From: Gilvimarinus polysaccharolyticus | Lineage (GTDB): Bacteria; Pseudomonadota; Gammaproteobacteria; Pseudomonadales; Cellvibrionaceae | Assembly (NCBI RefSeq): GCF_001187555.1 | Contig: NZ_LFIJ01000001.1 | Coordinates: 176,307-240,306, forward strand | DNA: 64,000 nt | Direction: 5' to 3' | Shown here: piece by piece, positions 1 through 64,000 of the stretch | Numbering within the stretch: the stretch's first letter is position 1 | Layout of the letters: each line of letters opens with the position of its first letter | Program-made: the position numbers and the translations under genes | The notes under the pieces: model-generated | What the model was told of the DNA's origin: nothing | What the model saw: the letters and a program-made list of their open reading frames with translations, nothing else | The model's database searches: none

Positions 1-375
1 TAACGCCGCGATCATGCCGGCGGCAAGCCACAAACCGAATAAGCGCCATGCGGCAACGGCGGACTCACCGCCCAAGTGCAGAAAAAATTCGGCATTAAAG
101 CCTGCGCCGCTGAACTGGATCAGACCGAGATAGGCTAGGCGAGTGAGTAGGGCTGCGCTAAGTACAGTGAGGGTGATGATGTTGCCGATATGACGTGGTA
201 AAGCGCGCAGCCCATAAAGTAGCAAGGTAATACCGCCGGCGCCCATGCTAATACTGAGCGTGCTATAAACATTTAGCTGTTGCATTAGCGCCGCGGCGTA
301 AAGTATTGGTGTGGCAATCAGGCTGGTAAGTAGAAGCAATAAGAAAAAGCGCTTTTGGCTGCTGGGGCTGGGCAT
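1..375 (-). CDS. Integral membrane protein, N-terminal part (runs off the window)
   Basis: The minus strand is open from an ATG at 373-375 to the window edge, giving 125 residues without a stop. They start MPSPSSQKRFFLLLLL and contain about three hydrophobic helices (residues about 8-30, 40-55 and 65-90) followed by a stretch reading FSGAGFNAEFFLHL. That stretch resembles the entry segment of LtaS/sulfatase-type membrane phosphotransferases, but the catalytic domain would lie outside the window, so the family is only a guess. It is transcribed divergently from carA across a 600-nt gap. Confidence 0.6.
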   Translation of the reverse strand, partial: MPSPSSQKRFFLLLLLTSLIATPILYAAALMQQLNVYSTLSISMGAGGITLLLYGLRALPRHIGNIITLTVLSAALLTRLAYLGLIQFSGAGFNAEFFLHLGGESAVAAWRLFGLWLAAGMIAAL

Positions 376-733
376 AGAGTGGCGCCTAATGTACGAGAGC
401 TAAGAAAGTAATGTTGATATGGGCGCCATTTTTTAGGCGTGTCATCACAATGAAATAAAGTGGCGAATGATAGCATAATGGCCGGCACTGAGATGTGCCG
501 AGGTTAACTCTCGGCTCAAAGAGTAGTGATAATTTTTGACTGCGACTACTGTGGCGCGCAACTCAACCAGAGGAAGGGGATTTGCCTGAGTGTGTTGTTC
601 CGTCGGGCCTAATGCGTATTTATCTTGCGCCACTTTTGGGGATGTGCGCCCTTAGTTTTAGGTGGTGCCTGGAGGTAGGTAGTATGACTTGGGCGGATTA
701 TGCCTTTGGGCGGGTGATCTCATTGATTTAGCA

Positions 734-763
734 TTGGACAATTTGCCGTATTTCGCCTAAAAT
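734..763 (+). promoter_or_regulatory. Candidate sigma70 promoter for carAB-greA
   Basis: TTGGAC at 734-739 and TAAAAT at 758-763 are 18 nt apart, a fair match to the sigma70 consensus. Transcription would start near 770 and give a leader of about 200 nt that contains the hairpin at 823-860. This is by eye only; other promoters are possible. Confidence 0.3.
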
Positions 764-822
764 TTGCCCTCAGATTGGCTGTAACTTAAGCCGCGCCAGT
801 GGTCGTCAGAATACTGAACGAT

Positions 823-860
823 AAGCGAGATGGAGCTACTTTGCTTTGTCTCGCTTTTTT
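823..860 (+). terminator. Intrinsic terminator or attenuator in the carA leader
   Basis: AAGCGAGA (823-830) pairs perfectly with TCTCGCTT (849-856), and the T run continues to 860. It lies 115 nt upstream of carA in the same orientation, with no gene before it to terminate. An attenuation role for carAB therefore seems likelier than simple termination. No pyrimidine- or arginine-sensing element was identified. Confidence 0.5.
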
Positions 861-975
861 GCAACATACGACCGGGCTTTTACTTCCGAGCAAATATATC
901 TTAATCAGCGACGCACCTCGGTTTGTGTGGTCGTTTCGCTCGGCATGAAGAAAGTAAATTTTTGAGGAGGTTGAC

Positions 976-2121
976 TTGATAACTGGGGCTCAGAGACCCG
1001 CACTACTGGTGCTTGAGGACGGCAGTGTCTTTCGCGGTACAGCTATTGGTGCCGACGGTCTGTCGGTGGGTGAGGTGGTGTTTAACACTTCTATGACGGG
1101 TTATCAGGAGATTCTTACAGATCCCTCGTACGCGCGTCAGATTGTCACTTTAACGTACCCTCATATAGGCAACACAGGTACTAACGAGGAAGACGAAGAG
1201 AGCGCGACCATTTGGTCAGCGGGCTTAGTGGTGCGCGACTTACCGCGGCTATCAAGCAACTTCCGTCAAACTCAAAGCCTTGGTGATTACCTTACTCAAA
1301 AAGGCGTTGTTGGTATTGCTGATATCGATACTCGCCGCTTGACACGCTTGCTGCGCGATAAAGGTGCGCAAAATGGCTGTATCGTGGCTGGCGAAATCGA
1401 CGAGGCGACAGCTCTTGAGGCGGCCAAAGCCTTCCCTGGTATTAAAGGCATGGATCTGGCCAAAGTGGTCAGCTGCGCAGCTCCTTATAAGTGGACTGAA
1501 GGCAGTTGGACGCTGGGTGCTGGTCACTCGGCTATCGTTGAAACCAGCTTTAAAGTAGTGGCTTACGATTACGGCGTAAAGCGCAATATTCTACGCATGT
1601 TGGCTGATCGCGGTTGTGATATTACCGTTGTACCGGCTACTACCCCGGCGGCCGAAGTGCTGGCGATGAATCCCGATGGCATATTCTTGGCTAATGGCCC
1701 AGGCGATCCTGAACCCTGCGATTACGCCATCGCGGCGATTAAAGAGATTTTAGCCACGGGTATTCCTATTTTTGGTATTTGCCTTGGCCACCAACTACTG
1801 GCGCTGGCCGCTGGTGCTAAAACTCTTAAAATGAAGTTTGGCCATCACGGTGGTAACCACCCAGTACAAGATGTTGCGACAGGCTTGGTAATGATTACCG
1901 CCCAAAACCACGGTTTTGCGGTGGATGAAGCTACTTTGCCGGCCAATGTTAAAACGACTCACAAATCGTTATTCGATGGCTCTTTGCAGGGCATACATCT
2001 GACGGACAAGCCCGCGTTTAGTTTTCAGGGACACCCTGAGGCGAGCCCCGGTCCGCACGATGCCGACGGTTTGTTTGACCACTTTATTGAATTGATTGAG
2101 ACGCACAAAGCGGCCCAGTGA
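976..2121 (+). CDS. carA: Carbamoyl-phosphate synthase small subunit
   Basis: Glutamine amidotransferase subunit of carbamoyl-phosphate synthase. It hydrolyses glutamine and passes ammonia to CarB for arginine and pyrimidine synthesis. The 381 residues match the family length. The N-terminal CPSase domain begins [13 protein letters not shown]. The class I GATase domain has the nucleophile region [11 protein letters not shown] and the His/Glu pair in [11 protein letters not shown] near the C-terminus. The start is a TTG at 976, preceded by GAGGAGG (964-970); no ATG fits as well. It is the first gene of carA-carB-greA, 34 nt before carB. Confidence 0.97.
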
Positions 2122-2155
2122 TCCCTCGGGATCGGCAACAGATTTTGGAGCGAAA

Positions 2156-5100
2156 ATGCCAAAGCGTACCGACATAAGCAGTGTATTGATCCTTGGCGCA
2201 GGCCCGATTGTCATCGGCCAAGCCTGCGAGTTTGACTACTCCGGCGCCCAGGCGTGTAAAGCGCTGCGCGAAGAGGGCTACCGGGTCATTCTGGTGAACT
2301 CGAATCCGGCCACCATTATGACTGACCCGTCTATGGCCGATGCCACTTACATCGAGCCGGTGGAGTGGCAAACCGTTGCTAAAATTATCGAAAAAGAGCG
2401 CCCAGATGTGGTGCTGCCTACTATGGGCGGTCAAACAGCGCTTAACTGCGCGTTGGACTTAGCCAAGCATGGTGTATTAAAAAAATTCGGTGTAGAGCTG
2501 ATTGGCGCTAACGAAGACGCCATTAATATGGCCGAAGACCGCAACCTGTTTGATCAGGCAATGAAGCGCATTGGTCTTGAGTGCGCCCGCGCCAAAATCG
2601 TCCACTCGATGGACGAGGCCAAAGAAGTCCCGAAAGAGTTTGGTTTTCCTTGCATCATTCGCCCATCTTTTACCATGGGCGGCTCCGGTGGCGGTATTGC
2701 TTACAACTGGGATGAGTTTGAGGAAATTTGTGCCCGCGGCCTAGATTTGTCGCCCACCAATGAGTTGCTGATCGATGAATCGCTGCTTGGTTGGAAAGAG
2801 TACGAGATGGAGGTTGTGCGCGACAAAAACGACAACTGCATCATCGTCTGCTCGATTGAAAACTTCGACCCGATGGGTGTGCACACCGGTGACTCGATCA
2901 CCGTGGCCCCGGCGCAAACTCTGACCGACAAAGAATTGCAAATTATGCGTAACGCCTCGCTGGCGGTGCTGCGTGAGATCGGTGTAGAAACTGGGGGTTC
3001 TAATGTGCAGTTTGCCGTGAACCCCGTAGATGGTCGCTTGGTTGTTATCGAAATGAACCCTCGGGTGTCGCGCTCGTCGGCTTTGGCCTCTAAAGCGACG
3101 GGCTTTCCTATTGCCAAAATCGCCGCTAAATTGGCTATTGGTTATACGTTAGACGAGCTGCAAAACGAAATCACAGGCGGCGCCACGCCAGCTTCGTTTG
3201 AGCCCTCTATCGACTATGTAGTCACTAAAATCCCGCGCTTCACCTTTGAGAAGTTTGGCGATGCCGATGCTCGTTTAACCACCCAGATGAAGTCTGTGGG
3301 TGAGGTGATGGCCATTGGTCGCACTTTCCAAGAGTCACTGCAAAAAGCTTTGCGCGGGTTAGAGGTTGGTTCTGCTGGGTTTGAGTCGAAGTTGGACTTG
3401 TCCGCCGAAGAGACCCCTTCGCGGCTGCGCCGCGAGCTGACTACGCCAGGTGCCGATCGTATTTGGTATGTGGGCGATGCGTTTCGTTCGGGAATGTCTG
3501 TAGACGAAGTGTTTGATGCCTCAAAAATTGATCGTTGGTTCTTAGAGCAGATCCGCGAGCTGATTGAGTTGGAGCAAAAAGTACGCGCAGCTAAGTTGGC
3601 TGACTTAACCGCCGATGACATGCGTTTGTTAAAGCGCAAAGGTTTTTCTGATAAGCGTTTGGCTTTATTGCTGGGTGTTAAAGAGGCCAAAGTGCGCGCT
3701 GCTCGTCACGCCGAAGGTATTCGTCCGGTGTATAAGCGGGTTGACACCTGTGCGGCGGAATTCTCTACGTCGACAGCTTACATGTACTCAAGCTATGACG
3801 AAGAGTGCGAGTCTAACCCATCGAATAAGCCTAAAATTTTAGTGCTGGGTGGCGGCCCCAACCGTATTGGGCAAGGCATCGAGTTTGATTACTGCTGTGT
3901 CCATGCGGCGCTTGCGATGTGTGAAGACGGTTACGAAGCCATCATGGTCAACTGTAACCCCGAGACCGTTTCAACCGATTACGACACATCGGATCGCTTG
4001 TATTTTGAGCCGGTAACACTAGAGGATGTGTTAGAGATTGTTCACAAAGAGCAGCCCAAAGGCGTGATTGTGCAGTTTGGTGGTCAAACGCCGCTTAAGC
4101 TTGCCCGTGCCCTCGAAGCCGAAGGCGTACCCATCATTGGTACCAGTCCCGATGCTATCGATCGCGCCGAAGACCGTGAGCGTTTTCAGCAACTGATCGA
4201 GAATTTAGGTTTGTTGCAGCCGCCGAATGCGATTGTGCGTTCGCTTGAAGAGGCGTTGATCAGTGCCGAGAAAGTCGGCTACCCGCTGGTGGTGCGTCCG
4301 TCTTATGTGCTTGGCGGCCGAGCGATGGAAATTGTTTATAAAGAAGAAGAGTTGCGTACTTACATGCACTCGGCGGTTAAGGTCTCGGAAGACTCACCGG
4401 TGTTACTCGATCGCTTTTTAAGTGCTGCCATTGAGGTTGATATTGATGCAGTCTCCGATGGCCAGCAGGTCGTGATCGGTGGTTTTATGCAGCACATCGA
4501 GCAATGCGGCGTTCACTCTGGTGATTCGGCTTGTTCATTGCCGCCATACTCGCTACCTGCAGATGTACAAAATGAGATGCGCGAGCAAGTTAAAGCTATG
4601 GCGGTTGAGTTAGGTGTGGTGGGCTTGATGAACACTCAGCTGGCTTACCAAGACGGCAAAATTTACGTGATTGAGGTGAATCCTCGCGCATCGCGTACGG
4701 TGCCTTATGTATCTAAGTGCATCGGTGTGTCTTTGGCCAAAATTGCGGCGCGTTGCCAGGCGGGTATTAGCTTGGCGGAGCAAGGCTTTACCAAAGAAAT
4801 TGTGCCTGAATACTTCCATGTAAAAGAAGCCGTGTTTCCGTTTAATAAGTTTCCGGCGGTAGATCCTATCTTGGGGCCCGAGATGAAATCTACCGGTGAG
4901 GTGATGGGTGTTGGTGCAACGTTTGGCGAGGCTTTTGCCAAAAGCCAATTAGGTGCCGGCAGTAAATTACCAGAGGGTGGGCGTGTGTTTATCAGTGTCC
5001 GTGACGTCGATAAAAGCGGCGTTGTAGCGGTTGCCAAAGATCTTAAAATGCTGGGCTTTTTACTGGTGGCAACGCGCGGTACCGCGAAAGTGTTGAGCGC

Positions 5101-5377
5101 GGCAGGGCTTGAGGTTGATGTGGTTAATAAGGTGGTTGAAGGGCGTCCGCACATCGTTGATATGATTAAAAATGATGAAATCACCATGATTATTAACACC
5201 ACTGAAGGTCGTCAAACGACACGGGATTCGGCATCTATACGCCGCAGTGCCGAAGCGCGTCGGGTATATTACACCACCACGCTGGCCGGTGGCGAAGCGG
5301 TAGCTATGGCACTGCGTTCGGGCGGTGAGATTCAGGTTCGGCGCTTACAAGACCTTCACAAGGAAGCTGCACAATGA
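2156..5377 (+). CDS. carB: Carbamoyl-phosphate synthase large subunit
   Basis: Makes carbamoyl phosphate from bicarbonate, ammonia and two ATP. The 1073 residues equal the E. coli CarB length. Two ATP-grasp synthetase halves are visible: the first opens with [20 protein letters not shown], the second near residue 560 with [17 protein letters not shown]. An oligomerisation segment lies between them and an MGS-like allosteric domain at the end. I chose the ATG at 2156 because GGAG lies just upstream and the product starts [13 protein letters not shown] like its homologues; an in-frame upstream start at 2096 overlaps carA and adds non-conserved residues. Its stop overlaps the greA start (ATGA). 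Confidence 0.98.
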
Positions 5378-5850
5378 AAAAAGTACCTATGACGGTCGAG
5401 GGCGATAAGGCTTTGCGTGCAGAGCTTGAAGAGCTTAAAAAAGTTCAGCGGCCACGTATCATTCAAGATATTGCCGATGCCCGTGAGCACGGCGACCTAA
5501 AAGAGAATGCTGAGTACCACGCTGCGCGCGAGCAACAGAGCTTTTGTGAGGGACGGATTCAGGAAATTGAAGGCAAGTTGGCCGACTCTCAAGTAATTGA
5601 CGTTAAGTCTATACCGGCTACTGGCAAGGTGATTTTTGGTACAACAGTTACTATTATTAATGTCGAGACTGAAGAGCAAAAAACCTATCGCATTGTCGGC
5701 GACGATGAGGCGGACGTGAAGCTTAACAAGATCTCGATCAGCTCGCCGATTGCCCGTGCGTTAATCGCCAAAGAGGAAGGTGATGTGGTTGTGGTTAGAA
5801 CCCCAGGTGGCGAAGTCGAATACGAAATCGACAAGGTTGAGCACTTATAA
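5374..5850 (+). CDS. greA: Transcription elongation factor GreA
   Basis: GreA binds the RNA polymerase secondary channel and stimulates cleavage of backtracked transcripts. The 158-residue length is standard. The N-terminal coiled coil (about 1-75) includes [20 protein letters not shown] with the conserved acidic tip, followed by the FKBP-like C-terminal domain with the late motif ISSPIARAL. The start overlaps carB by 4 nt (ATGA), so the two are translationally coupled. The carAB-greA order is the one described in Pseudomonas aeruginosa. Transcription ends at the hairpin at 5901-5925. Confidence 0.98.
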
Positions 5851-5900
5851 AGCGACTGGTAAAGGTGGGGCCCACCTTGGCAGTTTTGCTGGGTGGGCAT

Positions 5901-5925
5901 ACAAGATGCGCTGGCCGCATCTTGT
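5901..5925. terminator. Hairpin between convergent greA and yhbY
   Basis: ACAAGATGCG (5901-5910) and CGCATCTTGT (5916-5925) form a perfect 10-bp stem with a CTGGC loop. It sits midway between the convergent ends of greA and yhbY. There is no strong T run on either side, so termination would be weak or bidirectional. A second short GC-rich palindrome (GGTGGGGCCCACC) lies about 35 nt upstream. Confidence 0.55.
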
Positions 5926-5937
5926 AAATCTTTGTTG

Positions 5938-6240
5938 CTAACGCAGCAGGTTTGACAGTTTAGGGTTGGGCTTTTTGGCCGCACGGAACAGCAGCAGCAC
6001 TTTACCGATTTGCTGTATCACTTCAGTTTTTGGCAGTTTACGCACTTCATCAGTCACCTGCTGGCGATCTTCACGCTCAGCTAAAGCCAGTTTCACCTTG
6101 ATTAGCTCATGGTCATCCAGTGCGCGATTCAGCTCCAAAAGAACGCCTTCGCTGAGACCGTTATCGCCAATAGTGACAATCGGTTTTAAATTGTGGCCGA
6201 GCGAGCGAAATTGCTTTTTGCGTTCGGAGTTTGAGGACAT
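5938..6240 (-). CDS. yhbY: CRM-domain RNA-binding protein YhbY, 50S assembly
   Basis: Small RNA-binding protein that associates with pre-50S ribosomal particles. The product is 100 residues when started at the ATG at 6238-6240 (MSSNSERKKQFRSLGHNLKP), close to the usual 97. The upstream in-frame start at 6285 adds 15 residues without homology. The CRM-type core is seen in PIVTIGDNGLSEGVLLEL and the GKxxLLFR-like end (GKVLLLFRAAKKP). It is divergent from ftsH, with the rlmE remnant between them, which is the ancestral yhbY-rlmE-ftsH arrangement. Confidence 0.95.
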   Translation of the reverse strand: MSSNSERKKQFRSLGHNLKPIVTIGDNGLSEGVLLELNRALDDHELIKVKLALAEREDRQQVTDEVRKLPKTEVIQQIGKVLLLFRAAKKPNPKLSNLLR

Positions 6241-6863
6241 AGTGTAGGTTACCTTGTGCGAAACGTCGTAGAAACTTGGTGCCACCCATTAGCGGGCGGC
6301 TATTGTACCCTAAATTTAATTTACTAGGGCTAGATCAAAAAGTAGCAAGCGCTAACTTTAAGTGTATTTTACGGCTCAGTGATTAGGTTGCTTGGACAGA
6401 ATCACTACCAGTAGTGCATTTGTTGGTCTTGTAATTTCTGATATGGCCCCCAGTATTGATGGTATGGCTGCGTATAAACTGGAATGTGCCGTCAAAGCAG
6501 CTCATCAGTATACGGCATCGAACTTTATCGAGTGTTTTGTCGCTCGTCTCAGAGTTGCAATAGCGTTTAGTGTTAAGGTTTTGGCTCGCCAAGGTGCGGG
6601 CCATTTTTGCTAAGGCGCCCATGCAAGTTTGGGCCTCGCTACGGTGGGCTGTTTAGTGCGATAAAGGCTTTTAATACTGAATCTCGGATGCCGAATGGGG
6701 TATCCTGTTCAGTCAAAGTGCTAATTACGGCCTATGTGAAACCTACAGGGCTATACTGTGAACCTAAGATCATTATTTGAGTTATCTGGTGTGTTTATTT
6801 TAAGCAGATGACCATACAGCGGCGTTAAGCGCCCGACTTGATGTAAATTGAGGGTTATATACC
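6241..6863. other. Divergent yhbY/ftsH gap containing an rlmE relic
   Basis: About 620 nt lie between yhbY and ftsH. The only recognisable content is the degraded rlmE segment described separately at 6392-6613. The remaining 250 nt before ftsH presumably contain the ftsH promoter, but no convincing -35/-10 pair or sigma32 site was found by eye. In most gammaproteobacteria an intact rlmE fills this gap. Confidence 0.5.
6392..6613 (+). pseudogene. rlmE: Degenerate remnant of rlmE (23S rRNA U2552 methyltransferase)
   Basis: A 73-codon frame lies where rlmE is expected (between yhbY and ftsH) and on the expected strand. It reads FVGLVISDMAPSIDGMAA and, 45 residues after the SDMAP aspartate, FSVKVLARQGAG. 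Intact RlmE has VVMSDMAPNMSG and, 40 residues later, FVVKVFQGEGF; the Asp and Lys are catalytic. The N-terminal SAM-binding part (DLGAAPGGW) is absent, and so is the C-terminal RSREVY segment. I therefore read it as a decayed internal fragment. The family match is from memory and needs a search. Confidence 0.65.
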
Positions 6864-8807
6864 TTGAACGATATGACGAAAAATTTGATTTTATGGCTGA
6901 TCATCGCCGCTGTCCTGTTTAGTGTGTTTCAGGGTTTTCAGCAGCCCTCGCAAAGCGAGCCGATGAGCTATTCCGAATTTGCCACAGCGGTTGAAGATGA
7001 TCGTGTGCGTGAGGTTATCATCCAAGAGTCAGATATTCGTGGTGTGATGACGGATAATAAGGCTTTTAAAACCAAGTTGCCGTCGATACCCGATGCCGGT
7101 TTGATGACCGAGCTACGTGATAAAAACGTTAAAATCACCGCTCTTGCGCCAGAAAAACCCGGTTTGTTGTATCAGTTGCTGATTGCCAGCTTCCCCATTT
7201 TAATTATTATCGCCGTATTTTTGTTTTTTATGCGCCAAATGCAAGGTGGTGGTGCCGGCGGCAAAGGCGGCCCGATGAGCTTTGGTAAATCTAAGGCGCG
7301 TTTGTTGGGTGAAGATCAGATCAAAACCACCTTTGCCGACGTGGCAGGGGTAGATGAAGCTAAAGAAGAAGTGCAAGAGTTGGTCGAGTACCTGCGTGAC
7401 CCTAGCAAGTTCCAGCGCTTGGGTGGCCGTATTCCCCGTGGTGTATTAATGGCTGGGCCTCCGGGAACGGGTAAAACCCTATTGGCAAAAGCTATTGCCG
7501 GCGAAGCTAAGGTGCCTTTCTTTTCCATCTCGGGTTCTGATTTTGTCGAAATGTTTGTCGGTGTAGGTGCTTCGCGTGTACGCGACATGTTTGAGCAGGC
7601 CAAAAAGCAGGCGCCGTGTATTATTTTTATTGATGAGATCGATGCTGTCGGTCGTCATCGTGGCGGTGGTCACGGCGGAGGTCATGATGAGCGCGAACAA
7701 ACGCTAAACCAACTGTTGGTTGAAATGGATGGTTTTGAAGGCAGCGAAGGCGTTATTGTTATCGCCGCCACTAACCGTCCTGATGTGCTCGATAAAGCAT
7801 TGTTGCGCCCTGGTCGATTTGACCGTCAAGTGGTTGTTGGTTTGCCGGATATTCGCGGTCGTGAACAAGTGCTTAAGGTGCATATGCGCAAAGTACCAAT
7901 CTCTGAATCAGTTGAGGCCTCTGTTATTGCCCGTGGCACACCGGGCTTTTCGGGCGCCGACCTCGCCAACCTAGTTAACGAGGCCGCCTTATTTGCGGCT
8001 CGGGGTAATAAGCGTTTGGTGTCGATGGAGGAGTTTGAAAAGGCACGGGATAAAATCATGATGGGCGCCGAGCGTCGATCTATGGTGATGAGTGAAAAAG
8101 AAAAAGAAAATACCGCGTACCATGAAGCCGGCCACGCGATTGTTGGTCGCTTGGTACCAGAGCACGACCCGATCCATAAAGTGACTATTATCCCCCGTGG
8201 CCGAGCACTGGGTGTCACTCAGTTTTTGCCCGAAGGCGATAAGTACAGTATGAGCCGTCGTGCGATTGAGTCGAGTATCTGCACTTTATTTGGTGGTCGT
8301 ATCGCCGAGCAGATGACCCTCGGTGATGACGGTATTACTACGGGTGCTTCCAACGATATTGAGCGAGCCACCGAGCTGTCACGCAATATGGTGACTAAGT
8401 GGGGCTTGTCGCAAAAGTTAGGGCCGCTGCATTATGGTGAAGACGAAGGCATGATGCCGGGTACGGGGCAAATTAATTACTCGGGTGATACTTCTAAGCT
8501 GATTGATCAGGAAGTGCGTCAGATAATTGATACCTGCTATAAGCGCGCCGAGCAATTGTTGCATGACAATCGCGATATTCTCGAGTCGATGAAAGATGCA
8601 CTGATGGAGTACGAAACCATCGATGCTGAACAAGTTGATGATTTAATGGCTCGACGCAAAGTGCGTCCGCCACGTGATTGGCATGACGGTGACTTTAATA
8701 GCCATATGGGGGGTGGCGGCGCGAGCGAAAGTGCAGACGACGCTCCTAAAGGCGCAAGCAAAGAAGATAAAGCTGGCCCCATTGGCGGCCCTGCTGAAGA
8801 TCATTAA
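6864..8807 (+). CDS. ftsH: ATP-dependent zinc metalloprotease FtsH
   Basis: Membrane-anchored AAA+ protease that degrades misfolded membrane proteins and regulatory proteins. The 647 residues fit the family. Two membrane helices (about 8-25 and 103-123) bracket a periplasmic domain. The AAA module has Walker A GPPGTGKT, Walker B IIFIDEID and the second-region-of-homology RPGRFDRQ. The protease domain has HEAGH. The TTG at 6864 lies 9 nt after GAGGG (6850-6854); the ATG three codons later is an alternative with poorer spacing. It heads the ftsH-folP-glmM-tpiA-secG run. Confidence 0.98.
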
Positions 8808-8815
8808 GCTTAATT

Positions 8816-8857
8816 CAGATGCTAACAACCTCATATGCGTGGGGTTGTTAGCATCTG
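8816..8857. terminator. Long perfect hairpin between ftsH and folP
   Basis: CAGATGCTAACAACC (8816-8830) pairs perfectly over 15 bp with GGTTGTTAGCATCTG (8843-8857) around a 12-nt loop. It starts 9 nt after the ftsH stop. The T tail is weak (TTCGTTGTTG), so it may act as a partial terminator or a 3'-end stabiliser that separates ftsH from folP expression. Confidence 0.55.
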
Positions 8858-8961
8858 TTCGTTGTTGCGATCTGTTACATTATGACGGCCGTCGCCGGTA
8901 GATCTATGCGCGACAGCAACTCAGTGTCACACGTTTCCCCGTTGTTTTTCACGGCCTAATA

Positions 8962-9867
8962 ATGATCACAAAACCACCGCTTTCGTCTGTCTCCAGTGTG
9001 CTTCCCCCTATTCAATGCGCCGCTCATCGGTTGGCGTTCGAGCGGCCACAAATTATGGGCGTGCTTAACGCCACCCCGGATTCTTTTTCTGATGGTGGTC
9101 GTTACTTTAGCGGTGCAGGCCTTGATCTTACCTTGGTGCTAAAGCGGGCAAGTCAAATGCTGGCCGAGGGCGCCACTATTATCGATGTTGGCGGTGAATC
9201 TACCCGTCCCGGAGCCACTCCAGTATCTGAGAGCCAAGAGCTTGAGCGCGTTGTGCCAGTTGTTGCGGCGATTACGGGTGAGCTGGGAGCTTTGGTGTCG
9301 GTCGATACCAGTAACCCCACTGTTATGCGTGAGGCAGCATCGGCCGGCGCTGGATTGATTAATGATGTTCGCGCCTTGCGGCGCGAAGGCGCTTTGGCGG
9401 CAGCGGCAGAAACGGGCTTGCCTGTGTGTCTTATGCATATGCGCGGCGAGCCAGACACGATGGCTGGAGCGCAAACCTATGCCGATGTGATGCTTGAAGT
9501 GCATGATTTTTTTACCCGGCGCCTAAGCGACTGTCAGGCCGCCGGAATAGCGCGAGACAAAATAATAGTAGACCCAGGCTTTGGATTTGGGAAATCGCTT
9601 GCGCAAAACCTAACGTTATTACGCAACTTGGCGCAGTTGCAGCGCTATCAACTGCCAATGTTGGTGGGTTTGTCGCGAAAATCTTTGTTGGGCAAGCTGC
9701 TTGGGCGCGATGTCGGTGACCGCTTGCCGGGTTCGCTGGCTTTAGCGCACGAGAGCGTGTTGCGCGGCGCTAATATTATTCGCGTGCACGATGTGGGCGC
9801 CACTGCTGATATGATTAATGTCCATCTAGCCTTACAAGACGGCTGGTTTGAGAACGAGGGTAAATAA
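8962..9867 (+). CDS. folP: Dihydropteroate synthase
   Basis: Condenses 6-hydroxymethyl-7,8-dihydropterin diphosphate with p-aminobenzoate in folate synthesis; this is the sulfonamide target. The 301-residue TIM barrel shows the family signatures [37 protein letters not shown] and the late [13 protein letters not shown]. It is slightly longer than E. coli FolP because of about 30 extra N-terminal residues; the first strand motif begins near residue 32. It lies 2 nt before glmM, so the two are co-transcribed. Confidence 0.97.
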
Positions 9868-9869
9868 CA

Positions 9870-11207
9870 ATGAGTCGTACATACTTTGGTACCGATGGTA
9901 TCCGCGGGCGAGTGGGGGATACCCCCATTACCCCAGATTTTATGCTCAAGCTGGGTTGGGCCGCTGGCCGAGTTTTGGTGGATCGCTACGATGGCGCAGG
10001 TTTAATTTTAATTGGCAAAGATACGCGTATTTCGGGCTATATGTTCGAATCGGCACTGCAGGCAGGATTGATAAATGCGGGGGTCGATGTTGGTTTGCTG
10101 GGTCCCATGCCTACCCCTGGTATTGCTTATTTAACTCGAACCTTTCAGGCGCAAGCCGGTATTGTGATTAGCGCTTCGCACAATAGTTATTTTGATAATG
10201 GTATTAAGTTTTTTAGCGCCGAAGGCACTAAGCTGCCAGATGATATAGAGCAAGAGATCGAAGCCCAGCTAGAGCGGCCCATGATGACGGCCGAGTGCTT
10301 GGGCAAAGCGCGTCGTATCAACGATGCCGCAGGCCGTTATATTGAGTTTTGCAAAGGCACAATGCCCTGGGGGTTTAAGCTCTCTGGTATGCAAATCGTG
10401 GTCGACTGTGCGCATGGTGCCACTTATCACATTGCCCCCAGTGTGTTTAGCGAACTGGGCGCTAAGGTGATTCCATTTGCCTGCGAGCCTAATGGCACTA
10501 ACATCAATCGCAGCTGTGGCTCCACCAGCCCCGAAGCTCTAAAAGAAAAAGTTTTAGAAGTGGGGGCCGATTTAGGTATCGCATTTGACGGCGATGGTGA
10601 CCGACTGGTCTTTGTCGATCATAAAGGTGAGATCGTAGATGGCGATGAGCTGCTCTACATTATTGCGGCGTATCAGCACAAACATGCCGGAGGTTGCAGT
10701 GGCGTGGTGGGTACAGTGATGAGTAACTTCGGCTTTGAGCTTGGACTTAAGGGGCTTGGCGTGCCTTTTACCCGTGCCAAGGTGGGTGATCGCTACGTGA
10801 TTGAGGCTATGCGTAATAATGGCTGGTCGCTGGGTGGGGAGGCATCAGGCCACATTGTTTGCGGCAATGTCACCACCACCGGCGATGGTATTATTGCGGC
10901 GTTACAGGTGTTGCTTGCTATTAGCACTATGGGGCAAAGCCTGCACAGCGCCAAACAAGGTATGAGCAAGCTGCCGCAAACCATGATCAATGTGCACCGA
11001 CTAAAAGATGTTGATTTAGATCACGACCCACTTGTGCAAGCCGCCGTTACCGCCGCCGAACAACAGTTAGGTGGCCGCGGGCGCGTTTTGTTGCGTCCAT
11101 CCGGCACCGAGCCGGTAGTGCGAGTTATGGTGGAGGGCGAAGATCGTGCCGAGGTAAAGAGCTTGGCAAAGCAGTTGGCCGAGGAGGTTAAGCTAGCTCT
11201 TAATTAG
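9870..11207 (+). CDS. glmM: Phosphoglucosamine mutase
   Basis: Interconverts glucosamine-6-phosphate and glucosamine-1-phosphate for UDP-GlcNAc synthesis. The 445 residues match the family. Visible motifs are FGTDGIRG at the N-terminus, the active phosphoserine loop [12 protein letters not shown] (Ser103), the metal loop DGDGDR, the sugar loop GGEASGH, and the phosphate-binding [10 protein letters not shown] at the end. The active-site loop has Ser where many homologues have Pro after SASHN, a mild change. It follows folP directly. Confidence 0.97.
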
Positions 11208-11328
11208 CCGTGTAACCTACGGTTTTTAAGGCAATTTATCGTTGTATCTTGATGTTTGTTCGGATACCATTGGCGGCCGTTTTACGGAGGACAACAAAGT
11301 GGCATTGCAGTCCAAGGGAGATCGACGA

Positions 11329-12084
11329 ATGTTGGTCGTCGGCAACTGGAAAATGAACGGCACAGCTGCCGTTAACAACCAGCTGCTTCAAGCCATTTTG
11401 GCTGATTGGAGTCCGTTGCGATGTGTTGATGTCGCTATTTGCCCTCCGTTTGTGTATCTACCTCAAGTGGTTGAGATGCTCAGCGAAGGCCCGATTAATG
11501 TCGGCGGACAAAGTCTTAATCCGCGAGTTAATGGTGCTTTTACCGGAGAAGTTTCTGGTGAGATGCTACTTGATTGCGGCTGTCGTTATGTGATTGTTGG
11601 TCACAATGAGCGGCGTCGTATGCAGGCTGAGACGGATCTGTACGTGGCCGAGCAGTTTTTAGCGGCACAAAAGAACGGTTTAATCCCCATCTTATGTGTT
11701 GGCGAATCTGAGCAGGCGCGCGAGGCAGGACAAGCATTTGATGCGATCGCCAAACAGCTTAAAGTTGTTATCGATGCAGCGGGTTTAGAAGCATTTAGTC
11801 ACGCCGTTGTAGCTTATGAGCCAATTTGGGCTGTGGGTACGGGCAAGACGGCCACACCTGATCAAGCACAAGAAATGCATACTTTTATTCGTGGCCAGTT
11901 TGGTGCCTTGGGTAAAAACCTAGTTATATTGTACGGTGGTAGCGTTAAAGCCAGTAATGCGGTGAGTTTATTTGCCGAATCGGATATTGATGGAGCCCTG
12001 TTAGGGGGAGCATCACTTAACGCAGAAGATTTTATAGCGATATGTCAGAGTGCCGAACAGGTTGCTACTGGCGTAACACAGTAA
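11329..12084 (+). CDS. tpiA: Triosephosphate isomerase
   Basis: Interconverts dihydroxyacetone phosphate and glyceraldehyde-3-phosphate. I start it at the ATG at 11329 (MLVVGNWKMNG), preceded by GGGAG, which gives 251 residues, the family length. The upstream in-frame start at 11242 adds 29 non-conserved residues. Catalytic residues are Lys8 (NWKMNG), His92 (VGHNERR) and the Glu of VAYEPIWAVGTGK. The loop GGSVK binds phosphate. Unusually, the nearly invariant Ser after the catalytic His (GHSERR) is Asn93 here. It sits between glmM and secG as in Pseudomonas. Confidence 0.96.
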   Translation: MLVVGNWKMNGTAAVNNQLLQAILADWSPLRCVDVAICPPFVYLPQVVEMLSEGPINVGGQSLNPRVNGAFTGEVSGEMLLDCGCRYVIVGHNERRRMQAETDLYVAEQFLAAQKNGLIPILCVGESEQAREAGQAFDAIAKQLKVVIDAAGLEAFSHAVVAYEPIWAVGTGKTATPDQAQEMHTFIRGQFGALGKNLVILYGGSVKASNAVSLFAESDIDGALLGGASLNAEDFIAICQSAEQVATGVTQ

Positions 12085-12105
12085 GCTCGCAAAGAGAGCG
12101 GAGTC

Positions 12106-12528
12106 ATGGAAAAAATAGTACTGATTGTTCATATTTTAACGGCGCTGGCCATTATTGCATTGATCTTAATGCAACAAGGCAAAGGTGCTTCTGCTGGTGC
12201 CTCGTTTGGTGCTGGCGCATCACAAACCGTTTTTGGTAGTGAGGGCAGTGGTAACTTCTTTACTCGCGCCACTTCTATCTTTGCGGTTGTTTTCTTTTGC
12301 ACCAGTTTTGGTTTGGCTATTATTGCTAAAAACAGTCTCTCAATAGCTGACGATACAATTCCTGCTGTGCTAGAATCCGCCCCCGCTGACAGTGACGTCC
12401 CTATGTCTGGTGGTTTTGAGGTTCCAGACACTGAGTCGGATGTTCCTGCTGCTTCAGAAGTTCCGAGCATGGGCGATGAGTCAAGCTCTGTTGACGAAGT
12501 TCCCGCAGTACCAGCTGACGCGCAGTAA
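12106..12528 (+). CDS. secG: Preprotein translocase subunit SecG
   Basis: Small inner-membrane subunit of the SecYEG translocon. The 140 residues include two membrane helices (about 3-20 and 52-72) separated by the conserved cytoplasmic loop with GKGASAGASFGAGASQTVFGS. The C-terminal 65 residues are acidic and Ser/Pro-rich (repeated EVP and DVP), longer than E. coli SecG (110 residues). It starts 22 nt after tpiA and is followed by tRNA-Leu, the conserved secG-leuU order. Confidence 0.96.
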   Translation: MEKIVLIVHILTALAIIALILMQQGKGASAGASFGAGASQTVFGSEGSGNFFTRATSIFAVVFFCTSFGLAIIAKNSLSIADDTIPAVLESAPADSDVPMSGGFEVPDTESDVPAASEVPSMGDESSSVDEVPAVPADAQ

Positions 12529-12683
12529 TAGATTAGCTCAAGCGGTACTGCAAGGATGCAAAAGCAAGAGCAGCCAGTGAGGCGTTGCCGACAACTTGGT
12601 GGATGATGTGCAGGATGCACTTATATCGCGTTAGGCAGGAGCCTGTAGCGCAGTAGTAAAAAGTTTAGATTAACCCCTTATAT

Positions 12684-12768
12684 GCCCAAGTGGTGGAATT
12701 GGTAGACACGCTATCTTGAGGGGGTAGTGGCGCAAGCCGTGCCGGTTCAAGTCCGGCCTTGGGCACCA
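12684..12768 (+). tRNA. leuU: tRNA-Leu (anticodon GAG)
   Basis: The 85-nt gene folds as a class II tRNA. Acceptor strands GCCCAAG and CTTGGGC pair perfectly, CCA is encoded (12766-12768), the anticodon stem CTATC/GGTAG encloses loop TTGAGGG with anticodon GAG, and GCCGGTTCAAGTCCGGC forms the T arm. It closely resembles E. coli leuU and has the same neighbour, secG. Its 3' end is the integration site of the downstream element, so the present 3' end may have been supplied by that element. Confidence 0.97.
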
Positions 12769-12800
12769 TTTAGCAAACCGATATACTCCTATATCGTCTC

Positions 12801-12827
12801 AAAAGCCCCGCCAGTCGGGGCTTTTTT
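12801..12827 (+). terminator. Intrinsic terminator after tRNA-Leu
   Basis: AAAAGCCCCG (12801-12810) pairs with CGGGGCTTTT (12816-12825) around a CCAGT loop, and the T run reaches 12827. It lies 32 nt after the tRNA end. If the element boundary is the tRNA 3' end, this terminator belongs to the element, and the native tRNA terminator is the one at 21771-21802. Confidence 0.85.
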
Positions 12828-12854
12828 GTGTCTGGCCTATCCGTATCCGTCCTA

Positions 12855-12927
12855 TATGCCCCCATTGTATCCGGTATCGAGTGGGGGCATAATTAGGGGC
12901 ACATTCAAAAGCGGTGGGGGCATTTTT
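12855..12927. repeat. Left-end GGGGGCAT sites, candidate integrase arm sites
   Basis: TATGCCCCCA (12855-12864) and TGGGGGCATA (12882-12891) form a perfect 10-bp inverted repeat. A third copy lies at 12915-12923, just before int. GGTGGGGGCATTTTT (12913-12927) recurs at 21669-21683 and GGGGGCATAA (12883-12892) recurs at 21684-21693, close to the proposed right end. Paired sites at both ends are what arm-type binding sites of a tyrosine integrase would look like. The octamer also appears inside int, so it is not exclusive to the ends. Confidence 0.45.
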
Positions 12928-12931
12928 AAAA

Positions 12932-14179
12932 ATGGCCAGTATTAACAAGCTCAGTGAAGCGGCGGTACGGCAGGCAAAGCCTAAAGCAAAGGCCTACAGG
13001 CTAGCCGATGGCGCTGGTATGTATTTGGAGGTCACCCCCACTGGCTCACGCTATTGGCGCTTAAAGTATAGGCATGGCGGCAAAGAGAAGCGCTTAGCTC
13101 TTGGTGTATACCCTAACGTGACGTTAGCCACCGCCCGAGAGAAGGCGCGGGATGCTAAAGACCTTTTGCAGGAAGGTATCGACCCCAGCGAAGCTAAGAA
13201 ACAAGCCAAGCTTCAGCGCCGTGAGGCGGTGGCCAATACCTTTACCTCTATTGGTGCTGAGTATGTCGAGAAACGCCGTACAGAAGGCGCGGCGGCGGTC
13301 ACTATCGAAAAGCTGCAATGGATAGTTAATAAGAAATTATGCCCCCACATTGGGGGCACCCCAGTAATGGAAATAACGCCTGCTATGTTACTGGGGGCAT
13401 TACGCCGTATTGAGGCCGATGGCTTAAACGAAACCGCCCACCGTGCCAAACGGGTAGCGGGGCAGGTGTTACGTTATGCCGTGGTGACCGGTCGGTGTGA
13501 TCGTGACATCTCTCAGGATTTAAAAGGGGCATTGGTAGCGGTTAAGGCAACACACCGCGCCGCTATAACCGACCCTAAAGAGCTTGGCCCGTTGTTGATA
13601 GCGATCGACTCTTACTCGGGCACTATGGAGGTGGCCACCGCCCTAAAGCTCACCCCCATATTATTTCAAAGACCTGGCGAGCTACGCCATATGGAGTGGT
13701 CAGAATTAGACCTTGAGCTAGAGCGCTGGGAAATACCCGCCGATAAAATGAAAATGCGGCAACCGCACGTTGTCCCGCTACCTGATCAAGCCTTAGCGCT
13801 ACTGAAAGCCATACACCCGCTTACCGGCTCGGGCCGTTATGTGTTCCCTAGTGCCCGCCGTGGTGGCAGGCCATTGTCTGAGGCTGGCGTATTGGCGGCG
13901 CTGCGCACCCTTGGCTATGACAAAGACAAAGTAACCCCGCACGGCTTCAGGGCAACCGCTCGCACCTTGCTTGATGAGGTGTTGGGCTTTCGGGTTGACT
14001 ATATCGAGCAGCAGCTAGCCCACGCCGTTAAAGATGCCAACGGCAGGGCATACAACCGCACAAAATACCTACCCGAGCGTAAAGCCATGATGCAAGGCTG
14101 GGCTGATTACTTGGACACCCTGAAAGCTGAAGTATTAACGCCTACCGTGGTTGCTGGTGATTTTCGTAGGGCTAATTGA
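12932..14179 (+). CDS. int: P4-type tyrosine site-specific integrase
   Basis: Tyrosine recombinase that would insert the element into tRNA-Leu and excise it. The 415 residues carry the DUF4102-type N-terminal DNA-binding domain (KLSEAAVRQAKPKAK, then WRLKYRHGGKEKRLALGVYP), a central SAM-like core-binding domain (about 100-190), and the catalytic domain. Catalytic residues visible are Arg in RPGELRHMEWSEL, the His-x-x-Arg of TPHGFRATARTL, His in LAHAVKD and the nucleophile Tyr in RAYNRTKYL. The ATG at 12932 gives MASINKLSEA; a GTG at 12914 in frame is an alternative. It sits next to the tRNA, as in P4 and CP4-57 integrases. Confidence 0.95.
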   Translation: MASINKLSEAAVRQAKPKAKAYRLADGAGMYLEVTPTGSRYWRLKYRHGGKEKRLALGVYPNVTLATAREKARDAKDLLQEGIDPSEAKKQAKLQRREAVANTFTSIGAEYVEKRRTEGAAAVTIEKLQWIVNKKLCPHIGGTPVMEITPAMLLGALRRIEADGLNETAHRAKRVAGQVLRYAVVTGRCDRDISQDLKGALVAVKATHRAAITDPKELGPLLIAIDSYSGTMEVATALKLTPILFQRPGELRHMEWSELDLELERWEIPADKMKMRQPHVVPLPDQALALLKAIHPLTGSGRYVFPSARRGGRPLSEAGVLAALRTLGYDKDKVTPHGFRATARTLLDEVLGFRVDYIEQQLAHAVKDANGRAYNRTKYLPERKAMMQGWADYLDTLKAEVLTPTVVAGDFRRAN

Positions 14180-14210
14180 TGCGCCTGTATTATCGGCCAA
14201 GGGTTTATGG

Positions 14211-14440
14211 CACGTTACACCCGTTACTTACGTTACATTTTGTAAAAGTCTTTTATGTTCAATAGGTTAAGTGGTTTTTTTTGGTAACGGGTGCCAGTGG
14301 TGTACCCGTTACCACCCGTTACAAAAGCGGGATATTTTGGGCGAATGATAAGTATTTACACTAATTCGCCCCGCTGAAGTTTTACCAAGGCTAGGGTAGC
14401 TCCCGAAAGCGCGCAAACCCAGTGCGCTGCCTTGGTAATC
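14211..14440. other. Left iteron cluster and tandem hairpins, candidate replication origin
   Basis: This gene-free 288-nt gap after int holds four copies of GTAACGGGT or its complement (14219-14227, 14284-14292, 14304-14312, 14314-14322). Two perfect inverted repeats follow: GGGCGAAT (14339-14346) with ATTCGCCC (14363-14370), and TTACCAAGGC (14382-14391) with GCCTTGGTAA (14429-14438). The same iteron recurs at 20994-21080. Phage P4 replication uses iterons at ori and crr that are bound by its alpha primase/helicase. Because the element encodes such a protein, an origin role is the best inference. A structured regulatory RNA is an alternative for the hairpins. Confidence 0.5.
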
Positions 14441-14467
14441 TATTTTTGGGTTCCGTAGGGGTACGGT

Positions 14468-15241
14468 ATGGCGAAGGAAAAAGGGCAGTCAAATACATCT
14501 AGAGAGCGGGATAAAGCGCGAGGCGAGATAGAAAGAAATCGCCCGCTAAAAGATTTGTTTGCCCCTCGTGTTCTTGGCGAGAATGAAACCTATGACCATA
14601 TTTTGAAGCTGCACTGTGCGTTGGGCGGAAAGCCTGCGACGGTGGAGGGTGAGCCCTATCCGTATACCTGTGCGTGGTCATACCGAGAAGCCGATTTATT
14701 AAATTTTGACCTGGTGCTTTCTCGGTTGCGAGAGTTTGAGCGAGATCGGCCCGACTGGTTGGCCTCTGAGAAGCTAGGCGACCGTGCAAGGAATGATGGT
14801 CGCTTTCAGGAGCTAAGTGAATTACTGGCCAGCATTGATCGCGGGCTGGAGCATCTGAATGCAGCCCCAGCAGCGTTAAGCGATCTCCTAGTTTTGGTTG
14901 CCCAAGTCGGTTACCTGGCCGGTGCCATTGATTTTAGATATGCAGAGCATCGAATTACTGCTGGTATTGTGGCCAGTTCGAACGCGGCTGCTGATATGCA
15001 GAAAAAAAAGAAGAAAAAGGAAAATAAGAATAAAAAATGGTTGTCAGGTCGTGTTGCAGATCAGCAGGTAAAAAAAACTACTAAGGGTTACAAAATTGAA
15101 GGCACAAATAAGGGGTTTATTAACGATATAGAAATTGAGGCATCTGATAGAGGTCTCACCCGCCGTTGGCTCGAAGAAAACATAGGTTCTGTAATTAAAG
15201 AAAACGTACAAAATGGAATAAACACCATAAGTTTAGAATAA
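14468..15241 (+). CDS. Hypothetical element protein, lysine-rich
   Basis: A 257-residue protein I do not recognise. It starts at an ATG 7 nt after AGGGG. Residues 1-30 are charged and probably disordered, about 35-175 look helical and globular (WSYREADLLNFDLVLSRLREFERDRP), and a Lys/Asn run (MQKKKKKKENKNKKW) near residue 178 separates a basic C-terminal part ending in RRWLEENIGSVIKENVQNGIN. The basic tract is coded by A-rich DNA (A8 at 15002-15009), which could slip. It lies between int and alpA and may be a DNA-binding accessory protein of the element, but that is a guess. Confidence 0.7.
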   Translation: MAKEKGQSNTSRERDKARGEIERNRPLKDLFAPRVLGENETYDHILKLHCALGGKPATVEGEPYPYTCAWSYREADLLNFDLVLSRLREFERDRPDWLASEKLGDRARNDGRFQELSELLASIDRGLEHLNAAPAALSDLLVLVAQVGYLAGAIDFRYAEHRITAGIVASSNAAADMQKKKKKKENKNKKWLSGRVADQQVKKTTKGYKIEGTNKGFINDIEIEASDRGLTRRWLEENIGSVIKENVQNGINTISLE

Positions 15242-15273
15242 GAAATACAAGTAGGCCCCTAAACGTATTTCTT
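15240..15273 (+). terminator. Hairpin after the lysine-rich protein gene
   Basis: AAGAAATAC (15240-15248) pairs perfectly with GTATTTCTT (15265-15273) directly after the stop codon of the preceding gene. No T run follows, so it may attenuate or protect the transcript rather than terminate it fully. The alpA-like gene starts about 100 nt downstream. Confidence 0.35.
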
Positions 15274-15369
15274 AGGGAAACAAGCAATATAAAAATCCGG
15301 CATTCTCCTAACTGTTCCTTTCCACATTGTGTAGAAAGTTGAGTATTTAACAGTATAGGAGGCTCAAAT

Positions 15370-15660
15370 ATGAGCGCATCGAAAAAGCCAACCCCACCAG
15401 AAAGTAAAGCCACCGCTAACCCCAGTATAAATCCATTACTTGAGGCCAAGCAAAAGGCCAAGTTAGACCCCGCAACGGAAGAGCTATGGCGCATTGCTCG
15501 CGTATGTGGCCGCGTAGGTGTTTCAAAAACCACTTGGTACTCTTGGGTACAGCAAGGCATAGCACCGGCTGGTGTTAAATTATCGCCTGGCATTACTGTA
15601 TGGCCTAAGTCTGTTATTGATGACTTTATCGCCCGATTGATTGAGCAGGGGGCCGCGTAA
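15370..15660 (+). CDS. AlpA-like DNA-binding regulator
   Basis: A 96-residue protein whose C-terminal half has the AlpA/excisionase-type winged helix pattern: a HTH with VGVSKTTWYSWVQQGIAPAG, a wing reading VKLSPGITVWPKS and a final helix VIDDFIARLIEQ. AlpA-type proteins of P4-like elements and PICIs act as transcriptional activators or excision factors, so this is a candidate switch for excision or replication. AGGAGG lies before the ATG. The stop overlaps the next start by one base (TAATG), so the two genes are coupled. Confidence 0.85.
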   Translation: MSASKKPTPPESKATANPSINPLLEAKQKAKLDPATEELWRIARVCGRVGVSKTTWYSWVQQGIAPAGVKLSPGITVWPKSVIDDFIARLIEQGAA

Positions 15661-16271
15661 TGTTGAACAATAACGAAACCAAAAACCTTATAGCGCCGTT
15701 AGATAATTGGGCACGGCACGTGGCCATGAAGCGCCTAACCGCCGTAGCGGAAATTGAGTCGCTAGGTGATAACGCCTCTGATGCCGACCGTTTTTATGCG
15801 GTGGAATCTTACGAATGCGGTACGCTAGTTAAAAACCCCGCGCTTTTTGACCGAGTACTTGAATCGTTTGAGAAGGGCGCTACACGTGCCATTATGCGGC
15901 GGCTTATTTTACAAAAATTTAGCGTAGCAGAGCGGGCAACAAACCGGCATCCGCTTAAGCTACCCGCCGATGATGATACAGGTTTACGCCATTTACTTTT
16001 ATTCGTTTTGCCGTCTACTGGTGAGCTTGCTTTTTTAGGCGTAACCAATGCCGAGCTAAAGCGCCACCGTGATAGCTCTAGTAGCTCCATTGCTGCACCT
16101 GGCTGTGGTCATTTTTACATGTTCAGGCCCACCGATTTAGGCCCAATAATTATAGAAAACTTGCTTGAGTACTTTGCCTGTCGTGACCTTCGCGCATGGC
16201 CGGTGTGGGGTTTGCACCCGTCGGGTAATGAATGGCTTACCGATGGCCGCTCGCTTGCTTCTTGCCGGTAA
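15660..16271 (+). CDS. Hypothetical element protein
   Basis: A 203-residue protein of unknown function, translationally coupled to alpA and 83 nt upstream of the primase gene. It is mixed alpha/beta without signal peptide or membrane segment. The central part reads LRHLLLFVLPSTGELAFLGVTNAEL and the C-terminal part contains IIIENLLEYFACRDLRAWPVWGL. No catalytic motif is evident. The position inside the alpA-primase operon suggests a role in replication or its control. Confidence 0.75.
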   Translation: MLNNNETKNLIAPLDNWARHVAMKRLTAVAEIESLGDNASDADRFYAVESYECGTLVKNPALFDRVLESFEKGATRAIMRRLILQKFSVAERATNRHPLKLPADDDTGLRHLLLFVLPSTGELAFLGVTNAELKRHRDSSSSSIAAPGCGHFYMFRPTDLGPIIIENLLEYFACRDLRAWPVWGLHPSGNEWLTDGRSLASCR

Positions 16272-16354
16272 ATAACAAGGCTTTAAGCGTGTATTTCCGC
16301 GCCCTGTTGGTGAACCACTGGGGCGGGGTTTGGCGAATAACCAAGGGTTGAATA

Positions 16355-19270
16355 ATGGGTAATAAATTAAACTTTAAAGCCGTGGCTGATGCTGCGCTTA
16401 ATTGTGCTGAGGCGGTGTGTAGTCACTGGGCACCGGACGGTAAAAAACAGGGCCATGAATGGGTGGCCCGTAATCCGGTGCGCGCCGATAACAGCGCCCG
16501 TAGCTTTAGCATTAACGTCAATACAGGGGTTTGGTGTGACTTTGCTACAGATGATAAGGGCGGTGATTTAATCGCCTTGGTGGCGTACCTAGAGCGCCTA
16601 GAACAAGGCGAAGCGTGTAAACGATTGGCGGCGTTTTTAGGTATGGATGCCAGCGACACTACAGCACCCCCACCAGTAAAAAGTAAACCGAAAAAGCCAG
16701 CCTTTGAGCCGGTCTATCCACCACCGGCAAGCGCCGCCAAAAGCTGCCCTAAAAAGCATTATCAGCTAGGTGATGCCTCGCACTATTGGGATTATTTAAG
16801 TGTAGCGGGTGCGCTGCTAATGCGTGTGGCGCGGTTTGATCGTACCGGTACCAATGGCGAGCGTAAAAAAGAATACCGGCCCACCAATTACGGTATTAAA
16901 AACGGTTACACCAAATGGCATTGGTTGCAACTGCCAGACAATCGCCCGCTTTATGGGCTAGAGAAATTCGCGCAATTTGATACGGCGTTACCCGTGGTGG
17001 TTGTCGAGGGTGAAAAAGCCGCTGATGCCGCCCGTTTGTTGTTTCCTGAGCGGCTTTGTATAACGTGGAGTGGTGGGAGTAAGGCCATAAGTAAAACCGA
17101 TTTTAAACCGCTTGCCGGTCGGGTGGTGTGGTATTGGCCTGATAACGATGATGCGGGCGCGGCAAGTATTGGCACATTACAAGCGGCGCTTAATGCCGTG
17201 GGTGTGGCAGGTTTTGAAGTGATAGACCTGGCAAGCTTTGGGGGTGATTGGCCTGATAAAGCTGATGCGGCTGACGCACTAGAGTTAGGCTTTACCCCTG
17301 AGCAACTGAACACCCTGATTGCTGATAACAAGCTATTAGTAACAAGTGAGGGTAAGGCCGCTAGTGCCACCCCTACCGCGCCAAAATCGCATAATAAGGC
17401 CGATAGTGAGGGGCCAGATAGTGCCGCGCCGTTTGGTTATACCGTTGACGATGGCGGCGTGTATTTTTATGACGCTAAAGCCGAAAAAAAGCGCCGTATA
17501 TGCTCGCGCCTTGATGTGCTGGCGTTGTCGCGTGATGGGTTAGGCTCGGGCCGTAACTGGGGTAAGTTGGTGCGCTTTTGTGACTATGACGGCGTTGAAA
17601 AGTTATGGAATATACCGGCGCGTTTGTTTGCGGCTGAAGGCGGCTCTGAGGTTGTGCGGGGTTTGCTTGATCGCGGGCTTGATATTGACAGCCACCGCGA
17701 AGCCAAGCGCAAAGTATTAGAGTATTTACAGGGCGGTGATATTAAAAGCCGTGTGTCTTTGGCTTATAAAATGGGCTGGCACCGTGGCAGCTTTGTATTA
17801 CCCGCTCGCACCGTAGGCGATAGCAAAGAGCCAGTAATGTATTACTCGGAAGGTGAGCCGCTGTGTAAGCTTTCAGAAGGTGGGACGCTAGAGCAATGGC
17901 GCGATAATGTGGCCAAGTATTGCGCGGGTAATCCGTTGGCGGTGTTTGCGGTATCGGCTGCGTTTTCTTCGCCATTGGTAGAGCTATTGGGTTACGAAAT
18001 AATGGGCTTTCACTTTCACGGGCCGTCTTCTTGGGGTAAGTCTACGCTGCTAAATGTTGCGAGTTCTATCTATGGCAAACCTGATGATTATAAAAAGACG
18101 TGGCGCGCCACTGATAACGCGCTAGAGGGTTTGGCGGCGGCGCACTCTGACCTATTGCTAGCTCTGGACGAAATCAACCAAGTTGACCCGCGCATTGTTG
18201 GTGAAGTGGTGTATATGCTCGGTAATGGTGAGGGTAAGTATCGGGCCAATGATCGCGGCCAAGCGGGCGGCAACCAACACCGTTGGCGCTTTACTTTTTT
18301 AAGCAATGGAGAAAAAACACTGGAGCAATACCTAACCGAGAGCGGCAAGTCTGTAACAGGTGGCCAAGAGATGCGCTTTCTCGGAATTAAAGCCAGCTTC
18401 CACCAAAATACATCTGATAGTAACCGTTATGGGGTGTTTAATACTGCACACGACTTTGACGGCGGCGCGGCGTTGTCTGAGTATTTACGCGAGGCTATGG
18501 CCAAGTATTACGGCACGGCCTTCCCTGCTTACCTGGAGGCGTTATTGTCTGCGGTTGAGGGTGATAAACGGGCGGCATTTTGTGAGCGCTTGGTGGCGAA
18601 AGTAAGCCGGTTTAAGCAAGGCCACTTAACCGCTAAGGCGGGTGGACAAGTGACTCGAGCGGCGACCAAGTTTGCGCTAGTAGGTGTGGCAGGTGAGCTG
18701 GCCACACACTTTGGTGTTACGGGCTGGCAAAAAGGCGAAGCCTTACGCGCCGCTGATGCGTGTTTTACATCGTGGATTGAAACCCGTGGGGGTGAAGGCA
18801 ACCTTGAAGATAAGCAAATGCTAGAGCATGTGCGCGAGACTCTTAGCAAGTACGGTGAAAGCCGCTTTAAACGCTGGGATTCGCCCACCGATGAAAGTAA
18901 GCGGATTATTGATAGTCACGTGCCAACTACCGCTGAGATGTGGGGTTATCGCCGTGAGGAAATCGACACCGACCCGCTAGAGGGGGATACCGCCGATGTG
19001 GTGTTTTATATTTACCCTGAGCACTTCCGGCGTAGTGTGTGCAAGGGTTGGGATCACAAGCGTATTGCACGGCTGTTGCGTGATCGTGGCGCGCTTATTC
19101 TGTCTGATACTGCCGTTAAAAAGGGGGAATTCTCGGTACCGTCGCCATTACCTAACAGCGGTAAAAAGCGGGTGCGAGTGTATAAAATCCGTAACTCTAT
19201 GTTGATGTGTGACGATGAAAGCGAAGCGTCACCAGAAGAACCGGCGCAAGATGTTAGCGCTAGTTTTTAA
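16355..19270 (+). CDS. P4 alpha-like primase/helicase (Toprim + DUF927)
   Basis: A 971-residue replication protein. Residues 1-100 resemble the primase N-terminal domain of such fusions (HEWVARNPVRADN, then GVWCDFATDDKGGDLIALVAYL). A Toprim domain follows near 210-280 with VVVVEGEKAAD and WYWPDNDDAG. From about 355 comes DUF927, with Walker A GPSSWGKST and Walker B LLLALDEI, i.e. a hexameric-helicase-type ATPase. The last 150 residues are probably DNA-binding. It would prime and unwind at the element's own origin, which fits the iteron clusters at both sides. Few virulent phage genes look like this; P4, PICIs and related islands do. Confidence 0.93.
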   Translation: MGNKLNFKAVADAALNCAEAVCSHWAPDGKKQGHEWVARNPVRADNSARSFSINVNTGVWCDFATDDKGGDLIALVAYLERLEQGEACKRLAAFLGMDASDTTAPPPVKSKPKKPAFEPVYPPPASAAKSCPKKHYQLGDASHYWDYLSVAGALLMRVARFDRTGTNGERKKEYRPTNYGIKNGYTKWHWLQLPDNRPLYGLEKFAQFDTALPVVVVEGEKAADAARLLFPERLCITWSGGSKAISKTDFKPLAGRVVWYWPDNDDAGAASIGTLQAALNAVGVAGFEVIDLASFGGDWPDKADAADALELGFTPEQLNTLIADNKLLVTSEGKAASATPTAPKSHNKADSEGPDSAAPFGYTVDDGGVYFYDAKAEKKRRICSRLDVLALSRDGLGSGRNWGKLVRFCDYDGVEKLWNIPARLFAAEGGSEVVRGLLDRGLDIDSHREAKRKVLEYLQGGDIKSRVSLAYKMGWHRGSFVLPARTVGDSKEPVMYYSEGEPLCKLSEGGTLEQWRDNVAKYCAGNPLAVFAVSAAFSSPLVELLGYEIMGFHFHGPSSWGKSTLLNVASSIYGKPDDYKKTWRATDNALEGLAAAHSDLLLALDEINQVDPRIVGEVVYMLGNGEGKYRANDRGQAGGNQHRWRFTFLSNGEKTLEQYLTESGKSVTGGQEMRFLGIKASFHQNTSDSNRYGVFNTAHDFDGGAALSEYLREAMAKYYGTAFPAYLEALLSAVEGDKRAAFCERLVAKVSRFKQGHLTAKAGGQVTRAATKFALVGVAGELATHFGVTGWQKGEALRAADACFTSWIETRGGEGNLEDKQMLEHVRETLSKYGESRFKRWDSPTDESKRIIDSHVPTTAEMWGYRREEIDTDPLEGDTADVVFYIYPEHFRRSVCKGWDHKRIARLLRDRGALILSDTAVKKGEFSVPSPLPNSGKKRVRVYKIRNSMLMCDDESEASPEEPAQDVSASF

Positions 19271-19274
19271 AAAA

Positions 19275-19294
19275 GGGCAGGTAAGTGCCTGCCC
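19275..19294 (-). terminator. Terminator for the minus-strand element operon
   Basis: GGGCAGG (19275-19281) pairs with CCTGCCC (19288-19294). Read on the minus strand the hairpin is followed by a run of six T, so it terminates the operon running from 20488 down to 19308. It also lies 5 nt after the primase stop codon and may work in both directions. Confidence 0.75.
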
Positions 19295-19307
19295 TAGCTT
19301 GCGGTAG

Positions 19308-19595
19308 TCAGTGCACGTAAATTATTGCCATTTTATTGCCGTACTTTTTCTTTAATAAATTTAATAACCGCATTGCATGATACTCGCGAAAAAAATAAGG
19401 CGAGCTTCGCTGCTTCAGTCGGTAGCTACCTGGGTGCCATAGGACGGTAAAGAGGTGGCCTTCAGGTGCAATAGGCGCTTGCATACTGTGGCGGTTTTGG
19501 TCGTATAGTTTTGTCTTTTCCTTTTTTAAAGCTCGCCGGTGCTTAGGTGTAATAATTTCTCGTATTGAATAGTTTTTCTCGCTGCATTGGCTCAT
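19308..19595 (-). CDS. Small basic hypothetical protein
   Basis: A 95-residue basic protein (MSQCSEKNYSIREIITPKHR) with no recognised domain. The middle reads GHLFTVLWHPGSYRLKQRSSPYFF and the end is rich in Lys. The start overlaps the upstream stop by 4 nt (ATGA) and is preceded by GAGG, which supports real translation. It is the last gene of the three-gene minus-strand operon and lies against the terminator at 19275-19294. Confidence 0.65.
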   Translation of the reverse strand: MSQCSEKNYSIREIITPKHRRALKKEKTKLYDQNRHSMQAPIAPEGHLFTVLWHPGSYRLKQRSSPYFFREYHAMRLLNLLKKKYGNKMAIIYVH

Positions 19596-19909
19596 GGTGT
19601 TACCTCGGGTAGTTGCTGGGTTGTGGCCTCGATACTCTGTAAATAATTCAGTTGATCGGTAAGCCCGCGCAATGTGGAGGCAAGCCCCAAATAGTTGCGG
19701 GTGTGAATGTTCAGGTATTCCGGTGTGTTGCCGCCTTCCGTCTGGCTGTCTTGCTCTAGTGTCAGACAGTCGTTAAGTAATCCCACCAAGGCGGTTAGGC
19801 GCTCGGTAACACAGCAATGGGCGTTGCTTACGCTGTCGGGTGTAAAGCGCCGGTGAATGTCGCCAGCGGGCGGTAGTAGTTCCTCTGGTGTGTTGGCTTC
19901 TGTTTTCAT
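19592..19909 (-). CDS. Small acidic hypothetical protein
   Basis: A 105-residue acidic, mostly helical protein (helices around VTERLTALVGLLNDCLTLEQ and NYLGLASTLRGLTDQLNYLQ). It has an AGGAG ribosome-binding site 9 nt before the ATG and ATGA coupling with the downstream gene. No known family was recognised. Its shape resembles small accessory proteins in phage-derived islands, but nothing more specific can be said. Confidence 0.65.
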   Translation of the reverse strand: MKTEANTPEELLPPAGDIHRRFTPDSVSNAHCCVTERLTALVGLLNDCLTLEQDSQTEGGNTPEYLNIHTRNYLGLASTLRGLTDQLNYLQSIEATTQQLPEVTP

Positions 19910-19927
19910 AGTGTCGTGCTCCTGTGG

Positions 19928-20488
19928 TTAGGCAAAGCATGCCTTGCTGGTTTTAATAAACGGTTTAGTGAATGCGCCGGCCAATAGTTCACGGGCGGCT
20001 TGTGCGGTGTTGTAGTCGGTAAAGTAAGCCTCTACCGCTAATTGATCGCGTAACTTGGTGTTGCTGGTAAGGCGTTCGTCTATGCGCACGGTGTACACAA
20101 CACGGGCGGTGCGGTTATTGGTGGCGTTGATTAACCTGGCAGCCTTCACTTTGGCCCATGCTTGGCGCATTGCTTGCGCAATAAAAGCCTTAGCTGAGTA
20201 ACCATAACGCTTGGCGGCGCGGCGGGCGGTTGTCCATGCGTCTGCCATTACAGCGCGGGCGGTGGCGTTGGTGCGGGCTGGCTCGGTTACGGTAGGCTCT
20301 TTACCGCCTGACCAAACAAAAGCGCTATAGGCTTTATACAGGGCGGCAAGCTCGGGCGCGGTAGCTGCAATGGCTTGCAGGCGTGTGGCGTTGTCACGGC
20401 CTTTGTAGTAGCTGGGGCCGCTGCTGTATTCATACGTCCAGTCGTGGGCTTGTAGCTGCTTCAGATAATCGTTTTGTGTTGTGCTCAT
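19928..20488 (-). CDS. Hypothetical protein, first gene of the minus-strand element operon
   Basis: A 186-residue protein starting MSTTQNDYLKQLQAHDW at the ATG at 20486-20488, 11 nt after AAGG; a GTG three codons upstream is less well placed. It is Ala-rich and alpha-helical (TARAVMADAWTTARRAAKRYGYSAKAFIAQAMRQAWAKVKAA) in the middle. No family was recognised. It is transcribed divergently from the XRE gene across the palindromic operator, so it is probably repressed by that protein and part of the element's regulated set. Confidence 0.7.
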   Translation of the reverse strand: MSTTQNDYLKQLQAHDWTYEYSSGPSYYKGRDNATRLQAIAATAPELAALYKAYSAFVWSGGKEPTVTEPARTNATARAVMADAWTTARRAAKRYGYSAKAFIAQAMRQAWAKVKAARLINATNNRTARVVYTVRIDERLTSNTKLRDQLAVEAYFTDYNTAQAARELLAGAFTKPFIKTSKACFA

Positions 20489-20518
20489 GTTGTGCACGCC
20501 TTGTTTTTGTAACCATTA

Positions 20519-20576
20519 AGCGTAATAATAATACGGTGTAGCGTAAGTATCAATATATAATTACGCTAAAGCGTAA
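20519..20576. promoter_or_regulatory. XRE operator: repeated AGCGTAA sites in a divergent promoter
   Basis: Within the 106-nt divergent gap lie AGCGTAA at 20519-20525 and 20540-20546, and the 16-bp palindrome TTACGCT-AA-AGCGTAA at 20561-20576. Half-sites occur at roughly 21- to 30-nt steps, ending 18 nt before the XRE start codon. This is typical of an autoregulated lambda-type repressor switch that controls both directions. Confidence 0.7.
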
Positions 20577-20594
20577 ATAAATTACGGTGAAGTT

Positions 20595-20810
20595 ATGACA
20601 AGTGCACAATGTAGGATGGCTCGCGCTGGGCTTGGCTGGTCGGGTAAAGATTTATGCGAGGCGGCGGGGGTGCGTACAGCGACAATAAGCGCGTTTGAAA
20701 AAGGCGGCGCGGCCCTTACCACTACGGTGGATAAGCTAAGGCAGGCGCTATTAAATACCGGTCGTGTGACCTTTGACGGTGAGCACTGCGTAACGGTTAC
20801 CCCTGAGTAA
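20595..20810 (+). CDS. XRE-family helix-turn-helix repressor
   Basis: A 71-residue Cro/C1-type DNA-binding protein. The HTH is seen in LCEAAGVRTATISAFEKG, with the usual helix-four segment TTVDKLRQALLNTG and a short C-terminal strand (RVTFDGEHCVTV). There is no oligomerisation or protease domain. The palindromic AGCGTAA operator lies directly upstream, so autoregulation and control of the divergent operon are likely. Confidence 0.88.
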   Translation: MTSAQCRMARAGLGWSGKDLCEAAGVRTATISAFEKGGAALTTTVDKLRQALLNTGRVTFDGEHCVTVTPE

Positions 20811-20984
20811 TTGCTCCGTGTGGCCTGCCTAACCTGCCTGCTGTATTGCCTAAACCTTCCACCTTTCCCACCTGCCGTTACCGTGTGAGCTATCCAGCTT
20901 AGGCGGTGGCGCATTATCAATACACGGTGTTTTGTTCGTATAAACGCAGTGCTTGGTGGTTTTGTGTACGATCTTAGCTTAAAT

Positions 20985-21097
20985 GTAACGTAGGTAACGG
21001 GTGGCCAATCTGTACCCGTTACACCTCGGTAAGCTCGTAACCTATTGATATTTATAGGGTATATATTTGTTGTAACGGGTGTAACGTATGTAACGTT
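20985..21097. repeat. Right iteron cluster (GTAACGGGT)
   Basis: Three copies of GTAACGGGT or its complement lie at 20994-21002, 21014-21022 and 21072-21080, with related GTAACG steps at 20985 and 21081-21097. The segment starting at 20981 is the reverse complement of the left segment at 14219-14241 with one mismatch over 23 bases. The two clusters are 6.6 kb apart on either side of the replication gene, like P4 ori and crr. Confidence 0.65.
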
Positions 21098-21427
21098 ACT
21101 ATTTTCCGCGTCTGGCTCCCACCCCCTTTAATACACCATTAACCCGCGCCACAAGCGGCGGCTTGTGCTGGTCTGTAGTTGCTTTCAGGTGTAAGGGTAA
21201 GGGCTTTTGCTTTTGGTGTGTTGGCTGTACCTGCTGGCGTTGCGTGGGCTTTGTGTGTGGTGCTCTGGTGAGTGGTGTCACGGCTTGTATTTGGCTTGCC
21301 GGTGGGTGTACTGGTACCCCGTGGGGGTGGTTAAAAGTTTGGGGGGCTGGTGCCGGACACCGCACCCTAAATGAACTTTATGCGAGGCTCAAATTTTATA
21401 GGGGGGGTATACCCAAAACCTTGGAGC

Positions 21428-21502
21428 CCTTCAGGTGGACACCCCCCACTTCAGGGTAATTTTTATGTGTGAGTAATTGAAAAGGAATTCACCACCTGAA
21501 GG
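21428..21502. repeat. Inverted repeat with 53-nt spacer
   Basis: CCTTCAGGTGG (21428-21438) and CCACCTGAAGG (21492-21502) are perfect complements over 11 bp. The spacer contains a C6 run and the flank a G7 and a G6 run, so a larger paired RNA or cruciform is possible. No gene or reverse transcriptase is nearby. Function unknown. Confidence 0.45.
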
Positions 21503-21752
21503 CCACCGGAGGGGGGTAGTTGTTAATCTAGCAGGCGTTAGCAACCTAGACCGCGCCCAATCTCACTTACAGAAAATTTACCCTTTAACGAATTCTGTTA
21601 AGTGGTTTGGTTAAGTGGGCGGCTGGCAGGTTTGGGGCACGACCATATATAGGGGGTATCACTGAGTTGGTGGGGGCATTTTTGGGGGCATAAAATAATT
21701 TATTTTTGTTGAGTGGTTGCGGTTTCTGGCCTGCACGGCGTTTATCTAGTGA

Positions 21753-21765
21753 GGCCTTGGCACCA
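21753..21765 (+). other. Candidate right attachment site (tRNA-Leu 3' end copy)
   Basis: GGCCTTGGCACCA matches the last 14 bases of tRNA-Leu (12755-12768) except for one missing G. A strong terminator follows within 6 nt, as expected for the original downstream flank of a tRNA gene. A one-base loss would make the site imperfect for excision, which suggests an old or locked insertion. Confidence 0.5.
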
Positions 21766-21770
21766 AATAA

Positions 21771-21802
21771 AAAAAGCTCTTCACGTAAGTGAAGGGCTTT
21801 TT
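21771..21802. terminator. Bidirectional intrinsic terminator
   Basis: AAAAAGCTCTTCAC (21771-21784) pairs with GTGAAGGGCTTTTT (21789-21802) over 14 bp with one G-T wobble and a GTAA loop, with A and T runs on the two sides. It probably was the native terminator of tRNA-Leu before insertion and now also ends the minus-strand transcript of the phosphopantetheinyl transferase gene. Confidence 0.85.
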
Positions 21803-21865
21803 TTATTTGTCTCAAAGCCTTGCGTGAGGGAATACTCGAGCCAATAGGTTTTTTAGCCTAGCGCT

Positions 21866-22588
21866 TTAATTTAGGTTGCTTAAACGCTTGATTGTAGGAG
21901 GTTGGGGGCTGCTGGTGGGGCAAGCAAACGCTAGGTGGCAACTAGAACCCAACTGGGGCGTGAGGTTCCAATAATGAAATTGCCACTGATCATCGGCAGT
22001 TAATAACTCCGGCTCAATAATGGCGGTGATGGGGTCTATGAGCTGATTAAAGCGCACTCGCGCTAAGCCTTCAGAAATTCCTGTTCCTCGGGCTTTAAAA
22101 AAAGCCTCTTTAAGGGTCCAGAGTTTATAAAATTGATCTTGCAGGGCCTGGCCTTGCAGGTTTTTTAAGTGATGATATTCGCTGCGGTGAAAGTAGTGAC
22201 GAGCGATGTTGATAGCGTCTCGCGGTTTGTGCGGCTGCTCTATATCAAGTCCCACAGGGGAGTGATCACTCACTGCAAGTGCAAGCCATTGGTTGCTGTG
22301 GGTTAGATTGAAGTGCAAGTTACAGTTGGTATCGTTCAGTTGGGGCTTACCGCCCGCGGCGATACTAAACTGTAATTGCTTAGGGGCTAGCTGACAGTGC
22401 TGGGAAAGCTGCCGGCGCATTAGTGCTCGACCGAGCAGGTAGTTGTGCTGGGCTTGCGGTGATTGAAAGCGTTGCAGGCGTTCGTGTTCGGCCGGGCTTA
22501 GCCAAGCTTTGGCTGTTTGTAGTACAGGGCTCAGGGGTGGAATGTCGACGCTATGCAGAAGGTAAATGGCCGCCGGTTGCTGGCTCAT
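21866..22588 (-). CDS. 4'-phosphopantetheinyl transferase, Sfp type
   Basis: Transfers the phosphopantetheine arm of CoA to carrier proteins. The 240 residues have the Sfp-type pseudodimer with signatures GRALMR, GGKPQL, NLTHS, the metal-binding VGLDIE and the C-terminal FYKLWTLKEAFFKARG. Its likely substrates are the three ACPs of the neighbouring pigment locus. It overlaps the upstream dehydratase gene by 4 nt (ATGA), so the two form an operon. Confidence 0.95.
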   Translation of the reverse strand: MSQQPAAIYLLHSVDIPPLSPVLQTAKAWLSPAEHERLQRFQSPQAQHNYLLGRALMRRQLSQHCQLAPKQLQFSIAAGGKPQLNDTNCNLHFNLTHSNQWLALAVSDHSPVGLDIEQPHKPRDAINIARHYFHRSEYHHLKNLQGQALQDQFYKLWTLKEAFFKARGTGISEGLARVRFNQLIDPITAIIEPELLTADDQWQFHYWNLTPQLGSSCHLAFACPTSSPQPPTIKRLSNLN

Positions 22589-23037
22589 AAGGCGGGCTCA
22601 TCGTGGTTGATAACGGCGGTGATTTGGCCGCTAAGAATGGTGCCTTGAGGGCCGCTAAGGCAAAACTCGTACAGCGAGCTATCGTTGTTCTGCACCAATT
22701 TACGCGCATTAATGTGCAACTCACCGGGGCTTTCATCAAGCTGTTGGGCCAAGGCTTTAAGTTTAGACGCTACGGCGATAAACCCTCGGGCTGGGGCGTT
22801 TTGTTGCGGCGCGCAAAGCCTAGCGTGGGCAGCCATCGCTTGCGCGGCATATTCGACGCCGGCAAACACCGATAATACCCCCTCAATGCGCAGCGGGTTG
22901 TCGCTTTGGGTGTGACGCGTAGCGGTACATTGAATATTATCGGCATCCCAGCCGGTGATACAATCGAGCAGTATCATTGGCTCGGCATGAGGCAGTAGTG
23001 CGGCAAGTTGCTGTTTGCTGATCGGTGTTGAAGTCAT
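22585..23037 (-). CDS. Hotdog-fold beta-hydroxyacyl-ACP dehydratase (ApeP-like)
   Basis: A 150-residue single-hotdog protein that starts with LAALLPHAEPMILLDCITGWD, the FabZ/ApeP-type opening, and has GVLSVFAGVEYAAQAMAAHARL where these proteins carry the long central helix; a Glu sits in the helix as in dehydratases. A second protein of this type is encoded at 46328-46810 in the aryl polyene operon. Together with the FabA-like partner at 23092 it may form a second heteromeric dehydratase for the resorcinol half. It lies 54 nt from that divergent gene. Confidence 0.8.
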   Translation of the reverse strand: MTSTPISKQQLAALLPHAEPMILLDCITGWDADNIQCTATRHTQSDNPLRIEGVLSVFAGVEYAAQAMAAHARLCAPQQNAPARGFIAVASKLKALAQQLDESPGELHINARKLVQNNDSSLYEFCLSGPQGTILSGQITAVINHDEPAL

Positions 23038-23091
23038 TTAAGGTCGTTAAACAAATGTTAATGGTGACTCTTTTACGGAGCGGTTAAGTAC

Positions 23092-23430
23092 ATGTTAACG
23101 CAATTTAGTGTGACCGACACAGCCCCCTGTGTACAGGGGCATTTCCCGGGGATGCCGGTAGTGCCGGGTGCTTTTTTACTGGCTAAGCTGCATGAATGTT
23201 TGCTGCAGCGCTATCCCGGCTGGGCTTTGATTGAGTTGAAAAAAGTAAAGTTCTTAATGCCGTTATTGCCGGGGGCAAACGCGCAGATAAGCGTAGATGA
23301 TAACGCTTGGCCTCGCGTCAAGTTGCGTATTAGTTGCGCCGATCAACGGCTGCTGGAGGCCTCGGGGACAATGTTTGCCTCCGGCTCCTCGGCGGCGGGA
23401 GCCTCGACTGAAGGCGAGCCCTTGGGGTAG
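23092..23430 (+). CDS. FabA/ApeI-like hotdog dehydratase
   Basis: A 112-residue hotdog protein. VQGHFPGMPVVPGAFLLAKLHECLL is the FabA/FabZ active-site pattern (His then Gly-Pro-Val-Pro-Gly turn). It resembles the ApeI-type protein encoded at 36312. ApeI works with ApeP as a heterodimer, and here a second ApeP-like gene is divergent at 22585-23037, so a second I:P-type pair is likely. Its last 88 nt overlap the convergent gene at 23343-23846, so the Ser/Gly-rich C-terminal tail may be unstructured. Confidence 0.75.
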   Translation: MLTQFSVTDTAPCVQGHFPGMPVVPGAFLLAKLHECLLQRYPGWALIELKKVKFLMPLLPGANAQISVDDNAWPRVKLRISCADQRLLEASGTMFASGSSAAGASTEGEPLG

Positions 23431-23846
23431 CGCAGGGTTAGCGTTGCCACGGGGTGAGCGGCGTCAAGCTTTAAAATCGAACGCTCAAAGTGGACCGACG
23501 GTTGCGATCGTCCCTGGCCAATAGTGCTGGCAAAGGGTTCGGTTGGTCGGTTTAGTGAGCGAGTGTTTAGCGTTTGATCGCCATTGATATCGATAAACGC
23601 GCGCATGGCGTATTGCCCGGCGGGGATCTCCAGTGGCAGCATCAAGTCTGAGGCCAGAGGTAAAAGGTGCTTGGATTGATGGGTGGCGGTTGTCTCCCAG
23701 CTGCCTTGGGCGGCGCGATAAACCGCTAAATATAGGGTTGCTCCCGGTGATAAGTTGTTCTCTAGTCGCACGCTAAACTCGTCCGCTAGGGCTGCACCGC
23801 AGCTTAGGCTAAGAGCGAGAAGTGTTAACTGTTGAATTTTACCCAT
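23343..23846 (-). CDS. DUF2141-like secreted protein
   Basis: A 167-residue protein with a clear Sec signal peptide (MGKIQQLTLLALSLSCGAALA, cleaved after about residue 21). The mature part follows the DUF2141 pattern: ENNLSPGATLYLAVYRA, LEIPAGQYAMRAFIDINGDQTLN and a final strand ATLTLRYPKG. Function is unknown. It overlaps the convergent dehydratase gene at its 3' end. It may be a periplasmic factor of the pigment locus or an unrelated passenger. Confidence 0.75.
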   Translation of the reverse strand: MGKIQQLTLLALSLSCGAALADEFSVRLENNLSPGATLYLAVYRAAQGSWETTATHQSKHLLPLASDLMLPLEIPAGQYAMRAFIDINGDQTLNTRSLNRPTEPFASTIGQGRSQPSVHFERSILKLDAAHPVATLTLRYPKGSPSVEAPAAEEPEANIVPEASSSR

Positions 23847-24009
23847 GGGGTACCTGTAATCGATTGCTTAAAAGGGTGGTTCTAGTAATCTAGGATGACT
23901 CTGGATTATTAGAGGTGCCCTTTAGGCTGTGGTAAACTAGCGCCCTGTTTGGGTGCGGGCTTTAACTGCATCATACTTAACATAGCCCCTATGCGGCAAA
24001 CCTACAGTA

Positions 24010-24957
24010 ATGGAGTGGGGCTTGGAAAACACCGATAATAAAAAGCGTGTTTTGGTGGTACATTACTCGCAAACTGGTCAGCTGGATCGAGTGGTTCAGT
24101 CTGTGGTCGGGCCATTGCAAAATGATGCCGCAATAACCGTAGATTACCTGACCATAAAACCGCAGGTGCCGTACCCGTTCCCGTGGCCTTTTATACAGTT
24201 TATTAATACTTTCCCTGAGGCTGCGCACCAAATAGATTGCCCGTTACAGCTGGACATCACGCAGTTGTACGAGCGTTACGACTTGGTTATTTTAGGGTAT
24301 CAGGTGTGGTTCTTGGCGCCTTCTATTCCGGTCTCATCTTTTTTAAATTCACCGGTTGCCCATAAGTTATTGGCCGATACTCCTGTAGTGACGGTGATTG
24401 CCTGTCGTAACATGTGGCTGCAAGCGCAAGAGAAAGTGAAAGCCCAGTTGGCCACTATCGGTGCAAAACTGGTGGGCAATATTGCCTTGGTGGATGAGGC
24501 CGGCAGTATCTTAAGTTTTTTTGCCACCCCGCTGTGGGTGCTAACTGGCCGGCGTGGACCATTTTGGTTTGGTATCCCTCGGGCTGGAGTTGCCGATGCG
24601 CAAATAACGGCTGCGGCGCGATTTGGTGAGGCCTTAGTCGCAAGGTTTAGTGCCAAGCAGCCAATGGATAGTACCGTTTTACAAGGGCTGGGTGCGGTAC
24701 GCATTAATGACAAACTTATTGCCAGTGAAAAAATAGGCACCCGCAGTTTTTATTTGTGGGGTAAATTGTTTTTAGCGTGTGGTAAGCCCAGCGCTTGGCT
24801 GCGTAAACCTTTGGCCTTGTTGTATGCGGTATTTTTGATCGCCATGATTGTAACGGTTGTGCCTATTACCGCGGTGTTAAAAAAACTGACAGCGCCGCTT
24901 ATGCGTGGTCGTATTACTAAACAAAAGCGCTACTACGCCGAACCATCTGGTGAGTAA
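24010..24957 (+). CDS. darA: Dialkylresorcinol-forming protein DarA (flavodoxin-like)
   Basis: A 315-residue protein with a flavodoxin-like N-terminus (VLVVHYSQTGQLDRVVQSV, phosphate-binding loop SQTGQ) and a hydrophobic C-terminal segment (about 265-295) suggesting membrane association. It corresponds to DarA of dialkylresorcinol clusters, which aromatises the cyclohexanedione made by DarB. darB follows 32 nt downstream. An internal TTG at 24022 has a better ribosome site (GGAGTGGGG) than the ATG at 24010, so the first four residues are uncertain. The assignment rests on recognising the family and the darB neighbour. Confidence 0.85.
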   Translation: MEWGLENTDNKKRVLVVHYSQTGQLDRVVQSVVGPLQNDAAITVDYLTIKPQVPYPFPWPFIQFINTFPEAAHQIDCPLQLDITQLYERYDLVILGYQVWFLAPSIPVSSFLNSPVAHKLLADTPVVTVIACRNMWLQAQEKVKAQLATIGAKLVGNIALVDEAGSILSFFATPLWVLTGRRGPFWFGIPRAGVADAQITAAARFGEALVARFSAKQPMDSTVLQGLGAVRINDKLIASEKIGTRSFYLWGKLFLACGKPSAWLRKPLALLYAVFLIAMIVTVVPITAVLKKLTAPLMRGRITKQKRYYAEPSGE

Positions 24958-24989
24958 CAACATTAGCTAATGGATTTGTCACAATTATC

Positions 24990-26138
24990 ATGTCTGTGAA
25001 ACCTGTTTATATTACTCGTACCGCTAGTTTTTTACCCAACGCCCCAGTTGCCAATGAGCAAATGGAAGCTTTGTTGGGGCAAGTGGGAGAACGACCTTCA
25101 CGCTCGCGTAAAATGATCTTGCGCAGCAATAAAATACACACCCGCTACTACGCAATCGACCCTGCCACTGGATTGCATAATTACACTAATGCCCAGTTGT
25201 GTGCCGAGGCGGTGCGTCGCCTTGAAGGGGACAGTTTTAGTTTGTCTGAGTTAACTTGTCTTGCGGCAGCGACGAGCTTTCCCGATCAAATTATGCCGGG
25301 GCATGGATCGATGGTGCACGGCGAGTTGGATGCCCCAGCCTGTGAAGTTATTAGCACCTCAGGTGTGTGTGCCAGCGGTATGTCAGCGCTTAAGTACGCA
25401 TGGCTTAATGTCGCCGCAGGGCAGCATGATCGCGCCGTCGCGGCAGCCTCAGAGGCTCCGTCGTACGCCATGAAGGCCGAGAATTTTACTCCCGAGGTGG
25501 CTCATAAAGTTGCCGAGCTAGAGGCGCATCCAGAGATCGCCTTTGAGAAAGACTTTTTGCGTTGGATGTTATCCGATGGCGCCGGTGCCGTGTTGTTGGA
25601 TCAGCAAAAGCCAGAGGGCTTGGCGTTGCGCGTCGAGTGGCTAGAAATATTTTCGTACGCCAGTGAGATGAGCACTTGTATGTACGCTGGCGGCCGCAAA
25701 GAAGAGGATGGCTCGTTAACTGGTTGGCAAGCGGTTGATTGTACTACTCGCGGCGCTCAGAGCTTTATGGCTATTACGCAAGATGTGAAACAGCTTAATG
25801 CCAACATTACCGCCTACACCACAGAAAAACCGCTGCCCATAATCAAACAGAAATACGCTTTAAGTGCCGCTCAAGTCGACCACTTTTTACCGCACTACTC
25901 ATCGGGTTATTTTCGAGAGCGCTTGGCTGAAGGGTTGGAGCGTGCGGGTTTTGCCATAGACTTTTCGCGTTGGTTTACCAACTTGTCCAACAAGGGCAAC
26001 ACCGGTGCGGCCTCTATGTATATTATGCTCGATGAGTTGATGGCCTCGGGCAAACTTAAGCGCGGTGAAAAAATACTGTGTTATGTTCCCGAAAGCGGTC
26101 GGTTCTCTGTGGCTTATATGCTGCTTGAGGTTGTGTAA
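24990..26138 (+). CDS. darB: Dialkylresorcinol ketosynthase DarB
   Basis: A 382-residue KASIII-type thiolase-fold enzyme. In characterised clusters DarB joins a beta-ketoacyl and an alpha,beta-unsaturated acyl thioester to a cyclohexanedione, later aromatised to a 2,5-dialkylresorcinol. The typical opening is present (ITRTASFLPNAPVANEQME, then KMILRSNKIHTRYYAID). The catalytic triad is Cys127 (SGVCASGM), His in FLPHYSSGYF and Asn in LSNKGNTGAAS. It is part of darA-darB-26195-26599. Confidence 0.92.
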   Translation: MSVKPVYITRTASFLPNAPVANEQMEALLGQVGERPSRSRKMILRSNKIHTRYYAIDPATGLHNYTNAQLCAEAVRRLEGDSFSLSELTCLAAATSFPDQIMPGHGSMVHGELDAPACEVISTSGVCASGMSALKYAWLNVAAGQHDRAVAAASEAPSYAMKAENFTPEVAHKVAELEAHPEIAFEKDFLRWMLSDGAGAVLLDQQKPEGLALRVEWLEIFSYASEMSTCMYAGGRKEEDGSLTGWQAVDCTTRGAQSFMAITQDVKQLNANITAYTTEKPLPIIKQKYALSAAQVDHFLPHYSSGYFRERLAEGLERAGFAIDFSRWFTNLSNKGNTGAASMYIMLDELMASGKLKRGEKILCYVPESGRFSVAYMLLEVV

Positions 26139-26194
26139 TCGCTTAGGTTGCTGTCGTTGATCTAGATAAACCCAGTTATAGCAAAGGATAAATT

Positions 26195-26599
26195 GTGCGC
26201 GTAGACGAGGTGCCCCAAGATAACAGCAGTACTTATGCCGGCCATAAAAAGCTGCTGTACGCGCGCGATGTCGATGGCCATTATACGCCGATACAGTCTT
26301 CTGGCTGGGAGCCCGAGGCCTGCGCCACACAAGATGCTGTGGCCCTGTACGAGTCCCAGGCGCGCGAAGCGCGCTTAGCTGTGGAGCAGGGAGTGAAGTC
26401 GCCGCTTTATTTTCATATGTATAACTGCCGAATGGATCTGCTGCTGTTGTCGCAACTAACCGGTTTGTGGCGCTGGCGTATTCGGCGGCATTTTAAACCC
26501 CAAATCTTCGCATCACTTAATAACGGCGTGTTAATGCGCTATGCCGTGGCGATGGATAAAACTCCCATTGAGCTGCAAACTTTGCCGGATAACTCTTAA
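26195..26599 (+). CDS. Hypothetical protein of the dialkylresorcinol operon
   Basis: A 134-residue protein started from a GTG preceded by AAGGA. It contains a well-structured stretch SPLYFHMYNCRMDLLLLSQLTGLWRWRIRRHF... split here as helix-rich, and ends in PIELQTLPDNS. No named family was recognised. Its stop overlaps the next start by one base (TAATG), so it is coupled to the BtrH-like gene and follows darB. A role in chain transfer or as a partner of the BtrH-like protein is possible but unproven. Confidence 0.75.
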   Translation: MRVDEVPQDNSSTYAGHKKLLYARDVDGHYTPIQSSGWEPEACATQDAVALYESQAREARLAVEQGVKSPLYFHMYNCRMDLLLLSQLTGLWRWRIRRHFKPQIFASLNNGVLMRYAVAMDKTPIELQTLPDNS

Positions 26600-27588
26600 T
26601 GACTTTTACCCACCAACAAGCGGCCCACTGCGAAAGTGGCGTTATTTCGGCGCTGTTAAGCCAGCACGGTTTAGCGATTTCTGAACCAATGGCGTTTGGT
26701 TTGGCCAACGCTTTGGCGTTTGCTTACATTCCTATTATTAAAATCGGTGGGCAGCCGCTTATTGCTTACCGCTTGCCACCCAAAGCGATTATTAAAAATG
26801 TTTGTAAGCGTTTAGGGGTGACGGTTAAGTTTCAAAAATTTAACGACCCTATTCGCGGTGCTCAAGTGTTGGATGATTTGGTCGAGCGCGGCACTTTAGT
26901 CGGGCTGCAAACTTCAGTGTATTACTTGCCTTATTTTCCCGAGCAAATGCGCTTTCATTTTAATGCTCACAACTTATTGATTTACGGTAAAGGTGAGCGA
27001 GGCTATCAGGTCAGTGACCCGATTTTTGAGCAGCCGGTGGAGGTTGCCTCGCGGGATCTTAACAAAGCGCGCTTTGTTCGCGGCCCCTTAGCGCCCAAGG
27101 GATTGCTGTATCGTATTGAGTCGGTGCCAGAGACGATAGATTACCCCAAGGCAATTCGCGCCGCGATTAGCAAAAACGTTAAGGTGATGACCGGCGCACC
27201 GCTGCCGGTTATTGGTATAAAAGGGGTGCGTTATCTGGCCGGCAAGATCGATAAGCTGAGCGGTTCGGTAAAACAGCAGCGCTTGTACCTGGGGCACATT
27301 GTTCGTATGCAAGAAGAGATCGGCACCGGTGGTGCTGGCTTTCGGTTTATTTATGCGTCTTTTTTACAAGAGGCCGCTGAGCTGCTGCAGGACGACACGC
27401 TTGCCCAAGCATCTGCCGCTATGACCGATGCCGGCGATTACTGGCGAGAGTTTGCCTTGCTGGTTGCTCGCGAGTGTAAGCGCGGCGACAGTATTAACCG
27501 CGCGCTACTGGCCGATGCTTTGCGCGGCTGCGCCGATCGCGAAGCGGTTGTCTGGCAGAGCTTAAAGGCTTGGTGTAAGGCCGGTTAG
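26599..27588 (+). CDS. BtrH N-terminal domain protein, candidate ACP-dependent acyltransferase
   Basis: A 329-residue protein with the BtrH/DUF4872 domain. The signature HCESGVISALLSQHGLAISE with Cys11 and MAFGLANALAFAY is present, and a His in RFHFNAHNLLIYG fits the second catalytic residue of this papain-like fold. BtrH in butirosin synthesis moves an acyl chain from an ACP to the aminoglycoside. Here a comparable transfer from one of the ACPs onto a hydroxyl or amine acceptor, for example the resorcinol, is a reasonable inference. It converges with the CLF gene, overlapping it by 4 nt. Confidence 0.8.
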   Translation: MTFTHQQAAHCESGVISALLSQHGLAISEPMAFGLANALAFAYIPIIKIGGQPLIAYRLPPKAIIKNVCKRLGVTVKFQKFNDPIRGAQVLDDLVERGTLVGLQTSVYYLPYFPEQMRFHFNAHNLLIYGKGERGYQVSDPIFEQPVEVASRDLNKARFVRGPLAPKGLLYRIESVPETIDYPKAIRAAISKNVKVMTGAPLPVIGIKGVRYLAGKIDKLSGSVKQQRLYLGHIVRMQEEIGTGGAGFRFIYASFLQEAAELLQDDTLAQASAAMTDAGDYWREFALLVARECKRGDSINRALLADALRGCADREAVVWQSLKAWCKAG

Positions 27589-28436
27589 CCCTCGATTATT
27601 ACCGCGCAGTATTCACCAAGGCTATTGCGATTAAGGTGGATCGCGCGTCCGGCTTGTGCCGCTAGCGCGGTTAGGGCTGCGCCAGAGTAAACCCCTTGAA
27701 TCACGGCAGCGCGAGAAAACTCTTGCCACGGGTAAGGCGCTAAGAGCGTTTGCTCGTCTGCGTTAGGGGCAAAGCTTAATTGAATGGCGGCGGCCGACTG
27801 TTGTTGCAACCAATCGCTAAGGGCCGCTAGGTTGTTAAAGTATACCGGCGTCTGCAATACGCTAGAGGCATCGTTAGATTGTTCGAGGAGCAACCAGTGG
27901 CTGCCCTCATGAAGTACTGCCGTGTTAGCGGCTAGCCCTAATCGCTCTAGCTGCTGAGCAAAAGGCAGCGTCACCTCGTCAAATCCACCTATCAAAGCTG
28001 TGCTTATTCGGCCACTATTAAGATCGAGACATGCGTGTAATAACGCCGCTTCAAAAGAAAACTCCTCTTGCGATACCACCAAAGTATTACCCGTAATTTG
28101 TAAGAGTTGGGTGAGGTAAAACCCAGCGGAATTTCCTAAGGAGTTAACAAAGTGCACCGGTTTAGGTAGCTGTCCCTCTTGCTCGATGGTACTAATAACT
28201 TGGGCCGAGGTGGCAACTGCGCCGTAGCGGGTTGCGAGATACAGGCCGGTCTCTGTTGGCAGTTCGCGCCCAGCTACGCAGCTTAGGCCGCCGGCTAAAC
28301 ACAATTGAATGTAACGATCGATGCGGCGAATACGCTGCGGTGTCCAGCGCGAGATAATGGCTTGCAAGTCGGGTCGCGGACCTTGCTCTGCGGTAAGAGC
28401 ATTAAAAATTGAGTAGCTGCTGGCGATACGAATCAT
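27585..28436 (-). CDS. Chain-length-factor-like truncated ketosynthase
   Basis: A 283-residue thiolase-fold protein lacking the catalytic Cys: the nucleophile position reads VSQEEFSFEA with Gln123, as in polyketide chain length factors. It also lacks the HGT and GHTLGA histidine motifs. It is coupled (ATGA) to the intact ketosynthase gene upstream at 28433-29593, so the two probably form a KS:CLF heterodimer. A second, separate CLF-like gene is at 32339. It would set the chain length for the resorcinol or acyl part. Confidence 0.8.
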   Translation of the reverse strand: MIRIASSYSIFNALTAEQGPRPDLQAIISRWTPQRIRRIDRYIQLCLAGGLSCVAGRELPTETGLYLATRYGAVATSAQVISTIEQEGQLPKPVHFVNSLGNSAGFYLTQLLQITGNTLVVSQEEFSFEAALLHACLDLNSGRISTALIGGFDEVTLPFAQQLERLGLAANTAVLHEGSHWLLLEQSNDASSVLQTPVYFNNLAALSDWLQQQSAAAIQLSFAPNADEQTLLAPYPWQEFSRAAVIQGVYSGAALTALAAQAGRAIHLNRNSLGEYCAVIIEG

Positions 28437-29593
28437 GCATTAGCTCCGCAGTCGCGAATAATCAGCGCATTGTTGTTGCCGCCAAAAGCAAAGCAGTTAA
28501 ATAAATAATTGCCGCTGGGGGCAGTTTGCGTTTGACGAATCAACGCAACCCCTAAGTGGCCGTCATTTATGGCGTGAGTGTTAGCGGGTAAGCGACCTTG
28601 TTGTAGCGCGCCTAGGCTGAGAGCGACTTCGAGTGCACCCGAGGCGCCTAAGGTGTGACCACAGAAAGGCTTTAGGGCAAATGCCGGGGGCATCTGGTGC
28701 GCAAACACATCGAGTAACGCGGCGGCTTCGGCCTCGTCGTTTTTCAGTGAGGCGGTGCCGTGGACTTTAATTGCGCAGATGTCGCGGGCTTCTATATTGC
28801 TATCGCTCAGTGCTTGGCGAATGGTTTTACTGAGTTCTTGACCATCGACATGGGCGGCGGTCAGGCTGTGATTATCAGTACCAATGGCGCCCCCCAGTAA
28901 TTGCCAGCGCTGCTCGTGTGGCGGTGTGTTAGAGCCACGACTTAAAAGTAAAGCGGCTAAGCTATCGCCCAATATTAAGCCGTCACGTTCGGCGCCAAAC
29001 GGTTGCATGCTCTGCCCCGGCGAGATCAGCCCTAAGCCGTAAAACCCTAACTGACTGGTGTGATTGGCTTGCTCGCTGCCCAATACTAAAGCGTGATCCA
29101 CTAAGCCTGCCTGCAACAGGCGGTGACCGTACAGCAGGGCATTGGAGCTTGAGGTGCAGGCTGTGGAGTAGGTGTGGTGGTGAGCCGACAACCCCAGCTC
29201 GCTGGCGAGTCGGGCAGCTAATTTGCCGTAACCAACAATGGGCATAGGCATTGCGGCGGCTCCGCGTTGTTGTAAATCCTCGCGGTAGCGCTGCTCAGAG
29301 ATGTGCACATCAAACGACGATGAGCCTATTAGCAATGCCGTGCGTTGACGTGCGGTGCCATCGAGGCCACACGCTAACAATAAGTTTTCTAAAAAAACAT
29401 TGAGGCGTTGATAAAAATCTTGCGCCGCAGGATCTTGCTTGCTGGAAAAATAGGGCAGCTGCAGAGGATCGTGCAGTTGCTCGAACGCTTGCGGCGACAG
29501 AGACTTTTGCTCGGCCAGTAGCGCTGTAACGCAACTGGCAAGATTTTCCCCAAGGCTACACTGAGCGTCTAGTTGACGAATATATGTAGGCAT
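28433..29593 (-). CDS. Beta-ketoacyl synthase (type II PKS-like)
   Basis: A 386-residue condensing enzyme with an intact triad: Cys146 in STACTSSSN, His in VHGTASLKND and His in CGHTLGASG. The C-terminal GGNNNALI loop is typical of the ApeO-like class. It sits directly between its ACP (29594-29863) and its CLF partner (27585-28436), all on the minus strand with 0-4 nt spacing. It represents a second elongating KS besides those in the aryl polyene operon. Confidence 0.93.
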   Translation of the reverse strand: MPTYIRQLDAQCSLGENLASCVTALLAEQKSLSPQAFEQLHDPLQLPYFSSKQDPAAQDFYQRLNVFLENLLLACGLDGTARQRTALLIGSSSFDVHISEQRYREDLQQRGAAAMPMPIVGYGKLAARLASELGLSAHHHTYSTACTSSSNALLYGHRLLQAGLVDHALVLGSEQANHTSQLGFYGLGLISPGQSMQPFGAERDGLILGDSLAALLLSRGSNTPPHEQRWQLLGGAIGTDNHSLTAAHVDGQELSKTIRQALSDSNIEARDICAIKVHGTASLKNDEAEAAALLDVFAHQMPPAFALKPFCGHTLGASGALEVALSLGALQQGRLPANTHAINDGHLGVALIRQTQTAPSGNYLFNCFAFGGNNNALIIRDCGANA

Positions 29594-29863
29594 CTACGGC
29601 GCGTTATCAACAATGGTTTGGGCTAGCGTATTAATATTTTTAAGGGCTCGGTGAGCGGCGGTGTTGCCCTCGATACGCACGCCGTATTGTTTTTTTATCG
29701 CCATACAAATTTGTAAAACATCCAGTGAGTCTAGGTCGAGTTGCTCGCCTAGCAAGGGCTGCTCGTCGTCGATATCTGCCGGGGTTAAATCTTCTTTGTC
29801 GCACTCTTCAATAATAAGCTCTTTAAGAGTCAGCTTGAGAGTGTCGGTGGCCGTGTCAAACAT
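29594..29863 (-). CDS. Acyl carrier protein
   Basis: An 89-residue ACP. The phosphopantetheine site is Ser46 in QLDLDSLDVLQICMAI. It abuts the ketosynthase gene and overlaps the end of the ABC permease gene by 8 nt. It would carry the chain built by the adjacent KS/CLF. Its N-terminus (about 20 residues) and acidic helix 1 are as in ordinary ACPs. Confidence 0.93.
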   Translation of the reverse strand: MFDTATDTLKLTLKELIIEECDKEDLTPADIDDEQPLLGEQLDLDSLDVLQICMAIKKQYGVRIEGNTAAHRALKNINTLAQTIVDNAP

Positions 29864-31028
29864 CGTGCTTGCCTCGTGTAATTAGCGCGGTAGATATTAA
29901 CCAAAGAATAAGCGCACCTACCAATAAGCGGGTGCAGGGGCCGGCAATGTCGGCCCAACTGCCACCGCGCACCAGTACAGCTAAAAACCCCTCTAACGCC
30001 CAGTTCATTGGCGACATTTGGGCTAGTGTTTGCATCAGCGGTGGCATTACAAAAGTGGGGATCATAATGCCGCCAATGGCGGCCAATAAAATATTGATTG
30101 CGCCGCTAATGGCGGTGGCCTGCTCAAGGGTGCGTGCCAGCGCGGCAATTAAACTTGCCAGTGCTAGTGCCATGGCGCTGGTGGCGCAGCCTATGGCAAA
30201 CAGTGCGGGTAGTTGAACGCGCAGCGATAAACCATCGGCTCCCAGCAGCGGTAGCAAAAACGCACCTAAAGCTAGCATAAGAATAAGTTGGAGCTGATTG
30301 ATTAAAAAGTAGGGCACTAGTTTGGCGCTGTAAATGATTCCCATGCTTACGCCAAAGGTGCGCAAACGGGTAAGTGTGCGTTGTTGGCGCTCTTGAATCA
30401 CCGTGGTAGAAATTGGAATGGCAATAAAAAACATGGCGAAAATTAACCAAGCGGGCACGCTTTGTTGCACCGCGTTAGGGTGCTCGTCTTGGCCGTCGGC
30501 AGCGGCTTCTGCTTGAATAAAACCCACATGCATTAATTGTTGTTCGGCATAGGCGCGGTCGTAGCCTAATGATTCGGCAATCTCGGTGGTGTTAAAGTGG
30601 GCAAATGCATCCTGTACCACCGCATTAATTAGTAGGCGGTCGTGTTGTGCAAGCTCGGGGGCAAAACGCAGTGTCATTCCTGGGGTGCGGCTGGGGTCTT
30701 CGAGAGCAGCGTCAAAGTCGGCCGTAAGGGTTAGCGCAAACAGCTGTTCTTTTGTGCTTAATTCCATTTGACCGCTGTTAGTTTTGGTAAAGCTTAGGTG
30801 TTGTTGTCGGTCTAATTCGGCGATAAATTTATCGCTTGCACGGCTGTTGTTGTTATCTTGCAGCCAGCCGGACAGCTGTAGTGCGGGCTGCTCCCCTAGC
30901 TGTTCTTGTAGGGCAAGCGACATAATTACAATAAATAAGCTGGGCATTAAAAACAGTACTAATAGTGCGTGCCAATCGCGAATTAGCAGTAGAGTTTCTT
31001 TGCGAATAGAAGCTATTAATGCGCTCAT
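29856..31028 (-). CDS. ABC-2 type transporter permease
   Basis: A 390-residue membrane subunit of an ABC-2 exporter. A first helix near residues 18-38 (LLVLFLMPSLFIVIMSLAL) is followed by a large extracytoplasmic domain (about 40-190) and five more helices from about 200, including the conserved gate region with AISGAINILLAAIGGIMIP. It overlaps the ATPase gene by 4 nt. It may move the finished resorcinol/polyene lipid or a precursor across the inner membrane. Confidence 0.92.
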   Translation of the reverse strand: MSALIASIRKETLLLIRDWHALLVLFLMPSLFIVIMSLALQEQLGEQPALQLSGWLQDNNNSRASDKFIAELDRQQHLSFTKTNSGQMELSTKEQLFALTLTADFDAALEDPSRTPGMTLRFAPELAQHDRLLINAVVQDAFAHFNTTEIAESLGYDRAYAEQQLMHVGFIQAEAAADGQDEHPNAVQQSVPAWLIFAMFFIAIPISTTVIQERQQRTLTRLRTFGVSMGIIYSAKLVPYFLINQLQLILMLALGAFLLPLLGADGLSLRVQLPALFAIGCATSAMALALASLIAALARTLEQATAISGAINILLAAIGGIMIPTFVMPPLMQTLAQMSPMNWALEGFLAVLVRGGSWADIAGPCTRLLVGALILWLISTALITRGKHDV

Positions 31029-31942
31029 GGGTGCTCCTTAAGGCCACTAATGCAATTTAGGTATACCTCTTCTAGACGCCGTTGCCCGTAGCGAATCTGC
31101 TGCACAGTAATGCCAGCCGCCTCTAGGCGGGAGAGTGCCGTGGCGGGGCTCAGCTGGCTGGCGGCTAAGTTTAGCTCCCACCAGTCGCCGGCTTGTTGTT
31201 GTGCGGCAAGCTCGGAGATGAGTGCGGCACTGGGATTGGTGTTTAACTTTAGGCTAATGGATTGCAGCTGTTCGCTTAATAGGTCGGTGAGCTGCCCTTG
31301 TAGCTGGATGCGGCCCTCGTTCATCACCGCCACCTTATGCGCTAACGTCTCTACTTCGCTAAGCAAATGTGAGGTGTAAATGATGGCGCTGCCTTCGGCG
31401 TTAAGTTCGCGCAGGGTGTTTAATAAAAAAGCCCTAGAGTGCGGATCGACGTTGGCGGTCGGCTCATCCAAAATGAGTAGCTTGGGTGATTGCAGTAAAG
31501 CTATGGCAAAGTTGAGGCGTCGTTTAAAGCCGCCCGAGAGTTGTCCGGCGCGGCGGTGCTCTACCTCAGACAGCTCGCAGCGGGCCAGGGCATGGATGAT
31601 GCGTTGACGCTTTTGTGGTGTGGCTAGCTTGAGTACTCCGGCAAAATACGCAAGGTTTTCACGTACGCTCAGGCGTGGGTAAAACGCGTATTCTTGGGGC
31701 ACTAAGGCAATGTCGGGGTGGCCTAGGTAAACGGGCTTGGTATTAAAGTGTACGCTGCCAGAGGTCGGGGTTAGCTGGCCGGTAATTAGCCCCACAAGGG
31801 TTGTTTTGCCGGCGCCATTGGGGCCTAACAACCCTAAAATCTCGCCTTCAGCGATATTAAGTGAGACGTCGACTAATTGTTTCTGCGGCTTTCGGTAAGA
31901 AAATGCCAGCTGGTTAACGCACAACAATGTCCCTGTCCTCAT
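31025..31942 (-). CDS. ABC transporter ATP-binding protein
   Basis: A 305-residue ATPase of an ABC-2 exporter. It has Walker A LLGPNGAGKTT, the Q-loop VPQEYAFYP, signature LSGGFKRRLNFAIALLQ, Walker B LLILDEPTANVDP and the switch His in YTSHLLSEVE. It is the first gene of the minus-strand operon (ATPase-permease-ACP-KS-CLF), facing the aryl polyene operon across a 396-nt divergent gap. Confidence 0.95.
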   Translation of the reverse strand: MRTGTLLCVNQLAFSYRKPQKQLVDVSLNIAEGEILGLLGPNGAGKTTLVGLITGQLTPTSGSVHFNTKPVYLGHPDIALVPQEYAFYPRLSVRENLAYFAGVLKLATPQKRQRIIHALARCELSEVEHRRAGQLSGGFKRRLNFAIALLQSPKLLILDEPTANVDPHSRAFLLNTLRELNAEGSAIIYTSHLLSEVETLAHKVAVMNEGRIQLQGQLTDLLSEQLQSISLKLNTNPSAALISELAAQQQAGDWWELNLAASQLSPATALSRLEAAGITVQQIRYGQRRLEEVYLNCISGLKEHP

Positions 31943-32338
31943 TCATATAAAGGCGCAACTATACCGCTTTTAAGATAAATATCCGAGGGCTCAAAGCAAT
32001 GCTGTTCGTTTGCTTTTGGGGTTAAGGTTAGTGGAGCCTAGGAGGAGGGAAGATGTTGCGAGGTTAATGCAGCCACTTAAGTTGATACTGCTATAGCGCT
32101 CGGTTCCCGCCATGCTTAATTAATGTGGTTGTCATCTGGCTTGCCGGCGTAATGCAGAACAGTGATAGGCTATTTAATACAGTTTACGCATTAGAGTGGG
32201 CCTAGCGACTCTTGTGGTGTAAAATGTGGCCGCGTTAACTGGCACGGCCGATTGGTAACCGTTAATTTGTTACAGCTGTGGTGCCAACGGATAATAAATG
32301 TATTTGCGGCGCGGCCGCCCTAACCAACGGATGATGCT
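31943..32338. other. Divergent promoter region between the two pigment half-clusters
   Basis: About 400 nt separate the ABC operon (minus) from the aryl polyene operon (plus). No gene is seen. A TAAAAT near 32220 could be a -10 element, but no matching -35 was clear. CCAACGGAT occurs twice (32284-32292 and 32324-32332), the second just before the first start codon. This gap probably holds the promoters of both operons. Confidence 0.45.
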
Positions 32339-33088
32339 ATGGCTGTGTATGTCTCTCGCAGCGCCGCTTGGGCGCCGGGTATTGAATCCATTGCCGACTG
32401 GCAGCTGTGGGCTGCCAATCCACAGCTTGTGCAGTCAGATGAGCCTCCTCAGGCGGCAGCCGTGCCGGCTATGACTCGCCGCCGCTTAACTCGTTGGGGG
32501 CGGCAGGCGTTAGAGGTGGCCGAACCATTAGCCGCAGACATCGACGATAACGTCCCCATTATATTTAGCTCTCGTCATGGCGATACCCGCCGTACGCTCA
32601 AGTTGCTACAAACCCTAGCCACAGATGAACCGTTGTCACCTAATAGTTTTAGTTTGTCGGTACATAACTCGGCGCTGGGGCTGTTTACCATCTTAAAAAA
32701 ACTCAAAGCTCCCTCATTGGCGCTGGCGGCAGGGCAGGACACCTTGGCTGCGGCTTGGCTTGAGGCCGAGAGTTGGCTGGCCGATGGTGCCGAGCGAGTT
32801 TTGCTGGTACATACCGACGAACCGCTGGGTGAGTTTTATGCTGATTATGCCGATGTGCATGAAATGCCGGCCGCATTGGCGCTAATGCTAACCTCTCGCC
32901 CAGAGCCTGGTGCGGTGGCTGTCAGCCTTGCCATTCAGGGGCTCGATGATTCTGCCGCTGAGCCCAAGACGACTGAGTCGGCGCTTATGATACGATTTTT
33001 AGCTTGGTGGTATGGGCAGGAGCCGAGCTTAAAAGTGATGACTGATCAACATGTTTGGCACTGGACGCGCGATGTACAATTGGGTTAA
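32339..33088 (+). CDS. Ketosynthase chain length factor of aryl polyene synthesis (ApeC-like)
   Basis: A 249-residue shortened ketosynthase without a catalytic Cys: the position is Gln133 in LAAGQDTLAAAW, and SLSVHNSALGLF is the matching conserved strand. In the E. coli APE system, ApeC pairs with the active ketosynthase ApeO; the ApeO-like gene here is at 45153. It is the first gene of an 18-kb plus-strand operon whose genes mostly overlap or abut. ApeC naming follows the E. coli system from memory. Confidence 0.85.
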   Translation: MAVYVSRSAAWAPGIESIADWQLWAANPQLVQSDEPPQAAAVPAMTRRRLTRWGRQALEVAEPLAADIDDNVPIIFSSRHGDTRRTLKLLQTLATDEPLSPNSFSLSVHNSALGLFTILKKLKAPSLALAAGQDTLAAAWLEAESWLADGAERVLLVHTDEPLGEFYADYADVHEMPAALALMLTSRPEPGAVAVSLAIQGLDDSAAEPKTTESALMIRFLAWWYGQEPSLKVMTDQHVWHWTRDVQLG

Positions 33089-33860
33089 ATACCGCGCCGA
33101 TAGACTCTGGCGTGTCGCCGCCACGGGTTTTTGCTTTAGTGTCTTTTCGTTGGGCGGGTTATTACAGTCATTATTAGTGTTTCCCATTATCTACGCGCTG
33201 CCGGGCAATCGCGAGCATAAGGCCCACCGGATACGGGCTTTACAGCAGCGCACTTTTGCCGGTTTTGTCTGGCTAATGGATGTTTTAGGTGTTGTGCGAG
33301 CAAAATTGCATAATACCGAGCTATTAGCAAAATCGCCGGGCTGTATTGTTATTGCCAACCATTTAACGCTGGTTGATGTGGTTATTTTGTTTGCCCATCT
33401 ACCTCAAGCTAATTGCGTGGTGAAAGGTGAGTTGTGGCGCAACCGCTATCTAAAGGGCGTGATGCGAGCGGCAGGGTTTATCAGCAATGAAAGCGCCGAA
33501 CACCTTTTGCGAGGTTGTCAAAAAGCTTTAAATGCTAATGAGGCGGTACTGATATTTCCAGAGGGCTCGCGTAATTTGCCTGGGCAGGGGCTGTGTTTTA
33601 AGCGTGGTTTTGCCAATGTTGCGGTACGCACAGGAGCTCCCATACTGACAGCGTTTATAACCTGCAACCCTTTGACGTTAACGAAAGGAGAGCCTTGGTA
33701 CCGAATACCTCCAAAGTGCGCTGAGGTTAATGTATATTTTGCCGAAGTTTTACAGCCCGCGACCCTGATTGACGATTTTGAGGATAAACCTCGTGCGGCG
33801 CGTTTGTTAACAAGCTATTTAGAAAATTATTTTGAGGAAGGGTTAAAGCGTTATGGCTGA
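33072..33860 (+). CDS. Lysophospholipid acyltransferase-family protein
   Basis: A PlsC-type acyltransferase of 262 residues from the ATG at 33072 (269 from 33051; neither has a strong ribosome site). Catalytic HX4D is in ANHLTLVDVV, the glycerol-phosphate-site motif FPEGSRN is present, and one N-terminal membrane helix (about 20-42) anchors it. In aryl polyene clusters such enzymes are thought to attach the polyene acid to its lipid or resorcinol-type head group. It overlaps the following ACP gene by 8 nt. Confidence 0.9.
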   Translation: MYNWVKYRADRLWRVAATGFCFSVFSLGGLLQSLLVFPIIYALPGNREHKAHRIRALQQRTFAGFVWLMDVLGVVRAKLHNTELLAKSPGCIVIANHLTLVDVVILFAHLPQANCVVKGELWRNRYLKGVMRAAGFISNESAEHLLRGCQKALNANEAVLIFPEGSRNLPGQGLCFKRGFANVAVRTGAPILTAFITCNPLTLTKGEPWYRIPPKCAEVNVYFAEVLQPATLIDDFEDKPRAARLLTSYLENYFEEGLKRYG

Positions 33861-34110
33861 TATAGCTGAAGAAATTAAGCAAATGATCATCGAGGAGTTG
33901 GAGCTGGAAGATATCAGCGTTGCCGATATCGATACCGATGCCCCGCTGTTTGGCGAGGGTTTAGGGTTGGACTCTATTGATGCGTTGGAGTTAGGTTTGG
34001 CCCTGCAAAAGCGCTTTAATGTAAAAGTGGATGCAAATTCAGAGCAAAACAAAGAGCACTATCGCAGTGTCGCCTCGTTGCGCGATTTTGTTTTGGCGCA
34101 ACAAAGCTAA
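33853..34110 (+). CDS. apeE: Acyl carrier protein (first of two)
   Basis: An 85-residue ACP with phosphopantetheine site Ser41 (GLGLDSIDALELGLAL). It begins inside the end of the acyltransferase gene and is followed 11 nt later by the second ACP. Aryl polyene loci have two ACPs, ApeE and ApeF; the name here is by position and similarity. Confidence 0.92.
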   Translation: MADIAEEIKQMIIEELELEDISVADIDTDAPLFGEGLGLDSIDALELGLALQKRFNVKVDANSEQNKEHYRSVASLRDFVLAQQS

Positions 34111-34121
34111 TAGAGAGTGTC

Positions 34122-34370
34122 ATGACTAAAGACGAAATATATTCAGAACTAAAAAATGTTTTAGTCAAATCTTTTATGGTCGACGAAAGCGCTATTTCGC
34201 TGGACGCCGGTCTGTATACCGATTTGGACTTTGACAGTATTGATGCCATCGACTTGGCGGCCAAAATTCACAGCGTAACCGGTAAGCAGCTAAAGCCCGA
34301 GCAGTTTAAAGAAGTTCGTACCATTGGCGATGCTGTTAATGTTGTCGATGAGCTTATGAGAAACGGTTGA
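34122..34370 (+). CDS. apeF: Acyl carrier protein (second of two)
   Basis: An 82-residue ACP with phosphopantetheine site Ser39 (DLDFDSIDAIDLAAKI). Its surface differs clearly from the preceding ACP, suggesting a division of labour, for example priming versus elongation. The stop overlaps the next start by 4 nt (ATGA). Confidence 0.92.
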   Translation: MTKDEIYSELKNVLVKSFMVDESAISLDAGLYTDLDFDSIDAIDLAAKIHSVTGKQLKPEQFKEVRTIGDAVNVVDELMRNG

Positions 34371-34927
34371 TGCGCTGGTTGGGCCTACTGGCCGCATTGC
34401 TCTTACTGTTATACCCGTTTCTGGTTTACTTTGGTGCCCAGAAACTTGAGCCGCGCTGGCTGGGTGTGATTTTTGCCGGCGTTTATTTGCTTCGCTTGGT
34501 TTTTGTCGTGCGTCATTGGTGGCAGCGCTTACTGTTGCTGGCAGTTATGTCGCTCGGTGCTTTTGTCTTCTGGTGGGTTAACAGTGAGACACTGCTTAAG
34601 CTTGTCCCCGTTTTTATTAACGCAGGTTTGGCGAGCTATTTTGGCTACACATTGTGGTGTCCTCCCAGCGTACCTACCCGCATGGCAACTCTAGAATACC
34701 ACGGTGATCTACCGGCGGTAGTTCGCGGTTACACCGTTGCTGTTACCCGCCTATGGTGTGGTTTTTTTATTGTTAATGGCAGCATTGCCTTGGTCACCGC
34801 ACTGTTTTTTAGCCGTGATGTATGGGCGCTTTACAATGGTTTAATAGCCTACATTGCCATAGGTTTATTGTTTGCGCTCGAGTACGGTTATCGGATATTG
34901 ATTTTTCACAAAAAGCACGCGTTATGA
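34367..34927 (+). CDS. Membrane protein of aryl polyene clusters (COG4648-like)
   Basis: A 186-residue protein with about five membrane helices, running from GLLAALLLLLYPFLVYFG to AYIAIGLLFALEYGYRI. A cytoplasmic loop includes YHGDLPAVVRGYTVAVTRLW. Its usual neighbours are the ACP and ligase genes of aryl polyene loci, as here, but no activity is known. It overlaps the ligase gene by 4 nt. Confidence 0.85.
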   Translation: MMRWLGLLAALLLLLYPFLVYFGAQKLEPRWLGVIFAGVYLLRLVFVVRHWWQRLLLLAVMSLGAFVFWWVNSETLLKLVPVFINAGLASYFGYTLWCPPSVPTRMATLEYHGDLPAVVRGYTVAVTRLWCGFFIVNGSIALVTALFFSRDVWALYNGLIAYIAIGLLFALEYGYRILIFHKKHAL

Positions 34928-36312
34928 GCACCTCGGTTAATTTTAGAGCGGCCGGCTTAGCTGGTGGTTCGCAAACAGTAGCATGGACGCCCCAGGGTGC
35001 AGTCAGTGCCGATGATCTGCGCGCGCGGGTGTTAACTCAAGCGCGCGCATGGAATCAGCTAGATGCTCAAAGCGTGGCTTTATGGTTGCCCGATAGCATC
35101 GAGTTTCTAGTCGCTTTTTTGGCCCTCGCGCTAGCGGGTAAACGTATTGTTTTGCCACATACCCTACAAGCTGGGGCCAGTGTGCAAATGGCTGAGCACT
35201 TTGATGCTTTGGTGGTCGATACGCCGCTGCCGGTGCTTAGTTGCCCACAGTATTCTCCGGCCGAGTTAATCGCGCGTACTAGCAGTGAGCTAGGTCGCAC
35301 CGAGCTAAATGGCGAATATTGTTACGATACGCCAATAGACATTACGCTGTTTACCTCGGGCTCGACAGGTTTGCCCCAGCCGGTGCGTAAAACCTTGCGT
35401 GAGCTTGAGGCCGAAGTGGCGGTGTTGGCGCAGGATTTTCCTAGTGTTGGCACGGCTGCGGTCATTGCTAGCGTATCGCATCATCACATCTATGGGCTGT
35501 TACATGTGCTGTTGTGGCCGCTGGTGCGAGGTGCGGCTTTTGTCACCGAGCCGGCTCAATACCCCGAGGTACTGATCGAGCAATTAGCGCAATATGGTCC
35601 TGCTGTGTGGGTGGCAAGTCCGACACACCTAACACGCATGCCTGACTCTGAATTATTCTCTCAAGCAAATAGACAATTAGTAGAGTTTTTTTCATCGGGC
35701 GGATTACTGACTGAGGCGGCATCGTCAAAGCTCGTCCAAACACTTGGCTTCTCACCCATCGAAGTACTGGGCAGTACCGAAACTGGTGGTGTTGCATGGC
35801 GTAGACAAAACGATTCGCGACGCTGGCGTGCTTTATCGGGTGTTAAATTAACGCAATCGGCGCGCGGTTGCTTGCTGGTCTGCAGTGGCCATTTAGACTT
35901 ACCACATGCGTTTGAAATGGGTGACAAGGTCGGTGCGTTTGACGCTAATGGCTTTGAGCTTTTAGGTCGGGTCGATAGTGTGGTTAAAGTCGAGGGTAAG
36001 CGTCTATCGCTCACTGAGCTGGAGGCGCGACTTAGCGAATCCCCTTGGGTTCAAGAGTGTCGTGCGGCGGTGATTCGAGGTCGGCGCGATGAGGTGGGTA
36101 TTGTGGCCACGTTAACTGCTGCGGGCAGCCAAGAGCTTGAGCGCGCAGGTAAGCATAAAATGAATATTCAGCTGCGACATTTCCTCTCTGATTTTTTTGA
36201 CCGCCCGGTGATACCACGACGTTGGCGCTACCTTGAGCAAATGCCACGCAATGCACAAGGGAAAATATTAATGAGCGAGATTATCGGCTGTTTAGAGGAG
36301 CGCCATTCGTAA
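34924..36312 (+). CDS. apeH: Aryl-acid:ACP ligase (AMP-binding)
   Basis: A 462-residue adenylate-forming enzyme. The start is the ATG at 34924 (MSTSVNFRAAG), which overlaps the previous stop; an in-frame ATG at 34822 lies inside that gene. The P-loop-like motif LFTSGSTGLPQPVRK is visible, then GSTETGGVAWRR, and the C-terminal Lys region PRNAQGKILMSE. It would load the aromatic starter acid, such as coumarate, onto the ACP. The 4-coumarate would come from the ammonia-lyase encoded downstream at 38374. Confidence 0.92.
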   Translation: MSTSVNFRAAGLAGGSQTVAWTPQGAVSADDLRARVLTQARAWNQLDAQSVALWLPDSIEFLVAFLALALAGKRIVLPHTLQAGASVQMAEHFDALVVDTPLPVLSCPQYSPAELIARTSSELGRTELNGEYCYDTPIDITLFTSGSTGLPQPVRKTLRELEAEVAVLAQDFPSVGTAAVIASVSHHHIYGLLHVLLWPLVRGAAFVTEPAQYPEVLIEQLAQYGPAVWVASPTHLTRMPDSELFSQANRQLVEFFSSGGLLTEAASSKLVQTLGFSPIEVLGSTETGGVAWRRQNDSRRWRALSGVKLTQSARGCLLVCSGHLDLPHAFEMGDKVGAFDANGFELLGRVDSVVKVEGKRLSLTELEARLSESPWVQECRAAVIRGRRDEVGIVATLTAAGSQELERAGKHKMNIQLRHFLSDFFDRPVIPRRWRYLEQMPRNAQGKILMSEIIGCLEERHS

Positions 36313-36659
36313 TGCAGCCTCCAGAGCCTATAGTGACTCAGCAAAGTGCTAATCAATTTACTTTAACGCTAGCACTGCAAGCACAAGATCCATATTTTAG
36401 CGGCCACTTCGACGGTTTGCCGGTATTGGCGGGCGTGGTTCAGCTCGGCTGGGTTGTCGCATATGCCGAGCGCCTTTTGGGCCGCCGCTATAAATTCTTG
36501 GGGTTAACGTCCAATAAGTTTTTACAGTTAGTGCGACCACCTGTAACACTGCAATTGAGTGTGCAATACGAGCCCGAGCATCAGCGCTTAAAATTTGCTT
36601 ATAGTCTGCCCAATGGCGTGTGTTCTCGCGGCGCCATCAATGTAGAGGAAATGTCGTGA
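36312..36659 (+). CDS. apeI: Dehydratase subunit of aryl polyene synthesis (ApeI-like)
   Basis: A 115-residue hotdog protein with the active-site motif FSGHFDGLPVLAGVVQLGW (His, then Leu-Pro-Val-Leu-Ala-Gly turn). ApeI forms a heteromeric dehydratase with ApeP (here 46328-46810). It begins at the last base of the ligase stop (TAATG) and overlaps the glycosyltransferase gene by 4 nt (GTGA). Confidence 0.88.
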   Translation: MQPPEPIVTQQSANQFTLTLALQAQDPYFSGHFDGLPVLAGVVQLGWVVAYAERLLGRRYKFLGLTSNKFLQLVRPPVTLQLSVQYEPEHQRLKFAYSLPNGVCSRGAINVEEMS

Positions 36660-37429
36660 GCGAGCTGACTATTAAATGTTGTGCGGTTATTCCCGTGTAC
36701 AATCATGCACATCTGGTAGGTTCTTGTGTCCGTCAGTTACAGGCGCAGGGATTAACCTGTGTGTTAGTCAACGATGGCGGCGATGCGGCCGCGGGTAATA
36801 TTTTGCGGCAGCTGTGTGATGAGACTGGCAGCGAATTGTGTGAGCAATTTCCTAACGGCGGTAAAGGCAGTGCGGTACTGCTTGGTATGCAGCACGCGGC
36901 ACGCTTAGGTTTTACCCACGTGTTACAGATCGATGCCGACGGCCAGCATAACGTGGCCGATGCGCCTAGCTTAATAGCGCTGGCCGCTCAGTATCCGCAG
37001 GCGGTGATCACCGGTGTTCCCGAGTATGACGAATCAGTGCCTAAGCACCGCTACTATAGTCGTTACCTTACCCATGTCTGGGTTTGGATAGAAACCCTGT
37101 CACTGGAGATAAAAGACTCTATGTGTGGGTTTCGAGTGTATCCGCTGGCGCCAACTTTAGCTTTGGCCCGCGATGTGCGCATTGGTGCTCATATGGATTT
37201 TGATATTGAAATTTTAGTACGTTTATCTTGGCGTGGATTAGCGATTGTCTCGCTACCCACTCGGGTTATTTATCCCGAGCACGGAGTTTCAAATTTTAGA
37301 TTATGGCGTGACAACCTAGCCATTATTAAAATGCATACCTGCTTAGTCGCGGGTATGTTGCTACGGCTGCCGATTTTACTGGCTCGGCGTTGTAAAAAAT
37401 CCCCGGAGCGGCCTGATGAGCGAACCTAA
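36656..37429 (+). CDS. Family 2 glycosyltransferase
   Basis: A 257-residue GT2 enzyme. The start is a GTG at 36656 overlapping the ApeI stop; an ATG at 36620 in frame would add 12 residues inside ApeI. GT-A features are CCAVIPVYNHAHLV, the DxD-like IDADGQHN and the acceptor-side SMCGFRVYPL. It overlaps the next acyltransferase gene by 14 nt. In E. coli-type APE loci I recall glycosyltransferase and acyltransferase as one fused protein; here they are separate. Confidence 0.92.
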   Translation: MSELTIKCCAVIPVYNHAHLVGSCVRQLQAQGLTCVLVNDGGDAAAGNILRQLCDETGSELCEQFPNGGKGSAVLLGMQHAARLGFTHVLQIDADGQHNVADAPSLIALAAQYPQAVITGVPEYDESVPKHRYYSRYLTHVWVWIETLSLEIKDSMCGFRVYPLAPTLALARDVRIGAHMDFDIEILVRLSWRGLAIVSLPTRVIYPEHGVSNFRLWRDNLAIIKMHTCLVAGMLLRLPILLARRCKKSPERPDERT

Positions 37430-38384
37430 AGCGCAAGTAGAAGACGGCTGGACCGACGTGCGCGAGCGCGGCAGTTTATGGGCCATGAAAATATTATTTA
37501 CCATATACCGTTGGGGTGGCTGTTATTTGGCGCTGCCTATTGTTTATTGCACAGTATTTTACTTCTTTATCCGTCGCGCTAGTACGCGGCGGCATTCGCG
37601 TTATTATTTACAGCGTGCGACAGGCGCTAAGCCCAGTTTGTGGCTTATTTGGCGTCACCATATGGCATTTGCCCGGGCATTGTTGGATCGTTTGGGGGCT
37701 TGGATGGGACGCATTAATATCGATCAGGTGAGCTTTCCCGATCGTCAGACCATGATCGATTTACAGGCCAAAGGGCGTGGTTGCATCCTGCTCGGCACTC
37801 ATTTTGGTAATTTAGAAATGTGTCGCGCGCTAGAAGAAAATGATAACAAGCTAACCTTGAATGTTATTTTGCATACGGGTAATACCGAAAATTATAACGC
37901 TCTACTGGCGAGTGCAAGTGAGCTGTCTAGTGTGCGTTTAATTCAGGTGGCAGACATTACCCCCGCTACCGCGATTATGCTAAAAAACAAGCTGGATGAT
38001 GGCGAATTTTTAATTTTATTGGCTGATCGACTGCCGCCAGGCAATGCACAGCGTTATTATACAGCGCCGTTTTTGGGCACTGAGGCACGTTTTCCTACAG
38101 GGCCTTTTTGGCTGGCGTTAATGTTGGATGCACCGGTATTTTTTATTGCCGGGTACGATACCGGTAATGGCTATAACATTCGAATTGCACCGCTGCGCGA
38201 TGCGGGCCGTGTACCTCGGACCGAGCGCGATGACGTATGCCAAGCGATGCTGACAGATTATATAAAAGAGCTAGAGCCGCTGTGCCAAACTCACCCGTTA
38301 CAATGGTTTAACTTTTTTGATTACTGGGGCGATGAACGCTCCACTGATAACAACTCTAGGAGTGATGTACCCAATGAGCAATAA
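37416..38384 (+). CDS. LpxL/HtrB-like acyltransferase
   Basis: A 322-residue member of the lipid A late-acyltransferase family. It has an N-terminal membrane helix (about 30-52), the catalytic HX4E in GTHFGNLEMCRALEEN, and the later LLADRLPPG and FPTGPFWLAL. It probably esterifies the polyene product with a sugar or lipid head group at the inner membrane. The end overlaps the ammonia-lyase start by 11 nt. Two acyltransferase families (this and 33072) coexist in the operon. Confidence 0.9.
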   Translation: MSEPKAQVEDGWTDVRERGSLWAMKILFTIYRWGGCYLALPIVYCTVFYFFIRRASTRRHSRYYLQRATGAKPSLWLIWRHHMAFARALLDRLGAWMGRINIDQVSFPDRQTMIDLQAKGRGCILLGTHFGNLEMCRALEENDNKLTLNVILHTGNTENYNALLASASELSSVRLIQVADITPATAIMLKNKLDDGEFLILLADRLPPGNAQRYYTAPFLGTEARFPTGPFWLALMLDAPVFFIAGYDTGNGYNIRIAPLRDAGRVPRTERDDVCQAMLTDYIKELEPLCQTHPLQWFNFFDYWGDERSTDNNSRSDVPNEQ

Positions 38385-39921
38385 ACAGTCCGTCGAATTT
38401 GGCGCTCGACACATCACCATCGAAGATATTGTCGCTATTGCCCAAGGCCGCGGCGCGAGCTTAACCGACGATCCCGCTACTCGTGAACGTATTAATGCCA
38501 GCGCGCGTTTTGTACATGATTTGTGGCGCGAAGAAGGTGTCATTTACGGCGTAACCACCGGTTATGGTGATTCTTGCACCGTGTCTATTCCACCGCATTT
38601 AGTCGAAGAGCTACCGCTGCATTTAACGCGCTTTCACGGCTGCGGAATGGGCCGTGAATTCGATCCGACACATGGTCGTGCGATCTTAGCCGCAAGACTG
38701 GCATCCTTGTGCAAAGGTTATTCGGGGGTGCGTGAAGAGCTGCTTGAGCAATTGGTAAGCTACATCAACAAAGGTATTGTGCCGGTTGTGCCCGAAGAGG
38801 GCTCGGTAGGTGCCAGCGGCGATTTAACGCCCTTATCGTATGTTGCTGCTGCCTTAATTGGCGAGCGTGAGGTGTACATTGATGGCACCAAGCGCCCCAC
38901 TGCTGAAGTACTGCGCGAGAATAATTTAACACCCATAAAGCTTATGCCTAAAGAAGGCCTAGCTATTATGAACGGCACCGCAGTAATGACGGCGGTAGCT
39001 TGTTTAGCGTTTGAACGGGCTCAGTATTTAGCCCGCCTAGCGACTCGTGTTACTGCTATGGTGAGTGTGGCGCTAAAAGGCAACACCAATCACTTTGACG
39101 CGCGCTTGTTCGCGGTAAAGCCGCATCCTGGACAAGGGCAAATAGCGGCTTGGATTCATTCTGACTTAAATGCCGCTAAAATCGAGCGTAACTCAGATCG
39201 ACTGCAAGATAGATACTCGGTGCGTTGTGCGCCGCATATTATTGGGGTGCTGCAAGATTCTTTACCGTGGTTGCGTCAGTTTATCGAGATTGAGCTTAAT
39301 AGTGCTAACGATAATCCGATTATTGATGGTGAAGGCGAGCACGTCTTACACGGTGGGCATTTTTATGGCGGCCACATTGCCTTTGCCATGGATTCATTAA
39401 AAGTGGCCGTGGCCAACTTAGCCGACTTAATCGATAGGCAGATGGCACTGCTTATGGATGTGAAATTCAATAATGGCTTGCCGCCTAATTTGTCTGGCGC
39501 TAGTGCCGAGCGGGCGATGATTAACCACGGTTTTAAAGCGGTGCAAATTGGCACCTCTGCGTGGACCGCCGAGGCGTTAAAACATACCATGCCGGCCAGT
39601 GTTTTTTCTCGTTCGACGGAGTGTCACAACCAAGATAAAGTCAGTATGGGCACCATTGCTGCCCGCGATTGTGAGCGTATCTTGGAGCTTACCGAGCAAG
39701 TGGTAGCGGCCGGTGTTTTGGCCGCAACCCAAGCCTTGCACTTGCGTCAACAACAGTCCGACTTTGATCAGGCCGCCATTACCGCGCCGCTAGCGGCCAT
39801 GATGGCCGAGGTGCGCAAAGATTTTGAGATTGTCTCCGAAGATCGACCACTGGAAAGTATTTTGCGTCAAACGGTAGCGGATATACGCGCGCAGCGCTGG
39901 GAGCTGTACCCGAATGAGTGA
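38374..39921 (+). CDS. Aromatic amino acid ammonia-lyase (HAL/PAL/TAL family)
   Basis: A 515-residue MIO enzyme when started at the ATG at 38374 (MSNKQSVEFG), which lies 11 nt after AGGAG; the in-frame ATG at 38317 is inside the upstream gene. The cofactor triad is ASG (147-149) in GSVGASGDLTPLSY and the catalytic Tyr is Tyr58 in IYGVTTGYG. The substrate-selectivity pair (His-Leu in tyrosine lyases, Phe-Leu in PAL, Ser-His in HutH) reads Phe87-His88 in LTRFHGCGMG, so the substrate is not obvious. The cluster context predicts tyrosine to 4-coumarate as pigment starter, as in flexirubin synthesis. Confidence 0.93.
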   Translation: MSNKQSVEFGARHITIEDIVAIAQGRGASLTDDPATRERINASARFVHDLWREEGVIYGVTTGYGDSCTVSIPPHLVEELPLHLTRFHGCGMGREFDPTHGRAILAARLASLCKGYSGVREELLEQLVSYINKGIVPVVPEEGSVGASGDLTPLSYVAAALIGEREVYIDGTKRPTAEVLRENNLTPIKLMPKEGLAIMNGTAVMTAVACLAFERAQYLARLATRVTAMVSVALKGNTNHFDARLFAVKPHPGQGQIAAWIHSDLNAAKIERNSDRLQDRYSVRCAPHIIGVLQDSLPWLRQFIEIELNSANDNPIIDGEGEHVLHGGHFYGGHIAFAMDSLKVAVANLADLIDRQMALLMDVKFNNGLPPNLSGASAERAMINHGFKAVQIGTSAWTAEALKHTMPASVFSRSTECHNQDKVSMGTIAARDCERILELTEQVVAAGVLAATQALHLRQQQSDFDQAAITAPLAAMMAEVRKDFEIVSEDRPLESILRQTVADIRAQRWELYPNE

Positions 39922-40354
39922 TAGCAGCACTTTAGTGCAAGCCAGTGTTGAACTGCGAGTGCCTTTTTATGATGTCGATAGTATGGATATCGTTTGGCAT
40001 GGCCATTATTTAAAGTATTTTGAAGACGCCCGCTGCGCGCTGCTGGATAAAATTGATTACAACTACCAAACCATGCGCGACTCGGGTTATGGCTTTCCGG
40101 TGGTCGATGTCCGGTTAAAGTACGTAAAACCGGCGACGTTTAATCGCATCATTCGGGTCGATGCCACTTTAACGGAATCGGATGTGCGGTTAAAAATTGA
40201 TTACCGCATTGTTGATGTTGCAACCGATACAGTACTCACCAAAGGTTACAGCGTGCAAGTGGCCGTTGCGCTTGACACGGGCGAGATGGGCTTTGCGTTG
40301 CCCGATATTGTAGGTCATAAACTTGAGCGCTATTGGCGCGGGGAGACTCAGTGA
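39914..40354 (+). CDS. 4HBT-type acyl-ACP/CoA thioesterase
   Basis: A 146-residue hotdog thioesterase of the 4-hydroxybenzoyl-CoA type (FYDVDSMDIVWHGHYLKYFEDAR, with Asp in the usual YDVD..MDIVWH motif). It may edit stalled chains or release the polyene acid from the ACP. It overlaps its neighbours at both ends by 4-8 nt. Confidence 0.9.
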   Translation: MSDSSTLVQASVELRVPFYDVDSMDIVWHGHYLKYFEDARCALLDKIDYNYQTMRDSGYGFPVVDVRLKYVKPATFNRIIRVDATLTESDVRLKIDYRIVDVATDTVLTKGYSVQVAVALDTGEMGFALPDIVGHKLERYWRGETQ

Positions 40355-41043
40355 CCATTAGAACTTTAGCTGGCGGTAACGCCGGTATGTCAACTTGTCT
40401 GAAAGCGAATGCCAAGCAGGCGTTAAAAGTTTTGGGTTTATGGCTGTGTGTTTGTTCGAGCATAAGTGTTGCGCAAGGTGTATTTGATTATCCGATTAAG
40501 ACGGGCAGCGCCGAAGCGCAAACGCTAGAGTCTATTGCTGCTGAGCTGCGCCAAAACTTACCGCTCAATGCTGCCGTCGAACAACAAAAGTATTTGGCTG
40601 TTTTACGCGAGCCGATGATCTCTACTGGCGCGCTTAATTTAACCGCTGATGGCGATTTGCATTGGCGTATTGCCGAGCCTTTTGCCGTAAGTTATTCAAT
40701 GACCGCTGGCGAGCTAACGCGAACCATGGATGGGGCTGTCGAGATCATCAGTGCCTCGGCCGAGCCTGCGCTGTATGGTTTTTTTCAGTTGTTTAGCCGT
40801 TTGTTTGAGTTGAGTTTGCAAGAGTTAAACAATTACTTTGCCGTGTATTTGTTGCCGCAAGCCGATACTGATGAGCGCTGGGTGATTGGTCTCACGCCTG
40901 AGGATACCCGGTTAAAAAAAGTTTTAGCGCACATTATTGTACAGGGTAAAGATGGCGCGATTGAGCAAGTCACGCTCACCGAACCCGGCGATGATTACAC
41001 TCTATTGAAGTTTTCCAACATCCCAGCTGACAAGGTTAAATAA
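40351..41043 (+). CDS. LolA-like outer-membrane lipoprotein carrier
   Basis: A 230-residue protein from a GTG at 40351 that overlaps the previous stop (GTGA). A Met at 40387 would also give a signal peptide (KVLGLWLCVCSSISVAQG, cleavage near AQG). The mature part resembles LolA-type half-barrels (LREPMISTGALNLTADGDLHWRIAEP, LKKVLAHIIVQGKDGAIEQVTLTE). In aryl polyene loci such proteins are presumed to ferry the pigment through the periplasm to the outer membrane, upstream of the MMPL exporter gene. Confidence 0.88.
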   Translation: MTIRTLAGGNAGMSTCLKANAKQALKVLGLWLCVCSSISVAQGVFDYPIKTGSAEAQTLESIAAELRQNLPLNAAVEQQKYLAVLREPMISTGALNLTADGDLHWRIAEPFAVSYSMTAGELTRTMDGAVEIISASAEPALYGFFQLFSRLFELSLQELNNYFAVYLLPQADTDERWVIGLTPEDTRLKKVLAHIIVQGKDGAIEQVTLTEPGDDYTLLKFSNIPADKVK

Positions 41044-41048
41044 CTGTT

Positions 41049-43379
41049 GTGAATGGTTTGTCGGTGGCGCGAGGCTTGAGCGGATGTTGGCTGTTGGTTA
41101 TGTTGCTGTTGGCAATATGGCAGCTGCCCAAGCTAGCCCTAGATAGCAATATTTTAGCGCTGTTCCCCGATGCCGATTCACGCACGGCAGAGGCGCGTGT
41201 CGAACAGACACTCTCTAAGCGCTTCGAGCGCAGTGTGGTATTGCTGTTAGGTGCCGATGACGATGCACAAGCACGTCAACTATTGCCAGTAGTGATGGAC
41301 TCATTACAGCAATGCAGTTGCTTTGAATTAACTCAAACGGATTTGTCTGGTGCTGCACTGGAGACGTTATATCGTGGCCATACGTCGGCGTTATTGACTC
41401 CGCAGTGGCAAGAGAAGCTCGCGACATTAACCCCCGAACAATTGCTTGATCAGGCGCAGCGGCGCTTACTGACACGCCCCGGCGGCATGAGTGCCGCCTC
41501 GCTTATTCATGACCCGCTGGGAACTTTAGCCGATTTTAACCGCGCCACTAAGCCTGCAACCAATATCCGAATCGATGCCTCAAGCAACCCTTATGTGGTT
41601 ATCAATGAGCGACGTTTTTATGTTGTTCCGCTTACCTTAAGTGGCTCGCCTTTTAATGTTGCGCTGCAAAATCAAGCGCACGATGCACTGCAGCGCGCCG
41701 AAGGTATTTGGCGTGATTTAAGCGGCGCTAAAGTACTTAAAACTGGCGCGCTGTTTTACACCCTTGCAGGCACCGAGCAAGCACAGCAAGAGATGTCCAC
41801 CGTCGGGTTAGGTTCGCTGCTCGGTATTATTGTTTTATTGCTGTTGGTCTTTCGCTCGCCAGCGTTATTGCTGTTGGCTTTTGTGCCGCTAGCTGCCGGA
41901 GTGTTGGCGGGGTTGGCCACTAGCTCACTTATGTTTGGTGCCGTGCATGTGGTGGCGTTGGTGTTTGGTGCGGCACTGGTGGGGGTGGCGATTGATTACG
42001 GCTTGCATTATTTTTCGGCGCGTATGGCGCTGGGGCCGCAGTGGCTTGCGGGCGACGGGACGCGGCATCTACTGCCGCCGCTAGCATTGGGATTGGCCAC
42101 CAGCGTGGTGGGCTACTTAAGCTTTATTGCCGCAGGTTTCCCTGGCTTTACGCAAATAGCGGTGTTGTCGAGTACGGGCTTAATCACGGCATTAGCCACG
42201 GTTTTACTGTTGTATCCGCGTCTGCTGGCAAAGGCTCCGAAGCGCTCGGTGCCGGTTTATTTACAGCGCTTGGTGATGGCAGCGGGACGCTCACACGAAC
42301 GCTTGTTGCGACCCGTTGCGCGACCTGTTTGGTTGTTTTTAATTTTATTGATACTGACGGTGCTGTTAACGTTTGCGCCCAGCAGCGACAGTATTCGACA
42401 AATGCAGCAGCCGAGTCCTACGCTGGTAGAAATGGAAGCTCAAGTGCGCAATAGTTTAGGCGCTGGTGCTTCACTGCAGTATGTGTTGGTGCAGGCTCCA
42501 AGTGATGCGGTGTTACTGCAACGAATCGAACAAGCTGCTGAGCGCTTGCATAGCTTACAAGCAACATCGGCGTTAGCGGGTTTTGATGCATTAACACGAG
42601 TGTTGCCATCGCCTATGCAGCAGCAGGCCAATCGTGCGAGTTGGCAGGCGGCGGTAGTCGACGCCGGCGTACTTAAACAGCTGGCCGAGCGCTTACAGCT
42701 TACCGCTGCGGCGTACCAAAAAATGCTAAAGGCCACCGGGAATCCTGTAGCTGTGTCATTGCCTGAACTGCAGTCGACGTTAACTGAGCGGCCGGATCTG
42801 CCCTTGTATCTTGCAGACAATGACGGGCATTACAGTGCTATAAGTTTAACTGCACCACTCAATCTCGAGGCAATAACACAAGCGTTAATAGGGCTCGAGG
42901 GGGTGAGCTTGGTTGACCCTGTGGCGCGCACCGATCAGCTGCTTAAACACTACCGACGCAGCGCCGCTGGCTTGTTGTTGTTTGCCTATGCTTTTATCGC
43001 TTTATTTTTGACGCGACGTTATGGCGGGCTTGGGGCGTTGATGGTGGTTTTACCTCCAGCTCTTGCCAGTGTGTTTGCTTTAACGCTTATCAGCGTATTA
43101 GGCCAGGCGTTAAATGTGTTTCATATGATGGCACTGTTGTTGGTACTGGGTATTGGTATTGATTACACATTATTCTTACGCGAGGCACGTACAGAGCAAT
43201 TGGGGACGCGCTTGGCCATTGGCTTGTCGACACTGACCACCGTATTATCGTTTGGTTTGTTAGCGTTGTCGGCCACTGCAGCGATTCACAGTTTTGGTTT
43301 AACAGTTTTAGTTGGGATTATATTAGCGTATTTTCTGGCGCCACTAGCGGTGTTGGCAAAGGCGACAAAAATCACGTAA
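41049..43379 (+). CDS. MMPL/RND-family exporter
   Basis: A 776-residue RND-type membrane protein from a GTG at 41049. There are 12 predicted membrane helices in two halves, each preceded by a large periplasmic domain (about 35-245 and 420-620). The helix blocks are seen in LLGIIVLLLLVFRSPALLLLAF and AFALTLISVLGQALNVFHMMALLLVLG... and contain the acidic residues typical of proton coupling (VGVAIDYGLHYF, GIGIDYTLFL). It likely transports the pigment or its precursor. It sits between the LolA-like gene and the flavoprotein gene. Confidence 0.93.
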   Translation: MNGLSVARGLSGCWLLVMLLLAIWQLPKLALDSNILALFPDADSRTAEARVEQTLSKRFERSVVLLLGADDDAQARQLLPVVMDSLQQCSCFELTQTDLSGAALETLYRGHTSALLTPQWQEKLATLTPEQLLDQAQRRLLTRPGGMSAASLIHDPLGTLADFNRATKPATNIRIDASSNPYVVINERRFYVVPLTLSGSPFNVALQNQAHDALQRAEGIWRDLSGAKVLKTGALFYTLAGTEQAQQEMSTVGLGSLLGIIVLLLLVFRSPALLLLAFVPLAAGVLAGLATSSLMFGAVHVVALVFGAALVGVAIDYGLHYFSARMALGPQWLAGDGTRHLLPPLALGLATSVVGYLSFIAAGFPGFTQIAVLSSTGLITALATVLLLYPRLLAKAPKRSVPVYLQRLVMAAGRSHERLLRPVARPVWLFLILLILTVLLTFAPSSDSIRQMQQPSPTLVEMEAQVRNSLGAGASLQYVLVQAPSDAVLLQRIEQAAERLHSLQATSALAGFDALTRVLPSPMQQQANRASWQAAVVDAGVLKQLAERLQLTAAAYQKMLKATGNPVAVSLPELQSTLTERPDLPLYLADNDGHYSAISLTAPLNLEAITQALIGLEGVSLVDPVARTDQLLKHYRRSAAGLLLFAYAFIALFLTRRYGGLGALMVVLPPALASVFALTLISVLGQALNVFHMMALLLVLGIGIDYTLFLREARTEQLGTRLAIGLSTLTTVLSFGLLALSATAAIHSFGLTVLVGIILAYFLAPLAVLAKATKIT

Positions 43380-43389
43380 TGGAGTCACT

Positions 43390-44637
43390 ATGGCAGAGCC
43401 AATAGAAAATCTAGATGTCGTTATTATTGGTGCGGGTCCGTCAGGAGTCGTCGCGGCGATGTTGTTGTGGCAAAAAGGGTATCGTATCCGAGTGCTCGAG
43501 CGGCAACACTTTCCGCGTTTTTCGATCGGCGAAAGCTTGTTGCCGCAATGTATGGTTTATCTGGAGGAGGCGGGCCTGGCCGATGTTGTCAATAACGCTG
43601 GGTTTCGTTTAAAAAATGGTGCGGCATTTGGTTGGGGCGAGCGCTATACCTGGTTTAATTTTGAAGAAAAGTTCACTCAGGGGCCAGGCACCACGTTTCA
43701 GGTCGAGCGTGCAACGTTTGATAAATTGCTGGCCGATGAAGCGATCCGCAACGGCGTTGATATTCGCTTTGGTCAAACCATTACCGCTTACGAACAAACC
43801 GAGACTGGCTCACGTGTGACCGCGCGAGCTGATGATGGCAGCGTGACACAACTGGATTGCCGTTTTGTACTAGATGCCAGTGGTTTTGGGCGAGTGTTGC
43901 CCAGTTTGCTGGATTTAGAAACACCGTCAAATTTCCCAGTGCGACAAGCGTTGTTTACTCACGTGTTAGATGGCATTGATGGTGAAGCGTTAGATCGCGA
44001 TAAAATCTTAATTACTGTCCACCCTAAAGAGCGAGATATTTGGTACTGGCTGATTCCGCTTACGGACAAGAAATGTTCTACCGGTGTCATTATTAGCCAA
44101 GAAAAACTCGACTTACGTAAAGGTGAAAATCCAAAAGAGCTGCTGCTAGAGCTTATTGCTGAGGCACCCGAGTACCAAAAATTATTTGCCAATGCTGAGT
44201 GGCCCATGGAGGTTAAACAATACGGTGGAAGCTCGCGTAATGTAAAGCAGCTGGCCACTGACCGTTACGCATTGTTGGGTAATGCGGGTGAATTTCTCGA
44301 TCCAATATTTTCCTCTGGCATCACCATAGCTATGCGCTCGGCCAGTACTGCGGTGGCAACTTTAACACGTCAGCTAGAGGGCGAAACAGTAGATTGGCAC
44401 AAGGATTATGATCTGCCGCTGCGTCAAGGGGTCGATACTTTTAGGGTGTTTGTTGAGGCATGGTACGAGGGTTTGTTTCAAGACATTATCTTTTTTGATC
44501 AGCGTGGCTCCAGTGTGCGGGATATGATCTCGTCAATTTTGGCCGGTTATGCTTGGGATATGGAGAATCCATTTGTGGCCGATCCGGTTCGCCGTATGAA
44601 CACCTTGGCTAAATTTTGCCGAGCGGAGGGCGTATAA
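43390..44637 (+). CDS. FAD-dependent halogenase-like oxidoreductase
   Basis: A 415-residue flavoprotein of the tryptophan/phenol halogenase family. The Rossmann motif is GAGPSG (14-19). The halogenase motif WxWxIP is present as WYWLIP (218-223), and Lys75 in FRLKNGAAFGWG sits where the family's catalytic Lys is expected. Xanthomonadins of Xanthomonas are brominated aryl polyenes and their loci encode a halogenase, so ring halogenation is a real possibility. Related proteins without halogenase activity also occur in aryl polyene loci. The gene starts 10 nt after the exporter. Confidence 0.9.
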   Translation: MAEPIENLDVVIIGAGPSGVVAAMLLWQKGYRIRVLERQHFPRFSIGESLLPQCMVYLEEAGLADVVNNAGFRLKNGAAFGWGERYTWFNFEEKFTQGPGTTFQVERATFDKLLADEAIRNGVDIRFGQTITAYEQTETGSRVTARADDGSVTQLDCRFVLDASGFGRVLPSLLDLETPSNFPVRQALFTHVLDGIDGEALDRDKILITVHPKERDIWYWLIPLTDKKCSTGVIISQEKLDLRKGENPKELLLELIAEAPEYQKLFANAEWPMEVKQYGGSSRNVKQLATDRYALLGNAGEFLDPIFSSGITIAMRSASTAVATLTRQLEGETVDWHKDYDLPLRQGVDTFRVFVEAWYEGLFQDIIFFDQRGSSVRDMISSILAGYAWDMENPFVADPVRRMNTLAKFCRAEGV

Positions 44638-44640
44638 ACA

Positions 44641-45150
44641 ATGCGCCTGATGGCACGGAGTGTAGTGTTGTTAATGAGCTTGTGGGCGACTGCGTGTTCG
44701 ACAGTGCTGCCATTTAGCGCTGGCAAGGCTTGTCTGCCGCTGCTAGATAGCACTGCTCGCTTAAAAGTGCAGTATGACGGGCACACCGAGTACCTATTGC
44801 TACGCACCGAGCAGAATGCGGGAGGCGTTGTTTTTGTCGCGCTGGATACTATTGGCTCGCCGCAATTTAGCGCTAACCTCAATAATGGCCAATTGGCGCT
44901 TGAGCGCTCGCCGCTATACCGTGGTCTCGAGCCTGCGGTATTGTTATGGGGGTATAATTGGTGGCAGTTGCGCACAGAGCCACGTGCTATTTGTGCCGAG
45001 AGTGTCGGTTTACAGTTGCATCAAACAACAAGCACGTTAAGCTTGACGCAAAATGGGCAGCCGAGCTGGCATTGGAGTTCGGCGCAGCCTATGCAATTTG
45101 ATTTGCCACAGCTGGGGGCTCGCGTCAGTGTGATCCCCCTTGAGAAATAA
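44641..45150 (+). CDS. DUF3261-family lipoprotein
   Basis: A 169-residue lipoprotein (signal MRLMARSVVLLMSLWATAC, lipidated Cys19). DUF3261 proteins are a constant part of aryl polyene loci with no known activity. The body is beta-rich (LDSTARLKVQYDGHTEYLLLR). It may cooperate with the LolA-like carrier at the outer membrane. It lies 3 nt after the halogenase-like gene and 2 nt before the ketosynthase. Confidence 0.88.
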   Translation: MRLMARSVVLLMSLWATACSTVLPFSAGKACLPLLDSTARLKVQYDGHTEYLLLRTEQNAGGVVFVALDTIGSPQFSANLNNGQLALERSPLYRGLEPAVLLWGYNWWQLRTEPRAICAESVGLQLHQTTSTLSLTQNGQPSWHWSSAQPMQFDLPQLGARVSVIPLEK

Positions 45151-45152
45151 TC

Positions 45153-46331
45153 ATGGCGACATATCTAACAGATTTAGGGCTAGTGAATGCATTGGGGGCT
45201 GGGCAACAAGCCGTAAGCCAAGCATTGTTTTCTGGAGAGCAGGCGCTATCGGTTTGCGACTGGGTGCCGGGCCGGACAACATATACGGCTGCGGTCAGCG
45301 CAAACTTGGCCCCCGTGCCTGACTCTTTAGGGCTGTTTGCTAGTCGTAATGCCCAATTGGCAATCACCGCACTCCATCAGATCAATACCACGGTTAAGCA
45401 GGCCTTGGAGCGTTACGGTAGCCAGCGTGTTGCCGTGATCGCAGGTACCAGTACGTCAGGTATTGCCGAGGGCGAAACGGCCATTAAAGCGCAACTGCAG
45501 ACCGGCCAGATTCCCTCTCACTACCATTATCGTCAGCAAGAGATTGGCAATTTGTCGGAGCTGGTGGCACGGTTTACTGGGGCTACTGGGCCGGCTTACA
45601 CGCTGTCTACCGCGTGTTCCTCCAGTGCCCATGCGCTGGGTTCAGCGAAACGACTGCTGGACGTCGGCTTGGCGGATGCTGTGATTGTGGGCGGTGCCGA
45701 TTGTCTGAGCCGATTAACCGTCAATGGTTTTGCCGCACTCGATTCGGTGAGCTCTGAGCCGTGCGTGCCTTTTAGTGTTAATCGCGCGGGCATTAATATT
45801 GGCGAGGCCGCGGCCTTTTTTTTGGTCACCCGTGAACCGCTGCTTTACGATATAGAGTTGCTAGGGGTGGGGGCTTCATCCGATGCGCATCATATATCGG
45901 CACCGGATCCATCTGGTGCCGGCGCTGAATTAGCCATTAGAGCCGCGTTAACATCGGCGCGCTGCGAGTTGCGCGAGGTAAATTATATCAACTTGCACGG
46001 TACTGGTACTCCGCTAAACGATGCAATGGAGTCTGAGGTGGTAGCCCGTTTATTTGGCCACCAACCACTGTGCAGTAGCAGTAAAAGCCAGTTGGGGCAT
46101 ACGCTGGGTGCGGCAGGTGCAACCGAGGTGGCGCTTTGTTGGCTTGGCTTACAGGCAAACCGCGTACCGCCCCATATGTGGGATAACAACCCAGACCCGG
46201 CGCTGCCTGAGCTGCAATTTGCGCCGTTAAATAGCACTCTCTTTCCTACTGCGCCACGGGTCTTACTCAGCAATTCGTTTGCCTTTGGTGGCAATAATGC
46301 GGCCGTTATATTGGGGGATTCGCGCGCGTGA
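45153..46331 (+). CDS. apeO: Aryl polyene ketosynthase (ApeO-like)
   Basis: A 392-residue elongating ketosynthase. Triad: Cys155 in STACSSSAH, His in LHGTGTPLND, His in LGHTLGAAG. It should pair with the chain length factor at 32339 to build the polyene, as ApeO:ApeC does. The stop overlaps the dehydratase gene by 4 nt (GTGA, start GTG at 46328). Confidence 0.92.
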   Translation: MATYLTDLGLVNALGAGQQAVSQALFSGEQALSVCDWVPGRTTYTAAVSANLAPVPDSLGLFASRNAQLAITALHQINTTVKQALERYGSQRVAVIAGTSTSGIAEGETAIKAQLQTGQIPSHYHYRQQEIGNLSELVARFTGATGPAYTLSTACSSSAHALGSAKRLLDVGLADAVIVGGADCLSRLTVNGFAALDSVSSEPCVPFSVNRAGINIGEAAAFFLVTREPLLYDIELLGVGASSDAHHISAPDPSGAGAELAIRAALTSARCELREVNYINLHGTGTPLNDAMESEVVARLFGHQPLCSSSKSQLGHTLGAAGATEVALCWLGLQANRVPPHMWDNNPDPALPELQFAPLNSTLFPTAPRVLLSNSFAFGGNNAAVILGDSRA

Positions 46332-46810
46332 ACTTGGCTGATTTAATTCCACATCAAGCGCCCATGCGCCTGATTGATAAACTGCTGAGCAGTTCGCAAC
46401 TCGATGTCGAAGTCGCGGCTGAGGTGCGCGCAGACAACGTTTTTTACGATGCCGCGAAAGGTGGTGTACCCGCTTGGACGGGCATTGAGTATATGGCACA
46501 AACTGCTGCCGTGTGGGTGGGGTTAGAGGATTCGCGCGCGGGTAAAAAAATTGAACCGGCTTTTCTAATCAGTACTCGCCAGTATACGGCTCATTGTCCG
46601 CAGTTTGAGTTGGGTGAATCGCTGCGAGTTTGTGTCCATGTGAATTTGATCGATGGCTCTTTGGTCGCTTTTAACGGAGCCATTTACAGCGCTCACAACG
46701 CTGACAATAGATTACTGGCCGAGGCGGTTTTTACCGCGTATCGGCCCGATGACGTAGCCGCTTATTTAGCGGCAGCAGAACCTGAACTTACGCAAGGAGT
46801 AATACCATGA
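46328..46810 (+). CDS. apeP: Dehydratase subunit of aryl polyene synthesis (ApeP-like)
   Basis: A 160-residue hotdog protein from a GTG at 46328 overlapping the KS stop. The typical opening is IPHQAPMRLIDKLLSSS, and the central helix with the conserved Glu is in WTGIEYMAQTAAVWVGL. It pairs with the ApeI-like protein at 36312 to dehydrate the beta-hydroxyacyl-ACP. It overlaps the ketoreductase gene by 4 nt. Confidence 0.9.
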   Translation: MNLADLIPHQAPMRLIDKLLSSSQLDVEVAAEVRADNVFYDAAKGGVPAWTGIEYMAQTAAVWVGLEDSRAGKKIEPAFLISTRQYTAHCPQFELGESLRVCVHVNLIDGSLVAFNGAIYSAHNADNRLLAEAVFTAYRPDDVAAYLAAAEPELTQGVIP

Positions 46811-47532
46811 GTCGCCGGGTATTGGTTACCGGATCGAGCCGTGGCATCGGTCGCGAGATTGCTTTAGAGCTAGCCCGCCAAGGGTTTGCTATTACCGTTC
46901 ATTGTCGCACCAACCGTGCGCAAGGTGAGGCGGTGGTAGAGGATATCCGTGCACTTGGCGGCACTGCCGAGCTGGTGTGTTTTGATGTGGCTAATCGCTC
47001 CGAGGTACGCGCTGTACTCGAGACTGTAATCGCCGAGCACGGGGCTTTTTACGGTATTGTTTGCAACGCGGGTATTACTCGTGACAATGCGTTTCCGGCA
47101 ATGTCCGAAGACGATTGGGATAGCGTAATTCACACAAATTTAGATGGTTTTTACAATGTTGTGCAGCCATTAGTGATGCCTATGGTGCAGGCGCGCGCAG
47201 GCGGCCGGATTGTGACCTTGTCGTCAATTGCGGGACTTGCTGGCAACCGGGGTCAGGTAAATTATAGCGCCACCAAAGCCGGTTTGATTGGCGCCACCAA
47301 AGCCTTGGCGTTAGAGTTGGGCAAACGCAAAATTACGGTTAATTGTGTCGCGCCAGGTATTATCGAAACCGATATGACCGATGCCGTATTTGCCGAGGAA
47401 GCGAAAAAAATGATTCCGCTTAAACGCTTTGGTACCGCTTGCGAGGTGGCAAGTTTAGTGGGCTACCTAATGAGTGATTCGGCCAGTTACATTACCCGCC
47501 AAGTTATTTCTGTAAACGGCGGGATGCTCTAA
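46807..47532 (+). CDS. apeQ: 3-oxoacyl-ACP reductase of aryl polyene synthesis (ApeQ-like)
   Basis: A 241-residue short-chain dehydrogenase. The NADPH loop is TGSSRGIGRE, NAG is in IVCNAGITRD, and the catalytic Ser-Tyr-Lys is in TLSSIAGLAG then YSATKAG. It follows the dehydratase with ATGA overlap and ends one base into the next ketosynthase. Confidence 0.95.
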   Translation: MSRRVLVTGSSRGIGREIALELARQGFAITVHCRTNRAQGEAVVEDIRALGGTAELVCFDVANRSEVRAVLETVIAEHGAFYGIVCNAGITRDNAFPAMSEDDWDSVIHTNLDGFYNVVQPLVMPMVQARAGGRIVTLSSIAGLAGNRGQVNYSATKAGLIGATKALALELGKRKITVNCVAPGIIETDMTDAVFAEEAKKMIPLKRFGTACEVASLVGYLMSDSASYITRQVISVNGGML

Positions 47533-48758
47533 TGCGCAGGGTGGTGATAACCGGTGTGGGTGCCGTAAGTGCGCTGGGCAATAACTGGCATGAGGTGCAA
47601 GCGGCGCTGGCGGCTGGGCATAATAAAATTCAGCGCATTGATGACTGGGATGATATAGCCGGGTTAAATACTCGCTTGGGTGCGCCAGTCGACTTTACAA
47701 CGCCGGCGCATTATCCGCGTAAAAAGCTGCGCAGTATGGGACGGGTGTCGGTAATGGCGGTTAGCGCCACCGAGCAAGCCTTGGCTCAGGCCGGCTTAGT
47801 GGGTGATCCGTGTTTAACCAATGGCAGTACCGGTGTTTCTTACGGCTCGTGTATTGGGACCCCAAGTGATGTCCCCGCGTTGACTCGCGTCGTCACCGAT
47901 CGCACCACCATTGATTTAACGGCCTCCACTTATTTACGCACGATGACTCATACGGCTACGGTTAATATTGGTTTGTTTTTCAATATGACCGGACGCATTA
48001 TTCCAACCGCATCGGCTTGCACCTCGGGTAGCCAAGGCATTGGTTACGCTTACGAGGCTATTAAATATGGCATGCAAGATCTTATGGTGGCGGGCGGCGC
48101 CGAAGAGTTCCATGTAACGCCGGTGGCAGTGTTTGATACCTTGTTTGCCACCAGCACTCGCAATAATGAGCCGACCTTAACGCCGCGCCCGTTTGATACC
48201 GGCCGCGATGGCTTGGTGATTGGTGAGGGCGCCTGCTCGTTAATTTTAGAAGAATATGAACACGCTCGTGCTCGTGGCGCCAATATTTTAGGTGAGATAG
48301 TCGGTTACGGCACCAACTCTGATGGCGCTCATGTGACTGAGCCTAGCGCCGCAACTATGAGCCGAGCTATGCAGTTGGCGTTAGCCGATGCCAAGCTTAG
48401 CCCGGAGCAAATTGGTTATGTAAATGCCCACGGTACAGCCACCGCTAAAGGCGATATTGCCGAGAGCCACGCAACTGTGGCGGCATTGGGTGCCGGTAAA
48501 CCTATTAGCTCGCTTAAAAGTTATATCGGCCATACGTTAGGTGCTTGTGGTGCGTTAGAGGCGTGGATGAGTCTCGAGATGATGAACAGTGGCTGGTTTG
48601 CCCCGACCATTAATCTTGAACAGGTCGATCCTGCATGTGCTGAATTAGATTATATTCAACACACTGGGCGTGCTATCGAGTGCGACTATGTGATGAGCAA
48701 CAATTTTGCCTTTGGTGGTGTTAATACGTCTTTAATTATTAAGCGTGGTCCATCATGA
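47532..48758 (+). CDS. apeR: FabF-like ketosynthase (ApeR-like, copy 1)
   Basis: A 408-residue ketosynthase. Triad: Cys163 in SACTSGSQG, His in AHGTATAKGD, His in IGHTLGACG. It is probably the priming ketosynthase for the aryl starter. It is followed, with a 4-nt overlap, by a second homologue at 48755 that shares its layout and motif spacing. Confidence 0.92.
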   Translation: MRRVVITGVGAVSALGNNWHEVQAALAAGHNKIQRIDDWDDIAGLNTRLGAPVDFTTPAHYPRKKLRSMGRVSVMAVSATEQALAQAGLVGDPCLTNGSTGVSYGSCIGTPSDVPALTRVVTDRTTIDLTASTYLRTMTHTATVNIGLFFNMTGRIIPTASACTSGSQGIGYAYEAIKYGMQDLMVAGGAEEFHVTPVAVFDTLFATSTRNNEPTLTPRPFDTGRDGLVIGEGACSLILEEYEHARARGANILGEIVGYGTNSDGAHVTEPSAATMSRAMQLALADAKLSPEQIGYVNAHGTATAKGDIAESHATVAALGAGKPISSLKSYIGHTLGACGALEAWMSLEMMNSGWFAPTINLEQVDPACAELDYIQHTGRAIECDYVMSNNFAFGGVNTSLIIKRGPS

Positions 48759-49984
48759 ATCGTGTTGTGGTTACCGGTATGGCCGGTATCACCTCGCTGG
48801 GAAGTGATTGGGCGAGCCTTTCTAGCGCCTTAAAAAATGGTCGCAGCGGTATTCGCGCGATGCCTGAGTGGGGCGTGTTTAAAGGTTTGGATACCCAAGT
48901 GGCCGGTCCAGTGGACGATTTTGTCAAACCTAGCAGTTACCCGCGTAAAAAAGTTCGCAGCATGGGGCGGGTGGCACAAATGGCAACCCGCGCGACCGAG
49001 CTGGCGCTTATTGAGGCGGGTTTGGAGAACGACCCAGTACTGGTTAGTGGTCAGTGCGGAATTTCCTATGGCTCATCAACCGGCAGTACCCCAGCCACGC
49101 AACAGTTTGCGAAATTACTTAGCAGCCAAGATTTAACGCGGGTAACGGCCACCAATTATGTACAAATGATGAGCCACACCACGGCGGTTAATTTAAGTAT
49201 ATTTTTTGGCGTAAAAGGGCGGGTTTACACCACCTCATCGGCCTGTACCTCGGGCAGTCAAGGCATTGGTTACGCTTACGAGGCGATTAAAAACGGTTAC
49301 CAATCGGTAATGATTGCCGGCGGTGCGGAAGAGCTTTGCCCCTCTGAGGCGGCCGTGTTTGATACTTTTGGTGCGGCCAGTACTAAAAATAACGCGCCGA
49401 ATACGACCCCCAGCCCATTTGATATTAATCGTGATGGTTTAGTGATTGGCGAGGGTGCCGGTACCTTAATACTCGAGTCGCTCGAGCATGCTCGCGCCCG
49501 TGGCGCTACTATTTATGCCGAGGTGATTGGTTTTGGCACCAACGCCGACGGCGCCCATATTACCCAGCCTGATGCCGACAGCATGCAAGCTGCAATGCAG
49601 TTGGCATTAAAAGACGCCGGTTGCACGCCTCAAGCGATCGACTATATCAATGTGCACGGTACCGCTACGCCCTGGGGCGATGTTGCCGAGAGTGTAGCGA
49701 CGGCGGAAATTTTTGGCGATACTGTCCCGGTAAGCAGTATCAAAGGGCATATTGGCCACACATTAGGTGCAAGTGGCGCGATTGAGGCATGGGCAAGTAT
49801 TGCCATGATGCGTGAGCATTGGCTAATGCCCACCTTAAATTTATCGCAGTTAGACCCAGAGTGCGCCAAGCTTGATTATATTACCCAGTCACCTCGCGCC
49901 ACCAATGGCGACACGCTTATGAGCAATAGCTTTGCTTTTGGCGGCATTAACACTTCGCTAATTTTTCGAGTGAATACTCTTTGA
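48755..49984 (+). CDS. FabF-like ketosynthase (ApeR-like, copy 2)
   Basis: A 409-residue ketosynthase with Cys164 in SACTSGSQG, His in VHGTATPWGD and His in IGHTLGASG. The whole sequence aligns with copy 1 without large gaps, for example YPRKK(L/V)RSMGRV near residue 63 in both, so the pair arose by tandem duplication. Both triads are intact, so both are probably active. It is the last gene of the aryl polyene operon. Confidence 0.92.
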   Translation: MNRVVVTGMAGITSLGSDWASLSSALKNGRSGIRAMPEWGVFKGLDTQVAGPVDDFVKPSSYPRKKVRSMGRVAQMATRATELALIEAGLENDPVLVSGQCGISYGSSTGSTPATQQFAKLLSSQDLTRVTATNYVQMMSHTTAVNLSIFFGVKGRVYTTSSACTSGSQGIGYAYEAIKNGYQSVMIAGGAEELCPSEAAVFDTFGAASTKNNAPNTTPSPFDINRDGLVIGEGAGTLILESLEHARARGATIYAEVIGFGTNADGAHITQPDADSMQAAMQLALKDAGCTPQAIDYINVHGTATPWGDVAESVATAEIFGDTVPVSSIKGHIGHTLGASGAIEAWASIAMMREHWLMPTLNLSQLDPECAKLDYITQSPRATNGDTLMSNSFAFGGINTSLIFRVNTL

Positions 49985-50071
49985 CACCGTTAACGTGCAC
50001 CTTTATTGGTGCAGTAACTTCTATAAATGGCGCCTAACGGCGATTAAACGTTTAGGCGTTATGGGTATGGC

Positions 50072-50839
50072 ATGATCGATCAGTGGCTGTTTTACCTACT
50101 GGCAATACCGGTAGTGTTACTTGTGGGGTTATCGAAAGGCGGCTTTGGTGGCGGTTTGGGCTCGCTCGCGGTGCCAGTGCTATCGCTGGCTGTCGATCCG
50201 CGTTTAGCCGCGGCGGTGTTACTACCTATCTTATGCAGTATGGACCTTGTGAGTCTATGGAGCTTTCGCGGTCAGTGGGACAAACGTAATCTTAAGATTA
50301 TGTTTCCAGGCGTGATACTCGGTCTTGCTTTTGGTGCGGCCATGTTTACTTACATGGATGCCAATATGATCCGCCTGTTGGTGGGGCTTATGGCGTTGTA
50401 TTTTGTTGGCCACTACTTATGGGGGCGGCATGTTTTGCAGCGCGTTGCGGTGCAATCTGCCAGTGTGGTGCGCGGCAGTTTTTGGAGTGCCATTGCCGGT
50501 TTTGTCAGTTATATCGCCCATGCCGGCGGCCCGCCTATTTCTATTTATTTGTTGCCGCAACACTTGCCTCGCACTGTATTTGTCGGCACCACGGTATTGT
50601 TTTTTAGCGTGGTTAATTTTATTAAATTAGTGCCTTATGTGGCGATGGGGCAATTGGATATGAGTGCCCTTGTGACCTCTTTGGTGCTGTTGCCGTTAGC
50701 GCCTATTGGAGTCTGCTTGGGGGTGTTTTTACACCGCCGAGTAAGCGACAAATGGTTTTATGGTGTGTGTTATGTATTGCTGGGCGTCGCCGGTATAAAG
50801 TTGGTGGGCGAATCGCTACTGACTTGGATCGGCGGTTAG
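50072..50839 (+). CDS. TSUP/TauE-SafE family membrane transporter
   Basis: A 255-residue protein with about 8 membrane helices of the sulfite exporter TauE/SafE family. The conserved KGGFGGGLGSLAVP follows the first helix and an echo (AHAGGPPISIYLLP) opens the second half. The substrate is unknown. It is separated from the ketosynthase operon by 87 nt with short hairpins and converges with the DUF1501 gene. Confidence 0.9.
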   Translation: MIDQWLFYLLAIPVVLLVGLSKGGFGGGLGSLAVPVLSLAVDPRLAAAVLLPILCSMDLVSLWSFRGQWDKRNLKIMFPGVILGLAFGAAMFTYMDANMIRLLVGLMALYFVGHYLWGRHVLQRVAVQSASVVRGSFWSAIAGFVSYIAHAGGPPISIYLLPQHLPRTVFVGTTVLFFSVVNFIKLVPYVAMGQLDMSALVTSLVLLPLAPIGVCLGVFLHRRVSDKWFYGVCYVLLGVAGIKLVGESLLTWIGG

Positions 50840-50859
50840 TTTTTCAAGTAAATTTGAAT

Positions 50860-52221
50860 TTAAGTCATAAAGCCTAAATCCGCGCGATCAAACTTGACTA
50901 AGTTAGGGAACGTATTGGCAAAGTCGGCCGCTGGCAAGCCAAACCAACTGGCAAGTGTCGCGCCATACTGATCTATAGCCGTGGTAGGGATAATACGCCC
51001 CTCGCCAATATCATCGTCACTGTTCAGCTCAAGCGATGGCAGCGTGCCGTATATATGGCCACCGTTGACGGCGCCCCCAGTAATCAAATGATGACCGCCC
51101 CAGGCGTGGTCGGTGCCATCGCCGTTGCTAGTGAGTGTTCTGCCAAAATCGGACATCGTAAAAGTAGTGACTTGATTGGCTAAACCTTGCTCAGCGATAG
51201 CATTGTTAAAGGCGCTGATCCCCTGAGATAATTCATTAAACAATACCGGTTGCCTATTGGCCTGATCGCCGTGAGTGTCGTAATCGCCCATTCCCACAAA
51301 ATAAATTTGGCGCTTTACGTCGAGTGCGTCGCGGGCTGAAATTAATCGTGCCACCATCGCTAAATCTGTCGCCAGCTTGCCCTCTGGAAACTGTGTATTG
51401 AGTGGCGTCTGCGTATCCAAGGCGGATTTCACATCTCCTGCCAGTGTCCATGCGCGTTCTTGCACATTGGCGTACTCCCGTTGAAATATATGATTATCAG
51501 CGCCTTGCATAAGTGCTCTGAACACTTGTGCCCGTGACACCTCTTGAGGGTCGTCGCTGTGGGCGTCAAAATGATTGAGTAGTTCGACCCCAAAACCGTT
51601 TATGGCATAAGGGAAAACTTTAGAACCACTTTGAAATATATTGTTGCCACTCAATGAGATATTCATGGAGAGCTGCTGATTGATGTTCATAGACTGCAAG
51701 ATATCTGCCGCGCGACCCGCCCAGCCGGTAGTCGCAGTATCGCGAGCGAGTGATTGGACAAATGTTTGTTGATCATTGTGAGAAAAAAGTTGGGGTGGCA
51801 GTAACGCTTGGTGATTGTTGTAGCGCTGCTTGCTGACAGGCTCAATGAGCGAACCGCAATTGGCTAATACTGCCAGTTGACCAGAATTGTATAGTTGTTG
51901 CAGAGCGCTCATTGATGGGTGAAAGCCATAATCGTGGCTGCCCGCACTCATCGGCAACAGATCTCCCTGAGCAATGGCGAGGTTTTGTCTGACGTTAGCG
52001 TAACGACTGTATTCAGAGGCTGAGGTTGGCACGATCATATTGTAGGAGTCGTTGCCGCCAAATAGAAAAATACACACTAGAGCTTTATAGTCGTTGTCGC
52101 CAGCGGTTTGTGCCATGGCAAGTTGCATGCGTGAGCTTAACGCGGCAAAGCTTGCACTGCCTAAACAGGCCGCAACGCTTTTTCTTAAAAATCGACGACG
52201 TGATAGTGAATCGTATTTCAT
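50860..52221 (-). CDS. DUF1501 protein, Tat-exported
   Basis: A 453-residue protein with a twin-arginine signal (SRRRFLRKSVAACLGSASFAAL, cleaved near AMA) and the DUF1501/sulfatase-like body (CIFLFGGNDSYNMIVP early, DFGRTLTSNGDGTDHAWGGHH late, metal-site-like). It is 9 nt downstream of the DUF1800 gene; these two families are widely paired. Their shared function is unknown. It is exported folded. Confidence 0.93.
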   Translation of the reverse strand: MKYDSLSRRRFLRKSVAACLGSASFAALSSRMQLAMAQTAGDNDYKALVCIFLFGGNDSYNMIVPTSASEYSRYANVRQNLAIAQGDLLPMSAGSHDYGFHPSMSALQQLYNSGQLAVLANCGSLIEPVSKQRYNNHQALLPPQLFSHNDQQTFVQSLARDTATTGWAGRAADILQSMNINQQLSMNISLSGNNIFQSGSKVFPYAINGFGVELLNHFDAHSDDPQEVSRAQVFRALMQGADNHIFQREYANVQERAWTLAGDVKSALDTQTPLNTQFPEGKLATDLAMVARLISARDALDVKRQIYFVGMGDYDTHGDQANRQPVLFNELSQGISAFNNAIAEQGLANQVTTFTMSDFGRTLTSNGDGTDHAWGGHHLITGGAVNGGHIYGTLPSLELNSDDDIGEGRIIPTTAIDQYGATLASWFGLPAADFANTFPNLVKFDRADLGFMT

Positions 52222-52230
52222 AGGTAACTC

Positions 52231-54132
52231 TTATCGCTGTATGGCGTAGTAGGGGGAGGCGACGATTAAGCTTGCCGCATCAAAGACGCGTAGACGCTTG
52301 GAGTACTCGTCAGTGGCGCTGTAGGCCATGTTGTCAATATGCTCGATCAGTAAATCGCGAGCCGCAGAGTCAATCTGACCGGCTGTCAGTAATAAGTCGA
52401 GGCGGTCGATCAGTGCGCTGGCATCAGACGAGATATTTTTTTCAGTGGTAATATCAATAGCGGGTACGGCGATGTCCCAATCGTATCCAGCCTGTTGGTT
52501 CTGCACCCAAGTTTCATCGATATCGCGCCAAAAAATGGCTTCAGTTAACGAGTTGGTTTTGGCGATCATCACACTCTCTGTGTGTATTTGAAATTCTGGC
52601 GCGAGTAACTCAGATGTTTTTATATTGCCCGAGTGTGAGTAATCGGGGCGGTAAAAATTAAACACTGAGAATGAACCAAACGGGCGTTGTCCTAATTTCC
52701 GGTCAGAGCTTAAGTAGCGAATACGTTTGCCAGTGGTTTGGGTTCCGGCTGCATTTAGCACGGCTATTCCTTGTGCGTTAAAAGTTCGCCAGATGTTAGC
52801 CAGTTGTAAAATGGGCTCGCGCAATTTGCCAAAGGTATCGGTTTTTTGGGTATGACCGTTTTGTGCTTCGGTATCGGTTAAAATACTACGCACAAGCGCT
52901 TGCATATCACCGCGTACGCCTAGTCCGTTGTCATTAAATACGCGTGCGGCGCGCTCTACGTAGGCTGCGCTTGGGTTGCTGGTAACAAGCCTTTGGATTA
53001 ACTGCTTACTGATAAATGGGCCGACGTTTGGATGGTTAAAAAGATTGTCCAGTGCCATCGACATATCTTGCTCGGCCGTTTGGCCTGCGGGTAAGGTGGT
53101 GTTGTTTAATAAAGTTTTAGCGTCGCTATCGTGTATCTGTTGATAAGCTTTCATCGGCAGTGTTTCGCCAATGGCATCGCTGGTCCACTGCCACCACTGA
53201 TTGGTTGTGGCAAAGTTCCAGCCGGTAAAGATTCGAGCAAATGCTTTGATGATGTCTTGATTGTAGGTGGGTATCGGTTTTTCTTGTGTATCTTTTTTTA
53301 CAGTGCCGTCAATGTTTAGCTCAACCAGACCGATACTAAATAATTGCATGACCTCGCGAGCGTAATTCTCGTCCGGCCTTATGTTTTTTTCTGGGTTGGC
53401 TTTTTCGTTACGTACCATGCTTAGATACTCCCCCATCATTGGATGCAGGGTGACAGACTCTAACAATTCACGGTAGTTACCAAAAGCATTGTGCAGCAGC
53501 ATGTCCTGATAGCTGGCGATGCCGCGAGTATCGTTATAAAGCACATCGGATACATTGGAGATGACAAATATTTGGCTTAGTGCAAAAGCCACTCGTTGAC
53601 GTAATTGGTCTTCACTGCGTAACACTACCTCCCACCAGATATCACTGCGTTGTAAATCACGATAATAACCCTCCGCGCCCTCGGCCTCTGGATCGGGTGT
53701 CGCTTGCCAGCCCAGTGATAAAAACCGCTCGTCCAATAAGGGCAAATGCAATGTCGGGGGCATGTTAAGTTGTTCTTGCAGCCACGCGGTTTCGCCTTTG
53801 TTTAATACCTCAAGTACCGATGTTTGGGTGGGGCCAAAAGTTGTTTGTTGTAAAAAGCGTGCAGCTTTAACGGCATCGGGCCACAATTGGGTGTTATAAG
53901 CGGGCAGCTCGGTGATGAGGCTTGGCTCGGGTTCTGGGGTGGGTTCCGGTTCGGGAACAGGGGCTGGGGTAGGCTCGGTGCTTGGTGGAGGGGTATCGCT
54001 AGGACCTGCGTTAGAGCTGCCAGAGCCCCCGCCACAACTTATTAGTGCCAGTATTAATACAGATATAAGAGCCGGCGAAGATGGCCGAATGTAACGCCGT
54101 ACTGTTGCAAGGTTAAAACTTTTAATTAACAT
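52231..54132 (-). CDS. DUF1800 lipoprotein
   Basis: A 633-residue lipoprotein (lipobox before Cys33 in LILALISCGGG) with a Pro/Glu-rich linker (about 45-75) and the DUF1800 domain (ARFLQQTTFGPT, RVAFALSQIFV, EYLSMVRNEKANPE, ARIFTGWNF). It is the first gene of the pair with DUF1501. The linker style matches that of the GH10 lipoprotein next door. Confidence 0.93.
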   Translation of the reverse strand: MLIKSFNLATVRRYIRPSSPALISVLILALISCGGGSGSSNAGPSDTPPPSTEPTPAPVPEPEPTPEPEPSLITELPAYNTQLWPDAVKAARFLQQTTFGPTQTSVLEVLNKGETAWLQEQLNMPPTLHLPLLDERFLSLGWQATPDPEAEGAEGYYRDLQRSDIWWEVVLRSEDQLRQRVAFALSQIFVISNVSDVLYNDTRGIASYQDMLLHNAFGNYRELLESVTLHPMMGEYLSMVRNEKANPEKNIRPDENYAREVMQLFSIGLVELNIDGTVKKDTQEKPIPTYNQDIIKAFARIFTGWNFATTNQWWQWTSDAIGETLPMKAYQQIHDSDAKTLLNNTTLPAGQTAEQDMSMALDNLFNHPNVGPFISKQLIQRLVTSNPSAAYVERAARVFNDNGLGVRGDMQALVRSILTDTEAQNGHTQKTDTFGKLREPILQLANIWRTFNAQGIAVLNAAGTQTTGKRIRYLSSDRKLGQRPFGSFSVFNFYRPDYSHSGNIKTSELLAPEFQIHTESVMIAKTNSLTEAIFWRDIDETWVQNQQAGYDWDIAVPAIDITTEKNISSDASALIDRLDLLLTAGQIDSAARDLLIEHIDNMAYSATDEYSKRLRVFDAASLIVASPYYAIQR

Positions 54133-54538
54133 TTTTGTGTCATCGCCTTGTTTACTTTTTACTATGCCAGTGATTGTGGTAAAAAACTATGCATGTCTTA
54201 GAGTATTTAGGTATCAAATAGAGCGCAAAGTTGGGTGCAGCGGTATTACGATATTCGAATGATTCAGCTGTCACCTCGGCCGATCAGTAAGTACAGATTA
54301 CAAACCGCTGGTATTGAGTTATTTTTGAGTATTTCCGTATGCTTATTTAGCAGTAAATTGCGTATCTGTGAGTTTTTGTATTGTGCTCTGAATAATGCAT
54401 CCCGTAGCCCGAGTTAAGTGGTCCTTTGGTGGATCGCTATGCTTTGTATGCAAAAGTTAAGTTAAAACGTGAGCCTATTTACCAGAGCGGCAACCTAGCT
54501 TATAGTGCTTTTAACTATAATGAAATTAGGAGGTCGCC
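54133..54538. other. Divergent intergenic region, DUF1800 / GH10
   Basis: About 400 nt without a convincing gene. AGGAGG lies just before the GH10 start codon. No clear promoter, operator palindrome or repeat was recognised by eye. Confidence 0.45.
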
Positions 54539-56524
54539 ATGCGCACCGGTCACACTCGTGCCTCACTCTGGGGTTTGTTATTTATTGTATTTTTTGCATT
54601 AACATCAACGGCCTGTGGCGGTGGCGGCGGTAGTAGTAACGGTGGCGGCTCGACGGTAACGCCGCAACCACAACCTGAACCGCAACCCGAGCCTGAACCA
54701 GAGCCCGAACCAGAGCCTGAACCAGGGCCCGAACCTGAACCTGGCCCGGTAACAGATATACCGGCCGGTGGTGTCTCGGTGATAAGTCAAACTCCCGCCG
54801 TTGATTATGTTTTTTGGGAAGGTAACAACCAAGGTCCTGTGGGCTCGGCGGCGACTGTTGATGTCGAGCACGAGCAGTTTTCTCAGGCGGTACGTGTATC
54901 GGTTAGTAATCCATCGGGTGAGTTTTACAATGGTCAGCTGCAGTTTCCCACCAATGTGGCATTAAACAATGGCGATGTACTGTTGCTGCATTTGTACTTT
55001 CGCTCAGTAGAAAACACTTACGAAACCGGTGCCGGTTTTGCAACTGTATTTATGGAGACGCCAGACTTTAGTAAGTATGTACAGCATCCGCTGAGCAGCA
55101 CCGGTGAATGGAACGAGTATTTTATACCATTGCAAATGCCGCGCTCTGAAGCCGCAGGTGAAGCAATAATTAAAGTTGGTTTTGGCGATGGAGATCGCGC
55201 TCAAGTGTTTGAAGTGGGTGGTGTTCAGCTGCTTAACTATGGCAACTCTTTAACTTATGACGATCTTCCCATTACCCAGCTAACCTATGAGGGCCGCGCT
55301 TTAGATGCGAGTTGGCGAGCAGGCGCAGAAGCGCGTATCGAGCAGAATCGCAAAGGTGATTTTACCGTAAAAGTAGTTGATGCCGATGGCCTAGCCGTCA
55401 GTGATGCTGAGGTTAATGTTGAGTTTGTGCAACATGCCTATCACTTTGGCTCAGTGACAGTGGGTAGCCGGTTAGTGGGCGAAGGTGCAGATAACGATAA
55501 GTACCGTGAAAAAGTACTTGAGCTATTTAATCAAAGCGGCCCCGAAAACGATTTAAAGTGGGGTCCGTGGGAGGGCGAGTGGGATTCGAGCTTTAATCAA
55601 GCTACTACCATTGCGGGCTTACAGTGGCTTAAAGATCACGATTTTTATACCCGTGGTCACGTTTTAGTTTGGCCCTCAAAGCGTAACCTGCCAGAGTTAA
55701 TGCAAAGCTATTTGCCCGAGGATAACCCAGCTGCGGCAGACCCCGCTGCCAAGCAGGTGATACTGGAGCATATTGATGACATTACCAGTGCCACCGCCGG
55801 TGTATTAGACGAGTGGGATGTGCTGAACGAGCCGTATGACAATCACTATTTAATGGATGCTTTTGGTGATGAGGTTATGGTGGATTGGTTTAACCAAGCA
55901 CGGGCCAACTTGCCGACTCATTTGTTGTATATCAACGATTACTCAATATTGTCTGGTGGTGGGCGCAATTTTTCTCACCAAGATCATTACCAGCAAACGA
56001 TTCAATACTTAAAAGACAGTGGTGCGCCGATTGATGGCATTGGTTTGCAGAGCCATTTTGGCACTTCACCGACCTCGATAGCGCGTATTTACGATATTAT
56101 TGATCGCTATCATCAGGCGTTTCCTGAGTTAAAGATTCGTGCTACTGAGTTTGATGTAAACACCAAAGATGAAGCGCTGCAGGCTGATTTCACTCGTGAC
56201 TTTTTAACCATATTCTTTAGTCACCCCGCCACAGTAGGCGTGCAAAATTGGGGCTTTTGGGCCGGTGCTCACTGGAATCCTGACGCCGCTATGTTTACTC
56301 GCGACTGGCAAGAGAAGCCCAATGCCGTAGCTTGGAAAAAAGCTGTTTATGACACTTGGTGGAATGATTTCTCGGGTATTTCTAATGAGCAGGGTGAGTA
56401 CGCCAATCGTGGTTTTTATGGCAAGTATCAAGTCACTGTCAGTTCGGCTGGGAGCGAAACCGTTCATATGATTGAGTTGTTGCCCGATGGTGAGTCGGTG
56501 TTTACGTTGCCAATGGCGCCTTAA
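54539..56524 (+). CDS. GH10-family glycoside hydrolase lipoprotein
   Basis: A 661-residue surface lipoprotein. Signal and lipobox end at Cys26 (LTSTACGGGGG), followed by a Gly/Ser then Pro/Glu linker (about 40-75), a beta-sandwich carbohydrate-binding-like domain (about 80-235), a short linking region, and a GH10 (beta/alpha)8 domain from about 260. The acid/base is in EWDVLNEPYD and the nucleophile in RATEFDV, both Glu. The usual substrate-binding motif LVWHSQ reads LVWPSK, so the enzyme may not be a plain xylanase. AGGAGG precedes the ATG. Confidence 0.88.
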   Translation: MRTGHTRASLWGLLFIVFFALTSTACGGGGGSSNGGGSTVTPQPQPEPQPEPEPEPEPEPEPGPEPEPGPVTDIPAGGVSVISQTPAVDYVFWEGNNQGPVGSAATVDVEHEQFSQAVRVSVSNPSGEFYNGQLQFPTNVALNNGDVLLLHLYFRSVENTYETGAGFATVFMETPDFSKYVQHPLSSTGEWNEYFIPLQMPRSEAAGEAIIKVGFGDGDRAQVFEVGGVQLLNYGNSLTYDDLPITQLTYEGRALDASWRAGAEARIEQNRKGDFTVKVVDADGLAVSDAEVNVEFVQHAYHFGSVTVGSRLVGEGADNDKYREKVLELFNQSGPENDLKWGPWEGEWDSSFNQATTIAGLQWLKDHDFYTRGHVLVWPSKRNLPELMQSYLPEDNPAAADPAAKQVILEHIDDITSATAGVLDEWDVLNEPYDNHYLMDAFGDEVMVDWFNQARANLPTHLLYINDYSILSGGGRNFSHQDHYQQTIQYLKDSGAPIDGIGLQSHFGTSPTSIARIYDIIDRYHQAFPELKIRATEFDVNTKDEALQADFTRDFLTIFFSHPATVGVQNWGFWAGAHWNPDAAMFTRDWQEKPNAVAWKKAVYDTWWNDFSGISNEQGEYANRGFYGKYQVTVSSAGSETVHMIELLPDGESVFTLPMAP

Positions 56525-56663
56525 CGGGCGCTTATAAGTGGCTATCTGGCCGATAGTGCTCTATCTTTAAAAGTGGTACTTTAAATAGCGGCACATCACC
56601 ATTTGCCGCTTAACTGCCCCGGCTAATGGGTGCACAACGCAAAGTTAAATTGAGGATAGCTAC

Positions 56664-56909
56664 ATGGCGTACGTCACAATTGATGGTGAAACTTACGAGA
56701 AAGAACTGTTGGAATTGGCTAAAAAACACACCACTGGTCGTGGTGAAGGCAATATCTCTAAAGATGAGGTGTTGGATTTAGTCAAGTCGGCCAAAGACGG
56801 TCCGGGTGTGACCGAAACTGAGTTAAGAACACTGCATTATATCCGAGCTAATTTTCCGTTTACGGATGCTGCTGCGGCTTTATTTGAACAAGAAATTGCA
56901 AATCTTTAA
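56664..56909 (+). CDS. Small hypothetical protein
   Basis: An 81-residue soluble acidic protein (MAYVTIDGETYEKELLEL) with two predicted helical hairpins (EDEVLDLVKSAKDGPGVTETELRTLHYI). No recognised family. It is followed 20 nt later by the DUF937 gene with its own ribosome site, so the two may be co-transcribed. Confidence 0.8.
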   Translation: MAYVTIDGETYEKELLELAKKHTTGRGEGNISKDEVLDLVKSAKDGPGVTETELRTLHYIRANFPFTDAAAALFEQEIANL

Positions 56910-56929
56910 AAAACGGAGAAATAAAGTAC

Positions 56930-57352
56930 ATGAGCTTATTAAATATGGCAGCCGAGCTGTTTTTAAGCCAGTTAGGAAGTAAGGGTAATGGCGTTGGTCT
57001 GCAACAGGTAATGGGCGGACTAAAGTCGTTATTACCTACCGAAGGCGGCGAACTGGACGTCCAGTCACTGCTTAAAATGGTGACTCAAAATGGTGGCGGT
57101 ATAGCCGCGATGGCGCAATCTTGGTTGGGTGATGGCGAGAATAAATCGCTCAGTGGCTTGGATATTAAAAGCCTGTTTGGCACCGATCAAGTCTCTGAGT
57201 TTAGTGATCAGGTAGGTGTCGATACGGATACCGCTGCGGAAGGTTTGGCAGGTATGTTACCTAAGCTGCTTGATAAAAGCAGTGAAGGTGGCAATTTGCT
57301 GGGCAGTGTGATGTCTTCGGGTGCCGGCTCGTTGTTAAAAGGGTTATTTTAA
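56930..57352 (+). CDS. DUF937 (YidB-like) protein
   Basis: A 140-residue protein rich in Gly/Leu/Ser helices (SQLGSKGNGVGLQQVMGGLKSLLP, NGGGIAAMAQSWLGDGEN), the DUF937 pattern; function unknown. It is preceded by CGGAGAAA and ends at the terminator hairpin at 57361-57406, converging with the ebo cluster. Confidence 0.85.
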   Translation: MSLLNMAAELFLSQLGSKGNGVGLQQVMGGLKSLLPTEGGELDVQSLLKMVTQNGGGIAAMAQSWLGDGENKSLSGLDIKSLFGTDQVSEFSDQVGVDTDTAAEGLAGMLPKLLDKSSEGGNLLGSVMSSGAGSLLKGLF

Positions 57353-57360
57353 CCCAATAA

Positions 57361-57406
57361 AACCCATGCAGGGCGGCAACTTTATGGTTGTCTAGCTGCA
57401 TGGGTT
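57361..57406. terminator. Bidirectional hairpin between DUF937 gene and ebo cluster
   Basis: AACCCATGCAG (57361-57371) pairs with CTGCATGGGTT (57396-57406) over 11 bp around a 24-nt loop. It lies between the convergent ends of the DUF937 gene and eboC and has a short T run after it on the plus strand. Confidence 0.7.
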
Positions 57407-57413
57407 TGTATCT

Positions 57414-58148
57414 TTAATCCCCTCGTACGTACCGCTGGCCCCAGCGAGTTAATACCACAGTGGCGATTCCCGCCAACAACCACATTGGCGAGAGCAAAAC
57501 AGCCAAGGCAACTCCATCTATAAGCCCCATCCCTGCAATCATCCATGGAATCACGGCAAACCCGTAACCTTTGGGGTAGCGGCTCTCGAGTCGTGCAACC
57601 ACGGTGACCAGCAAGGTATAACCACACTGAATCAGTCCCAGCAGGATAACCGTTTGGCTTGCGCTGCCAGTAAGAGCAAGCGCCGCAACGATATAAACCC
57701 CTAAACGGGTGGAGGCCATTAGCAGTACAGTTGCCCAGTGGCGCTTATGCCATAAATCGTAGGCGATGATTAAGGCCAGTAAGCCGGTGGCGCCCAGCAC
57801 CCCACGGCTGTTGGGCGCCAACCATAACACCACCAAACCGCTGGCAAACAACGCCAAGCTTAAGGTTAATACCGCTCGGGCGTTAATCGCACCTGCGGGA
57901 ATAGGCCTAAAAGGTTGTCGCTCTGCGTCCCAGTGGCGGTCGCAGTAATCGTTAAAACACATGCCGCCGGCGTAAAAGCACGACAGCGCAATAATGATCA
58001 GTAAGCTTGTGGCTAACGGAAATCCTAAACCTAAAGCCGCGCTGGTTAACGCCAGGCTGGCTATGACATTCATCCATACAGTAGGTAAGTTGCTTACCCG
58101 CCCCAGTTTAAGGGCTGTGTTTATACCGGGGCTAAGCTTCAGGGGCAT
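57414..58148 (-). CDS. eboC: UbiA-like prenyltransferase EboC
   Basis: A 244-residue membrane protein of the UbiA family with about seven helices. The aspartate-rich motif is NDYCDRHWD and it is followed by RPIPAGAI; a second, weaker Asp region is near AYDLW. It is the last gene of the ebo operon and overlaps eboF by 17 nt. EboC-type proteins are part of the trafficking locus studied for scytonemin precursors; their exact substrate is unknown. Confidence 0.92.
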   Translation of the reverse strand: MPLKLSPGINTALKLGRVSNLPTVWMNVIASLALTSAALGLGFPLATSLLIIIALSCFYAGGMCFNDYCDRHWDAERQPFRPIPAGAINARAVLTLSLALFASGLVVLWLAPNSRGVLGATGLLALIIAYDLWHKRHWATVLLMASTRLGVYIVAALALTGSASQTVILLGLIQCGYTLLVTVVARLESRYPKGYGFAVIPWMIAGMGLIDGVALAVLLSPMWLLAGIATVVLTRWGQRYVRGD

Positions 58149-59556
58149 GCTGCGGCTCCTCGTGCTGTGGATCGCAAGCAGTCGGTTGCGGATCGTTAAA
58201 AATATGCTGCAAAATTAAATCGCAGACATCGGTGGCCGATACCTGATGCTCGGGCAATAGCTGCGGCGCGGTACTCATAAGTACCGGGGTGGAGTAATCG
58301 CTACCATCGTAAATACCGTGGGAGCCTTTTACTTGGGTCGGATCGGTGGAGATGACATCTAACACATAGCGCATTCCCATTTTCTTTTGTGCTAAGCGAC
58401 GGGCAACTTTGAGCATGGGGAATTTTAAGCGAGGGTCAAGAAACAGCTCGCAGGGGTCAAAGCCCGGTTTGCGATGAATCTCGACTTGGTGGGCAAAGTC
58501 CGGCGCGCGGGCTTCGTCACGCCAATAATAGTAGGTAAACCAACTGTCAGGTTCGGCGAGTAGTATCAGCTCGCCGGAGCGCTCGTGATCCAGCCCGTAC
58601 TCGGCTCGCTCGGCCCCTACCAGCACTTTCGCCACGCCAGCGGTGTTGCTAAAGAGTGCTTTAAGCTCGGCAATATCCTCGCTGGCCTGGACGTAAATAT
58701 GGGCAATTTGGTGATCGCTCAGGGCAAAGGCGCGGCAGGTGTCGTAGTCTAAATACTCGCGGCCTAGGTCGACTTTAATCGAGAGCTTACCTGCATCGCG
58801 TAAAATGCGATTGGGGTGCACGGGGCGCGAGACGGGGACAATGCCGTATTCGGATAACAGCATGACCTGACAGTCGCGGGCGGTAAAGTAATCCAGTAGT
58901 TCGCCTACTAAATCGTCGATCTCGGTTAAGTCTTTGGCAATGTCGCCATCGGGCCCAACTTTTTGTAAGCAATAATCTAAGTGTGGCAAGTACACCAATT
59001 GCAGGGTGGGTTGGTGCTCGGCCTCTATGTGCATGGCGGCATCGGCAATCCAGCGGGTGGATTTAATACTAGTTGCCGGCCCCCAAAAATTAAATAGCGG
59101 AAAGTTGCCAAACTTTTCACTGAGGGTGTCGCGCAGCTCTAACGGATAGGTGTAGCAGTCGGGCAGTTTGCGGCCGTCGGCGCAATACAATGGCCGTGGC
59201 GTTAAGGTGTAGTCAGCATCGGTAGCCATGGCGTACCACCAAAAAGTGTTGCTGCAGGTAAAATCTTTATTGCGCGCCCGTGCCATATGCCAAATCTTTG
59301 GGGCTTGAATCAGTTTATTGCTTTGACGCCAAAGCCACACTTCGTTTTGTTCGCGAAAGTACCAGCCGTTAGCGACAATGCCGTGCTCGCTGGGTAGCTT
59401 GCCGGTTAAATAAGTTGCTTGGGCCGAGCAGGTGACGGCGGGGGTAACAGGTTTAATGGTGGTGCTGCGGCCTGCAAGCGCATTGATATTGGGGGTGTGT
59501 TCACCCAGCAGCGCGCGGGTCAGGCCGACCACATTGAGCACGACGGTTCTTTGCAT
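58132..59556 (-). CDS. eboF: Alkaline phosphatase-superfamily protein EboF
   Basis: A 474-residue phosphodiesterase/alkaline-phosphatase-fold protein. The N-terminus reads VLNVVGLTRALLGEHTPNI and TPAVTCSAQATYLTGKLPSEHGIVANGWYF, with the nucleophilic Thr/Ser and metal site region of this superfamily. The C-terminal part has DPTQVKGSHGIYDGSDY with another metal ligand set. No signal peptide, so it acts in the cytoplasm or at the membrane. It follows eboE after 72 nt. Confidence 0.92.
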   Translation of the reverse strand: MQRTVVLNVVGLTRALLGEHTPNINALAGRSTTIKPVTPAVTCSAQATYLTGKLPSEHGIVANGWYFREQNEVWLWRQSNKLIQAPKIWHMARARNKDFTCSNTFWWYAMATDADYTLTPRPLYCADGRKLPDCYTYPLELRDTLSEKFGNFPLFNFWGPATSIKSTRWIADAAMHIEAEHQPTLQLVYLPHLDYCLQKVGPDGDIAKDLTEIDDLVGELLDYFTARDCQVMLLSEYGIVPVSRPVHPNRILRDAGKLSIKVDLGREYLDYDTCRAFALSDHQIAHIYVQASEDIAELKALFSNTAGVAKVLVGAERAEYGLDHERSGELILLAEPDSWFTYYYWRDEARAPDFAHQVEIHRKPGFDPCELFLDPRLKFPMLKVARRLAQKKMGMRYVLDVISTDPTQVKGSHGIYDGSDYSTPVLMSTAPQLLPEHQVSATDVCDLILQHIFNDPQPTACDPQHEEPQHAPEA

Positions 59557-59628
59557 TTTAGGCCTCGTATGGACAATGGGTATGACGGTTGGATGTTAAA
59601 TGGTGGCGAGTTAATCGAGTGGTGCGCC

Positions 59629-60741
59629 TTAGTTATTTAGTAGTGCTTTAACCCATGATAGTTCGCGCGCAATACTTTCACTGACCCTGTCGGTACGTAG
59701 ATGTTTAGGGATAGCCGCGAAGCTGTATGTTTCAACTTCTAGAGGGATATCTTGGTTTAGCCGCGGTAACAAGTCACGTAAAAAATCCTGTGTAGTGCCA
59801 CACTCGCCGAGATGCTCGAGAAAAATAGGCACATGAAAATGCACTCGACACTCATCAAAGTACTGGCCTTGTTGCAGTGCTGTTTTAAAATCGGATAGGT
59901 CAGTAAAGCGGTATAAACTATTAGTGTGTTGGCACTGCGCAACGGCTTGATGTAAGTATACGGGCTCATCAAAATTAAGCAGGTTATACATTTCACTGCC
60001 GCTTGCTTTAAGTGCACTAGATACTTGGACTTTCCCGATAGGGATATTGGCGTCGGTTAATCGCTGTAAGCAATCTTGAGCATCTTCAAACTCTACCGCC
60101 TGATGACAGCAGTCAAAGCATAGTCCAACATGTTTGTGTAGTCGCTCGGGTAAGCCCAGGCGTTTAAAAAAGCTGATGGCTTCATCAGTGGTTTCAAGCA
60201 CGCACATAGGCTCGGGCTCAAGTGCGAGCACAAGTAAAATACCGGTTTGTTGCTGCAGTTGGTAATAGTGCTCGGCAACCTCGCGGATGTTTGTGCAGAC
60301 GACGTCCCACTCCTCATCGATGGCGCTATTAAAGGCGGGCTTAAACGCAATAGGAACCGTCGAAATAGAAATACGTTTAGTGCTCGGCTCAAGTTTTACC
60401 GCCAGATCCCCCAAACGTTTGCTGTAATCGACTCGTTCGCGGGTGCGCCAGTCGGGCAAATAGACTTGTTCTTTTACTCGACTATTGTGAAACGTGCCGT
60501 AGGGAAACCCATTGATGGTCAGCAGGTAACAATTGTGTTGTTCGCACCAAGCGCGAAATTCGGCAATGGCGTTGTCGTCAGCCTCTAGTGCCGCTTGCTG
60601 GGCAATGCGTAGCCCCAGTGGGAATGGGGCGTTGGAGTTAAGACGTTGTTTTACCTCTAGGGCGTGGCTGTCCAAGTTGTGCATGACATCAAGCCAGTGC
60701 TCACCGGGGTGAATGTTGCTGCAGTAGGTCAGCTCGGCCAT
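59629..60741 (-). CDS. eboE: TIM-barrel metabolite traffic protein EboE
   Basis: A 370-residue xylose-isomerase-like TIM barrel. I prefer the ATG at 60741 (MAELTYCSNIHPGEHW) to the longer in-frame start at 60768. The family start CSNIHPGEHW and metal-site residues around LALEPEPMCVLET and LCFDCCHQAVEFED are visible. It overlaps eboD by 13 nt. EboE is one of the conserved ebo proteins required for precursor transport in Nostoc; the reaction is unknown. Confidence 0.92.
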   Translation of the reverse strand: MAELTYCSNIHPGEHWLDVMHNLDSHALEVKQRLNSNAPFPLGLRIAQQAALEADDNAIAEFRAWCEQHNCYLLTINGFPYGTFHNSRVKEQVYLPDWRTRERVDYSKRLGDLAVKLEPSTKRISISTVPIAFKPAFNSAIDEEWDVVCTNIREVAEHYYQLQQQTGILLVLALEPEPMCVLETTDEAISFFKRLGLPERLHKHVGLCFDCCHQAVEFEDAQDCLQRLTDANIPIGKVQVSSALKASGSEMYNLLNFDEPVYLHQAVAQCQHTNSLYRFTDLSDFKTALQQGQYFDECRVHFHVPIFLEHLGECGTTQDFLRDLLPRLNQDIPLEVETYSFAAIPKHLRTDRVSESIARELSWVKALLNN

Positions 60742-61892
60742 GTGCCCCCCAGCAAGTATTGGCGGCAACGCTCCATAAGCTTGTGATCAATAGTATCGAC
60801 CTCTTGCGCTGCGCCTTCGCGGGTGAGCAAGGTAATGCACAATCGGCCACCTAAGTGCTCACGAAAATCTTGCAGAGCTTTGTTAATGTCCAGCGATTCA
60901 AGTGCGCTATGGGTTAAGGTAAAACCAACGCCCTCTAGGGTGGTGCGAATACGATTGAGGCTGTCGAGTTCGATCATGCCGTTGAGGTACGAATAGAGCG
61001 AGTCGAGCGCAATGCCGATGGCGACGGCCTCGCCGTGACGCAATTCACTGGCCGAGATTTCCTCTAGCCGGTGCGCGCACCAGTGGCCAAAATCCAATGG
61101 CCGGGCGCTGCCTTGTTCAAACGGATCGCCGCTGGTGCGAATATGGTTTAAGTGTAACTCGGCGCAGCGGGTAATCATGTATTCGGTGGGTTTGGGGTTA
61201 AATGCGGCCAAACCTTGGCGATTGTCGTGCAGCCAGCTAAAAAACTCGCCGTCGCGTATTAGTGCGACTTTAATGGCCTCGGCAATACCTGATACTCGAT
61301 CGCGCGGCGGCAGCGTGGTTAAAAAATCAAAATCGTTAATGACGGCAAAAGGTGCGGCAAAGGTGCCTAAATAGTTTTTTCGGCCGCGATAGTTGATGGC
61401 GTTTTTTACCCCAATACCGGCATCGTTTTGTGCCAGTACCGTGGTGGGCATACGAATTAGGCGAATACCGCGATGGGCGGTGGCCGCGGCATAACCGATG
61501 GCGTCGACTACGGCGCCGCCGCCAATCACCAAGGCAAAACTGTGCCGATCGATATTTTGGCTTTGGGTGCGTTGATAAAACTCGTCCACCTCGACCGGAT
61601 CCGATTTGCTGATTTCGCCACCGCGCACAATCAGAGGGGGCTCGATCAACTCCACTGTTGCACCGTGGGAGTTAGCATACAGCTGTAAGCGGTCGATGAT
61701 ATCGGGGTGTGCCGTCAACACGTTTTGGTCAATAACCGGCAGTACCCGATGCGGGCCGTCGCCGGCGCGCTGCAAAATGTCCCGAAGCAATGGGTTTTCG
61801 GGGGCGAGTGTATTCCGGTCAAAACAGACCGGAAACTGATACGTCATGGCAAAGCTTTGATCAATCTGCAACACGGAACACGCTCTTGTCAT
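60729..61892 (-). CDS. eboD: 3-dehydroquinate synthase-like protein EboD
   Basis: A 387-residue sugar-phosphate cyclase/DHQS-fold enzyme. The NAD-binding GGGAVVDAIGY and the metal ligands Glu (SGIAEAIKVALI) and His (ELRHGEAVAIG, DFGHWCAHRLEE) are present, plus LAQNDAGIGVKN. The ATG at 61892 overlaps the eboB stop by one base, but it has no ribosome site; a Met at 61847 (MTYQFPVCFDRN) is an alternative. A separate housekeeping aroB is expected elsewhere in the genome. Confidence 0.92.
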   Translation of the reverse strand: MTRACSVLQIDQSFAMTYQFPVCFDRNTLAPENPLLRDILQRAGDGPHRVLPVIDQNVLTAHPDIIDRLQLYANSHGATVELIEPPLIVRGGEISKSDPVEVDEFYQRTQSQNIDRHSFALVIGGGAVVDAIGYAAATAHRGIRLIRMPTTVLAQNDAGIGVKNAINYRGRKNYLGTFAAPFAVINDFDFLTTLPPRDRVSGIAEAIKVALIRDGEFFSWLHDNRQGLAAFNPKPTEYMITRCAELHLNHIRTSGDPFEQGSARPLDFGHWCAHRLEEISASELRHGEAVAIGIALDSLYSYLNGMIELDSLNRIRTTLEGVGFTLTHSALESLDINKALQDFREHLGGRLCITLLTREGAAQEVDTIDHKLMERCRQYLLGGTWPS

Positions 61893-62788
61893 TAATTTTT
61901 AACAGGCTCATCGACACGCGGCTGTTGGCCACGCAGTACGGAGTTGTCGCTGTAGGATTGTGATTGGTCGATGACGGCATCTTGCATAAGTGCCTCGACA
62001 TCGATTTGCCCCGATTGCGCATAAGCCGCAAGTGCGTTACCCCAGCAGGTTAGCTCAATGGCGGCGGGGTCGATGCCGCGCTCTTTCATTAAGTGGGCGG
62101 TTTTGGGGACCGACAGCGGATCGCTTACGCCCCAATCGGCCGAGCTGTCGACAATAATGCGCTCGGGGCCGTACTGGCGAACGATTTCGGTCATGCGCTC
62201 GGAGCCCATTTTGGTGTTGGGATAAATAGTAAAAGCGGCCCAAGCACCGGCATCTAACACGCTTTGCACGGTTTCTTCGTTATTGTGGTCGATTACCAAC
62301 TTGTGGGGCGGAACACCCATTTCGAGGGCGACATCAATACTGCGAATAACGCCGTTCTTTTTGTCACGGTGAGGTGAGTGTACCATCACCACCATATCGT
62401 GCTCGACGGCAAATTTAAGCTGTGCTTGGTAGATAAATTCTTCGGCTGGCGTGATTTCGTCGTAGCCAATCTCGCCGATGGCAACAACGCCTTCTTTCAG
62501 TGCAAAGTTGGGTAAAATCTCTAAAACCTCGCGGGCAAGCCCTTCGTTATTGGCCTCTTTAGAGTTAATGCCAATGGCGCAATAGTGGGCAATGCCAAAC
62601 TGCGACGCGCGAAAACGCTCCCAGCCGACTAGGCTTGAAAAATAATCGACAAAACTACCCACGTTAGTGCGCGGCTGGCCCAGCCAAAACGCGGGCTCGA
62701 TGACGGCGCGAATACCCGCGGCGGCCATGTTTTGGTAGTCATCAGTGGTGCGGCTGACCATATGAATATGCGGGTCAAAGAATTTCAT
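61892..62788 (-). CDS. eboB: TatD-family metal hydrolase EboB
   Basis: A 298-residue TatD-type hydrolase. Metal ligands are HxH in DPHIHMVSR, Glu in GEIGYDE, His in VHSPHRDK, His in VIDHNNEE and Asp in VDSSADWGVSD. Start and stop overlap with the neighbours (ATGA with eboA, TAATG with eboD), so it is tightly coupled. Related proteins are part of all ebo clusters. Confidence 0.93.
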   Translation of the reverse strand: MKFFDPHIHMVSRTTDDYQNMAAAGIRAVIEPAFWLGQPRTNVGSFVDYFSSLVGWERFRASQFGIAHYCAIGINSKEANNEGLAREVLEILPNFALKEGVVAIGEIGYDEITPAEEFIYQAQLKFAVEHDMVVMVHSPHRDKKNGVIRSIDVALEMGVPPHKLVIDHNNEETVQSVLDAGAWAAFTIYPNTKMGSERMTEIVRQYGPERIIVDSSADWGVSDPLSVPKTAHLMKERGIDPAAIELTCWGNALAAYAQSGQIDVEALMQDAVIDQSQSYSDNSVLRGQQPRVDEPVKN

Positions 62789-63696
62789 AGCTCACTCTCG
62801 CTGTTGTCGGTTACTAAATGGGCAAATTGAGTTTGATTAAGTTGACCACCCAAAGCCGCATCAATAGCGTGTGCGACTTGAATGTCTGACTCGGTTTCGG
62901 CTAGCTGTTGTACCGCCGTGTACTGCTCGGCGCGGGCTAAGCCGAGCACGATCGCGGAGCGGCTGCTGGCATCGGCGGTAGGCCATAGACACTCAGCTAA
63001 GGCACGGCTGCGCTCGGCGTGGCTGGATTCAAGGCATAACCATAAATCGTGGCTAATCACGCGGCCAGCACTGGCTCGCTCATCGGCTAGATCAAGTGCA
63101 ATACGGGTTAGTTCGGCGCTACGGCGCTCGTCTAACCCGATAACGCGATGCAGTGGCAGCTCTAAGAAAAGTGCCTTAATGACCAGCTGGTTCCAGCCGG
63201 TGGCGTCAAAATGTTTAACAGGGTAGGGGTTATCCAACGCCATCGCGCTAAATACGCTCACCATATTGCTGCGGCAGCCTTCACCCGCGCGCCAAACAAA
63301 TCGTTCGGCAGCCGGCAGTAGCGCTAACGCACGATACAGCGCACAGGTTTCGCCCTCGTCGGCATACACAAATAAAGACTCAAAGCTCTCTGTGAAGCTC
63401 GGCTCGGTTAAATCGTTGCGGGCACAGATCAGTGCCACCCGTAGCAGCTCCAGCAAATTCCAATGCTGTGGCGCCCAATCGGGGGCGGCGTTTTTGCAGG
63501 CTGCCAGCTCGGGCTCGCTAAGCGTAAGTGGTACTCGTTTGGCGTGGCGGCTAGCCATGGAGATAAGCGCGCTAAAGCGCGAGTGTTCGGCGCCGGCGGC
63601 TATCTCGCGTTGTGACTTTTGCCAAAAATCGAGGGCCGCGTCGCTAAGCCGTGGTTCTAGTAATTGCGCAAGTAGTATTATTGTTTGATCGGTCAT
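62785..63696 (-). CDS. eboA: EboA-domain protein
   Basis: A 303-residue all-helical protein, first gene of the ebo operon, divergent from djlA. It shows the EboA pattern of helical repeats (DYWAPQHWNLLELLRVALICARN-like central part and RAGEGCRSNMVSVFSAMALDNPYPVKHF, typical of EboA with NPYPxxHF). It ends with an ATGA overlap to eboB. Its role in the pathway is unknown. Confidence 0.9.
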   Translation of the reverse strand: MTDQTIILLAQLLEPRLSDAALDFWQKSQREIAAGAEHSRFSALISMASRHAKRVPLTLSEPELAACKNAAPDWAPQHWNLLELLRVALICARNDLTEPSFTESFESLFVYADEGETCALYRALALLPAAERFVWRAGEGCRSNMVSVFSAMALDNPYPVKHFDATGWNQLVIKALFLELPLHRVIGLDERRSAELTRIALDLADERASAGRVISHDLWLCLESSHAERSRALAECLWPTADASSRSAIVLGLARAEQYTAVQQLAETESDIQVAHAIDAALGGQLNQTQFAHLVTDNSESEL

Positions 63697-63903
63697 AGAA
63701 TTTCGCTACTTTGGTGAAGCGTCGATTATACGTAATCGCCCGAGGGTTATCGAGCTACGCGAGCAAATGCATGTTCTGTATGTGGTAACGGAGCCTGCAC
63801 TGTAAAGATATGTGGCTCAGATGTTAACGTCACGGAGTTCATCGGTGTTTGCTTAATAATGGTAAGCTTGCGCTTTATTAGCAATCTTATAGTCGAGGAC
63901 TGC

Positions 63904-64000
63904 ATGATCGGTAAGATAATGGGTGGCATATTGGGTTTTGTGGTTGGCGGGCCGTTACTGGCTATGCTGGGTGTGTTTATTGGCCATATGTTTGATAAAG
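63904..64000 (+). CDS. djlA: Co-chaperone DjlA, N-terminal part (runs off the window)
   Basis: The frame starts with an ATG 4 nt after GAGGA and reads MIGKIMGGILGFVVGGPLLA then MLGVFIGHMFDK. The Gly-rich transmembrane segment followed by IGHMFDK is the hallmark of DjlA, a membrane-anchored DnaJ-like co-chaperone with a TerB domain. Only 32 codons are in the window, so the J domain is not seen. It is divergent from eboA across 207 nt. Confidence 0.85.
   Translation, partial: MIGKIMGGILGFVVGGPLLAMLGVFIGHMFDK

Follow-up and report, generated by a model that had tools for sequence, protein, structure and literature searches.

The region between 21866 and 49984 of the window, the whole 64,000-nucleotide stretch of Gilvimarinus polysaccharolyticus DNA analysed here, was found by open-frame and family scans to carry an intact-looking dialkylresorcinol (dar) cluster divergent from an aryl polyene (ape) operon. 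Judging from the sequence, the locus very likely makes a product of the flexirubin/arcuflavin type, an ester between an aryl polyene and a dialkylresorcinol. The gene set looks complete for a yellow-orange pigment, probably one with its polyene acid bound to a resorcinol lipid. This supports the first-pass annotation, which had proposed a hybrid locus of this kind: a DarB-type ketosynthase with a DarA partner is present together with a polyene synthase set. The locus is thus a further, well-conserved example of an already known pigment family.

Gene content of the two halves

Table 1. Features of the pigment locus and of the region to its left, in window positions.
Feature	Position	Strand	Basis
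tRNA-Leu	12684-12768		left of pigment locus
Integrase gene	12914-14179		after tRNA-Leu
DUF927 protein gene	16355-19270		after tRNA-Leu and integrase gene
dar cluster and divergent ape operon	21866-49984		few gaps between open frames
Sfp-type 4'-phosphopantetheinyl transferase (PPTase)	21866-22588	-	PF01648, 70 bits
dh1, hotdog-type dehydratase-like	22585-23037	-	by appearance; same place in 5/5 relatives
dh2, short FabA/FabZ-like	23092-23430	+	PF07977 19.3 bits, under cut-off 23; place kept in 5/5 relatives
DUF2141 protein	23343-23846	-	PF09912 32 bits; same place in 5/5 relatives
darA, dialkylresorcinol aromatase-type	24010-24957	+	place beside darB; weak flavoprotein match
darB, KAS III-type cyclising ketosynthase	24990-26138	+	NF005293 (StlD/DarB subfamily)
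darD (NCBIfam DarG family)	26195-26599	+	NF053536 DarG_fam 165 bits (cut-off 70, passed)
darE, BtrH-type acyltransferase (NCBIfam DarH)	26599-27588	+	NF053550
darK, chain-length-factor-like, KS N-half	27585-28436	-	profile match; no active-site Cys
darJ, ketosynthase, Cys-His-His	28433-29593	-	PF00109/PF02801 and motifs
darC, acyl carrier protein	29594-29863	-	PF00550; DLDSL motif
darI, ABC-2 exporter permease	29856-31028	-	PF12698 98 bits
darF, ABC exporter ATPase	31025-31942	-	PF00005 120 bits
Divergent gap, dar/ape	31943-32338	.	gene layout
ape operon	32339-49984	+	family matches
ApeC-type chain length factor	32339-33088	+	PF13723 210 bits
Phospholipid-type acyltransferase	33051-33860	+	PF01553 67 bits
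Two acyl carrier proteins	33853-34110, 34122-34370	+	PF00550
ApeG-type membrane protein	34367-34927	+	by place, 5/5 relatives; no Pfam match
ApeH-type AMP-forming ligase	34822-36312	+	PF00501 75 bits; TSGSTG motif
ApeI dehydratase	36312-36659	+	PF22818 43 bits
Glycosyltransferase family 2	36620-37429	+	PF00535
LpxL-type acyltransferase	37416-38384	+	PF03279
Aromatic amino acid ammonia-lyase, FlxA-like role	38317-39921	+	PF00221 566 bits; ASG at 166
4HBT-type thioesterase	39914-40354	+	PF13279 47 bits
LolA-like carrier	40333-41043	+	by place, 5/5 relatives; no Pfam match
RND/MMPL-type exporter	41049-43379	+	place in 5/5 relatives; PF02460 19.4 bits, under cut-off 23
Flavin-dependent halogenase-like enzyme	43390-44637	+	PF04820 88 bits; GAGPSG, GESLLP, WYWLIP
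DUF3261/LolB-like protein	44641-45150	+	by place, 5/5 relatives; no Pfam match
ApeO-type ketosynthase	45153-46331	+	PF02801 101 bits
ApeP dehydratase	46328-46810	+	PF22817 36 bits
ApeQ ketoreductase	46807-47532	+	PF13561 192 bits
Two tandem FabF-type ketosynthases (ApeR and relative)	47532-49984	+	PF00109/PF02801; Cys-His-His motifs

DarB scored 581 bits against the StlD/DarB subfamily, passing the cut-off of 450, and 478.3 bits against the narrower-named resorcinol_DarB, missing the cut-off of 550; likewise, DarD missed the cut-off of flexirubin_DarG (120.8 bits against 170). Neither DarA nor dh1 had a match in Pfam or NCBIfam. We gave darA its name because it adjoins darB, darA being present in 78 of 80 related loci, and because of a weak flavoprotein match (E 0.029). 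The phosphopantetheinyl transferase probably primes the carrier proteins of the locus.

For the left half, a separate line of ketosynthase, chain length factor and acyl carrier protein had been described, and also a BtrH-like protein and an ABC exporter. Family matches confirmed the ketosynthase (DarJ, with 6qsp as its best solved-structure match), the carrier protein, the BtrH-like protein and the exporter. DarK, the proposed chain length factor, gave no family match; however, a profile of 25 sequences (24 of 58 DarK frames and the window's own, mostly short frames having been left out) matched the N-terminal half of FabF (1j3n, E 5.8e-6). DarK has no Cys at the active-site position and its gene adjoins darJ, and from these features a role as chain length factor (KS-beta) is plausible. 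The residue checks used rows of at least 200 aa for DarK (33 including the window, from 70 matches and the window) and of at least 300 aa for DarJ (66 including the window, from 73 and the window); in Pseudomonas loci the DarK frame is mostly shorter, about 185 aa. The separate line described earlier corresponds to darJ, darK and darC, which are usual in these clusters and not a peculiarity of this organism, and the same applies to the BtrH-like protein and the exporter: Table 1 of the Azoarcus work already lists an extra ketosynthase, an acyl carrier protein, a BtrH-like protein and an ABC exporter in the dar cluster, where darK is entered as hypothetical (PMC3949708).

The right half is an ape operon of the E. 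coli/Vibrio type to which the aromatic amino acid lyase and the halogenase-like gene are added. All components of a type II polyene synthase (KS, CLF, ACP, KR, DH and ligase) are present in the locus, and the ape operon has three ketosynthases in all by family match. A motif check found the ketosynthase triads, the carrier protein serines, the Ala-Ser-Gly of the lyase and the halogenase signatures intact. The true starts of the ApeH-type ligase and of the ammonia-lyase are probably near 34924 and 38374, respectively. In 31800-32500, a stretch that includes the divergent gap, one weak promoter-like match was seen, with 0.6 expected by chance.

DarE and the ester bond

DarE is, from family and residue evidence, the likeliest enzyme to move the polyenoyl group onto a resorcinol hydroxyl, a role that we assign with about as much confidence as doubt. 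It scored 470.5 bits against NF053550 (DarH_acyl, 'BtrH-related acyltransferase'; cut-off 300, passed) and 154 bits against BtrH_N, and C11, H120, H124 and D140 were identical in all 91 rows of the alignment, among which some genomes stand twice (e.g. L017 and L096, L068 and L089). A second alignment, of 29 of 80 DarE frames and the window, had C11 nearly invariant, and the shortfall is probably due to script-chosen starts that lie after C11. Against solved structures the DarE profile had no homologue, and four designed-protein look-alikes matched over the C-terminal end (best E 0.013). DarE was over cut-off in 14 of 390 genomes of the order, with DarB and ApeI also over cut-off in every one; ApeI was present in 14 of 14 genomes with DarE versus 59 of the 376 others (Fisher p 2e-11, kinship uncorrected). 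Because of this co-occurrence and the unchanged Cys, His and Asp residues, DarE may form the ester.

Alternatively, DarE might build the resorcinol or load DarC, and the ester would come from the LpxL-type or the phospholipid-type acyltransferase, both of which are present in the ape operon. This is possible, although we consider it somewhat doubtful. Since darE and darB share a locus in 79 of 80 cases, co-occurrence does not separate making the ester from making the resorcinol. In six genomes of the order, ApeI passes its cut-off and a DarB-type gene is present while DarE stays below its own cut-off, so that an ester, if made there, would require another enzyme. Of these, G328 has DarB at 455 bits and a BtrH match of just 72 bits, and G034, G069, G100, G128 and G305 have DarB-like matches of 347-444 bits, under the cut-off of 450. 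However, BtrH transfers an ACP-bound acyl group, and NCBIfam calls the DarE family an acyltransferase. Furthermore, the ape cluster of E. coli, for which no dar partner was noted, also lists a glycosyltransferase/acyltransferase, which argues that such enzymes serve another role (PMC8253772). In Chitinophaga, the ligase-like FlxW is the protein put forward for ester formation (PMC3992019). No published test of DarE was found in the open-licence literature, outside which most subscription journals lie, and removal of darE would be a test of how the ester bond in this pigment class arises.

Polyene starter and proposed route

The ammonia-lyase is the sole match in the genome, and in five of five relatives it lies inside the operon with 76-81% identity; on these grounds it is no spare histidine utilisation gene. 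Its selectivity pair is Phe-His, as against His-Leu in RsTAL, and is also unlike that of the H89F mutant of RsTAL, so the use of tyrosine, from which a TAL gives flexirubin proper its 4-hydroxyphenyl head, is not assured. The polyene seems to begin more as in flexirubin (amino acid lyase) than as in arcuflavin (XanB2-type, 3-hydroxybenzoate); no XanB2-type chorismatase was among the Pfam matches within 21866-49984, where several proteins have no match at all. Perhaps the lyase gives no starter and the head group is 4-hydroxybenzoate, as in E. coli, an idea that would fit a selectivity pair of neither RsTAL form and the predicted or shown use of 4-hydroxybenzoate by ApeH of E. coli-type loci (PMC8253772), but the operon position, conservation and single occurrence of the lyase make this quite improbable. 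The halogenase-like enzyme keeps K75 and WxWxIP in all 8 rows compared, and its closest solved relative, 3nix, is labelled just flavoprotein/dehydrogenase.

From the enzyme families, the lyase would convert an aromatic amino acid to a cinnamic-type acid, which the ApeH-type ligase would place onto an acyl carrier protein, and the ApeO/ApeC-type KS-CLF, with the ketoreductase and dehydratases, would elongate it, giving a polyenoyl-ACP; halogenation of the ring may be the task of the flavin enzyme. DarJ, DarK and DarC would supply medium-chain acyl or beta-ketoacyl chains, two of which DarB would condense and cyclise, with aromatisation by DarA giving the dialkylresorcinol. DarE would attach the polyenoyl group at the hydroxyl of the resorcinol, and DarF/DarI, along with the LolA/RND/DUF3261-type set, would place the pigment in the envelope. 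A more detailed version, in which DarE forms the flexirubin-like ester via a Cys-bound acyl intermediate, the product is halogenated and lyase-started, and a linked ebo cluster helps envelope traffic, is rather unlikely as a whole.

Conservation and relation to known loci

The dar and ape genes have the same order in all five relatives spanning both halves (four Gilvimarinus and one Marinimicrobium), and this conservation rules out chance for the locus. Three of them carry an extra gene between darE and darK, namely a single long frame bearing a GGDEF-like motif in G392 and G394 and a glycosidase-resembling frame in G395, all named by appearance. The phosphopantetheinyl transferase is syntenic in all four Gilvimarinus and was not found in the Marinimicrobium stretch examined. 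Of 80 related loci, 57 have all nine dar genes, and contig ends truncate many of the loci; they were viewed with 10 kb flanks, so that ape genes farther away, or past a contig end, escape this count. An ApeC-type chain length factor was present in 40 of 40 DarE genomes examined (those of 40 of the 80 loci, with some overlap with the order sample), on the same contig as DarE in 26. That dar and ape act apart, with no ester between a dialkylresorcinol that stays free and an aryl polyene that is free or bound to lipid, is very unlikely: an E. coli-type ape functions without dar (PMC8253772), ApeI is present in 59 of the 376 genomes of the order without DarE and the acyltransferases of the locus could anchor the polyene alone, but dar and ape are adjacent in all five relatives, a single contig carries the chain length factor no more than 40 kb from DarE in 25 of 40 genomes, and ApeI accompanies DarE in all 14 DarE genomes of the order. 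The dar part is nonetheless patchy, since G057, the one other sampled genome of the window's genus, has ApeI and no DarE, and DarE occurs in 2 of 18 genomes of the family.

The DarE sequence is closest to those of Gilvimarinus and Marinimicrobium, in agreement with the gammaproteobacterial host suggested earlier. Both genera are degraders of plant or algal polysaccharides, and a GH10 glycosidase gene lies at 54539 of the window.

By annotation and relative order, the arcuflavin dar cluster of Azoarcus sp. BH72 shares darA, darB, darD, the BtrH-like darE, darF, darI, darC, darJ and darK with this locus (PMC3949708). Its genes stand in one row, K-J-C-I-(H-G)-F-E-D-B-A, whereas here the K-J-C-I-F block is inverted with respect to A-B-D-E; the Azoarcus row also has PilT-domain and prevent-host-death genes, which were not seen in the Gilvimarinus locus, and the two arc polyene loci, unlike the arrangement here, are mutually unlinked and use the XanB2-type 3-hydroxybenzoate start (PMC3949708). 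The flexirubin clusters of Chitinophaga pinensis and Flavobacterium johnsoniae, as annotated, share the lyase and ligase start, the ketosynthase/reductase/dehydratase set, an acyltransferase, LolA, a glycosyltransferase, an exporter and the DAR genes; the Gilvimarinus locus differs in its E. coli-type ApeI/ApeP domains, in having no methyltransferase among its family matches and in belonging to another phylum (PMC3992019). The ApeA-R description for E. coli shares the ApeC-type chain length factor, carrier proteins, ApeH, dehydratases, thioesterase, LolA-like protein, RND transporter, DUF3261 and the ketosynthase and ketoreductase genes, but the part of its table considered has glycosyltransferase and acyltransferase as one gene, where there are two here, and names no dar, lyase or halogenase-like gene, all present here (PMC8253772). 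Hybrid APE-DAR loci of marine Pseudomonas (V1-V3), also Gammaproteobacteria, connect an E. coli/V. fischeri-type ape to dar, and this combination is consequently not unusual (PMC10165715). Among the literature matches listed for these pigments, neither Gilvimarinus nor Marinimicrobium was named. A compact divergent dar-ape locus common to both genera adds evidence that flexirubin-like pigments do not mark the Bacteroidetes, as had been argued before (PMC3949708).

The tRNA-Leu, integrase and DUF927 genes on its left raised the question of whether the pigment locus came from a mobile element, an origin that was set aside on the evidence of the relatives. The search of the window gave no second copy of the tRNA-Leu end (exact words of at least 14, or up to 3 mismatches), and the right end of the element was not found. 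Since the integrase and DUF927 proteins had no match in 13 stretches of the five relatives, and a triosephosphate isomerase match lies about 2.3 kb from the phosphopantetheinyl transferase in the two stretches reaching that far (G390 and G393), the element seems to be distinct from the pigment locus and simply next to it.

Layout and conservation of the pigment locus

The window comes from a source genome of 3.74 Mb in 7 contigs, and from a reading of its open frames the pigment locus consists of two divergent gene blocks. The left block holds the dialkylresorcinol genes, in two groups (darA, darB, darD and darE; darK, darJ, darC, darI and darF), together with a PPTase, two small hotdog-like proteins and a DUF2141 protein; the right block holds the aryl polyene (ape) genes. 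Motif checks found an intact-looking Cys-His-His in darJ, apeO and both apeR-type ketosynthases, intact-looking serine sites in all three ACPs and an intact-looking Ala-Ser-Gly triad in the aromatic amino acid ammonia-lyase, and flavin halogenase signatures are present in the flavin enzyme. The ape operon is closed by two tandem FabF-type ketosynthases, both carrying Cys-His-His and both found in 5/5 relatives, whereas the table passage of PMC8253772 gives a single ApeR for E. coli ape.

Features of the pigment locus and its surroundings
Feature	Position	Remark
Integrated element, probable	12684-19270	includes tRNA-Leu(gag)
Phage-type integrase	12914-14179	
DUF927 protein	16355-19270	
Pigment locus	21866-49984	two divergent blocks
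dh1	22585-23037	hotdog-type dehydratase-like
darE	26599-27588	BtrH-like
darK	27585-28436	CLF-like
Right block	32339-49984	ApeC-type chain length factor to end of last ketosynthase
Ammonia-lyase	38317-39921	
Flavin enzyme	43390-44637	halogenase-like
Tandem FabF-type ketosynthases	47532-49984	
DUF1501/DUF1800-like pair	50860-54132	named by appearance
GH10 glycosidase	54539-56524	
ebo cluster	57414-63696 (-)	

Four Gilvimarinus relatives and one from Marinimicrobium were read through both halves. All five keep the whole series of genes that starts with dh1 and ends with the final ketosynthase, in unchanged order and orientation, and the PPTase was found in four. The pigment locus is real, conserved and intact-looking, and it is probably functional. 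Three relatives (G392, G394 and G395) have one additional gene between darE and darK, a single long frame with a GGDEF-like motif in G392 and G394 and one resembling a glycosidase in G395, both named by appearance; there is no space for such a gene in the window, G390 or G393. These inserts lie at ~8140-9810 of locus L123, ~7270-8920 of L128 and ~6070-7790 of L132.

DarE, DarK and the proposed chemistry

The dar letters were taken from Azoarcus BH72, where Table 1 of PMC3949708 gives DarA, DarB, DarD (conserved hypothetical), DarE (BtrH-like peptidase), DarF and DarI (ABC exporter), DarC (ACP), DarJ (ketosynthase) and DarK (hypothetical); they were assigned by annotation and gene order, not by sequence. 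NCBIfam lettering differs, DarD falling in its DarG family and DarE in DarH.

Family scans gave no family match for DarK. Its profile aligns to the N-terminal half of FabF with the active Cys absent; the label of chain-length factor given by the first-pass annotation is therefore likely correct, with DarK probably pairing with DarJ. The top solved-structure match of DarJ is 6qsp (112 bits), which we take to be the ApeO-ApeC pair. DarK frames are ~285 aa in Gilvimarinus, Marinimicrobium and several other loci and apparently ~185 aa in many Pseudomonas loci (e.g. L027, L029, L030), with starts chosen by script.

On the ordinary reading, the locus product would be a flexirubin-like ester. We consider DarE the most interesting component of the locus. 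NCBIfam curators name this BtrH-like protein an acyltransferase, and its Cys11, His120, His124 and Asp140 are unchanged in 91/91 rows (some genomes counted twice), a conservation which, at the level of sequence, fits a putative thiol acyltransferase. In the open-licence literature we found no published test of a DarE-type protein as an acyltransferase. For Chitinophaga, the ligase-like FlxW has been proposed for the ester (PMC3992019).

The presence of the lyase suggests a cinnamic-type start, flexirubin-like, rather than the 3-hydroxybenzoate of arcuflavin. Its selectivity pair, however, is Phe106-His107, aligned with His89-Leu90 of RsTAL. Phe-His is kept in 6/6 aligned rows and in 5/5 further relatives, so the lyase may act on tyrosine or on another aromatic amino acid. 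In the flavin enzyme, WxWxIP and Lys75 are kept in 8/8 rows; its nearest solved relative is 3nix (322 bits), named only flavoprotein/dehydrogenase, and solved chains named halogenase score at most 139 bits.

Spread and co-occurrence of dar and ape genes

Scanning genome contigs for DarE gave 285 confirmed places, of which 80 were kept for locus reading; by record title these 80 come from gamma-, alpha-, beta-, delta- and epsilon-type proteobacteria. The closest DarE among the matches listed are from Gilvimarinus and Marinimicrobium (67-76% identity), which places the window's source among the gammaproteobacteria around these two genera. Within 10 kb flanks of DarE in the 80 loci we counted darA in 78, darB and darD in 79 each, darF in 72, darI and darC in 71 each, darJ in 65 and darK in 61. 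The nine-gene dar set is complete in 57, and at least three ape-type genes are present in 31.

Among 390 genomes of the window's order, DarE was over cut-off in 14, DarB in 15 and ApeI in 73. All 14 DarE genomes have both DarB and ApeI, and ApeI is present in 59/376 genomes lacking DarE (Fisher p 2e-11, relatedness not corrected). However, one genome (G328) has DarB and ApeI over cut-off but no DarE that reaches its own, and of 15 further genomes in which DarB-like proteins score 319-449 bits and DarE stays below threshold, 5 have ApeI over cut-off, which speaks against a strict DarE-DarB-ApeI tie. Only 2/18 sampled genomes of the window's own family have DarE. A PF13723 CLF is present in all 40 genomes drawn from the DarE loci, a set that partly overlaps with the order sample, and in 25 it lies on the same contig within 40 kb; it is found in 1/14 control-set genomes.

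Hybrids of E. coli-type ape and dar genes are already published from marine Pseudomonas (PMC10165715), and PMC3949708 gives both dar and polyene genes in 16/39 genomes, with the dar genes inside or next to the polyene genes in nine. The window locus adds another example to this class.

Neighbourhood of the locus

A tRNA-Leu(gag), an integrase and a DUF927 protein follow one another beside the pigment locus and probably form an integrated element. The two proteins had no match in 13 stretches of the five relatives, and no right end of the element was found within the window.

On the other side, ~7.4 kb past the last ape gene, starts an ebo metabolite-traffic cluster with EboE (415 bits, cut-off 250), an EboA domain (147 bits, cut-off 50), a UbiA-like gene (77.5 bits to EboC, cut-off 250) and phosphodiesterase, DHQ synthase-like and TatD-like genes. 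The ebo genes have been linked to transport of scytonemin precursors into the periplasm (PMC6282210). EboE is present in 8/40 DarE genomes. In the three Gilvimarinus genomes G392, G393 and G394 it shares a contig with darE, at a distance of ~35-43 kb, and in the other five it is on a different contig from darE. Two genes resembling a DUF1501/DUF1800-type pair sit between the pigment locus and the GH10 glycosidase, and this pair is present in G392 too.
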